Origin: Butyrivibrio sp.
GTDB taxonomy: Bacteria; Bacillota; Clostridia; Lachnospirales; Lachnospiraceae
Assembly: GCA_023664865.1 (NCBI GenBank)
Contig: JAMPEU010000002.1
Coordinates: 124,001 to 188,000 of the forward strand
DNA length: 64,000 nucleotides
Direction of reading: 5' to 3'
Positions 1 through 64,000 of the stretch are shown one piece after another. Positions within the stretch are counted from its first letter, which is position 1; each line of letters opens with the position of its first letter. The position numbers were made by a program, and so were the translations under genes. The notes below the pieces were generated by a model, which saw only the letters and a program-made list of their open reading frames with translations, was not told where the DNA came from and ran no database searches.

Positions 1-308
1 CTGCTGCTTCCGTTATGCTTAAAGCCGGGGCAGACCATGCCGCGACAGGCGAAAACGCCGTAATAGTCGGCTGCCGCAACACCGACATCATTGTCGGTCC
101 GATAGGGATAGTCATTGCCGATTCCATGTTTGGCGAAGTTACTCCCAAAATGGCAGCGGCGGTTGCACAGAGCAGTGCAGCGCGGGTGCTTATCCCCTTT
201 AACCATTGTGACAATATCATCGTGGGAGTTGCCGATTTTTCAATGGGGAAGCTCGTGCAGTACGCCGTCGATAAAATTAAGGAGATTGTTACCGTTCACA
301 ACTTATAA
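1..308 (+). CDS. DUF3842 family protein (C-terminal part)
   Basis: The open frame enters from the left window edge, so the N-terminus is missing; about 101 residues are visible. The text AMLKAGADHAATGENAVIV followed by a GPIGIVIADS segment and a hydrophobic core matches what I recall of the DUF3842 family of Clostridia, small proteins of roughly 135 residues with a Rossmann-like look. No catalytic role is established for the family and none is inferred here. The gene stops at TAA directly in front of a long inverted repeat (309-445). A frame-shifted 106-residue frame over the same DNA is a shadow. Confidence 0.75.
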   Translation, partial: AASVMLKAGADHAATGENAVIVGCRNTDIIVGPIGIVIADSMFGEVTPKMAAAVAQSSAARVLIPFNHCDNIIVGVADFSMGKLVQYAVDKIKEIVTVHNL

Positions 309-445
309 GGGCATGAACTCATATGTTTCCATGAGCAGTCCTTGGAAAACGCCGGTACTTAGCGAGGTATTTTCGAGCTTAGTACCGCTGCGATTTTCCA
401 CGGAGCGAGAGCGTGCTGCTCATGGAAACATATGAGTTCATGCCA
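309..445. repeat. Structured repeat, family A copy 1
   Basis: A long hairpin. Arms 310-338 and 416-444 are perfect 29-bp complements, beginning GGCATGAACTCATATG. Inside are further paired segments: TGGAAAA with TTTTCCA, CGC with GCG, and GGTACT with AGTACC. The inner block (CTTGGAAAACG, GGTACTTAG, CTTAGTACCGC, CGGAGCGAGAG) is shared with a second copy at 34165-34366, with compensatory differences in paired bases. It starts right after the stop codon of the DUF3842 gene and has no T-tract, so it is not a plain intrinsic terminator. Confidence 0.8.
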
Positions 446-468
446 TATATCAACTACCCGCAACCCTA

Positions 469-496
469 TTGACAAACATTTAATTTTATGTAAAAT
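469..496 (+). promoter_or_regulatory. Sigma-A promoter of the ECF S-component gene
   Basis: TTGACA at 469-474, a 16-bp spacer, TAAAAT at 491-496. It is followed by a leader of about 220 nt before the start codon at 727, long enough to hold a regulatory RNA. Confidence 0.65.
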
Positions 497-499
497 ATT

Positions 500-603
500 T
501 TATAGTTAATCGTCGGCATGAAGCCGGCTTAGGAATGTAGAAACATTCTAACTGATACTGAAAAGTAAAATAAATTCCATAAAATTTTATCATGTATATC
601 ACG
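500..603 (+). ncRNA. Putative riboswitch-like leader (unassigned class)
   Basis: The sequence folds as a three-way junction. A closing stem AGTTA (504-508) with TAACT (549-553) encloses hairpin GTCGGC-atgaa-GCCGGC (512-528) and hairpin GAATGT-agaa-ACATTC (533-548). It precedes an intrinsic terminator (604-645) in front of an ECF transporter S-component gene, a class often controlled by riboswitches. A short segment GTATA (594-598) could pair with TATAC in the 5' terminator arm and act as antiterminator. I could not match it to TPP, FMN, preQ1, THF, cobalamin or purine aptamers. Function is inference from position and fold. Confidence 0.45.
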
Positions 604-645
604 AAGGTATACGTTTTCTCAGAAGAGAAGCCGTATACCTTTTTA
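604..645 (+). terminator. Intrinsic terminator in the ECF leader
   Basis: Stem AAGGTATACG (604-613) with CGTATACCTT (632-641), an inner TTCTC-agaa-GAGAA hairpin, then a T-rich run to about 647. It lies between the promoter and the start codon, so it is an attenuator rather than an end-of-operon terminator. Confidence 0.8.
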
Positions 646-726
646 TTTATGGCAATAAATCCTCGCAAAATATGGATTCTATTGTCTGCTGCCCATTAAT
701 ATCAAATGAAAGGAGAACTTAATCAA

Positions 727-1311
727 ATGAACGAAAATCTTAGAAAAACCACCAAAAATCTAACTTTATCCGCAATGTTTTTTGCCTTAGGTCTGGTCTT
801 GCCATTTTTAACCGGGCAAATCCCGCAGATTGGCAGTATGCTGCTGCCTATGCACATTCCGGTATTCTTATGCGGTCTTATCTGCGGCTGGAAATATGGC
901 GCAGTCGTCGGATTTATGCTGCCGCTTATGCGCTCCATGCTATTCGGAATGCCTAAGCTTTTTCCGTCCGCATGTTCCATGGCGTTTGAACTTGCAACCT
1001 ATGGTCTGATAGCAGGGCTTATCTATGGATTGTCCCGCTGGCAGTGCATACGTGCACTCTACCGCGCAATGATTGGCGCGATGATAGCAGGACGTGTCGT
1101 TTGGGGTATCGTGCAGATTATTCTGCTTGGCATATCCGGCGGAAGCTTTACATGGCAGATGTTTATGGCTGGCGCATTTCTTAACGCCATACCGGGCATC
1201 ATAGTGCAGCTAATTCTAATTCCTACTATCATGGTAGCTCTGAACCGCACGGGACTGGTACGGTTCAGGCGTACAAACGGCGCTAATGTTCCGACAACTA
1301 CCGAAGGCTAA
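727..1311 (+). CDS. ECF transporter S component
   Basis: A 194-residue, very hydrophobic protein with about six membrane segments. The LPMHIPVFLCGLICGWKYG stretch and the following GFMLPLMRSMLFGMP segment are typical of the substrate-binding (S) subunits of energy-coupling factor vitamin transporters. It would bind a micronutrient and use a shared EcfA1A2T module encoded elsewhere. The start is set at 727 because AAAGGAG lies 11 nt upstream; the ATG at 706 would put that site inside the gene. It is single-gene, with a promoter and attenuated leader of its own. Substrate is not readable. Its stop codon overlaps that of the convergent macrodomain gene by two to three bases. Confidence 0.85.
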   Translation: MNENLRKTTKNLTLSAMFFALGLVLPFLTGQIPQIGSMLLPMHIPVFLCGLICGWKYGAVVGFMLPLMRSMLFGMPKLFPSACSMAFELATYGLIAGLIYGLSRWQCIRALYRAMIGAMIAGRVVWGIVQIILLGISGGSFTWQMFMAGAFLNAIPGIIVQLILIPTIMVALNRTGLVRFRRTNGANVPTTTEG

Positions 1312-2138
1312 CTTTTAGATTTAAAGATTTCCTCATATATTTCTTTATCGTAATCTTTAAAAACATTAAAGATAACCCGCTCTATACATTTTGCGCTGTC
1401 ATTTTCTAAGAAACGTATAACCGTATCCGTCGCTATCTTAGCTGCTTTCTCATTTGGGAAATGAAATTCTCCCGTGGAAATGCAGCAGAATGCGACGGAT
1501 TTAATTTTATTTTCGGCACAGCACCTTAATACACTTTCATAACAATTCCGCAAATCCTGACAAAGCGAGTCATTCAGCCCGCCATATACAATCGGTCCTA
1601 CCGTATGAATAACATATTCGCATGGCAGGTTATATCCTTGGGTTAAAGTGGCTGTTCCAACCGGCTCTTCATACTCTCCGCCGTACTGTATACGCCTTTT
1701 GTTCATGATATGGCTGCACTCTTCCCGAAGCTGTATTCCCGCCGCGCTGTGTATCGCATTGTCAATACATCTGTGGCACGGCACGAAACACCCCAGCATC
1801 TGTGAATTAGCCGCATTAACAATTGCACCTATGGCAAGCCTTGTGATATCTCCCTGCCATAAAGACATTCTGTCTGCGCCGGGAAAAATGCTTCCGTACT
1901 GCTCTTTTACCGTAGGAATGTCAGCTATCTCGATAACGCCTTTTTCTTTAAGCTCCCATTTAAGATAATCGTCCTGAAGGCTTATGAGTTCTTCCGGTGC
2001 GCTCCGCGGCATGCGTATATTCATTAATGAACGAATTATCTTCTTCTTTTCCTCAATACTTTGCGGTATCGCAAGATTTTTGTATTCTGCCGAGTCCTCT
2101 TTCATTTTATCTAAAAGTAAGTCAATTTTATCATACAT
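1308..2138 (-). CDS. Protein-ADP-ribose hydrolase (zinc-dependent macrodomain)
   Basis: 276 residues. An N-terminal helical region of about 90 residues is followed by a macrodomain: VNAAN (107-111), GCFVPCHRCIDN (116-127) and IHTVGP (177-182). The Cys-x4-His-x-Cys pattern around 117-124 and the CIDNAIHSAAG segment are the hallmark of the Zn-containing macrodomains that remove ADP-ribose from protein side chains. In other bacteria these are often coupled to SirTM and lipoylation genes; no such partners are present here. It is the last gene of a run with the Fe-S aldo/keto reductase (28-bp gap) and the SDR protein. Substrate unknown. Confidence 0.88.
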   Translation of the reverse strand: MYDKIDLLLDKMKEDSAEYKNLAIPQSIEEKKKIIRSLMNIRMPRSAPEELISLQDDYLKWELKEKGVIEIADIPTVKEQYGSIFPGADRMSLWQGDITRLAIGAIVNAANSQMLGCFVPCHRCIDNAIHSAAGIQLREECSHIMNKRRIQYGGEYEEPVGTATLTQGYNLPCEYVIHTVGPIVYGGLNDSLCQDLRNCYESVLRCCAENKIKSVAFCCISTGEFHFPNEKAAKIATDTVIRFLENDSAKCIERVIFNVFKDYDKEIYEEIFKSKS

Positions 2139-2166
2139 ATTTTACCGGATACCTTTCCCCTCTTAA

Positions 2167-3345
2167 CTACAATGCCAATTTTTTCGCCTCTTCTTCACGC
2201 TGTTTGCAAATATCAGCCCAGCGCGGCAGTTTGGCAACCATCTCCGATAATTCTGACAGCGCACTTGGAACGTCTATATTCTGCGGACAGCTATGCGTAC
2301 ATTTCCCGCACTTTATACAGGCAGAAGGAAGATGTTCCCTATCTACCGCGTCAAGCGACATTCCTACATTAGAAGACGGAGATACCTTCATTTCATTATA
2401 GTATCCTATCATTTTGGGAATATCTATCCCTTTCGGGCAGCCGTCGCAGCAATATCTGCACGCAGTACATGGAAGCGAATCCTTCATGGTCTCCGCTATC
2501 TGCATAAGGACACTCTCTTCGTCAGCATTAAGCGGCTTCGCCTGTTCAAAAGTATGTACGTTATCTACCATCTGCTCCATATTGCTCATGCCGCTCAAAA
2601 TCATTTTGACATTAGAAAGCCCCTGCAACCAGCGGAACGCACACGCTGCAGCCGATTCCTCAGGACGCAGTTTCTTAAGCTTATCTTCTGACTCTTTATC
2701 CAATGAGGCAAGCTTGCCGCCCCTGACCGGCTCCATAACCCATACCGGAATATTCCTCTCTGTGAGCAGCTCGTATTTTCCTTTGGCATTTTGCAGCGTC
2801 CAGTCCAGATAGTTGAGCTGAATCTGGCAAAACTCCATTACTTCACCATATTCGTCCAGAAATTCTTTCAGCATAGAGACGTCGCCATGACTGGAAAATC
2901 CTAAATGTTTAATTCGCCCCAATTCCTTTTGCTTGACAAAATAATCAATAATTCCCCATTTTGAATCCCTATAGACTTGTATGGAATTTTCATATACATT
3001 ATGGAGAAGATAGTAATCAAAATATTCAACGTCACACTTCTTAAGCTGTTTCTCAAAAACCTCCGCCGGATTATAGCTGCTTGCAATCTGATGCCCCGGA
3101 TATTTTGTCGCAAGGCAGTAGCTGTCTCTTGGAAACTGCTTTAATGCTTTGCCTATTACGACTTCTGAATTTCCCTGATGATAAGGGTATGCCGTATCAT
3201 AATAGTTTACGCCATGCTCACCCGCATATTTAACCATTGCAAAAACCTGCTCTTCATCAATGGAACCGTCTTCCCTAAGCGGAAGCCTCATTGCGCCAAA
3301 TCCCAGCAGCGATAATTCTTTACCATATACGTTATTTTTAATCAT
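2167..3345 (-). CDS. Aldo/keto reductase with C-terminal ferredoxin domain
   Basis: 392 residues. The N-terminal 270 residues form an aldo/keto reductase TIM barrel (LGFGAMRLPL near the start, YYDTAYPYHQGNSE with the usual Asp/Tyr pair, and a KYPGHQ lysine segment). The C-terminal 110 residues hold two 4Fe-4S motifs: CTACRYCCDGCP near 297 and CIKCGKCTHSCP near 344. This domain order is common in anaerobic Firmicutes, where such proteins are annotated as Fe-S oxidoreductases without known substrate. It sits 8 bp downstream of the SDR gene, so the two are very likely co-transcribed. Confidence 0.88.
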   Translation of the reverse strand: MIKNNVYGKELSLLGFGAMRLPLREDGSIDEEQVFAMVKYAGEHGVNYYDTAYPYHQGNSEVVIGKALKQFPRDSYCLATKYPGHQIASSYNPAEVFEKQLKKCDVEYFDYYLLHNVYENSIQVYRDSKWGIIDYFVKQKELGRIKHLGFSSHGDVSMLKEFLDEYGEVMEFCQIQLNYLDWTLQNAKGKYELLTERNIPVWVMEPVRGGKLASLDKESEDKLKKLRPEESAAACAFRWLQGLSNVKMILSGMSNMEQMVDNVHTFEQAKPLNADEESVLMQIAETMKDSLPCTACRYCCDGCPKGIDIPKMIGYYNEMKVSPSSNVGMSLDAVDREHLPSACIKCGKCTHSCPQNIDVPSALSELSEMVAKLPRWADICKQREEEAKKLAL

Positions 3346-3353
3346 AATTTTAC

Positions 3354-4370
3354 CTAACCTTTCTTAAACTCTGCTTTTGCATTTTCAAGCGCGTTAATAA
3401 CCTTATCGCACCATGCGTCAAATTCAGGATCTTCCTTCTGACATTCAGTTTTCTTGAGAATATTGTCAAGCGCAATCCTGACGCCTTTTGCAAAACTGAT
3501 ATCCGGCTTATATTCGGGAACCGCGCGTTTCAACTTACTGTTATCGAATACTACCGAAACTGACTTATCGCCCGTCAGGCTGCCTTTATAATCATATTCA
3601 GGCGCCACGCTGTCTAAGAAATCCGACGCCACATAATACGGATGCAGCTCAACGCCAAGCGCCTGCGCTATCGTCTCATAAATCTGATTCCAGCTTAGCG
3701 TTTCGTCACTGGTAATCTGGAATGCCTCCCCGATGGCATGGACATTTCCCATAAGCCCTACAAAACCTACCGCAAAATCCGTATTAAACGTAAGCGTCCA
3801 CAATGATGTGCCGTCTCCCTGAATAATAACGGGCTTATTCTCCTGCATACGCTTAATTACCTGCCAGAAACCGTTCTTTCCATGCACGCCTATGGGAATA
3901 TTATTTTCATCATAAGTATGGCTCGGTCTTACGATAGTCACAGGGAATCCGTTTTCACGGTACATTTTCATCAAAAATTCTTCACAGGCAATCTTATCCC
4001 TTGAATACTGCCAGTAAGGATTAGCAAGCGCGGTGCCTTCATTCACAATGTAATTGCGTGATGGCTTGTGGTATGCCGACGCCGAACTGATATAAATGTA
4101 CTGGTTTGTCTTTCCTTTAAAAAGCCTATAATCTCTCTCAACTTGTGCCGGAACAAACCCGATAAATTCACAGACTACATCAAAAGTCATGCCGTCCAGC
4201 TTTTTTCGCGCCGTTTCTTCATCATTAATGTCTACCGCAATGTGGGCAACTCCTTTCGGAACTGATTTAGTTCCTCTGTTTAACACATAAATCTCCCACT
4301 TTTTCTCAATAAGCAAATCCACAACCGCGCTGCTTATCGTTCCCGTACCCCCAATTATCAATGCCTTCAT
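3354..4370 (-). CDS. NAD-dependent epimerase/dehydratase (extended SDR)
   Basis: 338 residues. GGTGTISSAV (8-17) is the dinucleotide-binding glycine motif; YSRDK near 125-130 gives the catalytic YxxxK pair after an ISSASAY segment. The C-terminal half has the variable substrate domain of the extended SDR family, as in sugar-nucleotide epimerases. It leads a three-gene run with the Fe-S aldo/keto reductase and macrodomain hydrolase. Substrate is not evident; the family includes UDP-sugar epimerases and mRNA-binding relatives such as CSP41-like proteins, and the sequence does not decide. Confidence 0.82.
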   Translation of the reverse strand: MKALIIGGTGTISSAVVDLLIEKKWEIYVLNRGTKSVPKGVAHIAVDINDEETARKKLDGMTFDVVCEFIGFVPAQVERDYRLFKGKTNQYIYISSASAYHKPSRNYIVNEGTALANPYWQYSRDKIACEEFLMKMYRENGFPVTIVRPSHTYDENNIPIGVHGKNGFWQVIKRMQENKPVIIQGDGTSLWTLTFNTDFAVGFVGLMGNVHAIGEAFQITSDETLSWNQIYETIAQALGVELHPYYVASDFLDSVAPEYDYKGSLTGDKSVSVVFDNSKLKRAVPEYKPDISFAKGVRIALDNILKKTECQKEDPEFDAWCDKVINALENAKAEFKKG

Positions 4371-4417
4371 TTAATACCATACCCCTTTCCCGACCTGTCC
4401 TATCAGATGTTACGGAT

Positions 4418-5032
4418 TCATACTCCGGTATCCAGAACAATGTCGCTGTGTTGTTGTATATTAAAATTTTTAAAATAACTCTCTTCCATGGGAATCCATT
4501 TCTGTTCAAATGCGGAGTAATGTTCCCCTTCCCGTTCCTTGAGCCGTCTTGTCTGAATTTCTTTGGAACATGTCAGAAAAATCTTCATATCATACGCATC
4601 GGCAAGCAAAGGGTGAGCGCTATAGCTGCCCTCCACCACAGCCAGCATACATGGCTCCATCTTTTCGCAGCTTTTATATGCCCCAATATGGCAGTCATAC
4701 GGTCTGTACATAACAGCCACGCCCTGTCTTAACGGCATGAGAATCTCTTCCTTAAAACGCTCAAAATCCATATTTCCGCCGTTTATCTTCTCCCAATTAT
4801 CTTTACGCTTATCCATCGGCAGATAATAGTCGTCCATATGAAAAACATTGCACGCATATGTATTTTTAATCGCCTGTGCAAAGCTGCTCTTCCCGCTCCC
4901 ACAGCGTCCGTCAACCGCCACAATCACATGCTTTCCCTTATCCGCTTTATCCAATAGTGTTTGGATTGCTGTGAGGATTTGTGAATTGTCTGTGGCTATT
5001 TGGGGCGTGGTATTTAATGAATTAGTTTGCAT
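4418..5032 (-). CDS. P-loop kinase, uridine-kinase-like
   Basis: 204 residues. Walker A GRCGSGKSS (42-50), then FHMDDYYLP (the Asp-containing lid/substrate segment typical of the uridine kinase and phosphoribulokinase group), a central VVEGSYSAHP segment, and LKEREG near the C-terminus resembling the lid arginines. It probably phosphorylates a nucleoside or small alcohol using ATP; the exact substrate cannot be read. The ribosome binding site is weak (GGG about 10 nt upstream). It is 25 bp downstream of the AlbA_2-type regulator gene and may be read through from it. Confidence 0.78.
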   Translation of the reverse strand: MQTNSLNTTPQIATDNSQILTAIQTLLDKADKGKHVIVAVDGRCGSGKSSFAQAIKNTYACNVFHMDDYYLPMDKRKDNWEKINGGNMDFERFKEEILMPLRQGVAVMYRPYDCHIGAYKSCEKMEPCMLAVVEGSYSAHPLLADAYDMKIFLTCSKEIQTRRLKEREGEHYSAFEQKWIPMEESYFKNFNIQQHSDIVLDTGV

Positions 5033-5056
5033 TGCTATTTACCCAATCAACTTTTA

Positions 5057-6391
5057 TTATTTTAATACTTCCCACATCGGTTTTTGCTTGGAACCAACAC
5101 GCCTGATATATCCTTTATCTCGAAGTGAATCCAATGCTCGTTGAACCGTCCTCACTGTTTTGAAAATTTTTTCCGAGATTTCTTCCCTTGATGAATCAGG
5201 TTTTTGCTGCAATAGCGCCAAGACCGACATTTCCGTTCCATTTAAAGTGACATCCAAAGTGACACTAGGAATGTCACTTTGGATTTTTGGTCTATAGATA
5301 GTAAACTTAAATCCATTCTCTGTATTTTCATAAGAATACCTAATTCCCATATCTCTACATAAACTATGGATTCTTTTAAAACCACTGCCAAATTGTTCTA
5401 TAGATTTATTCAAATACAAAATTTTGGCAATAGTGGCATTTCTGATCTCGGATTCGACATTACCTTCTATGTATTCTTTGGGAGAATATCTGCTTGCATA
5501 TTCTCCAGGACTATAAATCGTTATACTGCTGGGATATATACATATTTCATGATTGGTTCGTCCATTATATACGGCATGGGCAAAACTGTTAGCAAGTATT
5601 TCTCTGATAACTGCAATTGGAATTTCAGGGATTTCTACTCTTTCCGTTTCGTATATTTCACTTCTCCAGCGAATATTCCTCAAAATATAATTTTCAGCCG
5701 TATTAAGCAAATTGCAAATATTATCTTCAAACAGCTTCATATCAAGAAAAGTAAGTTTCTCATCTGTTGCAAATATTCCAACTTTTAATGTGACGGGGTG
5801 AGTGCTGCCAAACAATACTTCTCCCGCATTAGTTAAACAATCATCCTCCAAAAGTCCGAACCTTTTTAAAATGGTAGAACAGGTATATCGTCCCTCCGGC
5901 ATTCTACCAGCAGAAACTGCCTTTTTCCAAAAAAACTTTACAGCAGATTTATCAACTTGATGTGAAGCGGCATTTGACTTTCCTTTTTCCCATTGTTCTC
6001 TGTATTTATTTGCCTCGAAAAAATTTTTTAATTCCTCTGGGGACACTTCCCGATCTTCGTCTGCAGTTCTGAGATAATATCTTCCTATTGCAGAGTATGG
6101 AGTGTTTTCTCCACTGAATTCAACTTTTATCAAGTGTTTATTATCCATTATAATTTCTTTGATTGCTGGGTATATCTGTGGTTTGATATTTTCAAACACA
6201 GCCCTCGACACATCTCGCAAAGATGAGTCTGATACGTCTTGACCGATTACATCTCCATTTGGCTTTACTCCAAAATATAAAGTGCCAATACCATGCTTAT
6301 TTAAGATGGATGAGATTGAAACCATTGCCTCTTTCATTTCACCAGTAGTCTTTTTATATTCAAGCGTTTCTGTTTCTTTTCCCAGATTCAT
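5057..6391 (-). CDS. AlbA_2 (Schlafen-like) ATP-binding regulator with C-terminal winged helix
   Basis: 444 residues from ATG 6391, preceded by GAGG at 7-nt spacing; an in-frame TTG lies two codons upstream. The N-terminal 130 residues match the AlbA_2 domain (LEYKKTTGEMKEAMVSISS, GTLYFGVKPNGDVIGQDV). The middle has an ATP-binding segment (AVIREILANSFAHAVYNG, then GSGFKRI) as in RecG-like putative regulators, and the C-terminus has a helix-turn-helix (SREEISEKIFKTVRTVQRALDSL). The SVTLDVTLN segment is encoded by AAAGTGACA repeats that also occur in the gene's own promoter, which suggests autoregulation. The AT-rich 6392-6537 gap holds that promoter. Confidence 0.82.
   Translation of the reverse strand: MNLGKETETLEYKKTTGEMKEAMVSISSILNKHGIGTLYFGVKPNGDVIGQDVSDSSLRDVSRAVFENIKPQIYPAIKEIIMDNKHLIKVEFSGENTPYSAIGRYYLRTADEDREVSPEELKNFFEANKYREQWEKGKSNAASHQVDKSAVKFFWKKAVSAGRMPEGRYTCSTILKRFGLLEDDCLTNAGEVLFGSTHPVTLKVGIFATDEKLTFLDMKLFEDNICNLLNTAENYILRNIRWRSEIYETERVEIPEIPIAVIREILANSFAHAVYNGRTNHEICIYPSSITIYSPGEYASRYSPKEYIEGNVESEIRNATIAKILYLNKSIEQFGSGFKRIHSLCRDMGIRYSYENTENGFKFTIYRPKIQSDIPSVTLDVTLNGTEMSVLALLQQKPDSSREEISEKIFKTVRTVQRALDSLRDKGYIRRVGSKQKPMWEVLK
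5244..5282. repeat. Operator-like repeats inside the AlbA_2 gene
   Basis: AAAGTGACAT at 5244-5253 is followed by a perfect 11-bp inverted repeat: CCAAAGTGACA (5254-5264) and TGTCACTTTGG (5272-5282), with a 7-bp centre. The same AAAGTGACATT appears at 6410-6420 just upstream of the start codon, with a variant AAAGAGACATT at 6431-6441 and GTCACT at 6445-6450. Confidence 0.7.
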
Positions 6392-6409
6392 AATCAATCC
6401 TCATTTCTC

Positions 6410-6450
6410 AAAGTGACATTATTGTATCACAAAGAGACATTTTCGTCACT
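6410..6450 (-). promoter_or_regulatory. Promoter with direct repeats, likely autoregulatory
   Basis: On the minus strand GTGACG (6444-6449), a 17-bp spacer and TACAAT (6421-6426) form a plausible sigma-A promoter for the AlbA_2 gene. Repeats AAAGTGACATT (6410-6420) and AAAGAGACATT (6431-6441) are 21 bp apart, two helical turns, and cover the spacer and start region, as expected of a repressor site. Confidence 0.5.
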
Positions 6451-6537
6451 ATACAAAACACAACATAGCATTATTTTTTTATTATATCCCATTATCCAAA
6501 TAATAGCAATTTGCATCTATATACGCAAACGGCATTT

Positions 6538-8262
6538 TTACTGCGCTACAGTATAGAGCGCATAAAAATACCCTTTACGCACCATCAGTTCATCAAATGT
6601 GCCTTTTTCAATTATGCGACCGTCTTTTAAAACGACAATCGCGTCATATTGTTGCAACAGCGATTCTGCCAAAGTATGCGTCACTATAATGCGTGTAATG
6701 TCCTTAAGTTTTAATATGTCGTTCACAACCTGATAGGCGGTCTGCGCATCAAGTGCAGCCGTCATTTCATCAGCAAGTAAAACCGACGATTTCTGCAGCA
6801 GACTCCGCGCGATGGATATACGCTGTTTTTCTCCGCCGGATAGGTTTCTTCCGTTTTCGCCACACATATAATCTTCCCCATGCTGCGCAATAAGTTCTGA
6901 TAATCCTGACAATGTGATGGCGTTGTTTATGTCCTCTGCCTTAAACTCCCTGAACATAGTAATATTATCCCTTATAGAAGCGTCAAACACGAAAACGTTT
7001 TGTTCAATCATGGACTCCAGTCCATAAAGCGAACTGCTGTTTATATCCTTAAGCTCATAATCATCAAAACAGATTGTACCGCTGTAATCGTGATACGCCG
7101 ACATCAGCAGATTAAGCAAGGTGGATTTACCGCTGCCTGAGTTTCCGACAATGGCATAACTTTTTCCTGCCTCAAAAGATACATCTATATCGTGCAAAAT
7201 TTCATTTTCCTGCTCATAGCTAAAACTTAAATTATTAATAAAAATCCCCTGATTTAAGCGGTTCGGAATATCAGCCCCTTCATCAGACACGTTAGACTCT
7301 AACGACGACACTATCTTATATATAAGTCCTGCGGCTGCCTTCTTGGCAGCAAACAGTTCGGGAATGGTCTGGATAGAACTAATCAGCGCCCCTGTCAGAC
7401 TTATAAACGCAATAAGGACTCCGGGGGTGATAGCCCTGCCCGATAAAGCCAGCACAGCGCCGACAAGAAATGTCCCAAGCTGCGACATAAGTCCTGCGAT
7501 GTTGCTGATTGTCGAGATAACCGTGTTGACTTTCCGTTTTCTGCATTTTGAATCTTCAACCGCCATACTGCTTTGCGTCAAAAGCCCAAGCGCGGCATTT
7601 TCCGCCCCGAAACCTTTTATAACTGAAAATCCACTTAAAGCATCTTTAAATGTTGCGACAAATTCTGCGTTATTCTCAGACACTTCCTTCTCCGCCGCAG
7701 CAAGATACTTTCCTGTTATCACAGACGCTATCATTGGCATAATCAAGAAGAAAATTGCCGCCAGCGTCAAAATAGGGCTGTACAATAACATTAATACCAG
7801 CGCGCCGCCAGCCCATATTAAACTAAAGGCCAGTTCACACTGCATTTCAAGGTAGTTTGTTTCGATTGACGCCAAATCGTTTGAAAATGCCGAAAGATAT
7901 GCAGACGTCGTTTCGTTGTGGAATGATGCAATATTTTTCTGCATAAGTTTCTGAAAAGCAAAGTTTTTAAACTGCGTCATTGCCTTTTGCATAAATTTCG
8001 GTTCTGATATATACTTAAGCGCCTTAAGTGGTATGATTAAAGCAATGACTAATGTGGTCAATGCAGCAAGCAGATTTATTTCAAGCGCACCTGAGACTCC
8101 TGATACCGCGTCTGCCATCTGCTGCATGAGCCATGCAACGAATAAATTCAAGGTACTTATCAGAGCCGCGGACAAAATCATAAGAAAATACGCCGGTATG
8201 TTTCCTCTGTAAAATTCCGCTATGTATTGTCTGTAAGCCTCAGACTGATTATCCCTCTTCAT
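6538..8262 (-). CDS. ABC exporter (fused permease and ATPase)
   Basis: 574 residues from ATG 8262, chosen because GGGAGG lies about 9 nt upstream; a longer frame to 8298 lacks a site. Six membrane segments in the first 310 residues, then an ATPase domain with Walker A GNSGSGKS, signature LSGGEKQR, Walker B VLLADE and H-loop THT. It belongs to the MsbA/LmrA-like type I exporters; the cargo is unknown. The start overlaps the end of the XRE regulator gene by 14 bp, so translation is coupled and the regulator probably senses or controls this pump. Confidence 0.88.
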   Translation of the reverse strand: MKRDNQSEAYRQYIAEFYRGNIPAYFLMILSAALISTLNLFVAWLMQQMADAVSGVSGALEINLLAALTTLVIALIIPLKALKYISEPKFMQKAMTQFKNFAFQKLMQKNIASFHNETTSAYLSAFSNDLASIETNYLEMQCELAFSLIWAGGALVLMLLYSPILTLAAIFFLIMPMIASVITGKYLAAAEKEVSENNAEFVATFKDALSGFSVIKGFGAENAALGLLTQSSMAVEDSKCRKRKVNTVISTISNIAGLMSQLGTFLVGAVLALSGRAITPGVLIAFISLTGALISSIQTIPELFAAKKAAAGLIYKIVSSLESNVSDEGADIPNRLNQGIFINNLSFSYEQENEILHDIDVSFEAGKSYAIVGNSGSGKSTLLNLLMSAYHDYSGTICFDDYELKDINSSSLYGLESMIEQNVFVFDASIRDNITMFREFKAEDINNAITLSGLSELIAQHGEDYMCGENGRNLSGGEKQRISIARSLLQKSSVLLADEMTAALDAQTAYQVVNDILKLKDITRIIVTHTLAESLLQQYDAIVVLKDGRIIEKGTFDELMVRKGYFYALYTVAQ

Positions 8263-9373
8263 TTTTAATTTCCTCCCATAATGCCTGAAGTTTATCACTT
8301 TCAGATTCTTTTATCTGGTTTTGTATACATTCCTCCACAGTATCCCCCAGATTATCATATACGTTTGTCGGTTCATCCATGGAAACAAAACGTATGCTGT
8401 TCACATCGCCCTCTGCCGAAGCGTCATACTCGTCCGACATTTTCTTTGCCATATGCAATGATTCTCTGGCTGCTTCAACGTCTCCAAGCTGAACTTGAAG
8501 CCCCGCCAGACTGGTATATATGCTTATAACCGCCTTGTCTAAAAAACTGCCTTTTCCTTCTTCTTTCAATCCTTCCAGAAATCCCAAAATGAATTTATTT
8601 ATTTCCACAGCTAAGGAAAGCTCGCCTTTTTTATAAAATATGCCATAATACCCCTGATAAACCCTGAACAGCGAGACAATATTATTAAGAAACGCCATAG
8701 ACAGATATTTTACCGCTTTACTCTCATCATCTGACTCGTGTTCATGTCCTGCCGCAGACCCTGATTCAGACTCATGCCTAAAGGCATGTCCATAATAAGT
8801 TCCAAGATAATCATTAAACAGACCGCACGGATTATGCTTTTCCAAAAGTTCGATAGCCTTGTCATTTTCATTAAGAAGTGAATAAATATCCGCCATATCC
8901 CTATATAAAGTAAACTCGCTTATCTCAGGGTTGGTATTCTGACTGATTAAAACTATGGAACGCTCCATCAGTTCAATTGAACGCCTAAGCATTTTCTCAT
9001 TATAAGGCATAAACCCAAGCAGATAATACATTGTGGCGCTATTATAAACAATCTCAAAACTGTTTGGATATCGTATAAGCGCCTTATCCGCCTTAACAAG
9101 ACCTGTTTTATCCTTGTTCCGTATACATTCTTTAAGCTGCGCAACTACTGTCTCATACTTATTATCCTTAATTTCATATCCCAGCAGGGCGTCAACCGAA
9201 GTGTCAAAAAAATCCGCCAGTTCAATAAGCAGACTGATATCCGGCATGGACAACGCGGCTTCCCATTTATATACCGCCCCCACTGTAACGCCGAGCGCAT
9301 CGGCAAGCTTTTGCTGCGTCAGAGAACGCGCTTTACGGTACTCACGGATATTACCAGACAGCTTTATATTCAT
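8249..9373 (-). CDS. XRE-family regulator with helical-repeat C-terminus
   Basis: 374 residues. An N-terminal HTH of the Cro/CI type (YRKARSLTQQKLADALGVTV, then GAVYKWEAALSMPDISLL) is followed by about 290 mostly helical residues resembling TPR-type repeats (LYRDMADIYSLLNENDKAIELLEKH). This layout resembles peptide- or ligand-sensing regulators that control a neighbouring transporter. GGAGG precedes the ATG by 7 nt. An odd His/Glu/Ser-rich insert (HESESGSAAGHEHESDD) sits near residue 205 and might bind metal. It is the first gene of a two-gene operon with the ABC exporter. Confidence 0.82.
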   Translation of the reverse strand: MNIKLSGNIREYRKARSLTQQKLADALGVTVGAVYKWEAALSMPDISLLIELADFFDTSVDALLGYEIKDNKYETVVAQLKECIRNKDKTGLVKADKALIRYPNSFEIVYNSATMYYLLGFMPYNEKMLRRSIELMERSIVLISQNTNPEISEFTLYRDMADIYSLLNENDKAIELLEKHNPCGLFNDYLGTYYGHAFRHESESGSAAGHEHESDDESKAVKYLSMAFLNNIVSLFRVYQGYYGIFYKKGELSLAVEINKFILGFLEGLKEEGKGSFLDKAVISIYTSLAGLQVQLGDVEAARESLHMAKKMSDEYDASAEGDVNSIRFVSMDEPTNVYDNLGDTVEECIQNQIKESESDKLQALWEEIKNEEG

Positions 9374-9523
9374 CTAAAGACCTCCATTTCCATCATACTC
9401 ATGCCCATTACTTTTCCAGTCACAAACGTCCCGTGAAAAATGGGCTATTCCTGTTTCCGTTCCTATGCTGATTATATTATAACCGCCAAACTCCGTAAAC
9501 ACACCGTCCGTATATTATTACGC

Positions 9524-9552
9524 AAAAAATCCCACACCAACGGTATGGGATT
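9524..9552 (-). terminator. Intrinsic terminator after the heterodimeric ABC exporter
   Basis: On the minus strand AATCCCATAC pairs with GTGTGGGATT (one G-U pair), followed by a run of six T. It lies about 28 bp past the stop codon of the 9580 gene. Confidence 0.8.
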
Positions 9553-9579
9553 TCACAGGAAAAATTCTAATTTTTCAAA

Positions 9580-11466
9580 CTAATCAAGCTCAATAATCTC
9601 GTTATACAAATCCGCGTATCTGCCATTCTGCCTAAGCAGTTCTTCATGCGTGCCGCGTTCTATGATACGTCCATGCTCAAGCACCATAATCGCGTCCGCC
9701 TTTCTGACAGTGGAAAGCCGATGCGCGATAACAAAAGTGGTACGGTCCTCCATAAGCGCATTCATGCCCTCTTCTATATGCCTCTCAGTCCGCGTATCGA
9801 CAGAACTGGTCGCCTCATCAAGCACCAGTATAGGCGCACGACTGATTGCTGCGCGGGCAATTCCCAAAAGCTGCCTCTGCCCTTGTGAAAGATTAGCTCC
9901 GTCGTTCTCAAGCATTGTATTATATCCTTCCGGCAGTTGTAAGATAAACGAATGCGCAGACGCAATTTTCGCCGCTTCCACAACCTCGTCGTCCGTTGCA
10001 TTAAGTCGTCCATATCGGATATTCTCCATGACCGTCCCTGTAAAAAGGTGTGTGTCCTGCAGAACCATCGCAATATTTGAACGCAGGAAAGCGCGGTCAA
10101 TCTTTTCAATAGGCACTCCATCAATCGTAAGCGTCCCTTCTTCAATCTCATAGAAACGCGAAAGCAGATTAGTGATGGTAGTCTTTCCCGCTCCCGTCGA
10201 GCCGACAAAAGCAATCTTCTGCCCCTGTTTCGCATAAAGTGAAATATCATGCAGTACAGGACTCCCCGGCACATAGCCGAAACATACTTTATCAAGGACG
10301 ATTTCGCCCCTAATCGCTTTCATATCCGCCGCCTCGATATCGGGTTTTTCCGATTCCATATCCAGAAGGTTAAATACCCTCTCAGCTCCGGCAAGCGCAG
10401 AGAATACCGTATTCATCTGCATGGAAATCTCATTGATGGGCTGGTTGAACTTGCGGGTATAATTTAAGGAAATCGCCAGCCCGCCGATATCAAAGCCCTG
10501 CGTAATTACAAGAATACCGCCTATACACGAGGTCAAAGCATAAGACACATTGCAAAGCTGGTGCGTGACCGGTCCGATAATGCCGGAGCGGAACTGCGCC
10601 TTAATCTGCGCTTCAACCAGTACATTATTGATATAGTCAAACTCTTCCATCGCCGTCTGCTCATGGTTAAATATCTTTACCACCTTCTGTCCTGAAAGCA
10701 TTTCCTCCGAAAAACCGCCCATCATTCCAAGCGCCTGCTGCTGCGCCGCATACGCGCTTCTTCCCTTCTTAATGATAAGTTTGCTGACATAAGCAAGCAC
10801 AGGCGTCATGATGAGCGTAAGCCCGCCTAAAACAAGGTTAGTATAAAGCATCAAAATAACCGTGCCGATAATGGTAATCGCGCCGGAAATCATCTGGATA
10901 AGCGTCGTATTAAGCATCTCCCCGACGGTATCAACATCATTGGTAAAGCGGCTCATGATGTCTCCGACAGGATTCGTGTCAAAGAAACTGATAGGCATAG
11001 TCTGGAGTTTATCCATAAGCTCGCTGCGCATTTTCTTTAATGAACGCTGCGAAACAGTAAGCATAATCCGCTGCTGCAGCCATTGGGTAAGAACCGATAT
11101 CCCATAAATTACCGCCATAAACGCTATGCCGCCTGCAAGCCCCGCAAGCCTGCCCGTCAAATCGGTTTTCTCCGCATCATAATAGAGAAACCTATTCATA
11201 ATAGGCCGCAGCATATATGCCGCGGCAAGCGTCGTAACCGTATACAGAACGACGCAGATTAATGCAGCTATAAGCAGGACGCGCTCTCCTGAGAGATAAC
11301 GAAGCAGTCTCGCTATCGTCCTTCCCATATTTTGTGGTTTCCCTTTTGCGCCCATTGCCGCGCCCATGTTCCGTCTGTTGCCGACATTTATTACCTTCCT
11401 GCCATCTGATGCCGCCACAGAAGATGCGTATTTTTTCCGGAGTCTTTCTTCTCTCATGCTGTCCAT
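9580..11466 (-). CDS. Heterodimeric ABC exporter, catalytic subunit (TM288-like)
   Basis: 628 residues with a basic N-terminal extension of about 60 residues, six membrane segments (about 65-340) and an ATPase domain: Walker A GSTGAGKTT, signature LSQGQRQ, Walker B ILVLDE and H-loop AHR. Its partner upstream has Asp in place of the catalytic Glu, so this subunit carries the intact Glu and the pair should form one consensus and one degenerate ATP site, as known for TM287/288-type exporters. The gap to the partner gene is 2 bp. Cargo unknown; such pumps often export drugs, peptides or lipids. Confidence 0.9.
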   Translation of the reverse strand: MDSMREERLRKKYASSVAASDGRKVINVGNRRNMGAAMGAKGKPQNMGRTIARLLRYLSGERVLLIAALICVVLYTVTTLAAAYMLRPIMNRFLYYDAEKTDLTGRLAGLAGGIAFMAVIYGISVLTQWLQQRIMLTVSQRSLKKMRSELMDKLQTMPISFFDTNPVGDIMSRFTNDVDTVGEMLNTTLIQMISGAITIIGTVILMLYTNLVLGGLTLIMTPVLAYVSKLIIKKGRSAYAAQQQALGMMGGFSEEMLSGQKVVKIFNHEQTAMEEFDYINNVLVEAQIKAQFRSGIIGPVTHQLCNVSYALTSCIGGILVITQGFDIGGLAISLNYTRKFNQPINEISMQMNTVFSALAGAERVFNLLDMESEKPDIEAADMKAIRGEIVLDKVCFGYVPGSPVLHDISLYAKQGQKIAFVGSTGAGKTTITNLLSRFYEIEEGTLTIDGVPIEKIDRAFLRSNIAMVLQDTHLFTGTVMENIRYGRLNATDDEVVEAAKIASAHSFILQLPEGYNTMLENDGANLSQGQRQLLGIARAAISRAPILVLDEATSSVDTRTERHIEEGMNALMEDRTTFVIAHRLSTVRKADAIMVLEHGRIIERGTHEELLRQNGRYADLYNEIIELD

Positions 11467-11468
11467 GA

Positions 11469-13208
11469 TTACTCATTCTCCTTTTCTTCGCGGTCTTTCT
11501 GCGACCAGTATATTTCGGCATATACCGGGCAGTTCTCTAATAATTCGGCATGTTTTCCGCAGCCGACAATCCTGCCGTGTTCAAGAACTATAATCTTATC
11601 CGCGTCTATGACGGAATTAATCCGCTGGGCGATTACCAGTTTCGTAATGTCAGGCAGTTTTTCGCGCAGCGCCCTGCGGATAGAAGCATCCGTCGCCGTA
11701 TCAACCGCACTTGTTGAATCATCTAAAATCAATATTTTAGGCTTCTTTAGCAAAGCCCTTGCAATACACATACGCTGTTTCTGCCCGCCTGAAAGATTGG
11801 AGCCGCCATGTTCTATCTCCGTATTATATCCGTCCTTAAAAGATTGGATAAAACTATCAGCCTGCGCAATTTTAGCCGCTTCCATAAGTTCTTTATCGTC
11901 GGCATATTCATTACCCCAGCGCAGATTTTCCACAATAGTGCCGGAGAAAAGCGTATTATTCTGCAACACCATTGAAATACTCTCCCGCAGATTATACAAT
12001 GGCAATTCCCGCACATTTTTCCCGCCGATAAGGACTTCTCCTTCGTCTGCATCATACAGGCGCGGAATCATTGAGACAAGCGTTGTCTTACCGCTTCCGG
12101 TAGAACCTATAATGCCTGCAAATTCACCGGGAAGGATTTCCAGACTCACATTATCAAGCACCTTTTCGGGATTATTTTTAAAATAACGGAAGGTAACGTT
12201 TCTAAATTCAATCCGCCCATCTTCCACTACGGCGTTTTTATCCTTAACCATATCGTCATTTAATTCCACATTCGTATTTAAAACCGCCGAGATACGTTTG
12301 TCGGAAGCCGCCGCCCTCGTTCCCTGAAGTATTATATTGGCAAGGAAATTAAGTGAATTAAGTATCTGCGTCAGATATGTAATAAACGCTGTCAGCGTGC
12401 CAAGCTCCATATCACCGACCATAATCTGCCGTCCCGCAAACCATACGACCAAAAGAGTCGTTACATTAATCGCCAATGCCGATATAGGCTGCACCAGCAT
12501 CATCATTTTAAGCGCGGCAATGCTTTTTTCCACCAGCATATCATTTACCACACGAAACTTTTCTTTTTCATGTTCTTCACGCACAAACGATTTAATAACG
12601 CGCTCGTTAGTCGCAGTTTCACGCACGCTGATATTGAGCCTGTCAATCTGCTCCTGCATCCTTGTATAGCGCGGAGATGCCACCATAATTATTACCGCAA
12701 TCAGCACGGCGAGAATCGGGATTACAATCAAAATAATCCACGCCACAGATTTATTCAAAGAAAACGACATAACTACAGCCCCGATAAGCATAATCGGGCT
12801 GCGGAACATACCGCGCAGCAGATTCTGCGTAAAGTTCTGTATCTGCGTCACATCATTCGTAATATATGTAATAAGGGAACCGGAGGTAAAATCATCAATG
12901 TTGGAAAAAGAAAAGCTTTGTATCTTATGGAACGCCGCCCCACGCACTCCGCCCGCAAGCCTTGCCGCCCCGCGAATTGCAAAGTTGGCTCCCAGCACGC
13001 CGGTAATGAGCATTCCGAGCGCAATAAGCGCCATGTATACGCCGTTTTTAATAATATAAGGAATATCGCCGTTAGCAGCGCCTATGTTGATAATGTTAGC
13101 GTTGATATATGGCAAAATAAATTCGCCGCTTGCTTCCATAACCATAAAGAGCGGCCCAAGGATAAAACAGTACCAGTATTTTTTTATGTATGGAATATAC
13201 TTTTTCAT
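11469..13208 (-). CDS. Heterodimeric ABC exporter, degenerate-site subunit (TM287-like)
   Basis: 579 residues starting MKKYIPYIKKYW at ATG 13208; the longer frame to 13259 would run into the promoter. Six membrane segments, then Walker A GSTGSGKTT, signature LSGGQKQR, and ILILDDSTSAVD. Here the Walker B aspartate is followed by Asp instead of the usual catalytic Glu, and the H-loop His is replaced (IAQR). Both are marks of the non-catalytic half in asymmetric exporters. It is first in the operon, driven by a consensus promoter at 13260-13288. Confidence 0.9.
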   Translation of the reverse strand: MKKYIPYIKKYWYCFILGPLFMVMEASGEFILPYINANIINIGAANGDIPYIIKNGVYMALIALGMLITGVLGANFAIRGAARLAGGVRGAAFHKIQSFSFSNIDDFTSGSLITYITNDVTQIQNFTQNLLRGMFRSPIMLIGAVVMSFSLNKSVAWIILIVIPILAVLIAVIIMVASPRYTRMQEQIDRLNISVRETATNERVIKSFVREEHEKEKFRVVNDMLVEKSIAALKMMMLVQPISALAINVTTLLVVWFAGRQIMVGDMELGTLTAFITYLTQILNSLNFLANIILQGTRAAASDKRISAVLNTNVELNDDMVKDKNAVVEDGRIEFRNVTFRYFKNNPEKVLDNVSLEILPGEFAGIIGSTGSGKTTLVSMIPRLYDADEGEVLIGGKNVRELPLYNLRESISMVLQNNTLFSGTIVENLRWGNEYADDKELMEAAKIAQADSFIQSFKDGYNTEIEHGGSNLSGGQKQRMCIARALLKKPKILILDDSTSAVDTATDASIRRALREKLPDITKLVIAQRINSVIDADKIIVLEHGRIVGCGKHAELLENCPVYAEIYWSQKDREEKENE

Positions 13209-13259
13209 ACTTATAATCCCGCCTTTTGCCAGAGTTTGATGGAACATTTGGCAAATCAC

Positions 13260-13288
13260 ATTATATACAAAAAAATACAGCTTGTCAA
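13260..13288 (-). promoter_or_regulatory. Consensus sigma-A promoter of the ABC exporter pair
   Basis: Minus strand TTGACA (13283-13288), exactly 17 bp, TATAAT (13260-13265). Both hexamers are perfect. The -35 box lies inside the hairpin that terminates the upstream two-component operon. Confidence 0.85.
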
Positions 13289-13319
13289 AGAACGGAATCC
13301 CGCAAGCTGCATTATAAAT
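13271..13319 (-). terminator. Terminator of the two-component operon, overlapping the next promoter
   Basis: On the minus strand CAGCTTG (13319-13313) pairs with CAAGCTG (13284-13278), with an 18-nt loop and a TATTTTTTT tail. The loop and 3' arm contain the TTGACA of the downstream promoter. Confidence 0.65.
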
Positions 13320-13369
13320 ATGGAGATATTAGGTTTATAAATCTACAACGGAAACGTCAGGGCATGTCT

Positions 13370-14011
13370 CTAATCTAAAGGCTGCTTCTTCCCCGTCAGG
13401 TAGTACACGGCAAGCGCAGTTCTGTGCGAGAGATTTTCCTTGGCAAGAATTGAAGTAATATAGTTCTTCACAGTGCCTTCCGTGATAAAAAGCCTGTTCG
13501 CAATTTCTTTATTGGACAGCCCTTCCGCCACAGCCTTGATAATATCCATCTCCCGCGCGGTATATCCTTCTTCTGAAAAACCGCTCGCCTTTACATCTGT
13601 ATTCTTCGTGAGATTTTCCAAGATGGTCTCTTCCATCACCCCTGTACCATTGTATACGGATTTTATCATATTCTTTAAATGCTCCGGCGTATGATTTTTA
13701 ATCAGATAGCCTTTTGCCCCGTTTTTTAAAGCGTTCTGCACCAGCTCATCATCATCAAAAGTAGTAAGGATTAATACTTTTCCCAGATTATTTTCCACGA
13801 TATATTTGGTCGCCTCAATTCCGTCCATCTCCGGCATCTGAATATCCATCAAAAAAATATCCGCAGCGTTTGTCTTGGCAATTTCTATCGCCTCTTTCCC
13901 GTTTCTTGCACAGCCGATTACTTCAAAATCATCATCGACGTCCAGTATAATCCTCATGCCGTCCCTTACAAAATCACTGTCGTCCGCGATAATTATTTTT
14001 ATTCTGTCCAT
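13370..14011 (-). CDS. NarL/LuxR-family response regulator
   Basis: 213 residues. Receiver domain with acidic pair D10/D11, phospho-acceptor D56 in LMDIQMPEMDG and the lysine of the LIKNHT segment; C-terminal LuxR-type HTH (YTAREMDIIKAVAEGLSNKE, then IANRLFITEGTVKNYITSIL). It pairs with the histidine kinase gene 34 bp upstream. Both lie downstream of an ABC-2 exporter in the same direction, so the system probably senses envelope stress or an inhibitor and controls that exporter. AAAGGAG precedes the ATG at a longish 13-nt spacing. Confidence 0.92.
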   Translation of the reverse strand: MDRIKIIIADDSDFVRDGMRIILDVDDDFEVIGCARNGKEAIEIAKTNAADIFLMDIQMPEMDGIEATKYIVENNLGKVLILTTFDDDELVQNALKNGAKGYLIKNHTPEHLKNMIKSVYNGTGVMEETILENLTKNTDVKASGFSEEGYTAREMDIIKAVAEGLSNKEIANRLFITEGTVKNYITSILAKENLSHRTALAVYYLTGKKQPLD

Positions 14012-14045
14012 ACTAATAACCGTACTCCTTTCACTCGCACCTTTC

Positions 14046-15173
14046 CTATAACGGCAGCAGCATATTTATTGTAAATCCCGTCTCTGTCTCAAAATCCAAA
14101 ATGCCGTTAATCTCCCTTATTCTTTTTCTCATGCCTGAAATTCCCATGCCGTCGATTATCTCCTTGCAGCCGATACCGTTATCCGATATGCTGCATCTTA
14201 TCACTTTATTCAGTACATGCACGCTGATTTTTATCCTGCTGCACTTTGCATATTTCAGGGAATTGGATACCGCCTCATAAGCGTTGTCCAGAATAACTTC
14301 CAGATACTTTTCCGGAATACCGCCCATCTCGCCTTCCGTTATCAGTTCCGCCTCTACGCCTTTTGCCCTGCAGTCTTCGCACAATTTCTCAAGCTGCGAC
14401 ATTGCAAGCTTATACTTCTGCGGGCGTTCTTTTCTAAGAATCACCCTAATCTCATCAATGCCGCTGCGCAGCTGGTCGATTACTGCCTGTATCATTTGCT
14501 TAGATGTTTCCGGTTCGCTATCCATCAGCACCTTTACCGCTTCTAACTGATATACCGAGCCATTAATATTATGTCCCAGCTTATCGTGCAAGGTCTGGGA
14601 AAGTTCCGCACGTTCTTCCAAAATTTGATTTTCCGCCATCAGCAGACTTTTGCGCACTTCTTCCTGCATCTCATGTTCCCTTCGGTCCATGCTATGCTTA
14701 AGCGTATGCTCCATAAGCGTATCTTCTTTGGTCTGCTTTCTATAGGATTCTACCACGAAATCATGCTGACAATATATAATTCCCATTAAAACCGCTATCA
14801 TCAACTGCACAGGCCTGCCAATGTCGCTTGGCACAAACGCCAGGCTTAAAGGGAGAAAGTACCACAATATCCGCGGTCTGAAACAAGTCAACGCCTCATA
14901 GCACAAATACACGCCCAGCAAAGCAAACGCCGTTCCCACAGTACACAGTATCGCAAGCCACAAAAGCCCCGCTATCCCTAAACACAGGATTTGATACGGT
15001 TTCTTTACCAGTTCCTTCCCCGCCGCCACTCCGATATATAGCGCAAGAAGCAGGAGCGCCTCTACAGACGCCCCTGTCAATACAGACTGAGATAAAATGA
15101 TATATATTTCCAGCGTCAGCAATAACGCTATCCGCAGCAGGACAAAATAACTCTCCCGAAACCGTTCCTCCAT
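14046..15173 (-). CDS. Sensor histidine kinase (HisKA_3 type)
   Basis: 375 residues. The first 145 contain about five or six membrane segments with no extracellular sensor domain, then a coiled linker, the dimerisation box LSQTLHDKLGHN with H196 as phospho-acceptor, and a HATPase domain ending DNGIGCKEIIDGMGISGMRKR. This is the intramembrane-sensing, DesK/LiaS-like architecture. Such kinases usually work with an adjacent exporter; here three ABC-2 exporter genes lie immediately upstream in the same direction (76-bp gap). Confidence 0.9.
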   Translation of the reverse strand: MEERFRESYFVLLRIALLLTLEIYIILSQSVLTGASVEALLLLALYIGVAAGKELVKKPYQILCLGIAGLLWLAILCTVGTAFALLGVYLCYEALTCFRPRILWYFLPLSLAFVPSDIGRPVQLMIAVLMGIIYCQHDFVVESYRKQTKEDTLMEHTLKHSMDRREHEMQEEVRKSLLMAENQILEERAELSQTLHDKLGHNINGSVYQLEAVKVLMDSEPETSKQMIQAVIDQLRSGIDEIRVILRKERPQKYKLAMSQLEKLCEDCRAKGVEAELITEGEMGGIPEKYLEVILDNAYEAVSNSLKYAKCSRIKISVHVLNKVIRCSISDNGIGCKEIIDGMGISGMRKRIREINGILDFETETGFTINMLLPL

Positions 15174-15249
15174 ACGCCTATCCTTTCTATTTATATCTCT
15201 TCATCTTAAGCCTGTTTCCGTACAGAAAACTGCTGCCACAGCTTCTTTT

Positions 15250-16500
15250 CTACTCGTACTTCTTTGCCTTAATCCCCACGCCGCCTACACTGATGATTAT
15301 AACCAGATAAGCTGCTGTAACATATAATAACATAGAATAGGCGCTTTTGTCCCCTATCAATAGTAATTGCGTCGCGTCCATAAACCATCTCTGCGGCATA
15401 AGGTAAGAAAGTGTTTTTAAACCCTGCGTCGTATTATCCAATGGAAAGTATAAACCGGATAACAGCGCCGAAATGCTCCAAATAGCAAATACCGCATAAT
15501 TCGCGCTCATCACATCTCCCAATACTACCCCCAGCAAAAGACTTAAAGTGCCAAATATCAAGCCGATCAGAAATATTACCAAAAGAAATGCCGGCATACT
15601 CATGCCGATATCCAGTCCGGGAATAAGCGGCAGACAGACCGCAAGCACTAAAGTCTGCATTATACTGATTACAAACGCGACCACAAATTTGGAGATAAAA
15701 TATTCCCTGCTTTTTAACTTCGTCAGCATGATTCTGGTAAAGACCTTATTATTCTGCTCTTCAATTACGGAATGTGCTACACAGACTCCGCAAAAGAGAA
15801 AGCCCAAAGTAATGACCGCAAATGCGTAGCCAATCTGAGTATGCTGGTTTATCTGCTGTTTAGTCAATTCAAGCTCTTCTTTTCCGGCAAGATTTACCAC
15901 ATTCTTATCGGGCAGGCTGTCCTGAATGTCATTAAGCATCTCTAACATCGCAGTTACATCATCACCCGCAAAAACCTGCGCCTGCTTAATCCTTGCAAAT
16001 AAATCCGTAAGCTCCGTTATAAAAAGCTCCTGCCTATCGTCTTCCGATACGGCGTATATCATTATGCCCTCTTCCCAGTTTCCATTTAAGAGCGCATTAT
16101 CAAAATCTTTTTTCAGGTAAAGTATCATTCCCGCCCTGTCGTCAAAGGCTGACTTTTTAGCATTTTCTTCCACTTCTTCATCGCTCATGCCGCTTACGTC
16201 TGCACGACAGATTGAAAACATACCCGACTGCGCCGCCTGATTTAATACATAATCCGATAATTCAGAATTGGACGCATCATATACTTTTATGATGCAAGCC
16301 GACGTATCTCCTACATAGACCGCCTTTTGTTTATAATCTTTTAATTCCAGCACTACTTCTTTTTCAGAATCAATATACACGGCATGATCCATTTTCACGC
16401 TTAAAAGGAATACCGACAATATAGGAGTCACTATTAAAAAGAACAAAAAGCCTTTATTTCTCAACAACAGTTTAATACTTGTTTTCACTAATGACGTCAT
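15250..16500 (-). CDS. ABC-2 type exporter permease
   Basis: 416 residues from ATG 16500; the ATGA overlap with the preceding permease stop indicates translational coupling, so the longer frame to 16551 is rejected. One membrane segment near residue 20, a large extracytoplasmic part of about 190 residues, then five C-terminal membrane segments, the ABC2_membrane_3 layout. It works with the second permease and the ATPase encoded upstream, probably as a heterodimeric channel exporting a drug, lipid or peptide. Confidence 0.87.
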   Translation of the reverse strand: MTSLVKTSIKLLLRNKGFLFFLIVTPILSVFLLSVKMDHAVYIDSEKEVVLELKDYKQKAVYVGDTSACIIKVYDASNSELSDYVLNQAAQSGMFSICRADVSGMSDEEVEENAKKSAFDDRAGMILYLKKDFDNALLNGNWEEGIMIYAVSEDDRQELFITELTDLFARIKQAQVFAGDDVTAMLEMLNDIQDSLPDKNVVNLAGKEELELTKQQINQHTQIGYAFAVITLGFLFCGVCVAHSVIEEQNNKVFTRIMLTKLKSREYFISKFVVAFVISIMQTLVLAVCLPLIPGLDIGMSMPAFLLVIFLIGLIFGTLSLLLGVVLGDVMSANYAVFAIWSISALLSGLYFPLDNTTQGLKTLSYLMPQRWFMDATQLLLIGDKSAYSMLLYVTAAYLVIIISVGGVGIKAKKYE

Positions 16501-17591
16501 GCCCTGCCTCTCTTTCTGATGCTGCCCGCCAATATAGCAATGGCTGAACACACAGCAACGATTGCCAAAGAATATACCACAGCGCTTACTGCATAATCGC
16601 TTCTTCCCATGCAGGAAAGCTCTACTAATGCACGATTGCCGTGATAGATGGGCGACAAATGTTTCAACTTATCCGATATGCCGGAAAACATATAAGTTTC
16701 AAAACTGCCGCCGAAAAATCCTATAAACCAGACTATTGTAAATTGCAGGATAATCGTAATTACCAGACTGTCGGAAATATTATAGAGCATCAAGCCTAAC
16801 GCCGCTCCCGACGCTATCATCATAAAGACTACAAACGCAGATAAAAAGGGGCTGCCCCAGTGTATATCATAAAGCAGTATCGTAATTCCCGTTACCATCG
16901 CCATGCCTGCCGACACAGTTAATATAATAGGGATAAACTTTCCCAGATAATTCTGCGATTCGGAAATATTTGACACCTGAAACCTACGCACTATGCCGTA
17001 CTTCTTCTCATTGCTTAGGACGCCTGTTGCGCATATTATTCCGCACCAGCAAAAATAAACAATATAAATTATGCCGTAGTAGTCCTTTGAGTCAATGGCT
17101 GGCATAAATTCCAGTTCTTTGACAGGCAGGACGACATCCTGCTCATTGCCCTGCAGTGCCGCAGTTACGCCTACATTCATCACCTTATTCATAAAATATT
17201 CGAGCGTAATGCCTTCCACTTCATAGTCGGAACTTTTATACACTACATATTCGTTTTCATTAAATTCCACAAATCCCGCAAGCTCATTTTTTTCCATAAT
17301 ATCCTTAACTTCACCTTCCGGATATTCATAAAAAAGAACGCCTGCTTCCTCTCCTGCAGCTTTTACCGATTCTATTACCATATCCATATCATCGACTGTT
17401 TTTCCCAGAGTCCTGTAGCCTACGGCAAATTCATCGACTCCCTCATATGATTTCATCAACTCTGCAAACGCGCTGGACAACACCGCGATAACCAGTACCG
17501 GTCCAAGCAACATTATCACCACGCTCCATGTATTGCGGAACATAAGTTTAAAATTATTTTTTATCAAATAACGAATCATATCAATAATCAT
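16497..17591 (-). CDS. ABC-2 type exporter permease
   Basis: 364 residues. The same layout as its neighbour: one N-terminal membrane segment, an extracytoplasmic part of about 150 residues, and five to six C-terminal segments. The start is uncertain: ATG 17591 has GAAGGG only 2 nt upstream, while the next ATG at 17579 is 14 nt from it. It is 42 bp downstream of the ATPase gene and overlaps the next permease by 4 bp. Confidence 0.86.
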   Translation of the reverse strand: MIIDMIRYLIKNNFKLMFRNTWSVVIMLLGPVLVIAVLSSAFAELMKSYEGVDEFAVGYRTLGKTVDDMDMVIESVKAAGEEAGVLFYEYPEGEVKDIMEKNELAGFVEFNENEYVVYKSSDYEVEGITLEYFMNKVMNVGVTAALQGNEQDVVLPVKELEFMPAIDSKDYYGIIYIVYFCWCGIICATGVLSNEKKYGIVRRFQVSNISESQNYLGKFIPIILTVSAGMAMVTGITILLYDIHWGSPFLSAFVVFMMIASGAALGLMLYNISDSLVITIILQFTIVWFIGFFGGSFETYMFSGISDKLKHLSPIYHGNRALVELSCMGRSDYAVSAVVYSLAIVAVCSAIAILAGSIRKRGRA

Positions 17592-17633
17592 ATCCCTTCT
17601 TAATATTTCTCAACTTGCGAATTTTTCAATCTA

Positions 17634-18395
17634 TCATTCCGCATAGTCTCTCAGCTTTTTACCGGTAAGTGTCAGGAATACTTCTTCCAAAGTGATATTT
17701 TCATCGCCGTCATTAACAAGCTTTTTAAGCTCCGCACTCGTTCCGCAGGCAATAATCTTGCCGTTATCCATGATGGCGATTCTCGTGCAGATTGCCTCTA
17801 CTTCTTCCATATAGTGACTTGTATAAATGACTGTCGCGCCTTTTTTATTCGACTCCGTTATTTTATCCAAAATAAAGTTTCTGGACTGCGGATCGATACC
17901 TACGGTAGGCTCGTCAAAAATCAGCAGCTCCGGATTATGTCCCAGCGCGCAGGCTATATTTAGTCTCCTTTTCATACCGCCGGAAAAGTTCTTCGCAAAT
18001 TCCTGCCTGCGCTCTAACAGCCCGACATATTCCAAAGACTCGTTTACCGCATTTTTCAACTGCTGCCCCTTTATTCCGTAAAGGGAAGTAAACAGTTCCA
18101 CGTTTTCCCATGCTTTAAGATTGCCATGAATAGCAAGCTCCTGCGGAATGTAACCGATTTTATGTATTACCTCTTTTTTCTGCTTCCACGGGTTCCGCCC
18201 CAGCAGTTCAATCTCTCCTGCCGTCGGACGCACGATAGAGCATATCATGTTCATCGTCGTACTCTTGCCCGCGCCGTTCGGTCCCAATAAGCCGAAGATT
18301 TCTCCTTTTTTGATTTCAATATTAAGATTATCCACGACCACCTTATTGTTGTACTTTTTCATTAAGTCCGTGGTTTTTAAGATTACTTCTTCCAT
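17634..18395 (-). CDS. ABC transporter ATPase (NatA/DrrA-like)
   Basis: 253 residues. Walker A GPNGAGKST, signature FSGGMKRRLN, Walker B LLIFDEPTVGID, H-loop TSHYMEEVE. It provides the energy for the two ABC-2 permeases that follow. GGAG sits 8 nt before the ATG. It is the first gene of the five-gene unit ATPase-permease-permease-kinase-regulator. A family B hairpin lies 45 bp upstream of the start, between gene and any promoter, which could affect expression. Confidence 0.92.
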   Translation of the reverse strand: MEEVILKTTDLMKKYNNKVVVDNLNIEIKKGEIFGLLGPNGAGKSTTMNMICSIVRPTAGEIELLGRNPWKQKKEVIHKIGYIPQELAIHGNLKAWENVELFTSLYGIKGQQLKNAVNESLEYVGLLERRQEFAKNFSGGMKRRLNIACALGHNPELLIFDEPTVGIDPQSRNFILDKITESNKKGATVIYTSHYMEEVEAICTRIAIMDNGKIIACGTSAELKKLVNDGDENITLEEVFLTLTGKKLRDYAE

Positions 18396-18439
18396 TACCG
18401 GTCTCCTTTACCTACTATGTTTTGTTATTCTTTGCTGGC

Positions 18440-18523
18440 ACGAGTTTAAATAAAATGAATAAAAACGGAGCTCCGAAGCGGTGGCTAGTCGCTCCTTATT
18501 TTATTCATTTTATTTAAACTCTG
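18440..18523 (-). repeat. Variable-arm hairpin element, family B copy 1
   Basis: Perfect 23-bp inverted arms 18442-18464 and 18499-18521. Read on the minus strand it has the family layout: CAGAGTTT, variable block AAATAAAA, TGAATAAAATAAGGAGCGAC, a loop, GGAGCTCCG, poly-T, then the mirrored arm ending AAACTCGT. It is in the opposite orientation to the other three copies and has a divergent loop (TAGCCACCGCTTC). Confidence 0.85.
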
Positions 18524-18618
18524 ACTATCGAAATAAGATTAATCAATTACAATGTCATAATATCAATTTAAAAAAGAATACGGTAGTGAAAAAAGAAATA
18601 TTTTAGATATGACTTTTG

Positions 18619-19953
18619 TCATGTTTTTGACTTGCTGCGGCTGCGCATATAAAAACACGTTCCCGCTGCGTCGGCAAGGAACCAGCCAATCGGTACGGAC
18701 ATCCAGATACCTGTCACTCCAATTCCTTCAATGGCTGAAAGGGTATATGCCAGCAGCACACGTGTTCCGAGTGATATCACAGTGAGAATAACTGAGATTC
18801 CCGGCTTGTTTATTGCCCTAAAATATCCGTAGAATAAAAATAATAATCCGATACCAAAATAGAACGACGCTTCAATGCGCAGATATCCGACTCCTACCGC
18901 TGCCGTCTCTGCACTGTTTTCATCAAGAAACCATGACATAATCGGCTTGGCGAAACCAACTACCAGTGCCGAAATAAGTACGCAGAATAAGAATGTGCTT
19001 AAGACGGCGTCTTTCATGCCCTTACGGATTCTCTCGTCTTTTCCCGCCCCATAATTCTGCGCCACATATGTTGAGAACGCATTGCCGAAATCCTGCACAG
19101 GCGAATAAGCAAACGAGTCAATCTTGACTGCTGCCGCAAAAGCCGCCATCACCACGGCTCCAAAACTATTGACAAGCCCCTGAACCATCAAAATACCGAA
19201 GTTCATGACCGACTGCTGAAGACATGTAAGCGATGACAGACCAATCAATTCTTTCAGGATATCTTTGCTCCAACATCTGTTTTCTTTCTTAATATGTACT
19301 TCGGGATACTTTTTTACACAATAAATCAAAATACCGACTCCCGCCGTATATTGCGAGATTACCGTCGCTACCGCCGCTCCGCCGACTCCCCACATAAGCA
19401 CCCTTATAAAAAATAAATCAAGGAAAATATTTAAAATCGCTGAAACGCCTAAAAAGCAGAGCGGTATCAGAGAGTTTCCCAGAGCGCGCATAAAGTTAGC
19501 GACAAAATTATATAAAAATGTTGCAGCAATTCCTGCAAATATCCATAAAAGATATTCTTTCATAAGCGGCGCAACCTCTTTAGGAACGCGGAGAAATACA
19601 AGGATTCCATGAAGTCCCGCATATACCAACACATTCAATGCCAGCGCAACCAGTCCTATTATCAGAAACGCCATATAGATTCCTTTTTCCAGCCTGTTGT
19701 AATCACCTCTGCCAAACTGCATGGAAAAAAAGGCGCTGCTACCCATGCAAAGCCCTAAAATAATCGACGTCACAAAGACCATCAGCGTGTAAGAAGAGCC
19801 CACCGCCGCAAGTGCGTTTTCCCCCAAAAACCGCCCGACAATCAAAGTATCCACCACATTATAAAGCTGTTGAAGTACATTTCCCACCATGATTGGAAAA
19901 GCAAACTTTAACAGCTTTTTCATAATATTTCCCTGTGTTAAATCGTAATTCAT
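18619..19953 (-). CDS. MATE family efflux pump
   Basis: 444 residues starting MNYDLTQGNIMKKLLKFAFP, the usual MATE N-terminus; a TTG at 19971 gives a six-residue longer frame with a poorly spaced site. About twelve membrane segments, with the PIMVGNVLQQLYNVVDTLIV signature near the start and a matching second half (IDSFAYSPVQDFGNAFSTYV). It expels cationic compounds using a Na+ or H+ gradient. It overlaps the end of the acetyltransferase gene or abuts it, so the two form a pair that may jointly give resistance. Confidence 0.9.
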   Translation of the reverse strand: MNYDLTQGNIMKKLLKFAFPIMVGNVLQQLYNVVDTLIVGRFLGENALAAVGSSYTLMVFVTSIILGLCMGSSAFFSMQFGRGDYNRLEKGIYMAFLIIGLVALALNVLVYAGLHGILVFLRVPKEVAPLMKEYLLWIFAGIAATFLYNFVANFMRALGNSLIPLCFLGVSAILNIFLDLFFIRVLMWGVGGAAVATVISQYTAGVGILIYCVKKYPEVHIKKENRCWSKDILKELIGLSSLTCLQQSVMNFGILMVQGLVNSFGAVVMAAFAAAVKIDSFAYSPVQDFGNAFSTYVAQNYGAGKDERIRKGMKDAVLSTFLFCVLISALVVGFAKPIMSWFLDENSAETAAVGVGYLRIEASFYFGIGLLFLFYGYFRAINKPGISVILTVISLGTRVLLAYTLSAIEGIGVTGIWMSVPIGWFLADAAGTCFYMRSRSKSKT

Positions 19954-19958
19954 CTGCC

Positions 19959-20537
19959 TTATACCTGCCAAATCTCCGGAAACGGCTTTACTAGCGGCTG
20001 ATTCTGTTTATGCTCGCCAAGCATTTTCTCCATCCATACCATGTTATACCAGCGTCCGAATTTATAACCGCACTGACGGAACTCTCCCACCAGCCGATAA
20101 CCCATTTTTTCATGATAATATACGCTGGCATTGGTGAGATGTTCGTCCTCTTCATATGTATACGCTATGCAGGCGTTTGCATTGAGTATGCCCTGCTTCT
20201 TTAACGCCGTTTCTAAAGCGTCGTACAGTTTCGTTCCTATTTTTTCACGCTTTTTATCCGCCCTTATATAAATCGTCGTCTCCACACACCAGTCATATGC
20301 AGCGCGCTCCTTGAACGGGGCGGCGTATGTGTAGCCTAACAGTTCGCCGTCGCACTCTGCTACAAAGTATGGGTATTTTTTAAGCGTATTCTCTATGCGA
20401 CGATGGAACTCGTCCACAGTCGGCACGACAAGCTCAAATGAGATTGCGGTATCTTTTACATATGGGGTGTATATTTCTAACAGTGCTTCCGCGTCGGCTG
20501 GATTGGCTACGCGGATGTTTATGTTGTGTTCGTTCAT
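19959..20537 (-). CDS. GNAT N-acetyltransferase, phosphinothricin-acetyltransferase-like
   Basis: 192 residues. IRVANPADAEALLEIYTPYV at the start, the FELVVPTVDEFHRRI segment and GYTYAAPFKERAAYDW are characteristic of the Pat/Bar-like branch (COG1247) of GNAT enzymes. The acetyl-CoA loop (IRADKKREKIGTKLYDAL) departs from the canonical Q/RxxGxG/A but is in the right place. It acetylates the amino group of a small molecule such as methionine sulfoximine or phosphinothricin. The Shine-Dalgarno site (AAAGGA) is unusually far, about 15 nt, from the ATG. Confidence 0.85.
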   Translation of the reverse strand: MNEHNINIRVANPADAEALLEIYTPYVKDTAISFELVVPTVDEFHRRIENTLKKYPYFVAECDGELLGYTYAAPFKERAAYDWCVETTIYIRADKKREKIGTKLYDALETALKKQGILNANACIAYTYEEDEHLTNASVYYHEKMGYRLVGEFRQCGYKFGRWYNMVWMEKMLGEHKQNQPLVKPFPEIWQV

Positions 20538-20637
20538 GGGGGATGATTTTGTTCCTTTCTTGGTGAATTCTCTATTTTATATTTAATATCCGGCTGCATC
20601 CGGCTTAAAATCTGTTTCATTTGTTTCTCTGCTTTTT

Positions 20638-20733
20638 CTGTCACTTTTTTTCTGTCGCTTTTTTTCTGTCACTTTTTTCTGTCACTTTTTTATCGCCATT
20701 TTTTTATCGCCGTTTTTTTATCGCCGTTTTTTA
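20638..20733. repeat. Seven T-tract tandem repeats, two unit types
   Basis: About four units of TGTC(A/G)CTTTTTTT(C) pass into three units of TCGCC(A/G)TTTTTTTA, each 13-14 bp. They lie in the 417-bp gap (20538-20954) between the acetyltransferase gene and the small gene of the defence locus. The rest of the gap is AT-rich and shows only a 33-codon frame (20804-20902, minus) without support. Confidence 0.75.
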
Positions 20734-20954
20734 TTTAGATTTATTAATGCCATCTTAATACCTTTTTTAAATCGTAGCATTTCTATCTCTAATCGCAACT
20801 TTTTCACTTTCCATAAAAACAAGTATTTAGCGCTATCTCTTGGATAACAATACTGCTTGCTTTTCTGCTGATTCCGTTGATTTTTTCAATAATCAGTCGC
20901 ATAATGCCGGAATCATCCTGCCTTCTAAGCTTTTTATATATTAGACTTTACTTT

Positions 20955-21377
20955 TTATGAAATTTCTAGCACATCATAAATTGCACTTAGGCAATCTTCC
21001 GTTGTCAGAACATTCCCATTCTCAAAATATATAACGGTAATATTAAGGTTCTTGCTTTGTTCTTGACTAATAACTGCTTCATTTAGAATATTCTCAAGTT
21101 GCTGTTCATTCTCTCTTGCAATACCTAATGCTCTCCTCCAATATTTCACAAAGTGGTTTTTAAACTTAGAATAATCTGCATATAATCCACTAGGATTTCC
21201 ATTAGCAACATACCCCATTTGTTGTTGGATACATGCCCCCAGCTTATTTATATATTCATAAACTAAATTTTCTTTATCTATAACGCTTGTCACACTGGTA
21301 GAATTTGATAAAATATCCCTGTTAAATAGTATACCCATTTCTCTTTGAAATTGATTACCTGTATTAATATACTGCAT
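20955..21377 (-). CDS. Unknown small protein at the end of the defence locus
   Basis: 140 residues, largely helical by eye, no recognisable motif, no signal peptide. It has Gln/Asn-rich stretches and one WRRALGIAREN segment. AAGGAATCAAT precedes the ATG, a fair ribosome binding site. The gene is AT-rich like the restriction genes upstream and lies about 130 bp after the DUF4365-like gene in the same direction. It may be an accessory of that gene or an independent acquisition; no function can be assigned. Confidence 0.6.
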   Translation of the reverse strand: MQYINTGNQFQREMGILFNRDILSNSTSVTSVIDKENLVYEYINKLGACIQQQMGYVANGNPSGLYADYSKFKNHFVKYWRRALGIARENEQQLENILNEAVISQEQSKNLNITVIYFENGNVLTTEDCLSAIYDVLEIS

Positions 21378-21505
21378 ATTGATTCCTTCTTTCTATATTT
21401 TATTTTCTTTAATTTAACACTATCTTTCTCGCGTTTAATCGCATCTTAACCTTTGTAAGACTTTTTTACACAGTCATTATAATCTGTTACATATCAGCTT
21501 TTCAA

Positions 21506-23317
21506 TTAAAGTCCACACTCTAGTTCTTTACAAAATTTGCATATTGGATAATCCTTAAAACTTTGCTTTGTTACATCATCTAATCTCGCGTAAACTTCTT
21601 TTGCCTTATCTTCTTCTCCAAGCAATATATACGCACCTACTTTTAATGACAAATCATCATTATCCCTTGCAATTTTTCTAAGATTTCGCATTTCTTTTTC
21701 TAAAAGATTATTCTTTCGTTTCAATAATTGATAGCGATTTATCACATGAATAATACTTGCTTTATTAGAATCTTTTCGCTCTAACCAATAACATAATTCT
21801 AATGCAGCATTATAATATTCATCATCATTGGTTGCATCATAAACTTTTATCAATTCCAATAAGAAAAGCGTCACTTGATTAATATAATCTAATGATATAG
21901 TAATCTCTTTGATATGTTTTATGATTATCGGCAAATCAATATTAGATGCCTCTATCATCTCGTCCTTTGTCAACATTATAAAATATGTACTATCAAACTC
22001 TATTTTATCAGTAGTAATACCTTTAAAAATAACAGGTGCATCATAATATCCAAATAAATCAAATTTATCGTCATCATTTCTACGAAGCGCACAAATCAAC
22101 AGTTTCAAATTTCCAACCGATATTGTACCTAATGTGCTATCCTTTATATTCAAGTCAACCTCTTTATTCTCAAGTATACCTTCTACAAGTAAGTTAAGAT
22201 TTCTATCATCGTTCTCAGAAAGGTTCTCATAATCTAAATCCTCTTTTGCATGTACTAATTGTAATACTTTATCAACCTTCTCTAACCATTCAATATGTTT
22301 CTGTAATTTATCAATATCTGGTATATGTCCTGTTTTATCAGCCTTCAATTCCATAGGAATAGCAAGATTGTTAATTTCCATATCTTTTGTCTGTAATAGC
22401 TTTAAGAAAAACTTTTCATCATTCAATCTTTCTTTCAAACTGCCATTAAGTTTATACTTATATTTTAAAGTTTTATTATTTATATCAAAAATCAGTCTAT
22501 GGCTCTTACCAAACTGGATTTCTTCATGATCTGCAAATATTATTCTTTTAAAATTTTTATAGAATATTGTATTACCTGCTTTAACCGTTCCCTGTCTTTC
22601 CGAAAAAATAACACTTATCTTTTCTATATATTCAATAGGCATCTTCACATCATATCCAATATCTGTATATAAATATACTCCATGTGCAAAAAGATACTTA
22701 AGCGGAAAGCTATTATCGTTACTGCTTTGATTCTGCACAGATGTAAAACCAAATGACAACTCTCTAAAATCCTCTTTCTTTACTTTGCTATCATCAATCT
22801 CAAACGATGAACCAATATAAGCTCTCTGTAATTTATAATTTCTCACAAAATTGATAAATATATCAGAAATTTCATCTCTGTCATTAGGCATCCGTATTAA
22901 TGGAACATTCTTTGTTTTTTGCTTTTCATTACAATCTTTCAACAACTGCTTAAGCTCAAATGGCAAAAGCTGAGAATAGTACATCTGCTCCTTCTCTCCA
23001 TGTAAATCAAAAGACACCACGAGTAGCATTGCTCCACCTGCATCCAAAAAATTTTGTAAATCACTTATGTCAATCGGATATGATTTTTTAGTTACTTCCG
23101 GTGCTTGCAATATACAGCCTTTAACCTGCACATCAACATGTCCATCCATATCACTCTTCTCGTGGTTTATTCCCTTATGTCCATAAACAAGAATGCAACC
23201 ATCAAAAGATGGTCCCTTCTCCTTAGTAGGAATACATGGAACTAAGTAACCCGTCTTTGAAATTTTAGCCATCACAACGCTTACTGCAAGACTCTCAACG
23301 TCTATTTCTGCACTCAT
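21506..23317 (-). CDS. DUF4365-like protein, putative nuclease fold
   Basis: 603 residues. The N-terminal 150 residues resemble DUF4365: an early helix, D39 in GPSFDGCILVYG, and HVDVQVKG with Q64-V-K66. This gives the D...QxK arrangement of PD-(D/E)xK-like nucleases of the Mrr/Hjc type. The remaining 450 residues are unassigned, with beta-rich text around 200-300 and helical repeats at the C-terminus. GGAGGG sits 3-4 nt before the ATG. It follows hsdM after 89 bp and shares the AT-rich codon use of the restriction genes, so it may be an extra effector of the locus. Nuclease activity is inference. Confidence 0.6.
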   Translation of the reverse strand: MSAEIDVESLAVSVVMAKISKTGYLVPCIPTKEKGPSFDGCILVYGHKGINHEKSDMDGHVDVQVKGCILQAPEVTKKSYPIDISDLQNFLDAGGAMLLVVSFDLHGEKEQMYYSQLLPFELKQLLKDCNEKQKTKNVPLIRMPNDRDEISDIFINFVRNYKLQRAYIGSSFEIDDSKVKKEDFRELSFGFTSVQNQSSNDNSFPLKYLFAHGVYLYTDIGYDVKMPIEYIEKISVIFSERQGTVKAGNTIFYKNFKRIIFADHEEIQFGKSHRLIFDINNKTLKYKYKLNGSLKERLNDEKFFLKLLQTKDMEINNLAIPMELKADKTGHIPDIDKLQKHIEWLEKVDKVLQLVHAKEDLDYENLSENDDRNLNLLVEGILENKEVDLNIKDSTLGTISVGNLKLLICALRRNDDDKFDLFGYYDAPVIFKGITTDKIEFDSTYFIMLTKDEMIEASNIDLPIIIKHIKEITISLDYINQVTLFLLELIKVYDATNDDEYYNAALELCYWLERKDSNKASIIHVINRYQLLKRKNNLLEKEMRNLRKIARDNDDLSLKVGAYILLGEEDKAKEVYARLDDVTKQSFKDYPICKFCKELECGL

Positions 23318-23406
23318 TAACCCTCCACTCCATTATTTATATTCATTATTTTTCATCAAACATCGTTCTATATGATATACGCTAATAACCATCTGCTCAC
23401 TTTTTA

Positions 23407-24894
23407 TTATTTTTTCAACTGCTGTTTCAATTCCCTAAAGCTCTCCAATGCACTTTCCAAATTCTCTATAATATCATCTGCAAGCTCATCAGGATTTGGA
23501 AGATTATCCAAGTCAGCAAGCGATTTATCTTTCAGCCAAAATATATCTAAGCTTGTCTTATCCCGTTTCAAAATTTCATCCACACTAAATCTGCGCCAGC
23601 GTCCTTCCGGATTTTGTTCTGAGTAGGTTTCTTTGCGCTCATAACGGTTTTTCGGATTATAACATGATATAAACTCCTCTAAATCTTTATCTGTCATTGG
23701 ATTCTGTCTTAAAGTAAAGTGAATATTTGTACGGAAATCATATATCCAGACATCTTTTGTCTGGGTGTCTGCACTTGCCGGACGTTTATCAAAGAAAATA
23801 ACATTCGCTTTTACACCCTGTTTATAAAAAATCCCTGTCGGAAGTCTCAAAATCGTATGTAAATCTGTTGTCTGCAATAAGTTTTTGCGGATTACTTCGC
23901 CCGGACCGCCTTCAAACAAAACATTATCAGGAACAACTACTGCCGCTTTTCCTGTTGGTTTTAAGATAGTATTAATATGCTGGACAAAATTCAACTGCTT
24001 ATTGGAACTTGTTGTCCAAAAATCCTGTCTGTTATAAATTAAATCTTCACCATCCTGCCTACCCTCCTCATTTGTAAACCTCAGTGCAGATTTTTTCCCA
24101 AAAGGCGGATTTGTTAAAACATAATCTACCCGATATCCCGGATCTGTCAAAAGAGAGTCTCCATGAACAATTGGAACTTTTCCGTAAATGTCTCCGATAT
24201 TATGAAGATATAAATTCATTAATGCCATCTTAAAAGTCTCGGCAACAATCTCATTGCCATAAAATGTTTGATTCTTTAAAAATTCTTTTTGTTCGCGGTC
24301 AAGGGCATAGTTATCCGGATTAGAAATATACTCCTGCGCCGCCAGAAAAAATCCGCCGCTTCCACAACATGGATCGGCTATTGTTTTCATCGGTTCAGGC
24401 TGTACGCATTTTATCATTGCCTTAATAATCGGTCTTGGAGTAAAATACTGCCCCGCAGCGGATTTTACATCTTCTGCATTTTTCTGCAGTAAGCCTTCAT
24501 AAATTTCACCCTTGACATCCGATGACATTGAAACCCATTTTTCCTTATCTATCATTTGCACAATACGGTATAAAATTGCAGCATTACTGATTTTATTTAC
24601 TGAGCCCTTGAAAATCTGTCCAAGAATTCCACTCTGCTCTCCAAGTTTCTCAAGTGTTTTCTTATATTGGTTTTCTAAATCTGCTCCTGTTAAAGCATTC
24701 ATATCAGACCACGCATAGCCTTTGGGAATACCAGTTTCTTTCTTATAGGGCGGCTTTGTATATTCATCTGACATTTTTAGAAAAATCAAATATGTCAACT
24801 GCTCTAAATAATCACCATAAGAAACGCCATCATCGCGTAAAGGATCACACATTCCCCATACTTTTGAAATTATAGTTGATGAATTATCACTCAT
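23407..24894 (-). CDS. hsdM: Type I restriction-modification DNA methyltransferase subunit
   Basis: 495 residues. N-terminal HsdM helical domain (MCDPLRDDGVSYGDYLEQLT), then the methylase core with DPCCGSGGFFLAA (AdoMet-binding motif I) and NPPFGKK (the NPPF catalytic motif IV of N6-adenine methylases). It pairs with HsdS to methylate adenine at the recognition site. The ATG overlaps the hsdS stop by 4 bp. The gene order R-S-M places the methylase last, so modification depends on the same transcript unless an internal promoter exists. Confidence 0.94.
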   Translation of the reverse strand: MSDNSSTIISKVWGMCDPLRDDGVSYGDYLEQLTYLIFLKMSDEYTKPPYKKETGIPKGYAWSDMNALTGADLENQYKKTLEKLGEQSGILGQIFKGSVNKISNAAILYRIVQMIDKEKWVSMSSDVKGEIYEGLLQKNAEDVKSAAGQYFTPRPIIKAMIKCVQPEPMKTIADPCCGSGGFFLAAQEYISNPDNYALDREQKEFLKNQTFYGNEIVAETFKMALMNLYLHNIGDIYGKVPIVHGDSLLTDPGYRVDYVLTNPPFGKKSALRFTNEEGRQDGEDLIYNRQDFWTTSSNKQLNFVQHINTILKPTGKAAVVVPDNVLFEGGPGEVIRKNLLQTTDLHTILRLPTGIFYKQGVKANVIFFDKRPASADTQTKDVWIYDFRTNIHFTLRQNPMTDKDLEEFISCYNPKNRYERKETYSEQNPEGRWRRFSVDEILKRDKTSLDIFWLKDKSLADLDNLPNPDELADDIIENLESALESFRELKQQLKK

Positions 24895-26006
24895 GATGAA
24901 AGTCTCCCTTCAAATGCGCTCTTTAATATGCTTTGGTGCATAGCTTCTGCTTGTAATAAAGCATTCTCTACTACTTTAGCAATATTTTCATAAACAGATA
25001 ATTTATTTTCAATATCAATCACTATTTCTCTCTGTTTTTCTTTACTGGAAACATACGGAATTTCTAACTCTCGTAACACATTTAATCCTACAGTCTTCTG
25101 TGCCGTTCCTGTTGCCCTTTTTGATGCTTGTGCATATACATATGGTGATTGGAGAGCATAATATAAAAACTTCTGAGTAATGATTTCGTTCGGTCTAAGT
25201 AGAGCAATATGACGTTGAAAGCAAAAATCCTTTTCAAAATCTATTAAAACAGGAATCCCGAAAGATCCTGTGACTGTATAAAGGACATCTCCTTGTTTCG
25301 GCTTTCTTGTATCAGAAATAGCATCAAAATAATCTTTTCCTACATAAGCCGTATTTTCCCAATTAATCACATGATTATTAATGTTCGATATCATTATAAA
25401 GGGAATGCCCTTTTTCGATTTAGGGGGTGGCATATGGTCTCCATCAGTTATAGATTGGCAAACATCTTGAAGTTTAATATGTTCACACCCACTAAATGCT
25501 TCTTTTAATACAGCTTGACGATAAACATCCAATTGTTGCTTAATATTTTTTAGTGTTTCTTTTCCTGCATCAAGTTTTGAAAATAATTCTTCAATGTGGC
25601 AAACAATTCTTTTCTGTTCATCATGTGTAGGCACAGGTAAATCCATTTTTTCAATATATTGATAATGTCTTGCATATCCTCTATCTGACATTATCAATGT
25701 AAGATATTGTGTTCCATAGTATAAATATTTAGGCAGTACAATATCTTTCGCCTGCAAAATTTTAGTTCCATCTGCACCTGAGCCAAACGGAAAATCAATA
25801 TATTTCACAATACGCGTATGATCTCCAAATATCAAAACAGGCAATTCACAATTAACTTTTTTTTCGATATTATCTGTGTATCCGCCAATAAGCTGTTGCC
25901 CTTGATCAATAACGGCAAGCAATCCTTTTTCTTTGTAATCTTTTCTCTTTATTTTCCCGGCAGAAGGAACAGATATTTTTTTGACTAAAGTTTTATATAT
26001 TGCCAC
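24891..26006 (-). CDS. hsdS: Type I restriction-modification specificity subunit
   Basis: 371 residues with two target-recognition domains (about 1-130 and 175-325), each followed by a helical spacer: FSKLDAGKETLKNIKQQL in the middle and an IENKLSVYENIAKVVENAL helix at the end. PTHDEQKRIV and SSKEKQREIV are the typical repeated ends of each recognition domain. The second domain determines one half of a bipartite site. It sits 11 bp after hsdR. No inverted repeats or spare hsdS fragments are nearby, so no sign of phase-variable shuffling. Confidence 0.92.
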   Translation of the reverse strand: MAIYKTLVKKISVPSAGKIKRKDYKEKGLLAVIDQGQQLIGGYTDNIEKKVNCELPVLIFGDHTRIVKYIDFPFGSGADGTKILQAKDIVLPKYLYYGTQYLTLIMSDRGYARHYQYIEKMDLPVPTHDEQKRIVCHIEELFSKLDAGKETLKNIKQQLDVYRQAVLKEAFSGCEHIKLQDVCQSITDGDHMPPPKSKKGIPFIMISNINNHVINWENTAYVGKDYFDAISDTRKPKQGDVLYTVTGSFGIPVLIDFEKDFCFQRHIALLRPNEIITQKFLYYALQSPYVYAQASKRATGTAQKTVGLNVLRELEIPYVSSKEKQREIVIDIENKLSVYENIAKVVENALLQAEAMHQSILKSAFEGRLSS

Positions 26007-26017
26007 TATTTGTCTCC

Positions 26018-28768
26018 TTATGCCACTAATTCCACATTCATTTCCATCAATATTTCTTCATACTGCTCACCAAACACATCATAGAACCTTCCCAATCCGC
26101 CTTTTTTATCAAATGGACTCAGTTCCAAATCTCCTGATTCTATATTTAATGATGTTGCTATATGGTCTTTTATCTGACGAAGCCACTCCATCTGTTCGTC
26201 TGTAAAGTGTATATTACCCGCATTACGTTTCAATGTCCACTGCATAAAATTATAATTTACACGTTCTGCAAAGGGCACCAGCTTGTCTATGTATCCCATC
26301 TCAAACCGAATCATAGAAATAAGATCTGTGATTTGCGCCATTGTCCCACGTTTTACATTTTCTGGATTTTTAATCGCATAGCACTCCCACAAACGCTCTA
26401 TGGTAATATTCTTAATCTTCAATTTTTCATACAATTTTTTTAACTGCTCAATCGCCATAGGTCGCTTTTTATATCTTTGGTCATAAATAATTTGCAACGC
26501 ATAAATTTCATCTTTATTTTCTTCAATATATTCTCTAAATGACGAAATTACTTTATCTGCATTCCCTTGTTGTTCCATGTCAAATCCTGCAAAAGTTACA
26601 GAATCTATGTTTACACTATCAATAATCTGTTCATGGTTTCTTCTGACATTCTCAATAAATTCACGAACATCAGGATTATAAAATGGCTTTACCGCTTCCC
26701 CTATCAGTTCTTTTTGAGTTTCCTCCATTTTGACTTTTTCTGCTGGTTTTAGTTCTTCATCTTCTTTAAGAATTACACCCGCCTTACCAGCTATAACATC
26801 ATCGTCAAACGCATCCAATAAATGCTGTGCCACATTTCCCGCTGAATCTCCAACAATATTGCGAAAGTTCTCTCTTTCCTTCTGTGTCATCTGGCTGTTA
26901 AGACGGATAATCCTATTTGCAAGCGAAGTTAATGTTTTTCCATCTTTAGCCCCTATAGCCACATTCAACATCAGCTCTTTCATGCTTACCATAGGTTTAC
27001 TTTCTAATGGACGTGTATCTGTCTTTTTTGATTTTGTAACGCCAACTGCATCCACTATCACAAAATGATCTTTATTTCCTGTGGCAGAGCGCGTTACTTT
27101 CTGCAAATCATCTTTCCCTAATGAACGTGTTCCGCGTCCTTTCATTTGTTCAAAATAAGTTTGACTCCGAACATCACGCATAAATATTAAACATTCAATA
27201 GGCTTTACATCTATACCGGTAGCAATCATATCAACTGTAACTGCAACACGAGGATTATAACTGTTTCTAAATGCACTCAGTATTGTTTCCGGCTTTTCTG
27301 CCCGACAGGTTATCTTTTGACAAAACTCATTTCCCTCACCAAATACATCTCTGACAATCTGAACAATATCATCCGCATGGCTGTCTGACTTCGCAAATAT
27401 AAGTGTTTTGGGTACTTCATTTCTCCCCGGAAACAACATTATCGGTAAATTATCTTTGAAAACTTGTATAACAGTGCGTATTTGGCTGGGATTGACAACC
27501 GCCCTATCAAGCTGCGCTTTGGCATAATCTAAATCTTCGTCCATCTGTTTCCAGCGTTTTGCTCTTGACAAACGATTCCTATATTCAATGAGCTGTTTCA
27601 TTAAATGAGCGCCGTCTCTGCCCACTTTCGTCTCTATAATAAAAATATCTTCTCCAACATTAACGCCATCAACAATAGCCTGTTCCCGCGAATATTCACT
27701 AACTATATTTTGTTGAAAAAATCCTAACGTTCTCTTATCCGGCGTTGCAGAAAGCCCAATAATAAAAGCATCAAAATATTCCAACACCTGACTCCAAACA
27801 TTATAAATAGACCGATGACATTCATCAACAATAATACAGTCAAAAAATTCCGGCGGATACTTTTCATTATAAACAACTTCCCTTATAGCTTGTGTATTAT
27901 CAGAAGATTGTTCAAACAATGATTCTTCCTCTGCGGATTCGTCTAATTCCTCACCCTTTAAAATTGAATACATTCTTTGAATTGTACTAATGCAGACTTG
28001 CACATCGTCGGGAATATATGAATTTCTTAATCTACACAAACCATATAAATTTGAAAAGCTTCGGGTATCGTCATTGGGTTTATATGCACGGAATTCACTC
28101 TCTGCCTGTTCTCCAAGACTTTTGGTATCCACCAGAAAAAGAATTCTTCTCATTTTTCCATACTTTAACAAGCGATATGCCGCAGTTATAGCCGTAAATG
28201 TTTTTCCTGCTCCTGTTGCCATCTGTACCAAGGCTCTAGGTCTGTTTTCTGAAAAAGACTTGTCTAACTCATTAATCGCTTTAATCTGACATTTACGGAA
28301 ACCTGTAGTACCCAATTCCGGAAAGTTTTTCATATTATTTCTTACTGTATCCGGCTGTTCCAACAAATATTTTAATGTTTCCGGACGAAAAAATGAAAAC
28401 ACTTCTCTGGAACGATATTTTTTATCATCATAATCCGTAAATCTTGTAAGTATTCCTGTTGCTTCATAAGCAAAACGAATTCGATAATCTACATTAACAT
28501 ATTTTAATGTACTATTTGCGTATCGCTCCGACTGGTTTTCTGCTACAGTTATATTTTCACCTAAATCGTCTTTCTTAGCTTCAATTACCCCTACCGGACT
28601 TCCATCTACAAAAAGAACATAATCTACTGGTCCGGTACTTGTCGGAAATTCTCTAACTGCAACTCCAAGAGACGCTATGGGATTAATTTGGTGCATATCC
28701 TGAACTATCCAACCGGATTTAACAAGCTTTGCATCTATTTTTTCTCTTGCTTTTGTCTCTGGCGTCAT
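26018..28768 (-). CDS. hsdR: Type I restriction endonuclease motor subunit
   Basis: 916 residues. N-terminal nuclease with D49 and VIEAKK (E63-x-K65), the PD-(D/E)xK core. Then an SF2 translocase: Walker A QMATGAGKT near 184, DECHRS (DEAD-box position) near 318, SATPDKR motif III, and DMIATGIDV plus MKGRGTR (motifs V-VI). The C-terminal part looks like the EcoEI-type HsdR C-domain that contacts the methylase core. GAGGAG lies 8 nt before the ATG. It is the first gene of the minus-strand operon and starts opposite the Abi gene. Confidence 0.94.
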   Translation of the reverse strand: MTPETKAREKIDAKLVKSGWIVQDMHQINPIASLGVAVREFPTSTGPVDYVLFVDGSPVGVIEAKKDDLGENITVAENQSERYANSTLKYVNVDYRIRFAYEATGILTRFTDYDDKKYRSREVFSFFRPETLKYLLEQPDTVRNNMKNFPELGTTGFRKCQIKAINELDKSFSENRPRALVQMATGAGKTFTAITAAYRLLKYGKMRRILFLVDTKSLGEQAESEFRAYKPNDDTRSFSNLYGLCRLRNSYIPDDVQVCISTIQRMYSILKGEELDESAEEESLFEQSSDNTQAIREVVYNEKYPPEFFDCIIVDECHRSIYNVWSQVLEYFDAFIIGLSATPDKRTLGFFQQNIVSEYSREQAIVDGVNVGEDIFIIETKVGRDGAHLMKQLIEYRNRLSRAKRWKQMDEDLDYAKAQLDRAVVNPSQIRTVIQVFKDNLPIMLFPGRNEVPKTLIFAKSDSHADDIVQIVRDVFGEGNEFCQKITCRAEKPETILSAFRNSYNPRVAVTVDMIATGIDVKPIECLIFMRDVRSQTYFEQMKGRGTRSLGKDDLQKVTRSATGNKDHFVIVDAVGVTKSKKTDTRPLESKPMVSMKELMLNVAIGAKDGKTLTSLANRIIRLNSQMTQKERENFRNIVGDSAGNVAQHLLDAFDDDVIAGKAGVILKEDEELKPAEKVKMEETQKELIGEAVKPFYNPDVREFIENVRRNHEQIIDSVNIDSVTFAGFDMEQQGNADKVISSFREYIEENKDEIYALQIIYDQRYKKRPMAIEQLKKLYEKLKIKNITIERLWECYAIKNPENVKRGTMAQITDLISMIRFEMGYIDKLVPFAERVNYNFMQWTLKRNAGNIHFTDEQMEWLRQIKDHIATSLNIESGDLELSPFDKKGGLGRFYDVFGEQYEEILMEMNVELVA

Positions 28769-28997
28769 AATTCAGGCTCCTCTCATATTTGCGATGTTCC
28801 GTCATTGTATTTGATATAATATCCGTTAAAAACATTCTATCATACCTATTTTATAATCACAATTCGTTTTTTTATATAAACAGAGGTGATTTCTCTATCC
28901 CCTCACAATTATTATTGAATTTTGTTTTAAAAACAATTGTTTTTATCTAAAAATACGGATATAATAAAAAAAATATATTTTGAAATGGGGGGTGCTG
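28769..28997. promoter_or_regulatory. Divergent promoter region between hsdR and the Abi gene
   Basis: A plus-strand promoter TTGTTT (28937-28942), 17 bp, TATAAT (28960-28965) serves the Abi gene. Its -35 box is inside a perfect 18-bp palindrome, TAAAAACAATTGTTTTTA (28928-28945), a likely operator. On the minus strand only weak boxes are seen for hsdR (TACAAT at 28804-28809). Confidence 0.65.
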
Positions 28998-29939
28998 ATG
29001 AAATTACTCTTGTCAACAGATGAACTTATCGAACATATGAAAAATAAAGGTATTACTTTCAATATCATGTCTGAGGATGATGCTAAAGATTTTCTTCAAA
29101 ATAACAACTATTACATGAAACTTGCTTCTTATCGAACAAATTATCCAAAATATCTTACTGGTGCTAAAACCGGACAATACATAAATTTAGATTTTGCTTA
29201 TCTAAAAGAACTTTCAACAATTGACATGCACCTTAGATACTTAATCATAAAAATGTGTCTTGATATTGAACATGCTTTAAAAGTTTCTCTAATCACACGT
29301 GTTGAGAATAATCCGCAGGAAGATGGATACGAGCTTATCCGCAAGTTTATTGGATACACAAATTCAAAAGGTCAGATGCAAAACGAGTACATCCTAAGGA
29401 AAATCCGCGGGCATAAATCCAGCGATTACTGTAAAGACTTAATAGAGAAATATTATCCGTATTTTCCTGTTTGGGTTTTTGTAGAACTAATTTCTTTTGG
29501 CGACCTGACATACCTCATTGCCTTTTATGATGAGCTATACTCAGACCAAATTGTGAACAATAAATTTATGAACACCGTCCGTGACATGAGAAATGCGGCT
29601 GCTCATAGTAATTGCTTGATCAATAAACTATTTGAACCACTGAATCCCAAGCAGCAAGTAGACAGCGCCATATCCAATTATGTGAAAAGTGTGCCTGAAA
29701 TTTCTTCATCAGCCAGAGCAAAAAACTTAAATTACCGCGTTGTATATAGTTTTATAACATTGCTGTATATTTATGGCACTGTTGTCCCTGATGGAAAGAC
29801 AAAAACTAAACGCCATCAGGAAATACAGGAACTTTTTGGTAAACGGATGACGCAGCATGCCGATTATTTCAAATCCAATACCAAAATAAAGGGAATTTAT
29901 GGATTTGTGAAAAAAATTGTTGACTCTCTACCTATTTAA
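28998..29939 (+). CDS. Abi_2 family (AbiD/AbiF-like) abortive-infection protein, HEPN type
   Basis: 313 residues from ATG 28998, with GGGGGG 5-7 nt upstream; the longer frame to 28980 is disfavoured. LSTDELIEHMKNKGITF, the FLQNNNYYMKLASYRTNY segment and MHLRYLIIKMCLDIEHALKV are typical of Abi_2 phage-exclusion proteins. MRNAAAHSN provides the R198-x4-H203 HEPN catalytic pair, so RNA cleavage on phage infection is a reasonable expectation. It diverges from the type I restriction operon and completes a small defence cluster. Confidence 0.88.
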   Translation: MKLLLSTDELIEHMKNKGITFNIMSEDDAKDFLQNNNYYMKLASYRTNYPKYLTGAKTGQYINLDFAYLKELSTIDMHLRYLIIKMCLDIEHALKVSLITRVENNPQEDGYELIRKFIGYTNSKGQMQNEYILRKIRGHKSSDYCKDLIEKYYPYFPVWVFVELISFGDLTYLIAFYDELYSDQIVNNKFMNTVRDMRNAAAHSNCLINKLFEPLNPKQQVDSAISNYVKSVPEISSSARAKNLNYRVVYSFITLLYIYGTVVPDGKTKTKRHQEIQELFGKRMTQHADYFKSNTKIKGIYGFVKKIVDSLPI

Positions 29940-29961
29940 ACATATAATATTAACAGAATTG

Positions 29962-30025
29962 AAAACGGTTTTGCCGTTTTGGAAGGAGAGACATATCCGT
30001 AAGGTGTTGTCGCTCCTGATTTTTT
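29962..30025 (+). terminator. Terminator region between convergent Abi and DUF2264 genes
   Basis: Hairpin AAAACGG-ttttg-CCGTTTT (29962-29980), then AGGAGAGAC (29984-29992) with GTCGCTCCT (30009-30017, one mismatch) and a T-run at 30020-30025. The second hairpin with its T-tract is a good plus-strand terminator. Confidence 0.65.
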
Positions 30026-30090
30026 ATTTATAAAGATATTAAAATTCAGATTCCCTTCCCTTACACAAGCACAGCCTAGACAATAAAATT

Positions 30091-32160
30091 TTACACCCCC
30101 AACCCACCTTCCATTTCATCAAAGTCAACCTTCTTTACCGCGCCATTTTTCAACATTATCTGCACTGCCCCATATCCGCCGCAGTTTTCTTTATCCGTGT
30201 AAACAATCTTTTCTATCGGAAAAAGTTCTTCTTCGGTAAAATCCGTAAGTTCTTCTTTCGTGATAACCTGCGATATTAAAACGCTCTGTTCATAATGATT
30301 CTGTTTCTCCCTTTTCATAGAAGCATAGACGATAACCGACCGTTCAGAATCAGGATTTGTCCCTGCGCTGCGAACTACGTTCAACTCTTCCCAGCCGTCA
30401 TAAATTGTCATAGCAAGCTGTTTTTCACGTCCGGTAAAATCGTGACCTTTTAAAATAATTGCCGCAGCAGTCTGGCTGCCGTTTCCTGACTTTCTGATAA
30501 TCTCCGTACTGTTATCAGGAAAACCGTAAGCCCCAAGTGTAAGCGCAATCGGCTTTTTGAAGAAACGTGTTCTGTCAACGCGCATAATTCCATACGGCAC
30601 TGTAAAGTCAGCCAGATTCATTGCCTGAATCCAGTGACACTCCTGCTCTAAACGATAGGTAAAGAACTGTCTGCGGTACAGCACGCCGTCTTTTTCTCCA
30701 TGCCAGAATGTCGCATTGGCATTTTCATAAGCATCCGATGTGATGTCATAAAGTACATACTGCTGTGACTCCATATAGTCAATCTGCTGCCCGTCCACAA
30801 TCGGCGCAGACTCCCACGGGTATTTCGTATTAAAACACAGTTTTGAATAATTCCACATACCATGACGGTCGTCTTTTTGTTTTATCACTTTTCCTGTACG
30901 CAGGATTGTCTCACCGTTTGCTTCATGGTTGGAAAAGCACAGCGCCGGTCCGTCCAATGTCGTTACCTTCACCTCGTCCGCTGACATTTTTTCCCATGTG
31001 CCGTTGTTTTCTTTTTCCGTCCAAAAAGGGTGGTCTTTAGGGAGGTGCAGGCACAAGAAAGCTTTCCCTAACCAAAACGGCGATTCCGCGCAGGAATACC
31101 CCTGCACCAAAGGCGTAAACTGTCCGTAAAATCCCAGCGTCGGCACGCCTTCATATAGAAAATCTTCCCGCGTCATAAATTGCAATAGAGAACCTGAACA
31201 TATCCGCCGTGCGAGTCCGGCGTTTACCACCGTATTTTTAAGCATCATATTTCCATCAAAAGCGCTTGTGGCGGCGTTCCTGTAAATATTGCTCCTGCCC
31301 CACATATTTGTAAATCCGTCTCTGTCAAAGAAATCTCCGTATGTCTTCATCAATTCGTTAGAATTTTTTTCAAACTGGGCGGCAAGGTAAGGCTCATTAT
31401 CATATCCATACCACAGATTCCACAACGGCGCATATACGTTGAACGCCCAACAGGAATAGTAATCAAAAGAATGTCCGTCGCGATACCAGCCCTGACCGGC
31501 ATAATAATTTAAAATATGTGCTGCATGTTCGCGCATTATGTCTTTATCAATCTCATAGCCTTCCATGTTTAAGAACGCCAAAACAAGCATGTTAAACAGA
31601 CGCCAGTTCTGCGGCACCGTATTGCCTTCTGCATAATCCATTAAAAATCCGGCAATGCGGTCTTTTTCTTCTTTAGTATAGGTATCCCATATTTCCGCCT
31701 TGCACAGCCACAGGCAAATCACAAGTGCGCAGGTTTCCACTGTCTGTTGGAATGTCGCAAACGGATTATCTTTACCGGCAAGCTGTTTTAATTCATTATA
31801 TGTTCCCACGCACAAGGAGTCGCTCTCCGTACATGAACGCAGCACATGGCTTTTATAATAATCGCGGATTTTATATCCCGCTATCTCCAATTCAGGATTT
31901 TCATGGATTAGCGGCGCCGCAATGAAAAATGAGCGCGCAAGCCCCTCGAAATATTCTGCTTTCTTCTCCCCCACCGCATCCTCGCTATGCGGATACGTTA
32001 TCTTAGTCTCTTTTCTTGGCATAACCACAGGAGACGTGAACTCCTTAATATTTTGAAACACGCCCTGCAGTAAATATTCTCCCGCCTCAATCCAACTCTG
32101 ACGAATCAGCCCCGTATATGGACTTAATTCATAATCAAGTGTTTTAGGTTGAAATACCAT
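30091..32160 (-). CDS. DUF2264 domain protein, glycan locus
   Basis: 689 residues. The first 400 match DUF2264: a helical, alpha/alpha-toroid-like half with GWYRDGHSFDYYSCWAFNVY, and the remainder is beta-rich. Members are found with polysaccharide lyases and unsaturated uronyl hydrolases and probably process oligosaccharides, but no activity is firmly established. No signal peptide, so it acts in the cytoplasm on imported material. AAAGGAG lies 7 nt before the ATG. It is the last gene of the glycan operon, 100 bp after the heparinase-family gene, with a family B hairpin in that gap. Confidence 0.8.
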   Translation of the reverse strand: MVFQPKTLDYELSPYTGLIRQSWIEAGEYLLQGVFQNIKEFTSPVVMPRKETKITYPHSEDAVGEKKAEYFEGLARSFFIAAPLIHENPELEIAGYKIRDYYKSHVLRSCTESDSLCVGTYNELKQLAGKDNPFATFQQTVETCALVICLWLCKAEIWDTYTKEEKDRIAGFLMDYAEGNTVPQNWRLFNMLVLAFLNMEGYEIDKDIMREHAAHILNYYAGQGWYRDGHSFDYYSCWAFNVYAPLWNLWYGYDNEPYLAAQFEKNSNELMKTYGDFFDRDGFTNMWGRSNIYRNAATSAFDGNMMLKNTVVNAGLARRICSGSLLQFMTREDFLYEGVPTLGFYGQFTPLVQGYSCAESPFWLGKAFLCLHLPKDHPFWTEKENNGTWEKMSADEVKVTTLDGPALCFSNHEANGETILRTGKVIKQKDDRHGMWNYSKLCFNTKYPWESAPIVDGQQIDYMESQQYVLYDITSDAYENANATFWHGEKDGVLYRRQFFTYRLEQECHWIQAMNLADFTVPYGIMRVDRTRFFKKPIALTLGAYGFPDNSTEIIRKSGNGSQTAAAIILKGHDFTGREKQLAMTIYDGWEELNVVRSAGTNPDSERSVIVYASMKREKQNHYEQSVLISQVITKEELTDFTEEELFPIEKIVYTDKENCGGYGAVQIMLKNGAVKKVDFDEMEGGLGV

Positions 32161-32188
32161 GCTTATTCTCCTTTCTTATTCCAGTAAC

Positions 32189-32278
32189 CAGAGTTTCACC
32201 TAAGTGAAAAAAATAAGGGGCGACTTACCTCTTTTCAGGCATTGGAGCCCCGTTTTTGTTCACTTAGGTGAAACTCGT
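32189..32278 (+). repeat. Variable-arm hairpin element, family B copy 2
   Basis: Arms 32191-32208 and 32259-32276 are perfect 18-bp complements with variable block CACCTAAG. The core reads AAATAAGGGGCGACTTACC, CTTTTCAGGCATTGGAGCCCC and poly-T (split here for length). The right arm covers the last codons and the TAA stop (32264-32266) of the heparinase-family gene. Confidence 0.87.
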
Positions 32279-34087
32279 GACAGTAATTCTCATCACACAT
32301 TCCACGCTCTGCACTCCCTCAAAGTCAACGTCCCACTGTATCAGATACACAGTTGTCTTACTTCCGTCATGCAGAAAATGTTCTTTTGGCACAATCCGCA
32401 GATTTGATACCGACTGCTCCTTACTCTTATCCTCATCGTTTCCACAGACCTTTACTTCTATCCTGCACAAACTTTTTTGTCCTTCTATTTCAATAACTTG
32501 CATTGATTTTTCATTCTCAACCGCCTGTTCCTTTTCCTCATACTCCACACATATAATTCGGGGCTTAAAAGGCGTTATCAAATTCTCCGTAATTTTCTTC
32601 GTCTGCTTGGAAACGGCGAAACAATCCCTAACATAAATTTGCAAACCATCTATATCTTCTAAATCCGCCGTATCTTCCATATGAATTTTTCGACTAATTC
32701 GGTCAATGTGTCCCTTCGGATATGCGCCCGCAAATGAAATTTCCAGTTCCTGTTTCTTCTCATTCCATTCAAAAGAATCCGCATGGTATTCCCTCCCCGG
32801 ACACTGTTCACAGTCATTAATAATCGGCACGGAATGTCCCAGCGAGCGGTTGCAGAGAATTTGGTATCGCCCCTCGTGAAAATAGTCCTTTGTATATTCC
32901 CCCGCCCCTAAATCCGTCAGCAGCATCTCACCGTTGTAGACGCACAAAAAATGACCGATATCATTGTGGTTATGATTTTCATCGTTATGACCGCCCTTTG
33001 CCGCAAAGCCATTGCCCTGAGAGTCTTTACAAATCATCCACTGCGCCGACGGTAATAAATCGCAAGCCTTTAAATCGGCTGCCTGTTCCTGCCGTCCGCC
33101 GTATTCCAGTAACCATCTGATATTCCGCTCATTAGGCAGCCAGCGGTAACAGTTATCATCATGAAAAAATCGCGCCGCTGCATAATCCGGCGTTTTTACC
33201 GCGGGAAAACAATGCGTAAGATAAGCCGTCAGCCCCGGCAAAAACCTTTCGTTACAACTTCCATCCGAAAAACTCAAGGAAATACCCTTTCCAAAATAAC
33301 ATTTCTCCTGAAAAGCGGCAATCTTTTCACATTTCGGCTGCCGCATCAAATCCATGTTCTTTTCAGTTTCTTCATATAAAAGCTGCGCATACGCAGTATA
33401 ATAACTCATTCCATAAGAAAAATAACCCAAACCTTCCGTACACGCGCCGTCGTCTTCCATGCCGCCAAGATAGCACTGCAGCGCATTATACACACGCTTA
33501 AGGCAAAGTTCTTTCCACTCTGCAGACAGCACGCCCATACGATACATATAAATCGCCGCCATACCGACTGAGCCTGCGCACACTGCAGACCAGTTACTGC
33601 AGTTTGTCTCCCAGCCGATATAAGGCGGTTTCGCGTTACAAAAAGGCGTAAGCACCCTGTCCATAATCTCACGCTTGGCAAACGCCACAGTTTCAAGACT
33701 CAGTTTATCCTGCATGAGAATTAAAATCTCCGCCAATGTCTGCGCCGTCTCCGCCGCAAATAAATCTATCGTCTTTTCATCTAAATTATCAAAATCAACA
33801 TGTGCGGGCAGCGCCCAAAAACGCTCCCTGCACACGGAATCAATCACACTATCCAGTTTATCAATATCTTCCTGCCGCTTGCCATACTCCGCAAGAATCC
33901 CAAACACCGTCAGATATTTCCTGCGCGTAAAGTAAACATTTTCATAAATCAGCCGATTTCCCGTCTTGTGATAAAGAAAAAATTCATCATCAGAAAGCGC
34001 GGGCATCTCTTCATTTCTAAGACGCTCGCCTTCTTCAACAATCTCATTCCAAAATGCTTTTAAATATGCAGTCTCATGCGGGTTCAT
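32264..34087 (-). CDS. Heparinase II/III-family polysaccharide lyase
   Basis: 607 residues, no signal peptide. A helical toroid in the first 340 residues is followed by a beta-sandwich. GGHNDENHNHNDIGHFLCVY carries the His/Asn residues of the heparinase II/III catalytic region. Such enzymes cleave uronic-acid linkages in glycosaminoglycans, alginate or related glycans by beta-elimination, giving unsaturated ends that a GH88 enzyme (present in this operon) removes. AGGA precedes the ATG. The final four codons and stop come from the family B element, so the C-terminus may be altered compared with relatives. Confidence 0.85.
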   Translation of the reverse strand: MNPHETAYLKAFWNEIVEEGERLRNEEMPALSDDEFFLYHKTGNRLIYENVYFTRRKYLTVFGILAEYGKRQEDIDKLDSVIDSVCRERFWALPAHVDFDNLDEKTIDLFAAETAQTLAEILILMQDKLSLETVAFAKREIMDRVLTPFCNAKPPYIGWETNCSNWSAVCAGSVGMAAIYMYRMGVLSAEWKELCLKRVYNALQCYLGGMEDDGACTEGLGYFSYGMSYYTAYAQLLYEETEKNMDLMRQPKCEKIAAFQEKCYFGKGISLSFSDGSCNERFLPGLTAYLTHCFPAVKTPDYAAARFFHDDNCYRWLPNERNIRWLLEYGGRQEQAADLKACDLLPSAQWMICKDSQGNGFAAKGGHNDENHNHNDIGHFLCVYNGEMLLTDLGAGEYTKDYFHEGRYQILCNRSLGHSVPIINDCEQCPGREYHADSFEWNEKKQELEISFAGAYPKGHIDRISRKIHMEDTADLEDIDGLQIYVRDCFAVSKQTKKITENLITPFKPRIICVEYEEKEQAVENEKSMQVIEIEGQKSLCRIEVKVCGNDEDKSKEQSVSNLRIVPKEHFLHDGSKTTVYLIQWDVDFEGVQSVECVMRITVTSFT

Positions 34088-34164
34088 TCACATCATTCCT
34101 ATTCTTCATCATTACTGCCACCCTATTACCATAGTCTTGTCCTTATTACCCTTCACAATCTTGG

Positions 34165-34366
34165 GCGGCATTGACTCATATGCTTCTACACTCCGTTCCG
34201 GTCGGTGCTAAACATGCGCCACTGGCGCATAGCACCCTTTTGAGGTCCTTGTAAAACGTCGGTACTTAGTGAAAAAGCCTGCCTTTCGGCTTTTGAACTT
34301 AGTACCGCTACGATTTTACATGGAGCGAGAGTGTGCCTCAAATGGCAGCATATGAGTCAATGCCGC
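34165..34366. repeat. Structured repeat, family A copy 2
   Basis: Outer arms 34165-34184 and 34347-34366 are perfect 20-bp complements containing GGCATTGACTCATATG, close to copy 1. Within lie an extra hairpin (GGTGCTA...TAGCACC, 34204-34236), TTTTGAGG paired with CCTCAAA, and the family core CTTGTAAAACG, GGTACTTAG, CTTAGTACCGC, TACGATTTTACA, TGGAGCGAGAG. It occupies the 303-bp gap (34088-34390) inside the glycan operon. Confidence 0.8.
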
Positions 34367-34390
34367 ATACACAGATTCTGAATATTAGTC

Positions 34391-35182
34391 TCAGTCAGAC
34401 GCCGCCACTCCATATACCTCCAACTGCGTCAACGCCGGAAACGGCGATTCCGTCTCCGCTTTAATCAACTTCTTAAGTTCAAGCCACGTGACAACCCTTT
34501 TTTCAAATCTAATCTCCTGTCCGTCCGCTCTTTTTTCCAGTTCTGCCGTAATACTGCTGCCATCAGAAAACTCAATCGTAACTTCCTTCCACCAGTTGTC
34601 ATGTGGGAAATCGCTTCTAAGATAAATCACTACCTTGTCGATTTCAACAGGATGCCCGAACTCCAACTTAAATACGGCGTCAGGATTACGGTTGATTCCC
34701 CATGAAGTATAAGGCCACTGTCCATGCGCGCTGTTTGCTTTCACGCCATCAATCGCGTTTCGCGCCGCAAAAACAGCCTCGTTCCTCGTCTCCACATTGG
34801 CGGACGCATGCGGATATGAACTCGTATTTTCATGATTATCGTAGACGTTAAGCGCCTGATTGCGATATGCATATATTTCTTCCTCTGCCGCCTTGCGTGC
34901 GTATATATAATGGCAGTTCCCCGCAAACGCTTTCGGGGAATAACCGGTCTTTAACTCTCCAAACGGCACTTTAAATTCTACATTCCCTGTCACATAAATC
35001 AAAGCCGCTCCCAACGCATCATCTGCCTGAAACCAAAAGTATTCCGGTTTCCCGCTATATTCCAACACAACCCTGTCTCCTTCTTCATAAGCAGAAGTAA
35101 CCGTTAGATACACCTCGCGCTCCCCGCGTGCAACAAATTTTGTCTCTCCATTATCCTTCAAAACCTTAACTGAAAACATCAT
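34391..35182 (-). CDS. Discoidin-like carbohydrate-binding protein of the glycan locus
   Basis: 263 residues from ATG 35182, chosen for GGGAG about 10 nt upstream. An N-terminal beta-rich part (about 1-90) precedes an F5/8-type C or galactose-binding-like jellyroll (about 125-255) with AIDGVKANSAHGQWPYTSWG and a FKLEFGHPVEIDKVVIYLR segment. No signal peptide is present, so it should act in the cytoplasm. Catalytic residues are not evident. It lies between the DUF624 and heparinase-family genes in one direction and probably binds the imported oligosaccharide or is an uncharacterised enzyme. Confidence 0.65.
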   Translation of the reverse strand: MMFSVKVLKDNGETKFVARGEREVYLTVTSAYEEGDRVVLEYSGKPEYFWFQADDALGAALIYVTGNVEFKVPFGELKTGYSPKAFAGNCHYIYARKAAEEEIYAYRNQALNVYDNHENTSSYPHASANVETRNEAVFAARNAIDGVKANSAHGQWPYTSWGINRNPDAVFKLEFGHPVEIDKVVIYLRSDFPHDNWWKEVTIEFSDGSSITAELEKRADGQEIRFEKRVVTWLELKKLIKAETESPFPALTQLEVYGVAASD

Positions 35183-35281
35183 TTTTACTTTTCTCCCTAT
35201 AAACAACATATATCAGGTAATCGCTAAACTCTGGACATTCAAATATAACTGAGCAACTACCTATGCAGCAGCCATACCCAA

Positions 35282-35878
35282 TCACTGCCTGTTAAAAATC
35301 TGACGAAAAATCAACGACTGCAAATACGCAGTCAGCCCTACCGCAATCAACAGCAGCGGCCAAAATACAAATACCCCTAAAGCAATCAGGCACACAGCTA
35401 TCACAAGAATTAAAATCGTCCAGCCCAAATATTTTATCGAAAGATAGAAAGCCGCTTTTAAATACGTCGCAATATTGCCGTCCAGCCATGCCATCACCGG
35501 AAACAAATATGCAGTCGTCATCAGAAACACAACTGTTATCAGAAAAAATGCTGCCATAAACATTGTAGTGACAGGAGTCCGAATACGCATACATATATAG
35601 AAGTCCCCACAAAGCACAGCTCCCACAGCTAAAACCATAAGCCAAACTTTAGTTGTCTGCGCAAACAGCTTTGCAAAATTTTTAAAGTACATTCGTATCA
35701 GATATTCTTCCTGATCCTCCGTCATTTTCAGAGTTATATAATAGACTGTGGTTGTCGCTGTGCCAATCGTAATAATCGGCAGCGATGTAACAAACCACAA
35801 CAAGGTCAGGACAAGAAAATCTATCAAACGCCCCATAAATTTCCATATCGGACTGTCATATGAAAAAATCGTTCTCAA
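35282..35878 (-). CDS. DUF624 (YesL-like) membrane protein
   Basis: 198 residues, TTG start at 35878 with AAGGAG 10 nt upstream. Five membrane segments; the IWKFMGRLIDFLVLTLLWFV start and SLPIITIGTATTTVYYITLK are diagnostic for DUF624/YesL. The family travels with YesM/YesN regulators and carbohydrate ABC transporters, as here, but its job is unknown. It lies 33 bp after the GH88 gene in the same operon. Confidence 0.88.
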   Translation of the reverse strand: MRTIFSYDSPIWKFMGRLIDFLVLTLLWFVTSLPIITIGTATTTVYYITLKMTEDQEEYLIRMYFKNFAKLFAQTTKVWLMVLAVGAVLCGDFYICMRIRTPVTTMFMAAFFLITVVFLMTTAYLFPVMAWLDGNIATYLKAAFYLSIKYLGWTILILVIAVCLIALGVFVFWPLLLIAVGLTAYLQSLIFRQIFNRQ

Positions 35879-35911
35879 ACTCCTGTCACTCCTTCCAGAC
35901 TCTATGTTCTG

Positions 35912-37132
35912 TCACCAATACGGATTCCAGTCCTTCATTAATCTTGTCAGAGCCTCCATGTAAAAATAATCGCCCCATGAATTACATTCGTCCACGCCAT
36001 AATGATTGCAGGTATTATAAGGAGAATGATTTGAGTACGTACTATGCAGCACCAGACCATTCGACTGCTTATAATCCTTTACGACACATCTGTCATAAAG
36101 CGCTTTCATCAACTGTTTGGCGATTGTAATATAATAACCTCTTTCGCCCTCCGGCAGATACTTTATCATTTCCAACATTCCGCACGCCGCAATAGATGCG
36201 CTGGAAGAATCTCTAGGCTGCTCGTTACCCGAAGTAAACTCCAAATCCCAATACGGCACTAAATCTTCCGGCATATGTGAAAGGAAATACTCTGTCACAT
36301 GTTTAAAAATATCAATATATTCTTCACGCCCGGTATAGCGATATGCAAGCGCCATTCCATATATTCCCCACGCCTGCCCTCTGGTCCAAGCAGAACCGTC
36401 GCGGTATCCCTGACATGTTGCGCCGTGGTCGGGCGCGCCTGTTTCCATATCAAAGAAAAACGTATGCCATGTAGAATAGTCCTCGCGAATCACATTGGCA
36501 ACCGCCGTATGGATATGTTTCTCTGCAATATCGCGATAGCGGTTATCGCCGGTTTCTTCCGACGCCCAATAAAGCAGGGGAAGATTGAGCAGACAGTCGA
36601 TAATCAGTCGATAATTTTCAGGCGCGTCCATCGCTCCCCACGCCTGAATAAATTCTCCGACAGGGTGGAAACGTGTAATCAACTGCTCCGCCGCCTTAAT
36701 CGCTGCCTCGCGCCCGGTCTGCGAACCTGTCAGCTTATATCCTGCCACGCAGGAAGGCGTATACAGAAATCCCATATCATGATGGTCAACTTCAATCTTA
36801 TTGACAATCCTATTCATAAAGGAATCAATCTGTATCCCTCCCGCATGTTTTAAACGCTCCGCGGCATCTTCTATTTTTTCACCGGTAAGCACATTAGAAA
36901 CGTCATGCTCCTTTGCATACTCATAAGCAAGCCATATTTCCCCTGTCCAAAACCCAGTGGTCCAGTAATTATTCTCAATCGGCTGATAAAATCCGTTCTC
37001 ACTGTATGCTTTTTGAAACTTATCCGTAAATGTCTCCAAGTTCTGAGTGACGCTTCCCGCCGCATACTGCATCGCCGCATCAATCTCTTCTTTTGAAATC
37101 TCCAAATATCCTGTAAATTCTGTCCGCTTCAT
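35912..37132 (-). CDS. Glycoside hydrolase family 88, unsaturated uronyl hydrolase
   Basis: 406 residues from ATG 37132, with GGAGG 5 nt upstream; an in-frame ATG four codons earlier overlaps that site. An (alpha/alpha)6 barrel with VDHHDMGFLYTPSC (first catalytic-type Asp), LIIDCLLNLPLLYWASEETG (second Asp), and GYRDGSAWTRGQAWGIYG. GH88 enzymes remove the 4,5-unsaturated uronic acid made by lyases, acting in the cytoplasm on imported di- and oligosaccharides. The presence of a heparinase II/III-family lyase in the same operon supports a glycosaminoglycan-like substrate. Confidence 0.93.
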   Translation of the reverse strand: MKRTEFTGYLEISKEEIDAAMQYAAGSVTQNLETFTDKFQKAYSENGFYQPIENNYWTTGFWTGEIWLAYEYAKEHDVSNVLTGEKIEDAAERLKHAGGIQIDSFMNRIVNKIEVDHHDMGFLYTPSCVAGYKLTGSQTGREAAIKAAEQLITRFHPVGEFIQAWGAMDAPENYRLIIDCLLNLPLLYWASEETGDNRYRDIAEKHIHTAVANVIREDYSTWHTFFFDMETGAPDHGATCQGYRDGSAWTRGQAWGIYGMALAYRYTGREEYIDIFKHVTEYFLSHMPEDLVPYWDLEFTSGNEQPRDSSSASIAACGMLEMIKYLPEGERGYYITIAKQLMKALYDRCVVKDYKQSNGLVLHSTYSNHSPYNTCNHYGVDECNSWGDYFYMEALTRLMKDWNPYW

Positions 37133-37151
37133 TTCTTCCTCCATTTACCTA

Positions 37152-37991
37152 CTATCCTTTCAGTCCCGTAGAAGCAACGCCTTCCACAAAGTATTTCTGC
37201 AGACAAAGGAATACTGCCAATACCGGAATTAATGATAACACAGAACCCGCCATAATTAAACCATAATCGGAAGAATACTGGCTGATAAACATTTTTAATC
37301 CTAACTGGATTGTCTTTTTTGATTCACTCTTTAAATAAATCAACGGTCCTAAATAGTCATTCCACGTATTTACAAATGTAAAAATCGTCAAGGTGGAAAG
37401 CGCAGGTTTAGACAACGGCAACATAATTTTCGCATAAATCCGATATTCACTCATACCGTCAATCCGCGCCGCCTCACAGAGTTCATCAGGAACATCCTCA
37501 TAAAACTGTTTCATCATAAACACGCCAAATGCCGAGAACGCCTGCAGACATATAATCGCTAACAGCTTATCATTTAGGCCAAATTTACGCATCATGATAA
37601 ACTGCGGAACCATGTATACCTGCCATGGCATCGCTATTGTCGCAATATATGCAAAAAATAAAGTATTTTTATGTTTAAAGTCAAGCTTAGCAAAAGAGTA
37701 TGCCGCAAAGCTGCTTGTTAAAAGCTGCAATATAGTGACTACTATAGTCAAAAACACAGTGTTCTCCACGAACTTAAGCATCGGAATTTTAGTCCAAATG
37801 TCATGATAATTACTCCATTTCGGCTTTTCCGGTATCAGGACAAACGGATTCATCTGGAACACTTCGCGGTCGCTCTTAATCGACGCCGAAAGCATCCATA
37901 TAAATGGTACAATCATCAGCGCCGCAATAATAATCAACAATATATACACCAGCGTCTTGCTCGCAATCGCTTTTTTTCTGGCTGATTTCAT
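37152..37991 (-). CDS. Carbohydrate ABC transporter permease (MalG type)
   Basis: 279 residues, six membrane segments, with the cytoplasmic EAA loop ELCEAARIDGMSEYRIYAKI and following LPLSKPAL near residues 165-195. It pairs with the MalF-type permease encoded 18 bp upstream and the lipoprotein binding protein. No ATPase is encoded in the operon, so a shared MsmK-like ATPase from elsewhere must energise it, as is common in Firmicutes. Confidence 0.94.
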   Translation of the reverse strand: MKSARKKAIASKTLVYILLIIIAALMIVPFIWMLSASIKSDREVFQMNPFVLIPEKPKWSNYHDIWTKIPMLKFVENTVFLTIVVTILQLLTSSFAAYSFAKLDFKHKNTLFFAYIATIAMPWQVYMVPQFIMMRKFGLNDKLLAIICLQAFSAFGVFMMKQFYEDVPDELCEAARIDGMSEYRIYAKIMLPLSKPALSTLTIFTFVNTWNDYLGPLIYLKSESKKTIQLGLKMFISQYSSDYGLIMAGSVLSLIPVLAVFLCLQKYFVEGVASTGLKG

Positions 37992-38009
37992 TCGCTTTCT
38001 CTCCCTTCC

Positions 38010-38906
38010 TTACTGATATTTTTTCTGTCCCCTGAACTGTATCATGGTAACAATAAATACCATCACAAACAGCACCATTGCTACCGCGCTCGAATATCCA
38101 AGTTTCCAGTCAATAAATGCCTTCTGATAAATGTAGTATACCAATACGGTAGATGAAGTCGTAAGCTCCCCGCTGCCGCCTCCGGCAAGCATAATCGCAA
38201 TGTCATATACCTTAAAGCAGTTAATAGTAAGCATGACGACTACAAAGAATGTCGTGGAGCGAAGCTGCGGCCATGTTATATAGCGGAATTTCTGCCATGT
38301 ATTAGCGCCGTCCAAAGAACCCGCCTCATAAAGTTCTGCGGAAATCCCCTGTAGCCCGGCAAGATAAATAACCATGTAATAGCCCATGTATTTCCACACG
38401 CTGAATAAAATCATGCTAAGCAGTACCAGACTTCCACTAAACCATTGCGGAAGCTCTTCCATCGGTACATGGAAAACGGTATATAAAATATTATTGATAG
38501 GGCCTTTTGAAGGGTGAAACAGCATTTTCCATACGGAAGTCACTGCCACAAGAGATGCTACATAAGGGAAAAACGAAAGCGTCCTGAAAATCCCCCGCCC
38601 TACCACTTTCTGATTTAAAATAATTGCCAACGCTAAAGATGCAACCATTGTCAGCGGTACTGTCCCGATACAATAAATAATCGTATTTTTTAACGCCGCC
38701 TTAAAAAATACATCTGTGGTAAGCTGTTTAAAGTTACCAAGTCCTGCAAATGTAATCGGATTGCTGCCGTCCCAATTTAAAAATGCAAGTGCAAATGCAA
38801 ATACAATAGGTATTAATGTAAATACGGCAAATCCGATGAAATTCGGCGCAATAAAGGAATATGCTACCAAGTCCCGCTTTTTCTGACGACTAAGCCCTTT
38901 CGCCAT
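38010..38906 (-). CDS. Carbohydrate ABC transporter permease (MalF type)
   Basis: 298 residues from ATG 38906, with GGAGG 8 nt upstream; a TTG two codons earlier is less likely. Six membrane segments and the EAA loop ELYEAGSLDGANTWQKFRYI followed by TWPQLR. It forms the channel with the MalG-type permease downstream. Confidence 0.94.
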   Translation of the reverse strand: MAKGLSRQKKRDLVAYSFIAPNFIGFAVFTLIPIVFAFALAFLNWDGSNPITFAGLGNFKQLTTDVFFKAALKNTIIYCIGTVPLTMVASLALAIILNQKVVGRGIFRTLSFFPYVASLVAVTSVWKMLFHPSKGPINNILYTVFHVPMEELPQWFSGSLVLLSMILFSVWKYMGYYMVIYLAGLQGISAELYEAGSLDGANTWQKFRYITWPQLRSTTFFVVVMLTINCFKVYDIAIMLAGGGSGELTTSSTVLVYYIYQKAFIDWKLGYSSAVAMVLFVMVFIVTMIQFRGQKKYQ

Positions 38907-38926
38907 ACTCAAATCCTCCTTTTTTC

Positions 38927-38960
38927 AAAAAGAAGCCGGTTGCAATGCCGGCCTCTTTTT
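38927..38960 (-). terminator. Intercistronic hairpin after the solute-binding protein gene
   Basis: AAAAAGAAGCCGG (38927-38939) pairs with CCGGCCTCTTTTT (38948-38960), and both sides are flanked by T/A runs. Between binding-protein and permease genes such leaky terminators or stabilising hairpins commonly give more binding protein than permease. Confidence 0.75.
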
Positions 38961-38986
38961 CCTTTTTACTTTTTTGTGTAACTACC

Positions 38987-40375
38987 CTAGTTAGTAATTG
39001 CAGCCACAGCCTCATTCATTGCCTCAATTCCTTCATCAATCGTCATTTCTCCGCTCATGATGGAACCGTGATAAGAATCCAGAGCACTGTTAATCTCTGA
39101 TACATTCTCTGCATAAGGTACTTCCAGATACAGATTTGATACATTCAAAGCCTCTTTTGACTCGGCATCTGTCGGGAAACCATCAAGGCTTGTAATAAGA
39201 TTCATTACTTCATCTGTCATAATAGCCGGGAAGTTTCCGGTTTCAGCCATAACTGCTGCACCTTCTTCACCACTTACCCATTTTACAAACTCCCATGCTG
39301 CATCCGGCGTATCAGTAGCTGTGGTTACAGAAATTCCTGTGATAGTTCCTAATGTAGAACCCGGCTCAACTCCTTCTGCATGAGGATATTTTACCATACC
39401 CCAGTTGCCGCAAAGATCTGCATCGTACTCACCGCTCTGAAGGCTTGAAATCAATGTTGAAATATACCATGAACCCATGTTCATCATTGCTACATCTCCG
39501 CCTGAGAATGCTGCGGAATAGTGAAGACCTTCTGCCTTTAAGTCTGTATACTTACGGCATACTCCGTCTTGTTCCTGTGCCAGAACCATTTCATAGTAAG
39601 GTTTCATAAACTCATAATTTCCATCAAGAATTGTATGTTCACCGTCAAGTACGGCAAATAACTGTACATCGGACCTCCATGTATGGTAATGTGCTCCATA
39701 TATCTGTGAGCCAAAAGTTGTGTCTGTCATTTGCCTTGCAAGAGCGTCATACTCATCAAAGGTCATGTCGTTTGTCGGATAAGCAACGCCCTTTTGGTCG
39801 AACAAATCCTTATTATAGAACACTACCCAGAAATCGTTTCTGAAAGGCAGTTCATATAAGCTTCCATCTACAGTGACCTGATCGGTTGCTCCCGCATACT
39901 TACCCAAGTCGATTCCGTCAGCCGCAATATAATCGTCTAATGAAAGAATCGCATTCTTCTGTACCAAAGTAGCATAGCCCGGCACATCTTTAATAGTAAC
40001 TACATCAAAGTCAGAACCGTCACCTGATAATTCCGTGGCAAGAACCGTCATATAATCGGTAGAACCAAGGTCTACCATTTCGATTGTTACATTGGGTGCT
40101 ACGCCCTTGTAAGCATCTACCAATGCCTGCCAGTACGGTGTGGATTCCTTATCCCAGATTGCCCACTTTAAGGTAATTTCCTCAGCCGGTTCCTCTGTCT
40201 GCTCCTGAGTATCCGTCGTCTGCGTCTGTTGCGACGTAGTATCAGTCGTCTGTGTCTGCGACGTAGTATCGGTTGTCTGTGTTTCCTGTGTCGTTCCTGA
40301 ACCTGAGTCTCCGCAGCCTGCAAGTGTTGCTACCATGCTTGCTGCAAGTACAATGCTTAATAACTTTCTTTTCAT
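38987..40375 (-). CDS. Extracellular sugar-binding lipoprotein (SBP family 1)
   Basis: 462 residues. Lipoprotein signal with LAGC lipobox (Cys at 21), a Thr/Gln/Ser-rich linker of about 45 residues made of repeated TQTTDTTSQ-like units, then a family 1 binding-protein fold (LKWAIWDKESTPYWQALVDA; GSWYISTLISSLQSGEYDA). It is anchored outside the membrane and delivers oligosaccharide to the two permeases downstream. The first gene of the glycan operon; its promoter lies in the region shared with the divergent YesM gene. Confidence 0.93.
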   Translation of the reverse strand: MKRKLLSIVLAASMVATLAGCGDSGSGTTQETQTTDTTSQTQTTDTTSQQTQTTDTQEQTEEPAEEITLKWAIWDKESTPYWQALVDAYKGVAPNVTIEMVDLGSTDYMTVLATELSGDGSDFDVVTIKDVPGYATLVQKNAILSLDDYIAADGIDLGKYAGATDQVTVDGSLYELPFRNDFWVVFYNKDLFDQKGVAYPTNDMTFDEYDALARQMTDTTFGSQIYGAHYHTWRSDVQLFAVLDGEHTILDGNYEFMKPYYEMVLAQEQDGVCRKYTDLKAEGLHYSAAFSGGDVAMMNMGSWYISTLISSLQSGEYDADLCGNWGMVKYPHAEGVEPGSTLGTITGISVTTATDTPDAAWEFVKWVSGEEGAAVMAETGNFPAIMTDEVMNLITSLDGFPTDAESKEALNVSNLYLEVPYAENVSEINSALDSYHGSIMSGEMTIDEGIEAMNEAVAAITN

Positions 40376-40635
40376 AATTTTCCTTCCCTTCTGTTGAATT
40401 TGTTTGTAACTTTTTACGTTTACGATAAAAGTATATTGTTTATTCTTAAAAAAAAGAATGTTTTAATTTTTTATTTAATATAATTTCTTATTTTATTTTT
40501 ATGGATTAGATATACTTTTTTAAGAAATAATGTAATTTTCTACAAACTGCTTTCTTTATTTATGGTTTTTTGTATAATATTGTATAGATTATGGATTTTG
40601 TCATATTTCGTTTACAGATAGGGAGAATATACTTT
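40376..40635. promoter_or_regulatory. Divergent control region of the glycan operon and yesMN-like genes
   Basis: Very AT-rich. Minus strand: TATACT (40430-40435) with a weak -35, followed by a cre-like site TTTTTACGTTTACGA (40411-40425, read TCGTAAACGTAAAAA on the minus strand, 13 of 15 to the CcpA consensus as I recall it) just downstream of the start point. An inverted repeat ATTCTT/AAGAAT spans 40442-40459. Plus strand: TATAAT (40573-40578) with a poor -35 precedes the kinase gene. Confidence 0.45.
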
Positions 40636-42501
40636 ATGTCCGCACAATTTCAGAAACATTCTTCTTCCAGGCTTCAACGGCGTATTATCATATTTACACT
40701 GGTTATTACATTGAGTGTAGGCATTTTGTTCAGCATAATGTTTACCGCCCTGTACCGTAACTATCTGTCAGAATCACTCGCCGCTTCAACTGCCGTTAAT
40801 ATGAAGTTTCTCACAGACTCAATCGATAGTAACTTAGAATCCGTAAACCACTTAATCAGATGGGCGCAGGAAAATACAACAATCAGTGAATATGTACAAG
40901 CCCCCGACAACCGGGATTATGGCATCATCGCTTTACAGGCGCATACGCGCCTTACAGAGGAATATCAGAATAATCCCGTCAGCTCCATGCTGCACAGAAT
41001 TGTAATCTGCAACAAAAACCAGCGGTTTATTCAGATTGTAGCCGCCCAATATTCCTCCACGCACAATTTAAGCATTGAGATTCCTGCGCTGCCATATTTT
41101 GATGACCTATATAACAACTCCGCCGGCAAACTGTCTGTGGGCTTTATAAAAGATCCCTTCTTTTCTTCCATGGAACAAAAAGTGATTCCGATTATACAGC
41201 CAATCTATTCACGATACGGCTCCGATAAGGCAGGCTGGATTTTTATTGAAGTTACTGAGGACCTATTTACTGCTCCGCTTGAATACTATAGCTATGCGGC
41301 GGATTCAGACCTGTATCTTGTTTTAGACGACAATACCTATGCGTTGACAAAAGACACCATCACGCCCTCAGACTTTACCTATGAAATTGAAGAAGAAATT
41401 ACAAACACCACTACCGATTCATTATCGCAGAATAACTTTCACACATATTCCATATGGGAATATCCGGCAGATAAAAAATCCGTGATTGTCGTCCGTCCGC
41501 TCTCACAGAAAAACTGTTACATTATACAGACTATCTCCAATCAGGAAATCCGCAAACAAAATCAAATGCTCATACTGATTTGGGTTATTGTTTTAGTCAT
41601 TATGCTTTTTGCAGAGCTAATACTCGCATTTTATCTGCACAGTTTTATCGCCATACCGGTACAGAAAATCCAGAATCAAATTAATCTGGTATCCGGCGGC
41701 AACTTTGAACCTGATAATTCAATTGAGTGGAATCATGAACTGGGAGACATCGGACGTGGAATCAATAAACTTGCCTATGATATGGAGCAGTTAATCGCAA
41801 CCCGTATTGCCAATGAAAAAGAGAAGCAGGACTTAGAGTATAAAGTCTTACAAAATCAAATTAATCCGCACTTTTTGTACAACACGCTTAACTCGATTAA
41901 ATGGATGGCGTCTGTGCAAGGTGCAGACGGTATCGCGGATATGACGACTTCACTCTCAAGATTAATGCGCAGTATTTCAAAAGGAACACAGCTTTTAATC
42001 CCGATCTCAGAGGAACTCGCGCTTGTAAACGACTATTTTAAGATACAAAATTACCGCTATGGCGGTACGATTGATTTTAATATCGAGTGCCAAGATGAAG
42101 CCCTATTACAAGTTCAGATTATTAAATTTACGCTCCAGCCACTTGTTGAAAACGCAATTTTTCATGGTCTGGAACCGCGTGGAAATATGGGTTTCATACG
42201 CATTATAATTAAAGAAGCTTTACGTAACGATAAGAATGACGTAGAAATTATCGTCTGGGACAACGGCGTTGGAATCACACCTGAGAAGATTGAAAAACTT
42301 TTAACAGATAACACTGCCGCGCCTTCTGAATTTTTCCGCGAAATCGGCGTTGCCAATGTGCATAAGCGGTTACAATATGAATTTGGTCCGCAATATGGCA
42401 TCCGGATTGAAAGCGAACTGAACCAATATACTAAAATGCACCTGTTCATACCCAAAAACATAGCGCCTAATGCTGATAAAATGGAGGTATCTAATGTATA
42501 A
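40636..42501 (+). CDS. Sensor histidine kinase, YesM type
   Basis: 621 residues from ATG 40636, with GGGAG about 10 nt upstream; the longer frame to 40591 is rejected. Membrane segment near 20-40, an extracellular sensor part of about 270 residues, a second membrane segment near 310-335, HAMP domain, then the His_kinase box LQNQINPHFLYNTLNSIKWM and an ATPase domain with DNGVGITPEKI. Such kinases control carbohydrate operons; here it diverges from the glycan transporter operon and overlaps its response regulator gene by 8 bp. Confidence 0.93.
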   Translation: MSAQFQKHSSSRLQRRIIIFTLVITLSVGILFSIMFTALYRNYLSESLAASTAVNMKFLTDSIDSNLESVNHLIRWAQENTTISEYVQAPDNRDYGIIALQAHTRLTEEYQNNPVSSMLHRIVICNKNQRFIQIVAAQYSSTHNLSIEIPALPYFDDLYNNSAGKLSVGFIKDPFFSSMEQKVIPIIQPIYSRYGSDKAGWIFIEVTEDLFTAPLEYYSYAADSDLYLVLDDNTYALTKDTITPSDFTYEIEEEITNTTTDSLSQNNFHTYSIWEYPADKKSVIVVRPLSQKNCYIIQTISNQEIRKQNQMLILIWVIVLVIMLFAELILAFYLHSFIAIPVQKIQNQINLVSGGNFEPDNSIEWNHELGDIGRGINKLAYDMEQLIATRIANEKEKQDLEYKVLQNQINPHFLYNTLNSIKWMASVQGADGIADMTTSLSRLMRSISKGTQLLIPISEELALVNDYFKIQNYRYGGTIDFNIECQDEALLQVQIIKFTLQPLVENAIFHGLEPRGNMGFIRIIIKEALRNDKNDVEIIVWDNGVGITPEKIEKLLTDNTAAPSEFFREIGVANVHKRLQYEFGPQYGIRIESELNQYTKMHLFIPKNIAPNADKMEVSNV

Positions 42502-44122
42502 ACTACTGATTATCGACGATGAACCCTTAGTGCAGGCAGGCATCCGCTCCATGCTCGCATGGGAAGAACTTGGCATAAGCGTATGCGGTATTGCCCCAAA
42601 CGGTCAAGCCGGTTGGGAAATCATGGAAAAGGAACATCCTGATATTATTATCACAGATGTCAAAATGCCTGTAATGTCGGGATTAGAGCTTCTTAAAAAG
42701 ACACGCGAACTCTATCCGCAAAAGGATTATCCTGCCTTTATTATTCTGACAAGCTATGAGGAATTTCAGATGGCAAAGGAAGCTCTTACTTATAATGCCA
42801 CAGATTATCTGATAAAAATAGAACTGACGCCGGAAATGCTGAAAAACTCTGTGTTACGCGCCATAGATAACATTTCCGCTTCCGCCGCCTTATCTAAACA
42901 GGAAACGGAATTATCCTCTGCTGATTTACAAATGCTGCGTGAAAAGTTTTTTATCCACCTGCTGCACAACCTTTATGACTCGCCGGAGCAGTTTAAACTG
43001 CTGATGCAGGATTTAGAAATTCCATTTTCCTATGCCGCATACCAGTGCTGCTATTTTGAAATGAGCAATCCGTCCGTTGATGCAATGAATATTCAAAAGC
43101 AAATCGTGCTGTATACAAACTCTTATCAACTTCTGCAGAAGATTGCCGGAAAATATCTTGCCAAACAACAGATAAACGCATATTTTGTAACTCTGGACAG
43201 AAACCACGGCACAATTATTTTATTATATAATGAAGTCCCCGACACTGACAACGACGCACAGATTATCTCCTATTTAGAGCAAATCTGCGCCTCGCTTACC
43301 GGCTATTATCAAACTTCCATGAAGGTCGGAATCGGCACTGTCGTTACTGAACCGCTTTCTATTGTCGATTCCTATCAAAGCGCCCGCGCCGCCTTCGGAA
43401 GTATTACCGAGCCGTCCGGTATTGCCACGGCATCTTCAATCCAGCCCGATAACTATATGATTTTTAATTTTTCTATTATAAAAAACGATTTAAGCCGCGC
43501 TTTTTCGGAGTATGATGAAACACTTTTAAGCGCTGTTTTAGGACAAGTAATTGCGTTATTTGAAGAGCACCCGACACATTATGTTCAGGCGCTTGACGCG
43601 GCATGTAATCTGCTGTTCTTATCAATTTCCCTGATGCCGAACGGTGAAACTTTGCTCTCTTCACTCTTTTCAGATTACAGTGACGGCTACCGTTCCATCT
43701 ACCGCCAGAACACGACGGAACAAGTCATCAACTGGCTTGGCCAGTTTCGCGACCGTCTCTGCCAAAGCTTTATTGAACATAAGAAGGAACATCGCCATCA
43801 TATCGTTGACAATGTAAAAAAATATATTGAAATGCATTTAACACAGAAATTAAACCTGAATGACGTTGCGACCATTTATGGAATTTCGCCTAATTATCTT
43901 AGTTCGCTATTTAAGAAATATAATAATTGCGGATATTCCGAATACGTTACTGAGCGCAAGATTGCCGAGGCAAAGCGCATGATGCAAAAGGGCAATATAA
44001 AAATCTATGAGGTCGCAGACGCTTTAGGATTTGAAAACGCTTTTTATTTCAGTAAGGTATTTAAAAAAGTGGAAGGAATTTCGCCCACGGAATACCTGAA
44101 TAGGGCGGATTCTCCGTCTTAA
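42494..44122 (+). CDS. AraC-type response regulator, YesN type
   Basis: 542 residues from ATG 42494 with GGAGG 7 nt upstream, inside the end of the kinase gene. Receiver domain with D8/D9 and phospho-acceptor D55 (IITDVKMPVMSG), a middle region of about 300 residues, and two C-terminal helix-turn-helix units of the AraC type (LNLNDVATIYGISPNYLSSL and VADALGFENAFYFSKVFKKV). Probably activates the divergent glycan operon. Confidence 0.94.
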   Translation: MYKLLIIDDEPLVQAGIRSMLAWEELGISVCGIAPNGQAGWEIMEKEHPDIIITDVKMPVMSGLELLKKTRELYPQKDYPAFIILTSYEEFQMAKEALTYNATDYLIKIELTPEMLKNSVLRAIDNISASAALSKQETELSSADLQMLREKFFIHLLHNLYDSPEQFKLLMQDLEIPFSYAAYQCCYFEMSNPSVDAMNIQKQIVLYTNSYQLLQKIAGKYLAKQQINAYFVTLDRNHGTIILLYNEVPDTDNDAQIISYLEQICASLTGYYQTSMKVGIGTVVTEPLSIVDSYQSARAAFGSITEPSGIATASSIQPDNYMIFNFSIIKNDLSRAFSEYDETLLSAVLGQVIALFEEHPTHYVQALDAACNLLFLSISLMPNGETLLSSLFSDYSDGYRSIYRQNTTEQVINWLGQFRDRLCQSFIEHKKEHRHHIVDNVKKYIEMHLTQKLNLNDVATIYGISPNYLSSLFKKYNNCGYSEYVTERKIAEAKRMMQKGNIKIYEVADALGFENAFYFSKVFKKVEGISPTEYLNRADSPS

Positions 44123-44154
44123 TTATTAGAATAAAGCAAATAACTGCTAAATCA

Positions 44155-45666
44155 TCATATCAGCGATAGAAATGACAGCACGACCGCAATCGCCACAGGA
44201 ACGCTGACAGTATCGTTGCCGTTATGGGAAAAAAGCTCTGCTGCCGCTGAAACCGGAGCGGTCAGCAAGGCAAACAGACAGCATTTCGCCGTCGGAATAT
44301 CAGTGATATACATAAGAAGAGCCGCCGCCAAGATAAAAGATGTTATCGCCATAGCGGTAGAGCCTTCCCACGTTTTTTTCGGATCGGCATAGGGAATATG
44401 TATCAGATGCTTGCCGAAACGTTTTCCAATCAAAGCCGCCATCGTATCTCCGACTCCCCAGACAATAATAGAAGTTACCGCTATGTATGGTTTGTTAAGC
44501 CAGCCCCAGGTAATCGCTATTAGGGCTGCATGTGTCAAAAACAGCAGCCACAAACTCTTTTTTATCTCGCCGTCTTTTCTCTGCACCAAAAGTTCCGCAT
44601 AGCCTTTCCACTTCTCCGCCATACATAAAATCGGATAGGCAATAATGCTAATCAGGATACAGCACAGACAGGATACCAGCCAGTCTCTTGAAACAATCAT
44701 CATACAAATAGCCGACGTATAAGCTACCATATGCAGACATTTGCGCCATATCTCACGCGGTATTTTTATAAGCAGGCGCAGCGTCAACAGCACGATTATA
44801 CAGCAGCACAGATAAATAATATATTTCCCGAAACATAACAAAAGATTCCATACAAGAGCATATTTAGCAAGCTGCTCCCGATAGTTCAAGATCAACATCG
44901 CCGCTCCAAGCACTGTCAAAATAGCCCCTGTCACCAAACCGACTGTACGGTTATTGACTTTATTGGCAAACTGCGCGGATACAATAGAGGCGGTGGTCGC
45001 AGTTATAATGCAAATCAGCAATACGTCCCAGCGTTCCAAAGCGATTGACGGATCAATCATAATATGACTTACCGAAGCAATAAGCGCCGTAAAAGTCATA
45101 ATAAATGTGCTCGTCCCCACGGCGGGCTTTCTGTCCATGCCTAAGAAAGCGGTAAATACCACCAACATCATCATTCCGCCGCCGGAGCCTACAAAGCCCG
45201 TGCCAAACCCGATTGTCAATCCGAAAAACAAAGAAATTGCGATGCCCTTCCAATCCAGCCCTTTGCCTTTTTCCACAGTTTCTTTGCGTTCCGTATCCGG
45301 CTTTAGCAGGAAACGGATTCCGATAAAAAATGTAAGGAATAAAGAAAAACTCCCCAGCACGACATTTCCCGCCGACCATGCTGCAAAGCTGCCTGCAATG
45401 CACATGCCTACAATACAGGTAAGCATTATCCAGCCCCTCTTTAAGTCAATGTTTTTATGTCGTATATAGATGCTTGTCGTAACGGCAGAACCAAGAATAT
45501 CTGAGGCAAGCGCAATCGCTGTCGCATGATAAGCCCCCGTTTCTCCGGCGAACGATGGACAAAGAACGATTAAAATCGGCACCATAACGGTAGCCGCCGA
45601 AAGTCCGGCAAGACCGGTCCCGACTCCTGCGCCCAATGCTGCAATTATATACCAAATGTATTCCAT
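44155..45666 (-). CDS. Fusion of TSUP (TauE/SafE) transporter and CTP-transferase-like membrane domain
   Basis: 503 residues from ATG 45666 with GGGGG about 8 nt upstream. Residues 1-270 are a TSUP permease (GAGVGTGLAGLSAATVMVPI, repeated as GFGTGFVGSGGGMMMLVVFT). Residues about 280-503 are a second integral membrane domain with RKCLHMVAYTS, WGVGDTMAALIGKRFG, KKTWEGS and SHNGNDTVSVPVA. This is the pattern of the phytol/dolichol kinase and CDP-diglyceride synthetase superfamily. The first half exports or imports sulfonate/sulfite-like anions; the second transfers a nucleotide or phosphate to a lipid. The sense of joining them is unknown. The frame is continuous. Confidence 0.8.
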   Translation of the reverse strand: MEYIWYIIAALGAGVGTGLAGLSAATVMVPILIVLCPSFAGETGAYHATAIALASDILGSAVTTSIYIRHKNIDLKRGWIMLTCIVGMCIAGSFAAWSAGNVVLGSFSLFLTFFIGIRFLLKPDTERKETVEKGKGLDWKGIAISLFFGLTIGFGTGFVGSGGGMMMLVVFTAFLGMDRKPAVGTSTFIMTFTALIASVSHIMIDPSIALERWDVLLICIITATTASIVSAQFANKVNNRTVGLVTGAILTVLGAAMLILNYREQLAKYALVWNLLLCFGKYIIYLCCCIIVLLTLRLLIKIPREIWRKCLHMVAYTSAICMMIVSRDWLVSCLCCILISIIAYPILCMAEKWKGYAELLVQRKDGEIKKSLWLLFLTHAALIAITWGWLNKPYIAVTSIIVWGVGDTMAALIGKRFGKHLIHIPYADPKKTWEGSTAMAITSFILAAALLMYITDIPTAKCCLFALLTAPVSAAAELFSHNGNDTVSVPVAIAVVLSFLSLI

Positions 45667-45782
45667 ATGAATGTCCCCCGCTGACAGCTTCACTAAACTT
45701 CGCTTATTTGTCGTTTATTATATACTTACATAATAATATTTACAAGATTTTCTCAAGATTTTAAGCATAGGTTACTTCCTAT

Positions 45783-45811
45783 TTGCCTTTCATAATTTTC
45801 TGTGCTATAAT
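45783..45811 (+). promoter_or_regulatory. Promoter of the lipoprotein gene
   Basis: TTGCCT (45783-45788), 17 bp, TATAAT (45806-45811) preceded by TGC, an extended -10. Confidence 0.7.
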
Positions 45812-45851
45812 ATTCATGATTTACAAAAGGCTAATTCAAGGAGAGAAAAAA

Positions 45852-46415
45852 ATGCGCAAAAATTTGATACCGGCTCTGATAGTCATATGCGTACTGTTAT
45901 CTGCCTGCGGACAAAACGAAAACGGGAAAACTGCAATCAGCATATCCAAAACAGCAGACGAATATATGGCGTTGCCTTATGCAGAATATAAGGAAAAGAC
46001 CGGAAATGAAGCCGAGTTTTATCATGCTGAACGCTTTATCGGGGAGATTCCTGATTCTTCACTTTGTGTAATATATGAGGGAAAATATGATGAAGATGTG
46101 GCAGGTGCAGTATTATCGGATAGCGATATGCCGATTCGCATACAAGGACCTCTTGGCGAATTGATGGATGGAATTACAGAAGAAATGTCCATAACCGAAT
46201 TGTCTGATGCGCTCTCCGCAAATGACGCTGCACAAGTGCTTTCTGAAATGCTTGAAGGCGGCGGCACTGCCTACTATGTGGGAAATAAGTATGTCCAAAT
46301 TCAATTTGACAGCAATCAAGACGGGGAACTTGACCGCCTCTTATTAATTTCACTGGATGAATCCGCTAATGAAACTGTCAATGTGGAGAACGTCGCATGG
46401 TTAGAGATTTTTTAA
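45852..46415 (+). CDS. Small lipoprotein of unknown function
   Basis: 187 residues from ATG 45852, with AAGGAGAG 6 nt upstream; a longer frame to 45783 covers the promoter and is rejected. Signal peptide with LSAC lipobox (Cys at 18-20), then an acidic mature part. No domain is recognised. QIQFDSNQDGELDRLLLISL resembles a calcium-loop-like DxNxDG turn. It is single-gene with its own extended -10 promoter and ends before a shared hairpin opposite the beta-galactosidase gene. Confidence 0.75.
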   Translation: MRKNLIPALIVICVLLSACGQNENGKTAISISKTADEYMALPYAEYKEKTGNEAEFYHAERFIGEIPDSSLCVIYEGKYDEDVAGAVLSDSDMPIRIQGPLGELMDGITEEMSITELSDALSANDAAQVLSEMLEGGGTAYYVGNKYVQIQFDSNQDGELDRLLLISLDESANETVNVENVAWLEIF

Positions 46416-46440
46416 CTTAATAAATATGTGATATATAAAA

Positions 46441-46489
46441 TTATCTCCAGCCGCGAACAAAGGTTTTTTGTGTTCACGGCTGAAGATAA
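46441..46489 (-). terminator. Hairpin family C copy 1, end of beta-galactosidase gene
   Basis: Arms 46441-46459 and 46471-46489 (TTATCTCCAGCCGCGAACA and its complement) pair best as minus-strand RNA, where two differences become G-U pairs, followed by TTTT. Almost the same arm occurs at 48501-48518 on the other side of the GH42 gene. Confidence 0.75.
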
Positions 46490-46504
46490 TTGTGTCAACA
46501 TTCT

Positions 46505-48454
46505 TTAGTCAGCTATAAATTCCACTCCGTATGCTTCAATTTCGCCGTTAAATTCCGCGCCGCTTATTAGCGATATACCGCTAATTGGTGCTTTTACGGC
46601 ATAGTCGTTATAATTGAGGATTATCGTACAGTTATCCCTGCGTATTATTTCAACTCCGTCCGGAGCGTCAATTATTTCAACTCCTGCATTTTCACTTATA
46701 TAACGTATCAGCTTTTCCATTGCATCGGTTTCCAAATCACAGCCGATATAGTAAACTTTGCCTTTGCCGAAGGTATTTACGGTTATCGCCGCCTTATCCT
46801 TAAAATAGCGGTCCGCATATGTGCATAGCGGCTTAGCGGTTACGGGCTTTATTATATCGCACCAGATATTCGCCTTAGACTCAACCACTCCCGTTATATG
46901 CGCGGGTTTTCTCAGTGCGTTAAATTCCTCAACCTCAATTCCCGCAAGCTCCGAAAATGCGCAGGGAATCGTAGTAGTAAATAAATTATTATAAATATCC
47001 CTTGTACCGCTTCTGAATGTTATCACAAGCGTACCACCGTTTTCTACATATTCGGTTACTTTTTCAATTTCATCATTATGAATAATATTATACGCCGGCA
47101 TATATACCACTTTGTAGTCCTCATAATTGCCGACAGATACAGCGGTATTTATGTTTAAATCTGCGTTTGCCTTATAGTATGCGTACAACAGATTTCTGTA
47201 ATCAAAATCCCGTGTGTGCTGCTTTATCTGGTGCGCCCATACATTATCATAAGTTTTTACGACAAGCGCGTCATATTTATTTTTTGCCCCGACAATATAT
47301 TGTTCCAGTTTTTTAAGTTCCGCGCCTGTTTTCTGAAGCTCGTAATAACGTCTGCGGGGCACTCCGTCGTGGTCAAGCACTCCATACCAATACTGCTCCA
47401 TTCCGTAAGGAAGCACTTTGAAACGGAAGTAAACCATGCCCTCGCCGCCATGCGCCAACGCCTGATATGTCCATAATCTAAGCTGCCCCGGTTCCGGCGT
47501 CGCGCCCATAATATCCCAGCCGCACGGACCTGACTGTTCTTCGGCTACAATGAAATTTTTATCCTTAAGTCCCCGCATATTTTCGTGCGCCATCGACACA
47601 TATTCATATTCCGAACCGCCCCATTGGTTATCAGGATAATTATCCCATGCAACAAAGTCCAAATCGTGCGCAAGGTCATAATAGTCGATATCAGAAAAAT
47701 GCCCCATGAAATTATGCGTCACAGGCTTGTCCGTATATTTTTTAATAGCGTCAACCTGCAATCTTTGATATTCAACCCACGAGTCAGATGCAAAACGACG
47801 GTATTCCAAATCAAGCGACGGATTATGCGACCAACCGTGAGCATTTTCAGGCTCGCAGGAATTATATACGGGAAGAATTATATCGTCAAATGATGAATAC
47901 TGTAAACTCCAGAAAACCGTACCCCACAATTTATTGAGATTTTCAATAGTGTCGTATTTCTTCTCAAGCCATTTTGAAAAAGCCTTGCGGCAGTTCTCGC
48001 AATAACATCTTGTAGACTCATGGCAGCCGAACTCGTTATCTATCTGCCATGCGATTACATTTTCATTGTCGGCAAAGTGTTCTGCCATTTTCTCTGCTAT
48101 AATTACGCTTCTTTTCCTGTATTCATCGCTGTTTGCACAGCCCTCGCGTCTTGTTCCCCAATTTTCCGTATGTCCGTAACGGTCGCGCTGCAAAATATCA
48201 TATTTATTGACAAGCCATTTCGGGGGCGCGGCGGTAGGGGTACATAGGATAGTTTTTACACCCTCGTTTGCAAGTATCTTAATAGCTTCGTCAAAAAGTA
48301 AAAAATCAAATTTTCCTTCTTCTTTTTCAATACAGCCCCACGCGAAATCTCCCATTCGCACGGTGTTAAATCCCGCCTCGCGCATAAGTATGGCGTGGTC
48401 TTTCCATTCGTTCTTATCCCAATGTTCAGGGTAATAGCAAGTGCCAAATATCAT
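46505..48454 (-). CDS. Beta-galactosidase, GH42
   Basis: 649 residues from ATG 48454 with GGAGG 8 nt upstream; the longer frame to 48523 covers the promoter. TIM barrel starting FGTCYYPEHWDKNEW, acid/base Glu in QIDNEFGCHE, nucleophile Glu in IVAEEQSGPCGW, and the structural Cys cluster CHESTRCYCENC that binds zinc in this family. A trimerisation domain and small C-terminal domain follow. No signal peptide, so it hydrolyses imported galactosides in the cytoplasm. It has no transporter beside it. The gene is flanked by two related hairpins. Confidence 0.95.
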   Translation of the reverse strand: MIFGTCYYPEHWDKNEWKDHAILMREAGFNTVRMGDFAWGCIEKEEGKFDFLLFDEAIKILANEGVKTILCTPTAAPPKWLVNKYDILQRDRYGHTENWGTRREGCANSDEYRKRSVIIAEKMAEHFADNENVIAWQIDNEFGCHESTRCYCENCRKAFSKWLEKKYDTIENLNKLWGTVFWSLQYSSFDDIILPVYNSCEPENAHGWSHNPSLDLEYRRFASDSWVEYQRLQVDAIKKYTDKPVTHNFMGHFSDIDYYDLAHDLDFVAWDNYPDNQWGGSEYEYVSMAHENMRGLKDKNFIVAEEQSGPCGWDIMGATPEPGQLRLWTYQALAHGGEGMVYFRFKVLPYGMEQYWYGVLDHDGVPRRRYYELQKTGAELKKLEQYIVGAKNKYDALVVKTYDNVWAHQIKQHTRDFDYRNLLYAYYKANADLNINTAVSVGNYEDYKVVYMPAYNIIHNDEIEKVTEYVENGGTLVITFRSGTRDIYNNLFTTTIPCAFSELAGIEVEEFNALRKPAHITGVVESKANIWCDIIKPVTAKPLCTYADRYFKDKAAITVNTFGKGKVYYIGCDLETDAMEKLIRYISENAGVEIIDAPDGVEIIRRDNCTIILNYNDYAVKAPISGISLISGAEFNGEIEAYGVEFIAD

Positions 48455-48487
48455 AATTGTAACCTCCGATAATATTCTTGTGTCTTT

Positions 48488-48493
48488 ATTATA
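48488..48493 (-). promoter_or_regulatory. Extended -10 promoter of the beta-galactosidase gene
   Basis: Minus strand TGC-TATAAT; the -35 position (TTCGCG at 18-bp spacing) falls in an arm of hairpin C copy 2, and is a poor match. Confidence 0.55.
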
Positions 48494-48500
48494 GCATAAA

Positions 48501-48549
48501 TTATTTTCAGCCGCGAACAACAAAAATTATCGTTCGCGGCTGGAAATAA
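48501..48549 (-). terminator. Hairpin family C copy 2, end of lysyl-tRNA synthetase gene
   Basis: TTATTTTCAGCCGCGAAC (48501-48518) pairs with GTTCGCGGCTGGAAATAA (48532-48549). It ends the greA-lysS unit on the minus strand (weak T-run) and abuts the next promoter. Confidence 0.75.
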
Positions 48550-48605
48550 TTTTAATTAATTATGAAGTTATATTTCACTTACTGCTTTTAAAATCTTCTT
48601 TCCCA

Positions 48606-50618
48606 TCACCGAATCATAGTCCCTTCCGGCACGATATCGTCTACAAAGATTACCTGACAGCCGCATGCGTTATTAGTCGCTGCAAGCAACATTCCTTCGC
48701 TGGTTACGCCTGTTATTCTGGCTGGCTCAAGATTCGCAATTACGATAATCTTCTTACCGACTAATTCTTCCGGCGTATAATATGCTTTGATGGAAGAAAC
48801 AATTGTACGTTCCTTGATTCCGTCAAACAGAGTCAGTTTATAACAGCTATGTGATTTTCTAATCTCCTGACATTTTAAGACCTTGCATACCCGCAAATCA
48901 AGCTGATTAAAAGTATCCAGACCAATCTGCCCTTTAACAGGCTCTACCGGATCAGGCTCGCCGTATTCTATTTTCTTCTCTTCTTTTTCAGGCGCTTTAT
49001 TTAGTTCCGACAAAGGAGTCTTTTCTTCTTCCGTCTTTTCGCTTGAAAAGTCAAGCAGATGAACAAAACGCTCTTTATCTATTGCATACAGGAACAGATA
49101 GAGCCTAGGTCCTTTTTCTTTATTAAGCAATAACTTATACACAGTTTTGAAAAATTCCCCTTGAATCTTCTTAAGTTCAGGCGAATCCGCTCCATATACA
49201 ATCTTGCTGATTTCATACAATTTAAAATTCAACTCGTCCAATGTATAATTTTCATTCACCAGATAGTCATGCAGCAGGGAAATTTCCTTCTTCTGTTCGT
49301 CGTTTAACTGCTCGTATACTTCCCAATTACGATATGGAACAAGCTTATTGGCGTTCTCAGGCGCGCAGTTTTCCAGCCAGTATTTTGCCAGCTCAAGCCG
49401 CTCTTCAAAATCTGCATATTTATAGGGCTGTCCAATCTTTTCAAACACAGTTTCAAGCATCGGCACATTAAAATCAACTATTGAGCCTAACTGAACAAGC
49501 AGGGACATCGGCACAGTCTTAACCGGCTTATCCGTGAGCAGGCAGCTCTCCATAATGGACTTCACATGGTCGTCAGCCTCCCCCTTTATATACTGGTCGT
49601 ACTGTTTATCAAACTCGAAATACTGACGCAATATGCCATCGTCAAAACACAAATCAAACGCCTTGTTTGCTTCAACTCTTGCATATAACCATAACAGGAT
49701 TTCCGGCTGGTAAATCTTCAAAAGGGTATCGGGAGTCATATTTAGTCCTGACGAACCTGACATTTTTCCTGTCGTTCCTTTGATGCCGATAAACTCATAG
49801 CCTTTGAAAATCGGCGCTTTGAAACCGAAAATCTTTTCCGCAATAACCCTGCTTGTATCATATGAGCCTCTCGGCGCGGCATGGTCTTTTCCGCCGGGTT
49901 CAAAATCCACATGCTCGTACATCCACCGCATCGGCCAGTCAATCTTCCATGCCAGCTTACAGTCGGTATCCGTATTAAAATCAAACGTCCCATGATGACC
50001 GCATTTGCACTCATATTCGGCTTTTTTCTCTACATCGGAATAAGCTACTATCTTCGTGGTATCCCTATGGCACTCGCTGCAATATATGCTTATGGGATAA
50101 TAAGCTTCCTTTTCTCCCTCTACTGCGTCTTGGGTGCGGAAGCTGTCCAAAATATCGAAAATTTCCGCCCTCTTATCAAGCGCCGTAATAATATTTTCAC
50201 GATAACAGCCTGAACGGTACATTTCCGCCTGATGGCGGTAGTCTAATTTGATGCTGAATTTATCAATGGACTCTTCAAATTCTTTCTCAAAATATTCAGC
50301 ATATGTGGCATGTTCCGTATCGAAAGGATTCGGCACGTCTACATACGGATATCCTATATATTTTTCAAAGCCTTCCGTGATATTCGCTACATTTACAGGC
50401 ACTTTGCGCATCCTGTCATATTCGTCCCATGAGAAAAGCAGCTTTGCCTTCTTTCCTTTTCTTTCCAAAGCCCTTACGACAAACAAACTTGTAGCAATAT
50501 CCCTGAAATTACCGATATGAATAGAACCCGAAGGGCTGATTCCTGCCGCGCAGACATATTCTTCTTTATCCGGGTTTCTCTTTATGATTTCATCTGCAAT
50601 CGAATCTGACCAGTGCAT
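48606..50618 (-). CDS. lysS: Class I lysyl-tRNA synthetase with C-terminal tRNA-binding domain
   Basis: 670 residues. The class I signature motifs GISPSGSIHIGN (26-37, HIGH box) and KMSGSSG (near 287, KMSKS box) with the overall LysRS1 sequence (CAAGISPSG, then FSWDEYDRMRKVP) identify the archaeal/spirochaete-type lysyl-tRNA synthetase. The last 105 residues are an OB-fold tRNA-binding domain as in the MetRS tail or Trbp111 (LRVCKVLKCQEIRKSHSCYK; GMLLAA). AAAGGAG lies 8 nt before the ATG. It follows greA, a position where class II LysS is usually found in Firmicutes. Confidence 0.88.
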   Translation of the reverse strand: MHWSDSIADEIIKRNPDKEEYVCAAGISPSGSIHIGNFRDIATSLFVVRALERKGKKAKLLFSWDEYDRMRKVPVNVANITEGFEKYIGYPYVDVPNPFDTEHATYAEYFEKEFEESIDKFSIKLDYRHQAEMYRSGCYRENIITALDKRAEIFDILDSFRTQDAVEGEKEAYYPISIYCSECHRDTTKIVAYSDVEKKAEYECKCGHHGTFDFNTDTDCKLAWKIDWPMRWMYEHVDFEPGGKDHAAPRGSYDTSRVIAEKIFGFKAPIFKGYEFIGIKGTTGKMSGSSGLNMTPDTLLKIYQPEILLWLYARVEANKAFDLCFDDGILRQYFEFDKQYDQYIKGEADDHVKSIMESCLLTDKPVKTVPMSLLVQLGSIVDFNVPMLETVFEKIGQPYKYADFEERLELAKYWLENCAPENANKLVPYRNWEVYEQLNDEQKKEISLLHDYLVNENYTLDELNFKLYEISKIVYGADSPELKKIQGEFFKTVYKLLLNKEKGPRLYLFLYAIDKERFVHLLDFSSEKTEEEKTPLSELNKAPEKEEKKIEYGEPDPVEPVKGQIGLDTFNQLDLRVCKVLKCQEIRKSHSCYKLTLFDGIKERTIVSSIKAYYTPEELVGKKIIVIANLEPARITGVTSEGMLLAATNNACGCQVIFVDDIVPEGTMIR

Positions 50619-50704
50619 ATCCTAAAATCTCCTTTAATTATGCGTATACTATACTGCTGACTAAACGCCCACTTTTACTTATAGTATTGTAAGTACGCGG
50701 TCAT

Positions 50705-51187
50705 TTAGTTAGACCTCTTAATCGCCAATACCTTATACTGTAAAGTACCTGCCTGGGTTTCCACTTCTACGACTTCACCTATTTTGCTGCCGATTAAAGC
50801 CTTGCCTACCGGGGATTCATTAGAAATCTTACCTTTTAAGCTGTTTGCTTCAGTCGAGCCTACAATCTTGTATTCCAGTTCTTCCGCATATTCCATATCC
50901 AGAATTATAACTTGGCAGCCGATATTGATTTTATCCAAATCAACCTCATCTTCCACAACTACTTCGGCATTTTTCAGAATCTTCTCTAATTCTTCAATCC
51001 TTGCCTCTATGTCGCGCTGCTCGTCTTTGGCAGCGTCATATTCCGCGTTCTCCGATAAGTCGCCTTGTTCTCTTGCTTCTTTGATTTTCTGAGCAACTTC
51101 CTGTCTCTTCACAACCTTGAGTTCATGCAGTTCGTTCTCATACTTTCTCAAGCCCTCATAAGTTAAAATGTTCTTCTTTTCTTCCAT
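50705..51187 (-). CDS. greA: Transcription elongation factor GreA
   Basis: 160 residues, the standard length. N-terminal coiled coil with LSENAEYDAAKDEQRDIEAR carrying the acidic tip residues that enter the RNA polymerase secondary channel, and a C-terminal FKBP-like domain (SNESPVGKALIGSKIGEVVE). It rescues backtracked polymerase by stimulating transcript cleavage. AGGAAAGG precedes the ATG. It is upstream of and likely co-transcribed with lysS. Confidence 0.97.
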   Translation of the reverse strand: MEEKKNILTYEGLRKYENELHELKVVKRQEVAQKIKEAREQGDLSENAEYDAAKDEQRDIEARIEELEKILKNAEVVVEDEVDLDKINIGCQVIILDMEYAEELEYKIVGSTEANSLKGKISNESPVGKALIGSKIGEVVEVETQAGTLQYKVLAIKRSN

Positions 51188-51272
51188 GACAATCGCCTTT
51201 CCTGTCTATATTTTTCTCTTTTTCTTCTGTCAAATCACACTAGATGTCAATTATAACCCGACATATGTTTCA

Positions 51273-52280
51273 TTACCGCATTGTCTGATTAACTAATTTA
51301 TCATAACCACTTTTTACCAGAGTGTCAAGGTATTTTCGCGGAGAGATGTAGTAAATTTCCATGTATTTTCGTTTAAGCAGCGTTTCTTTTTCGGCAGATG
51401 AAAATATATCCATATATATATCCCCTGTTTTTAGTGCGCGCAAGGGTATATCTCCTGAGTATCCAAAATCCAGAAAAAGCACGCTGCCTTGTCCGCCGGC
51501 TATATTATTTCGGTTAATTCGCACTTCACTTCCCCGCTGTATCATGGCGGCAAGCCCATATTCGTAATATAACTCTTCCGTGTACTCGGATATTATTTCT
51601 TCCTGCTTATTCTGTCCATGTTCGTCCTGTTGCCATCTGTCCTGTTCGTGTATGCTTTGTTCTGATTGGTTATGCCGTCGAATATCCTGCTCTTGTTCAG
51701 CTTCTGTACCGGAATCTTCTTCATCAGGTTCATACAGGATAGTAAGGTAATTAATCTGCGCAAGGCAGGGCTGCATTATTTCCATGAATTTCTGCATCTG
51801 TTCTTCTAAGAAAAGTGAATTTCCAAGCAAAAGCACAACCGTTTCCGCAAATACCCCCCTGCGTTTTGACGATGCTTTTGAAGACGCTTTCTTCACAAGA
51901 CGGTTACTATCAAGCCGTCTGTCCTCTATCCACTTCTGCGCAAGTGGCCATGATATAGGCAAAAATAAATCCGTTTGTCCTAATAGCTGCTGCACTTCTT
52001 TCTGCATGACTATATCTGCGCCCTCCAAATGCGCCGCTTTTTCAGACACAGATTTATACATGAGGCGAAGAAGTTTATCTTTCTTCCAGCCTTTTTGCAA
52101 ATCAGGAATCATTATAACATTTATACGCAGCCCTTCCTCATCCACAGCAAAAGACGGAAACTGTATTTTGTGAAAAAATCGGGGTTTAACATAGCGTTTA
52201 CTGCCGGTAATCGATTCCTCGGTAATAAAATAAATAAGCGGATTTCTCTCGGTACGATAAAATATTGTTTCGTTTCTCAT
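51273..52280 (-). CDS. Unknown protein with Gln/Glu/His-rich insert
   Basis: 335 residues, no signal peptide or membrane segment. A first domain of about 190 residues and a C-terminal domain of about 95 residues flank a low-complexity stretch (about 195-230) rich in Glu, Gln, Asp and His. A YEYGLAAMI and LFLDFGYSGDIPLRALKTGD segment is the most regular part. No clear ribosome binding site; it starts 13 bp after the dus stop, so it may depend on coupling. I do not recognise the family. It resembles Lachnospiraceae-specific hypothetical genes in this neighbourhood. Confidence 0.65.
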   Translation of the reverse strand: MRNETIFYRTERNPLIYFITEESITGSKRYVKPRFFHKIQFPSFAVDEEGLRINVIMIPDLQKGWKKDKLLRLMYKSVSEKAAHLEGADIVMQKEVQQLLGQTDLFLPISWPLAQKWIEDRRLDSNRLVKKASSKASSKRRGVFAETVVLLLGNSLFLEEQMQKFMEIMQPCLAQINYLTILYEPDEEDSGTEAEQEQDIRRHNQSEQSIHEQDRWQQDEHGQNKQEEIISEYTEELYYEYGLAAMIQRGSEVRINRNNIAGGQGSVLFLDFGYSGDIPLRALKTGDIYMDIFSSAEKETLLKRKYMEIYYISPRKYLDTLVKSGYDKLVNQTMR

Positions 52281-52293
52281 ATGAGAATATACG

Positions 52294-53250
52294 CTAAAGC
52301 TGTTCTATTAATTCCACCAATTCCGAAAATTTTTCAACTGCATTTACACGCTGCCTAAGCCTGGCGGAATTAGGCATTCCAGCGGTATACCATGACACGT
52401 GTTTGCGCATTTCGCGCACTCCCGTATACTCTCCTTTATACTCAAGCTGCAGTCTGCTGTGTCTAATCATCATCGCCTTTCTTTCTTCATCCGTAACAGG
52501 CGGAAGGACTTTTCCATCTTCCAAATAAGCTGTGATTTGGCTAAAAATCCATGGATTTCCTCTTGCCGCGCGCCCTATCATCACGCCGTCGCAGCCTGTC
52601 TGTTTTAACATATTTGCCGCGCTCTCATGGTCCGTAATGTCTCCGTTTCCTATCACAGGTATGGATACGTTTTCTTTTACACGGGCTATAACGCTTAAAT
52701 CCGCAGCTCCTGAATAAAACTGTTCTCGGGTTCTGCCATGCACTGCGACTGCTGCAGCTCCGGCGTCTTCGATTATTTTCGCCATTTCAACTGCATTGAT
52801 ATGCTCTTTATCAAAACCGCTGCGGATTTTTACCGTCACAGGTTTCTTCACAGCCTTTACTACCGCAGAGACAATTTCTCCCGCCAGCTTCGGATTCTTT
52901 ATAAGCGCCGAGCCTTCGCCGTTATTAACTACTTTTGGCACAGGACAGCCCATATTTATATCCAGAATGGAAAATGGAAGTTCTTCTATGCGTTTCGCTA
53001 TATCACTCATTATTTTCGGCTCAGATCCGAATAACTGTAAAGATACCGGCGTTTCATCGGGGTGCATCTCAAGCAGGGTTTTAGTATTTTTATTATTATA
53101 TAATATTGCCTTAGCGCTTACCATTTCCGAACAGACAAGCGCAGCCCCCTGTTCCTTGCACAGCAAACGAAACGGCAGGTCAGTTACCCCTGCCATCGGC
53201 GCCAGTATCACATTATTCTCAAGCTCTACATTCCCTATTTTTAATCTCAC
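52294..53250 (-). CDS. dusB: tRNA-dihydrouridine synthase
   Basis: 318 residues, GTG start at 53250 with GAGG 8 nt upstream. FMN-dependent TIM barrel: VILAPMAGVTDLPFR, NMGCPVPKV with the catalytic Cys near 100, VHGRTREQFYSG, and GNGDI plus MIGRAARGNPWIF for phosphate binding. It reduces uridine in the D-loop of tRNA. It is the first of a run with the unknown gene 51273, greA and lysS. Confidence 0.95.
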   Translation of the reverse strand: MRLKIGNVELENNVILAPMAGVTDLPFRLLCKEQGAALVCSEMVSAKAILYNNKNTKTLLEMHPDETPVSLQLFGSEPKIMSDIAKRIEELPFSILDINMGCPVPKVVNNGEGSALIKNPKLAGEIVSAVVKAVKKPVTVKIRSGFDKEHINAVEMAKIIEDAGAAAVAVHGRTREQFYSGAADLSVIARVKENVSIPVIGNGDITDHESAANMLKQTGCDGVMIGRAARGNPWIFSQITAYLEDGKVLPPVTDEERKAMMIRHSRLQLEYKGEYTGVREMRKHVSWYTAGMPNSARLRQRVNAVEKFSELVELIEQL

Positions 53251-53270
53251 TCGGTATACCTCTAATAGTC

Positions 53271-53358
53271 CAGAGTTTATGTTAAATGAACAAAATAAGG
53301 AGCGACTTACCGCTTTTCAGGCATGGAGCTCCGTTTTTGTTCATTTAGCATAAACTCG
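53271..53358 (+). repeat. Variable-arm hairpin element, family B copy 3
   Basis: Arms 53273-53295 and 53333-53356, variable block ATGTTAAA paired with TTTAGCAT through one G-U pair. Core AATAAGGAGCGACTTACCGC and GGAGCTCC. It lies between the DUF6145-like gene and dusB. Confidence 0.87.
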
Positions 53359-53366
53359 TAATATAG

Positions 53367-53714
53367 TCACAAACTTTCATGCAAAACAAACACCCGATAA
53401 TACAGACTTAGCGATTCAAACATCTCCTGCCTGCTCCTGAGTATCTCGCGCACCATAAGCCCGCTGCTGATTTCATCATAAAGCAAGTCGTCTTTATCTG
53501 CGTCAGTCTCTAAAGAAATGTTCCCGTCCTCTTCAAATACCACAGTAATTATTCCGCCCACTTCTTCGGTAAAGAGTACGCATATTATATGCAGTTCCTC
53601 TTTAATGGACTCCGGAATATTGGCAAACTGTGCATTAAAATAATATTTCTGCTCATAAGCGTTTGCACCGCAAAGCACTATGCGCTCTTCCATAGAATCA
53701 CCTATCTTAGACAT
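53367..53714 (-). CDS. DUF6145-like small protein
   Basis: 115 residues. EERIVLCGANAYEQKYYFNA, an ICVLFTEEVGGIITVVFEED core and EALSLYYRVFV-like ending match my memory of the DUF6145 family, which sits beside birA in many Lachnospiraceae. No function known. GGGGAG precedes the ATG, whose codon overlaps the birA end by 8 bp. Confidence 0.75.
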   Translation of the reverse strand: MSKIGDSMEERIVLCGANAYEQKYYFNAQFANIPESIKEELHIICVLFTEEVGGIITVVFEEDGNISLETDADKDDLLYDEISSGLMVREILRSRQEMFESLSLYYRVFVLHESL

Positions 53715-54504
53715 AACCGTAAACTCCCCTGACAGACACCTCTCCCGAATCCACCCGTACTATATCTCCATTTCCCGCCTCTACCAGAAGTTCTCCTGCC
53801 CTGCTAATTCCTCTGGCAATTCCTGAATATTCTCCCTTAGGATCAAGCACCCTGATTTCAGAGTCACGGTTCAGAAGCAGTTCATCGTAGGCTCCCATAA
53901 GCAGACTTAAATCGAGGGTTGTGACAAACGTGTCATAATTCTTTTCAAACCTAAAAAGCACCCGCTCTATCAATTCGTTTCTGCTTATATGTTTTCCGGA
54001 TTCTATTTTAAGCGACGTCGCCGTCTGCCTGATTTCTTCCGGAAAATCTTCCGGACTGTCATTATTCACATTGATGCCTACACCAATAACCACATGCTGA
54101 ATACTCCCTGTTTCAACGCTCATCTCCGTTAATATGCCGCAGACCTTTTTAGCATTTACCACGATATCATTAGGCCACTTGATACCTGCCTTAATACCTG
54201 TGGCGTCGGATATCGCCTGCGCCACGCTTAGCGCCATCACCAGCGTCAGCATCGGCGCTTTATCCGGCGCAAAATCCGGCTTTAATAAAATCGTCATATA
54301 GACGGAGCTTTCATGCGGAGACTGCCATGTCCTGCCTCTCCTGCCCCTGCCTGCCGTCTGCATATCGGCTATTACAACAGTTCCGTGCGGCGCGTCTTCT
54401 CCAGCCAGTCTCTTTGCATCAAGATTGGTAGATTCAGTTTCCTCAAAATAATAGAGCTTCCGCCCCGCCCATTCGGTAGGCGGGTTTATTTTATCTGTCT
54501 TCAT
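53707..54504 (-). CDS. birA: Biotin-[acetyl-CoA carboxylase] ligase
   Basis: 265 residues, lacking the N-terminal HTH seen in bifunctional BirA, so it is a ligase only. Catalytic loop GRGRRGRTWQSP and GIKWPNDIVV, then a C-terminal SH3-like domain. It makes biotinyl-AMP and transfers biotin to carboxylase or decarboxylase carrier proteins. It follows argF by 1 bp and overlaps the DUF6145-like gene. Confidence 0.95.
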   Translation of the reverse strand: MKTDKINPPTEWAGRKLYYFEETESTNLDAKRLAGEDAPHGTVVIADMQTAGRGRRGRTWQSPHESSVYMTILLKPDFAPDKAPMLTLVMALSVAQAISDATGIKAGIKWPNDIVVNAKKVCGILTEMSVETGSIQHVVIGVGINVNNDSPEDFPEEIRQTATSLKIESGKHISRNELIERVLFRFEKNYDTFVTTLDLSLLMGAYDELLLNRDSEIRVLDPKGEYSGIARGISRAGELLVEAGNGDIVRVDSGEVSVRGVYGYV

Positions 54505-54505
54505 T

Positions 54506-55504
54506 CTAATTCTCCGGCATACCGAGCGTCGCCGCCATTACCGCCTTAATCGTGTGCATACGGTTCTCTGCCTCGTCAAATACGATAGACTGCGGCGATT
54601 CAAACACCTCGTCGGTTACTTCCATTTCGTTGATACCGAATTTTTCGCTGATTTCTTTGCCTATCGTGGTTCTTAAATCGTGGAATGCCGGCAGACAGTG
54701 CATAAATACCGCCGACTTTCCTGCATTTTTCATAACTTCGCTATTCACCTGATATGGCATAAGCGCCTTGATACGTTCCGCCCAGACTTCATCAGGTTCC
54801 CCCATAGACACCCATACGTCCGTATAAACCACGTCCACGTCCTTCGTGCCGTCTGTGACGCTCTGCGTCATGCGTATGCTGCCTCCGGTCTGCGCTGCAA
54901 TCTTCTCACATTCTTCTATCAGCTCACTCGCAGGAAAATATTCTTTGCTTGTGCAGGCTGTGAAATTCATGCCCATTTTGGCGCACGCCACCATCAGAGA
55001 GTTACCCATGTTATAACGCGCGTCGCCCATATATGTAAGCTTTATGCCCTGTAAATGCCCGAAATGCTCCCTAATTGTCAACAAATCGGCTAACATCTGG
55101 GTAGGGTGGAACTCGTTAGTAAGTCCGTTCCACACAGGCACACCGGCATACTTAGCGAGTTCGTCCACTATCTCCTGTCCGTATCCGCGGTACTCAATGC
55201 CTTCGTACATGCGCCCTAAAACCCTAGCTGTATCCGCAATGCTCTCCTTTTTACCTATCTGCGAGCCTTTGGGAGCCAGATAGGTTGTTCCAAGCCCTAA
55301 ATCATGCGCCGCCACTTCAAATGAGCAGCGTGTCCTTGTACTTGTTTTCTCAAAAATCAGCGCAACATTTTTCCCTCTATAATAATCCGTAAGAATGCCC
55401 TTTTTCTTTTTTTCTTTTAAATCCGCTGCCACATCAAGAAGATATGTTATTTCCTCCGGAGAAAAATCCAGAAGTTTCAAAAAATTCCGACCTTGTAAAT
55501 TCAT
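54506..55504 (-). CDS. argF: Ornithine carbamoyltransferase
   Basis: 332 residues from ATG 55504, with AAGGAAG 7 nt upstream. Carbamoyl phosphate motif [25 protein letters not shown] and ornithine-binding HCLPAF. It converts ornithine and carbamoyl phosphate to citrulline; with no other arg genes near, whether the role is anabolic or catabolic cannot be read. A -10-like hexamer is not obvious in the 179-bp upstream gap. Confidence 0.96.
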
Positions 55505-55613
55505 ACTCGAACTTCCTTTCCATGTAGTTTTCATATACTTTCACAGATAATTGAAAAATATTCCTGCTAAACCCATAACATCCAGTTTCACAATTATCAA
55601 ATATAAATCGATT

Positions 55614-55638
55614 AGGACGGTCCAAAAAGAACCGTCCT
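55614..55638 (-). terminator. Terminator of the NfeD-SPFH operon
   Basis: AGGACGGT (55614-55621) pairs with ACCGTCCT (55631-55638). T-rich flanks lie on both sides (stronger on the plus strand), 46 bp past the SPFH stop codon. Confidence 0.65.
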
Positions 55639-55683
55639 ATTTCTATTTTTCATAATCTCACACTATGATTTAACAGCCGCCTT

Positions 55684-56607
55684 TTACTTCAATATCTCTT
55701 TAACGGACGCTGCCAGTCCTGCCATTCCCTGAATTTCGGAAGGAATAATAATCTTAGTAGCGTTACCGTCCGCCGCTTTCTCAAAAGCTTCGAGACTCTT
55801 TATTCTCAGTACCGCCTCGTCTGCACCCGCCTCACGAATCATGCGGATACCGTCTGCCGTAGCCTGCTGTACTTTCAGTATTGCTGCTGCCTCACCTTCT
55901 GCCTCGCGAATCATTTTCTCTTTTTCAGCTTCCGCACGCAGAATTGCCGACTGCTTCTCCGCCTCTGCTTCCAAAATAAGTGATTCCTTCTTACCTTCTG
56001 CAACTAAGACAGTTGATTTCTTCTCACCTTCTGCACGAAGAATAGCTTCACGACGTTCACGCTCAGCCTTCATCTGTTTCTCCATTGCATCCTGAATCGC
56101 TGCCGGCGGAATAATATTTTTCAGTTCGACTCTGTTTACTTTAATACCCCACGGATCTGTCGCGATATCAAGCGAAGCTCTCATTTTAGTATTAATTACT
56201 TCTCTGGAAGTAAGCGTCTGGTCGAGTTCCATCTCACCGATAATATTTCTAAGAGTGGTCGCCGTCAGGTTTTCAATCGCCATAATCGGATTTTCCACGC
56301 CGTATGCAAACAACTTCGGATCTGTAATCTGATAGAATACAACCGTATCAATCCTCATGGTTACGTTATCCTTTGTAATAACGGGCTGCGGTGCAAAGTC
56401 TACAACCTGCTCTTTCAAAACAACCCTTTTTGCAACCTTGTCAACTACCGGCATGATTATATGAAATCCGACCGGCAGAGTCTGCTGATAAGCTCCTAAA
56501 CGTTCAACAACAAATGCGTACGCCTGCGGAACTATCTTTATGCAGGAAAGTAACATAATAACAACAATTAAAATAACAACTAATAAAAAAACAAAAAGTC
56601 CCGGCAT
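55684..56607 (-). CDS. SPFH/band 7 membrane scaffold protein
   Basis: 307 residues. N-terminal membrane anchor (about 3-23), then the SPFH domain (VPQAYAFVVERLGAYQQTLP; TMRIDTVVFYQITDPKLFAY) and a long Ala/Glu-rich coiled coil (about 185-250). It resembles QmcA/stomatin. These proteins organise membrane microdomains and protease quality control, usually with an NfeD partner, which is encoded 5 bp upstream here. Confidence 0.94.
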   Translation of the reverse strand: MPGLFVFLLVVILIVVIMLLSCIKIVPQAYAFVVERLGAYQQTLPVGFHIIMPVVDKVAKRVVLKEQVVDFAPQPVITKDNVTMRIDTVVFYQITDPKLFAYGVENPIMAIENLTATTLRNIIGEMELDQTLTSREVINTKMRASLDIATDPWGIKVNRVELKNIIPPAAIQDAMEKQMKAERERREAILRAEGEKKSTVLVAEGKKESLILEAEAEKQSAILRAEAEKEKMIREAEGEAAAILKVQQATADGIRMIREAGADEAVLRIKSLEAFEKAADGNATKIIIPSEIQGMAGLAASVKEILK

Positions 56608-56612
56608 CTTTC

Positions 56613-57056
56613 TTATCCCTCTTTTCTTTCTTCAACAATTAATTTTACACCATCAACGCCCAATATCGTTACAACAGCGCCAATTGGAATATTAATATTA
56701 TTGTAGCTGCTCCTCGCAGACCACTCCATACCTCCGGTATTCACCTGTCCTAAACCTTCGGTATTATTAATCTCGCTGATAACAATCGCCTGTCTGCCAA
56801 TCATGCCCTCGATATTGGTTCTGACTCTGTCACGGTTAAAATATTTGACCGCAACCGGTCTTGTGAAATACAGCAGAACCGCAGATACCGCCAAAAATAC
56901 GAAAATCTGCAAAGGAAGCGGCAATCCCGGTATTGAAATAAGCGCCGCCGCTAACGCGCCTCCTGCAAACCATATTGTCGTCAGTCCCATAGTGAAAAGT
57001 TCAATCGCAACCAGTACAACCATAAGTATAAGCCATACTATTGTCATATCTGCCAT
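56613..57056 (-). CDS. NfeD-family membrane protein
   Basis: 147 residues from ATG 57056 (GGGGTG about 8 nt upstream; a GTG one codon earlier is in frame). Three to four membrane segments (about 5-75) and a C-terminal OB-fold domain (about 85-145, IEGMIGRQAIVISEI; GAVVTILGVDGVKLIVEE). It is the short NfeD form, without a protease domain, that partners SPFH proteins. Driven by the promoter at 57081-57109. Confidence 0.92.
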   Translation of the reverse strand: MADMTIVWLILMVVLVAIELFTMGLTTIWFAGGALAAALISIPGLPLPLQIFVFLAVSAVLLYFTRPVAVKYFNRDRVRTNIEGMIGRQAIVISEINNTEGLGQVNTGGMEWSARSSYNNINIPIGAVVTILGVDGVKLIVEERKEG

Positions 57057-57080
57057 CACAACTCACCCCTTCCCCTATAT

Positions 57081-57109
57081 ATTCTACTATATTATTTTAA
57101 TAGAAACAA
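57081..57109 (-). promoter_or_regulatory. Promoter of the nfeD-SPFH operon
   Basis: Minus strand TTGTTT (57104-57109), 17 bp, TAGAAT (57081-57086). Confidence 0.6.
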
Positions 57110-57170
57110 GTATATATTATTATATCGGGAATAAGGATTTATAACCTGCTCAGGCTCTAAAATACCAATT

Positions 57171-58256
57171 TTACCAGAAAACCTGATGTCCGATAATCAT
57201 TCCGTCATGATTTCCCGCTACTCTAAAGTGAGTCGCATCTCCTACATTGCTCACTCCCGCCATAGCTTCCTGCGCCGCCTGATAACAGCTATCAAGTATA
57301 TTTCCGTTATTATATACCTTGGCAACCTTGCCGCTCATTGCCGGCGTAAATTGGCCTGACGCATAGATTACGCCTGAAATCGTATTAGGATAAGCTCCGC
57401 TCCTTACTCTGTTCATTACCACAGATGCAACCGCCAGCTTTCCTTCATACGGTTCGGAACCTGCCTCGCACTGAATAAGAGCCGCCATAAGCCGCAAATC
57501 GTCTGCATCTGCAATAACAGCCTGATTAGCGTCTGCAATCGCTTTCTTTTTGGCTGCAGCCGCCTCTTCTTCCCTTTTCTTTATTGACGCCATAGTCTCA
57601 CCTGCGTCAATATGGAAGTCCATATTCACATATTTTGCCGAAACATACGCCGCGTCATTTTCAAAATACACGCTTATCCAGTCGTCATTTACAACCTCGA
57701 TAACTTCCAGCGCATCATCCTGCGCCAGCCAGCCCAGAATTTCTGCTCCTTCATCAGGCTCTTTGCGCACCCTCAAGCCGTCTGTTTCAATCGTAACAAT
57801 CATATTGCCGACTTCACTTGCCAAAGCTTCCGCGTCTGCGCCAAAAAGCAGATATTCGTCGTTAGCCCAGCCCACCAAATCTCCCGATTCAAGCTTAGTC
57901 CAGCCGTTCTTTCTCTCAAGGATATGCCCCCCGCAGTCCTTGTATAAAAGTCCGACCTTCTCTGCATCTTCGGACGCATCTGCGCGCACGTTTAACGCTG
58001 CCTTAACATCCGCCATAACCAAATCTGATTCTTCCTCCGGTTTCTTAGCAGATGTTTCATTATCCGACGTTCCTTCTTTTGCCGTCATATCAAGGTCATC
58101 ATCATTAGTCGAAATAGCATTTGATACTCCCACACTTAAGGAATCGAGATATTCCTTAGTCCCCACTGCAGACGCATCCATACTTATCCCACACATCATA
58201 TATAGGCTTATAACAAGACTCGTCAGTATAAGCCCCAGTCTTTTACCCCTTTTCAT
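57171..58256 (-). CDS. SleB/CwlJ-type cell wall hydrolase with SH3 domains
   Basis: 361 residues. Signal peptide (about 1-30), acidic linker, two bacterial SH3 domains (about 80-140 and 148-210; ALNVRADASEDAEKVGLLYK and GLRVRKEPDEGAEILGWLAQ), a short coiled coil rich in Ala/Lys, and a C-terminal Hydrolase_2 domain (LMAALIQCEAGSEPYEGKLA; VASVVMNRV; GNHDGMIIGHQVFW). The catalytic Glu is in IQCEA. It cleaves peptidoglycan, probably as a lytic or cortex-lytic enzyme in growth or spore germination. Confidence 0.92.
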   Translation of the reverse strand: MKRGKRLGLILTSLVISLYMMCGISMDASAVGTKEYLDSLSVGVSNAISTNDDDLDMTAKEGTSDNETSAKKPEEESDLVMADVKAALNVRADASEDAEKVGLLYKDCGGHILERKNGWTKLESGDLVGWANDEYLLFGADAEALASEVGNMIVTIETDGLRVRKEPDEGAEILGWLAQDDALEVIEVVNDDWISVYFENDAAYVSAKYVNMDFHIDAGETMASIKKREEEAAAAKKKAIADANQAVIADADDLRLMAALIQCEAGSEPYEGKLAVASVVMNRVRSGAYPNTISGVIYASGQFTPAMSGKVAKVYNNGNILDSCYQAAQEAMAGVSNVGDATHFRVAGNHDGMIIGHQVFW

Positions 58257-58327
58257 GAATGCATACCTCCACTTTTAATTATTATTTGCAAAATTATTAC
58301 AAAATTGTTAAATAGTCGTTTTGGATA

Positions 58328-58356
58328 ATTCTAGCAAAACATTATACCTTTGTCAA
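58328..58356 (-). promoter_or_regulatory. Promoter of the SleB-like hydrolase gene
   Basis: Minus strand TTGACA (58351-58356), 17 bp, TAGAAT (58328-58333); a perfect -35. GGAGG precedes the ATG at 58256. Confidence 0.8.
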
Positions 58357-58403
58357 GTTTGCATTTCAATAATATTAAATTTGGGAAAATATGCACAAAA
58401 TTG

Positions 58404-59198
58404 TTACAATTTTTTTGACTTTTCAACACACGCTGCCAAGGCATCCATAACCGCCCCGCGCATGCCCTTTTCTTCTAATACCCTCACTCCCTGAATGGTC
58501 GTACCGCCGGGAGAACATACCATGTCTTTCAGTTCGCCCGGGTGTTTCCCACTCTCCAATACCAATTTGGCGCTGCCATACACGGTCTGCGCTGCAAACT
58601 CATACGCCTGCGCCCGCGACATTCCTGCCGCCACTCCCGCATCCGCCATCGCCTCAATAAACATAAACACATATGCAGGCGAACTGCCGCTGACTGCACC
58701 GACTGCGTCCATAAGTTTCTCCGGCACAAGGCTTGCTTTGCCGAAACTCTCCATCAGCTTAATGCTCATCTCAGTTTCTTCCTGCGACACTTTATCGTTC
58801 ACGCATACTCCCGTACAGCCTTCGCCCACAAGCGCCGGAGTATTGGGCATGCAGCGCACAAGTTTTATACGTCTGCCAAAAACATTCTCAATCCATTCCA
58901 ATGTCTTGCCTGCCGCGATACTGATAATAAGCGCATCAGCCCTTACTGAATCCTTTATTTCCAATATTACTTCTTCCATAACCTGGGGTTTAACTGCAAG
59001 TATAAGTACATCTGACATTGCCGCCGTTTCAGAATTAGTTTTGCTGACACATGTGTCATATTTTGTTTTTATGGTTTCTTTTGTCGCCTCAGTCTTAGAA
59101 CAACCGATAATATCTGCTGGCTTTACTATCTCCTTTTTCAACATACCCGCTATCATTGCGTCCGCCATATTTCCTAAGCCGATAAATCCGATTTTCAT
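58404..59198 (-). CDS. proC: Pyrroline-5-carboxylate reductase
   Basis: 264 residues from ATG 59198 with GGAGGAG 8 nt upstream; the frame to 59252 is longer but unsupported. Rossmann motif GFIGLGNMADAMI, RCMPNTPALVGEG, and the C-terminal helical domain GSSPAYVFMFIEAMADAGV. It makes proline from pyrroline-5-carboxylate with NAD(P)H. Single gene 19 codons past an imperfect palindrome (GTTGTA/TACAAC, 59235-59253). Confidence 0.95.
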   Translation of the reverse strand: MKIGFIGLGNMADAMIAGMLKKEIVKPADIIGCSKTEATKETIKTKYDTCVSKTNSETAAMSDVLILAVKPQVMEEVILEIKDSVRADALIISIAAGKTLEWIENVFGRRIKLVRCMPNTPALVGEGCTGVCVNDKVSQEETEMSIKLMESFGKASLVPEKLMDAVGAVSGSSPAYVFMFIEAMADAGVAAGMSRAQAYEFAAQTVYGSAKLVLESGKHPGELKDMVCSPGGTTIQGVRVLEEKGMRGAVMDALAACVEKSKKL

Positions 59199-59270
59199 AA
59201 CTGGTCTCCTCCAATTCATTATTTTATGACATGAGTTGTATATATTGTACAACGTAACCTATCCAAAATG

Positions 59271-60062
59271 TTATTTCTGTCTCCTCTGTCTCGCCGCCTC
59301 ATATATCAGCACAGAAGCCGCTACCGCCGCATTGAGCGATTCCACTTTGCCTAACATGGGAATTTTTATCGCAGCATCCGCCGCTTTCGCAGTTTCCTCA
59401 CGAAGCCCGTTTCCTTCATTCCCTATCAGAAAAGCCGTTCCCGATTGGTAATTACATTCATCATAGGCTTTTGCACCCTCAAGATGCGCAGCATAGACTG
59501 TAATATTTTTCTTCTGCATTTCTTCTATTATAATGTTTAAATCCTGCACATAGAGAAACGGCATCCGATACACAGCACCCATCGTAGAGCGTATGGCCTT
59601 AGGGTTATAAATATCCGCCGTATCATCGCTCATAATAATCCCGCTTACTCCTGCACCCTCCGCAGCGCGAAAAATAGTGCCGAGATTTCCCGGATCCTGA
59701 ATAGTTTCTAATATAATAAACATGGGATTTGGCGTTTTGAACATTGCAGACTCAGTATACCGACTTTGCCGTACCACACAGAGAATTCCCTGCGGCGTCT
59801 TCGTATCCGACATTTTTACAAATATTTCATCAGAAACTGTCTCATAATAAGAAATCTCTGTTTCAAGCTTCGCCTTACAGGCGTCGGACATTTCTTTTAA
59901 AAAAGACTCTGAAACGTAAACCTTTTCAATCATATCCACAGGCGCTTCAAGGAACATTTTTATGCCCTCAGCCACAAAAAGCCCCTGTTCGCGCCGCTCC
60001 TTCGCCTTCTGCTCAAGCTGAATGACTGCCTTTACCCCTTTATTATCACTACTCGTTATCAT
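59271..60062 (-). CDS. TrmH/SpoU-family RNA 2'-O-methyltransferase
   Basis: 263 residues. An N-terminal substrate-binding domain (about 1-100) and a SPOUT knot domain with DPGNLGTIFRAAEGAG, GAVYRMPF and FLIGNEGNGL (AdoMet-binding knot). It methylates ribose of rRNA or tRNA; the exact nucleotide is unclear (YsgA/RlmB-like). A family B hairpin and AT-rich repeats precede it in the gap after pfkA. Confidence 0.92.
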   Translation of the reverse strand: MITSSDNKGVKAVIQLEQKAKERREQGLFVAEGIKMFLEAPVDMIEKVYVSESFLKEMSDACKAKLETEISYYETVSDEIFVKMSDTKTPQGILCVVRQSRYTESAMFKTPNPMFIILETIQDPGNLGTIFRAAEGAGVSGIIMSDDTADIYNPKAIRSTMGAVYRMPFLYVQDLNIIIEEMQKKNITVYAAHLEGAKAYDECNYQSGTAFLIGNEGNGLREETAKAADAAIKIPMLGKVESLNAAVAASVLIYEAARQRRQK

Positions 60063-60096
60063 ATCAGACTTTCCCTTTAATATTCTTTATGGCAGA

Positions 60097-60150
60097 CTAT
60101 TATAATTGCTATTACAATTACTATTACATATTATTACAATTGCTATTTCA
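60097..60150. repeat. AT-rich short tandem repeats
   Basis: Repeated ATTACAATTGCTATT / ATTACAATTACTATT units of about 12-18 bp lie directly left of the family B copy 4. Confidence 0.6.
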
Positions 60151-60155
60151 ATAAC

Positions 60156-60244
60156 CAGAGTTTAATCAACATGAACAAAATAAGGGGCGACTTACCTCTT
60201 TTCAGGCATGGAGCCCCGTTTTTGTTCATGTTGATTAAACTCGT
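60156..60244 (+). repeat. Variable-arm hairpin element, family B copy 4
   Basis: Perfect arms 60158-60180 and 60220-60242 with variable block AATCAACA. Core AATAAGGGGCGACTTACC and GGAGCCCC. Its right end is repeated two more times downstream (60272 and 60309). Confidence 0.88.
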
Positions 60245-60330
60245 CCTGTAAATCACATTTTCACAATTGACTAAACTCGTCCCAGCAAATCACATTCTCA
60301 CAATTTCCTAAACTCGTCCCAGCAAACTAC
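60236..60330. repeat. Triplicated right end of family B element
   Basis: Units beginning TAAACTCGTCC at 60236, 60272 and 60309 (about 36-37 bp, sharing AAATCACATT.TCACAATT). The third unit runs into the pfkA stop codon (60327-60329). Confidence 0.8.
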
Positions 60331-61301
60331 AATGCCAGAATCTTGCTCACCTCATATACATACTCCGGAATACTCTTCTGCATATTGAGCGCTTCCTCGA
60401 TATCAAAATCCATAAACTCTCCATGCAGATAGCCTACGACTCTGTTCGATTTACCCTCACATAAAATATCCGCTGCATATGCGCCCATTATTGAGGCGTA
60501 ATATCTATCCTTACAGGTTGGCGCTCCGCCACGCTGCAAATATCCAAGAATGGTAGCCCTTGTCTCCATACCGGTAGCCGCTTCAATTCTCCTTGCCATA
60601 GAAGTAGAGTGTCCGATGCCTTCCGCATTAATAATGATATGGTGCGTCTTACCCCTCTTCCTGCTGGCTATTATGTTATTGATAATCTCCTGCTCGTTAT
60701 AGTCATATTTTTCAGGCAGAAGTATGTCTTCCGCGCCGTTGGCAATACCGCACCACAAAGCGATATAACCCGCGTTCCTGCCCATAACCTCAATGATGCT
60801 GCATCTTTCATGCGAAGATGATGTGTCACGCACCTTGTCAATCGCCTCCATAGCCGTATTAATTGCGGTATCAAAGCCTATGGTATACTCTGTACATGCT
60901 ATGTCCAAATCTATTGTTCCCGGCAGACCGATTGTATTGATGCCCTGCTTGGCAAGCGCCTGCGCTCCACGGTATGAACCGTCTCCGCCGATAACGACCA
61001 GACCGTCTATTCCATACTTGCGGCATACGTCCGCCGCCTTCTTCTGACCTTCTTCAGTACGCATTTCCGAGCAGCGTGCAGTTCCGAGAATGGTTCCGCC
61101 GCGCTGGATAGTGTCAGAAACATACCATCTCTCCAAATCCATGATTTCTTCATTCATAAGGCCCTGATAGCCTTTTTTGATTCCCTTAACATTAACGCCG
61201 TTAGCTAAAGCTTTCCTGACAACCGCACGAATAGCGGCATTCATACCCGGCGCGTCGCCCCCGCTCGTTAAAACGCCTATTGTTTTAATCTCTTTTGCCA
61301 T
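60327..61301 (-). CDS. pfkA: ATP-dependent 6-phosphofructokinase
   Basis: 324 residues from ATG 61301 with AAAGGA 9 nt upstream. TSGGDAPGMNAAIRA, GGDGSY (Gly favouring ATP over pyrophosphate), and a catalytic loop PGTIDLD, where most family members have PGTIDND. The catalytic Asp is kept. Phosphorylates fructose 6-phosphate in glycolysis. It follows dnaE after 84 bp, the conserved dnaE-pfkA order of Clostridia. Confidence 0.96.
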   Translation of the reverse strand: MAKEIKTIGVLTSGGDAPGMNAAIRAVVRKALANGVNVKGIKKGYQGLMNEEIMDLERWYVSDTIQRGGTILGTARCSEMRTEEGQKKAADVCRKYGIDGLVVIGGDGSYRGAQALAKQGINTIGLPGTIDLDIACTEYTIGFDTAINTAMEAIDKVRDTSSSHERCSIIEVMGRNAGYIALWCGIANGAEDILLPEKYDYNEQEIINNIIASRKRGKTHHIIINAEGIGHSTSMARRIEAATGMETRATILGYLQRGGAPTCKDRYYASIMGAYAADILCEGKSNRVVGYLHGEFMDFDIEEALNMQKSIPEYVYEVSKILAL

Positions 61302-61385
61302 ATCCTCGCATCCTTTCACACTAATAAACATGAAACGCCTGATTGTTTTAATTTTACCCTATACAAAAGATGTTTTCAATATTTT

Positions 61386-64000
61386 TTAAACAACCCTGAC
61401 ATTTTCTTTTCCAAACAGGTTTTCCAGTTTCTCAATCAGCGCCCCGTCGGCATTAACGTTCTGGTTTGCCGAAAGCTGTTTCATTGACTTTGGATTCTCG
61501 ACATAAATCACGACGCTGTCCCGCCCCTCCGAATCATGGAGCGCAGACATAAGTTCTTCATTTTTTTCTTCATATAACTCTTTTGTGGCAAACTTAATCC
61601 ATAATTTCTTAGCTATTTCATCAAACGCAGTAATTTTCTCGCATATAAGCTTAGCATCCTTATCTTCTTCAGCGGAAACCCTGCCTTTGATAAATACTTT
61701 TTTATCCTCTATAAGCTTGTCTGAGTTCTTCTCATAATCTCTGGGAAAAACAATCACATCTATCGAGCCTACCAAATCTTCTACCTGAAGAAACGCCATT
61801 ACCTGTTCGTTCTTCGTATACTTCATCCTCTTATCTGCGATAATGCCGCCAATAGTGACGGACTGCCCGTCTTTTACGATAGTCGTGCCGGTTTCCTCGT
61901 CCAGTATGAAATCAGAAGTCATATTTGTGATATTCTCACGCCATATCTTCTGGTACTCTTCCAAAGGGTGTCCGCTTACATATATTCCCAGCACTTCTTT
62001 TTCAAATGCAAGCTTCATGTCTTTAGAATACTCGCCCACGTCAGGAAGTTTTATTTCATAGTTCTCCTTTTCATCTTCCGCCGCTATGTCAAACAGCGAA
62101 AGCTGTCCCGCCATATTGTTTTTCTTATCCTGCGATATGCTGTCCATAATCTGCACATATACGCTCATGAACTGCTTTCTGGTCCCGCCGAGGCTGTCCA
62201 TTGCGCCCGCTTTGATAAAATTCTCAATAGCGCGCTTGTTGACGTCCTTATCCGCCATACGTGTAATAAAATCTTTCAGATTAGTATACGGTCCCCGCAG
62301 CTTTCTCTCTTCTACCACGGTTTCGATTACCGGGCGCCCTACGCTCTTAATTGCCGTCAGTGCATAGCGGATGGAATTTCCCGATACGGAAAACCTGATT
62401 TCGCCCTCGTTGATATCCGGCGGCAGAATCTGTATGCCCATATTTTTGCATGTCATTATATATTCCGACACTTTTCCCGAATTATCGATTACGGAAGTAA
62501 GCAGCGCCGCCATAAACTCCACCGGATAATAATATTTAAGGTAAGCAGTCTGGTAAGCGACTACCGCGTAACATGCGGCATGCGATTTATTAAAAGCATA
62601 TTTGGCAAAATCCATCATGGTATCATATATGTGGTCCGCCACTTGCGCACTTATGCCGTTTGCCACACAGCCCGGCACGCCTTCTTCCGGATTGCCATAT
62701 GTGAAATTTTTACGCTCCTGCTCCATAACATATTGCTTTTTCTTACTCATGGCGCGGCGCACCAAATCGCTGCGCCCCATGGTATACCCGCCAAGTTCAC
62801 GCACAATCTGCATAACCTGTTCCTGATATACGATACAGCCATAAGTCGGCGCAAGAATCGGTTCAAGCTGCGGACAGTCATAAGTAATCGAGCCGGCGTC
62901 ATTTTTACCCTTAATATATTTCGGTATAAAATCCATCGGCCCCGGACGGTACAGCGATATGCCCGCAATGATATCCTCAAGGCTTTGCGGCTTAAGCTCC
63001 TTCATAAAGCTTTTCATCCCGCCGCTTTCAAGCTGGAATATGCCCTCGGTATGTCCCGAGGCGATAGATGCCAGCACCTCAGAGTCATTATAATCAATAT
63101 TATCTATATCTATGGACGTACCCGTCTTCTTCTGCGCCATCTCTACGGCGTCCTGAATCACAGTAAGGGTACGGAGCCCCAGAAAATCCATTTTAAGAAG
63201 TCCCAGCTCTTCAATCGTAGTCATTGTAAACTGAGTGGTAACTGCATTATCCCCGCCTCGTGAAAGCGGTACAAATTCTTCCGCCGCCTTAGGGCAGATA
63301 ACCACGCCTGCGGCATGAGTGGAAGTGTGTCTGGGAAGACCTTCCAGACGTTTCGACATATCAATCAAAACTTTTAAGTTTTCATCTTCCGCATATAACT
63401 TTTTTAATTCGGGATTCATATCCAGCGCTTTATCTATAGTAATATTTAACTCATACGGAATCATTTTTGCAATAGAATCCACATAAGCATAGGGCAAATC
63501 CATAACGCGCCCTACGTCGCGGATAACAGCCTTCGCTCCCATAGTTCCGAATGTGACAATCTGCACTACCTTATCCTGCCCGTATTTCCTGCCGACATAA
63601 TCAATTACTTCCTGTCTTCTTTCATAGCAGAAGTCCACATCAATATCGGGCATGGAGACACGCTCCGGATTTAGGAAACGCTCGAACAAAAGATTATATT
63701 TTATGGGATCGATATTGGTAATTTTAAGGCAATAAGCAACAATGCTGCCCGCCGCGGAACCACGTCCCGGTCCGACCGCTATACCGTTCTCCCGACAATA
63801 ATTTATATAGTCCCACACAATAAGAAAGTAATCCACGAAACCCATGGTTTTTATGATGTTGAGTTCATAATCCATTTTTTCTTTAAGGGTTCCGTCGTCT
63901 TCAGGATAGCGGAATTTTAATCCCTGAATACAAAGCTCATTCAAATAGCCCCATGAATCATATCCTTCCGGCACGTCATAGTGCGGCACCTTGTAGACGC
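61386..64000 (-). CDS. dnaE: DNA polymerase III alpha subunit (C-terminal part)
   Basis: About 871 residues are visible and the frame continues upstream past the window edge (codons VYK precede the GTG at 63989), so the PHP domain and start are missing. GPGRGSAAGSIVAYC, MPDIDVDF with two catalytic Asp, and RHTSTHAAGVVI belong to the C-family polymerase palm and fingers; a helix-hairpin-helix region and an OB domain (VTIGGIIADKRMKYTKNEQV) follow. DnaE-type replicase, co-directional with pfkA. A 431-residue frame on the other strand (61968-63263) is a shadow. Confidence 0.96.
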   Translation of the reverse strand, partial: VYKVPHYDVPEGYDSWGYLNELCIQGLKFRYPEDDGTLKEKMDYELNIIKTMGFVDYFLIVWDYINYCRENGIAVGPGRGSAAGSIVAYCLKITNIDPIKYNLLFERFLNPERVSMPDIDVDFCYERRQEVIDYVGRKYGQDKVVQIVTFGTMGAKAVIRDVGRVMDLPYAYVDSIAKMIPYELNITIDKALDMNPELKKLYAEDENLKVLIDMSKRLEGLPRHTSTHAAGVVICPKAAEEFVPLSRGGDNAVTTQFTMTTIEELGLLKMDFLGLRTLTVIQDAVEMAQKKTGTSIDIDNIDYNDSEVLASIASGHTEGIFQLESGGMKSFMKELKPQSLEDIIAGISLYRPGPMDFIPKYIKGKNDAGSITYDCPQLEPILAPTYGCIVYQEQVMQIVRELGGYTMGRSDLVRRAMSKKKQYVMEQERKNFTYGNPEEGVPGCVANGISAQVADHIYDTMMDFAKYAFNKSHAACYAVVAYQTAYLKYYYPVEFMAALLTSVIDNSGKVSEYIMTCKNMGIQILPPDINEGEIRFSVSGNSIRYALTAIKSVGRPVIETVVEERKLRGPYTNLKDFITRMADKDVNKRAIENFIKAGAMDSLGGTRKQFMSVYVQIMDSISQDKKNNMAGQLSLFDIAAEDEKENYEIKLPDVGEYSKDMKLAFEKEVLGIYVSGHPLEEYQKIWRENITNMTSDFILDEETGTTIVKDGQSVTIGGIIADKRMKYTKNEQVMAFLQVEDLVGSIDVIVFPRDYEKNSDKLIEDKKVFIKGRVSAEEDKDAKLICEKITAFDEIAKKLWIKFATKELYEEKNEELMSALHDSEGRDSVVIYVENPKSMKQLSANQNVNADGALIEKLENLFGKENVRVV

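What the first reader, a model, noticed from the sequence alone, without database searches (positions are those of the whole stretch)
18440..60244. Family of four dispersed hairpin elements with constant ends and core but a private, mirrored 8-nt arm sequence in each copy
Copies at 18440-18523 (minus), 32189-32278, 53271-53358 and 60156-60244 share CAGAGTTT on the left, AAACTCGT on the right and the core TGAA(C)AAAATAAGGRGCGAC...GGAGCYCCGTTTTT. Between GAGTTT and TGAA each has a different 8-mer: AAATAAAA, CACCTAAG, ATGTTAAA, AATCAACA. In every copy that 8-mer is repeated as its complement in the other arm (one G-U pair in copy 3). The core stem also co-varies: GGGGC with GCCCC in copies 2 and 4, GGAGC with GCTCC in copies 1 and 3. 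Constant ends plus a variable but always self-complementary block is not expected of a normal terminator or of a MITE decaying by mutation. It implies either selection on RNA structure or a copying step in which one arm templates the other. I know of no described family with this layout.
Basis: seen in the sequence. Interest (0 to 1): 0.85.

Follow-up and report, generated by a model that had tools for sequence, protein, structure and literature searches.

The report
Hairpin repeats whose arms stay matched
The genome carries about a hundred copies of a small DNA hairpin, usually just after genes, whose two arms drift in sequence yet stay mirror images of each other, most likely because replication recopies one arm from the other; the process is known, the repeat family appears undescribed.

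Summary
The four window copies belong to a family found at 115 places in this genome. In 96 copies of usable geometry the arm block has 72 distinct 8-mers; own arms pair at 7.56 of 8 positions, against 5.34 between copies. The family is patchy in its genus (17 of 77 genomes at E <= 0.01). A relative about 10% diverged in flanks shares 13 hairpins at the same sites. In the 10 counted, 14 stem pairs changed on both sides (11 of them from one Watson-Crick pair to another) and 11 on one side; independent arms would give about 1.7 two-sided changes. The block changes at least as fast as flanking DNA; loop and remaining stem are conserved. Lone mismatches in the block show no preference for G-T over A-C, and nine copies have a family-typical internal loop rewritten to pair with the other arm. 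This fits DNA-level recopying of one arm from the other (template switching, known) better than selection on an RNA, but half of the two-sided changes come from one site. Most classified copies lie just after stop codons, in a preferred orientation (54 to 13). They look like bidirectional terminators; movement and function are not shown.

The parts
18442..18521 (-). copy 1, short-loop type, block AAATAAAA/TTTTATTT; hairpin missing in relative G182, where only outer-end sequence remains
32191..32276 (+). copy 2, block CACCTAAG/CTTAGGTG; same site and block in G182 apart from two one-sided stem changes; its right arm (32264-32266) supplies the stop codon of the minus-strand ORF 32264-34087
53273..53357 (+). 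copy 3, block ATGTTAAA/TTTAGCAT (one G-T); in G182 only a right arm with a different block (TGTTGCCT) remains
60158..60242 (+). copy 4, block AATCAACA/TGTTGATT; G182 orthologue has AGTCAACA/TGTTGACT, one pair changed on both sides
60144..60157 (+). left conserved flank (family consensus T.TTTCaATAaCCA), shown for copy 4
60243..60256 (+). right flank of copy 4 (family consensus GTGACAG.AAatAA; this copy has diverged)
60271..60290 (+). hairpin-less repeat of the right end (CTAAACTCGTCCCAGCAAAT)
60308..60327 (+). second hairpin-less repeat of the right end

Best explanation
A non-autonomous, REP/MITE-like palindromic repeat family that has spread to over 100 mostly intergenic sites, often just after stop codons. 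The GC stem with T-rich tails on both strands would act as a bidirectional intrinsic terminator (inferred). Mutations strike the arms at about the ordinary rate. Because the arms form a near-perfect DNA palindrome, replication occasionally switches template and recopies one arm from the other, so a change is either mirrored or erased (inferred from shown patterns). Ends, inner stem and loop are held by constraint of unknown origin; the central block is free to drift, so it diverges between copies while staying mirrored.
For: (1) Own arms pair at 7.56 of 8 block positions against 5.34 between copies; all eight pair in 62 of 96 copies against 4.6%. (2) Ten orthologous hairpins in two genomes: 14 two-sided and 11 one-sided changes in 230 pairs; 11 of the 14 go from one Watson-Crick pair to another, 4 of these by transversion; 147 of 1453 flank sites differ. 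(3) Among lone mismatches at block positions 9-11: G-T 10, A-C 14, other 21; G-T share 22% against 36% expected with no preference. G-T is tolerated in RNA but is a mismatch in DNA. (4) The internal loop TAA/G, whose TAA is in place in 90 of 108 listed copies here and 21 of 23 printed from relatives (counted by me), is rewritten to pair with the opposite arm in L118, L122 and L126 (left from right) and in L050, L127, L128, L129, L131 and L134 (right from left); the direction is inferred, and L118, L122 and L131 keep one or two deviations. For L126 the relative keeps the unrewritten form. (5) Core inverted between its flanks in L012 and L029 and apparently L255: spacer inversion is a reported outcome of template switching (PMC8604942). 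(6) A second palindromic family behaves alike: 0.88 paired own against 0.67 between copies, in 21 of 30 parsed copies.
Against: Two-sided changes are dominated by L092 (7 of 14), and the 3 in L123 are not pair-preserving: its G000 arms are mismatched there. Leaving both out, 4 two-sided pair-preserving changes remain (L019, L100 two, L126). In the non-block stem, lone G-T exceed A-C (14 to 5), which could mean some RNA-level tolerance. The loop and constant stem change slowly at single loci (rest of stem 12 of 340 sides; loop 7 of 208), so selection also acts. Replacement of whole hairpins cannot be excluded. No replication experiment or mutation-accumulation data.
Confidence: 0.56

Rival explanations
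1. Ordinary compensatory evolution: the long hairpin is needed as an RNA (terminator or mRNA 3' end stabiliser), and mismatches are repaired by second-site mutation under selection.
For: Strong covariation; most classified copies sit just after stop codons in a preferred orientation, 54 to 13, p = 4.5e-7; constant stem and loop conserved between orthologues; G-T exceeds A-C outside the block (14 to 5).
Against: No G-T preference in the block (10 G-T, 14 A-C at positions 9-11; 19 and 16 at 8-13); multi-base rewriting that removes the family-typical internal loop and, in the right-from-left cases, the T tract; if termination occurs at the T tract the second outer arm is not transcribed; high turnover of whole hairpins between relatives (34 of 60 anchored rows show none of the motifs tested in G182).
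Confidence: 0.21
2. Unit replacement: hairpins at a site are swapped whole (ectopic gene conversion or reinsertion between copies), so both arms change at once.
For: Differences between orthologues are uneven: L092 has 7 two-sided changes and L106 none; L008 and its G182 counterpart are inverted in place with different arms; family-2 bodies occur inside family-1 ends (L040, L044).
Against: No identical donor arm among the held copies of either genome for eight tested arms, nearest 1-3 differences; 89 distinct 23-nt left arms among 96 copies is unlike homogenising conversion; does not explain where the diversity came from.
Confidence: 0.16
3. Target copying: a new insertion builds its left arm as an inverted copy of the target, so the private block comes from the site.
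For: At L142 the left arm equals the reverse complement of the hairpin-less G182 site across the junction; at L113 the left arm matches the G182 allele better than its own right arm.
Against: The same pattern follows from deletion between short direct repeats in G182; four sites keep the right arm there, including inner T-rich stem sequence (L018, L086, L101, L125), which marks loss, not an empty target. Polarity was not established with an outgroup.
Confidence: 0.05

Closest known systems
Template-switch (quasi-palindrome) homogenisation of inverted repeats (PMC8794818 and PMC8604942, passages read; PMC7202029 seen in search listing)
   Same: One arm templates the other; multi-base changes at once; compensatory changes in a single step; spacer inversions.
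   Different: In the passages read the cases are rRNA and microRNA hairpins and yeast coding DNA; here it is seen in parallel over about 100 dispersed copies, with a free-drifting block between constrained segments.
REP elements as defined in PMC12306157 (passages read)
   Same: Extragenic, palindromic, multicopy, with a consensus.
   Different: Hairpin of 80-86 nt rather than 14-40; T-rich tails of the kind by which that paper separates terminators from REPs; no Y1 transposase found in this genome.
Bacterial MITEs and other small mobile repeats (PMC2229807, abstract start seen in listing)
   Same: Small, non-autonomous, many copies; inverted-repeat ends AATTGCGAAACT/AGTTTCGCAATT in the fullest copies.
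   Different: No target duplication established and no transposase partner found.
Inverted DNA-uptake-sequence terminators (PMC1852404, title and abstract start seen in listing; details recalled)
   Same: Dispersed repeats doubling as intrinsic terminators after genes.
   Different: Much longer palindrome with a conserved loop; an uptake role was not tested.

Membership tests
Template-switch-homogenised inverted repeats | both arms change together between orthologues | tested here: met
   14 two-sided (11 pair-preserving) against 11 one-sided changes in 10 orthologous hairpins; 7 of the 14 in one site
Template-switch-homogenised inverted repeats | multi-base rewriting of one arm to the complement of the other | tested here: met
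   L126 against its G182 orthologue; eight further copies without a polarised comparison
Template-switch-homogenised inverted repeats | spacer inversion between arms | tested here: inconclusive
   core inverted between flanks in L012, L029 and apparently L255; ancestral state not shown
Template-switch-homogenised inverted repeats | dependence on replication or repair genotype | not testable with these tools
   needs experiment
REP element (definition in PMC12306157) | extragenic, palindromic, consensus, multicopy | tested here: met
   1 of 88 classified copies inside a long ORF
REP element (definition in PMC12306157) | short, 14-40 nt in E. coli | tested here: not met
   80-86 nt hairpins in the window
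REP element with RAYT (defining link recalled) | Y1 transposase flanked by the repeat | tested here: not met
   0 Y1_Tnp hits in this genome and in G182; four of the ten genomes searched had one hit each and those loci carry no R1 match at E <= 0.1
MITE | terminal inverted repeats | tested here: inconclusive
   AATTGCGAAACT-type ends visible in relatives' copies and some copies here; beyond about 14 nt no conservation in the flank profile; the end pattern with up to 2 mismatches has 58 hits here against 24 for the reversed control
MITE | target-site duplication | tested here: inconclusive
   no consistent duplication seen by eye in the anchored sites
MITE | autonomous partner with the same ends | not tested
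   end pattern was listed but pairs bracketing a gene were not examined
Intrinsic terminator | GC stem followed by a T tract, after genes | tested here: met
   GGRGC/GCYCC followed by a T-rich tract on both strands; 43 of 54 tandem antisense copies lie about -20 to +35 nt from a stop codon. A generic scan of 48000-64000 with 3-8 nt loops found 10 sites against 11.9 expected, one of them inside copy 3
Intrinsic terminator | termination in vivo | not testable with these tools
   no RNA data
Rfam RNA family | match to a curated model | tested here: not met
   0 in the window at gathering score; at E <= 5 in five loci 11 rows, ten microRNA and one twister-P3, all below gathering score

The most novel reading that the evidence does not exclude
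The arms are rewritten by a dedicated activity linked to the element's own copying: a folded single strand is the mobile form, constant segments are the recognised sites, and the block is renewed (from target or by fold-back synthesis) at each insertion.
Probability: 0.07. Interest if true: 0.85.

Novelty: new variant of a known kind. Interest (0 to 1): 0.5.

Why it matters
About a hundred similar palindromes at separate sites, in a genome with a close relative for comparison, form a natural replicate experiment on how often template switching recopies palindrome arms. It is also a caution: strong covariation, usually read as proof of a selected RNA structure, may arise here largely from DNA-level copying.

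Tried and rejected
Rfam family: none. RAYT/IS200-type partner: not found. Integron attC and Xer/dif-like sites were considered from the layout (constant-spacer-constant arms) but only by recalled motifs and not tested; dropped. Transposition with target copying was a strong lead at L142 and L113 and was weakened by the half-hairpins left in G182. Hypervariability of the block by a special mutator was dropped: in orthologues 27 of 120 block sides differ against 147 of 1453 flank sites (tallied); if a mirrored change counts once, this is 17 of 60 pairs, near the roughly 20% expected from two sites per pair at the flank rate. Artefact of one assembly: rejected because a second assembly shares the same private arms at the same sites (L017, L106). 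Generic terminator scan: uninformative for this loop size. A regex run timed out and a first arm-geometry run was off by one base and was replaced. One of the 96, L039, carries the mini-hairpin in both arms. Of 109 regex places, one (L133) was a chance match and 12 were left out of the arm counts: six with a mini-hairpin insertion (L028, L035, L047, L136, L140, L142), five half or deleted units (L032, one in L046, two in L048, one in L112) and L130 (parsed off frame). Of the 13 orthologous hairpins, L008 (inverted), L028 and L035 (inserted arm) were not counted; L122, L126 and L128 are shifted in register, so their block positions are approximate by one. The G182 classes rest on motifs and undercount remnants: L016 (copy 1) falls under 'none' although end sequence remains.
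Full report
Observation. The four copies are present at the stated places with the stated mirrored blocks and co-varying core stem; each folds far better than its shuffles, z -8.7 to -10.6. Nothing in Rfam matches the window at gathering score.

Genome-wide family. A left-arm-only pattern finds 34 exact copies and 0 for the reversed control. Fetched loci hold 109 core matches by regular expression, one of them a chance match. In 96 copies of usable geometry there are 72 distinct blocks and 89 distinct 23-nt arms. Own arms pair at 7.56 of 8 block positions, 5.34 when left and right come from different copies. Variation peaks at stem positions 9-11, where all four Watson-Crick pairs occur; the ends, the inner stem and the loop vary much less. 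The conserved unit extends about 14 nt on each side (T.TTTCaATAaCCA and GTGACAG.AAatAA).

Distribution. Of 150 family genomes, 3 matched, the own genome included. The only organism name seen is for a relative, a MAG titled 'Clostridiales bacterium isolate NALB_7961_5'; that it is G182 is inferred from equal contig lengths. Of 23 copies printed from five other genomes of the genus, all keep the layout, often with a different loop, and most have constant ends that differ in mirror, GAACTTAG..CTAAGTTC. A copy in another genus shares the core and has different, mirrored arms (L059).

Orthologues. 60 rows could be anchored in G182: 14 with a hairpin there (one, L048, mis-anchored), 4 with only the right arm, 1 with only the left, 7 with an outer-end motif only (some may be chance), 34 with none of the motifs tested (L016 is among these although end sequence remains). 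In the 10 hairpin pairs counted, 230 stem pairs show 14 two-sided and 11 one-sided changes; 11 of the 14 keep a Watson-Crick pair, while the 3 in L123 join a mismatched state in G000 to a paired one in G182. Changed sides are 39 of 460, so about 1.7 two-sided changes would be expected from independent arms (my arithmetic). Flanks differ at 147 of 1453 sites and the loop at 7 of 208 (two pairs with unequal loop length left out of the loop count). Block positions 8-13 changed at 27 of 120 sides and the other stem positions at 12 of 340 (tallied by me; tests). These orthologues are the surviving, detectable ones, which favours conserved hairpins.

Mechanism. Three things favour copying of DNA over selection on RNA. 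First, lone mismatches at positions 9-11 are 10 G-T, 14 A-C and 21 others; flank substitutions (389 transitions, 151 transversions) predict 36% G-T with no preference, and 22% are seen. At positions 8-13 the numbers are 19, 16 and 24. Second, nine copies have the family-typical internal loop rewritten to pair with the opposite arm; in L126 the relative still has the usual form. Third, the core is inverted between its flanks in L012 and L029. Template switching is reported to create and maintain RNA hairpins (PMC8794818, passages) and to homogenise arms and invert spacers (PMC8604942, passages). Against this: L092 alone gives 7 of the 14 two-sided changes, L123 shows unmatched arms, and outside the block G-T exceeds A-C by 14 to 5.

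Function. Of 108 listed copies, 20 had too little flank; of the other 88, 54 lie between tandem genes read opposite to the element, 13 in the same direction, 7 convergent, 6 divergent, 1 inside a long ORF, and 7 unclassified (long ORFs, not curated genes). Of the 54, 43 lie about -20 to +35 nt from the stop codon, median 13.5. With T tracts on both sides of the GC stem this suggests a bidirectional terminator or mRNA 3' end element; the orientation bias could also reflect the replication strand, which was not separated. No transposase partner was found: no Y1 transposase in this genome or G182, and no family member near the four found in relatives; other transposase or recombinase families were not searched.

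Second family. Two loci that share the outer ends carry another body, which proves to be a separate palindromic family with 132 pattern hits (up to two mismatches) and 0 for the control. In 21 of 30 parsed copies with common ungapped geometry the arms pair at 0.88 against 0.67 between copies. Mirrored private arms are therefore not confined to the family of the finding.

Literature. Eight searches of the held open-access library gave no description of this family in their listings; subscription papers are not held, so 'undescribed' is provisional.

Noticed in passing
about 34165-34366 and 310-444 in the window; 132 pattern hits in the genome: A second abundant palindromic repeat family (core ..CTTAGTACCGCTGCG..GGAGCGAGAGCGTG..) with long mirrored private arms around CATATG; no Rfam match in the family-2 loci L040/L044 at E <= 5.
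   Followed up: partly
L028, L035, L039, L047, L136, L140, L142; G182 L213: A mini-hairpin of about 28 nt (ACAGATAATTTACGAAGTAAATTTTCTGT) inserted inside hairpin arms, usually next to TGAAC/GTTC; present in G000 and absent in the G182 orthologue at L028 and L035. None in the window at up to 3 mismatches.
   Followed up: partly
L036, L046, L048, L112: Tandem half units (loop plus right arm plus right flank) repeated at about 80 bp spacing after a full hairpin.
   Followed up: no
L008 against L195 (G182): The element with its flanks lies in opposite orientation at the same site in the two genomes, with different arms.
   Followed up: no
60271-60327; L002: Tandem hairpin-less copies of the right end CTAAACTCGTGACAGCAAAT, 28-37 bp apart.
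   Followed up: no
32264-32266: The stop codon of the minus-strand ORF 32264-34087 lies inside the private block of copy 2; several other copies overlap a predicted ORF end by up to about 26 nt.
   Followed up: partly
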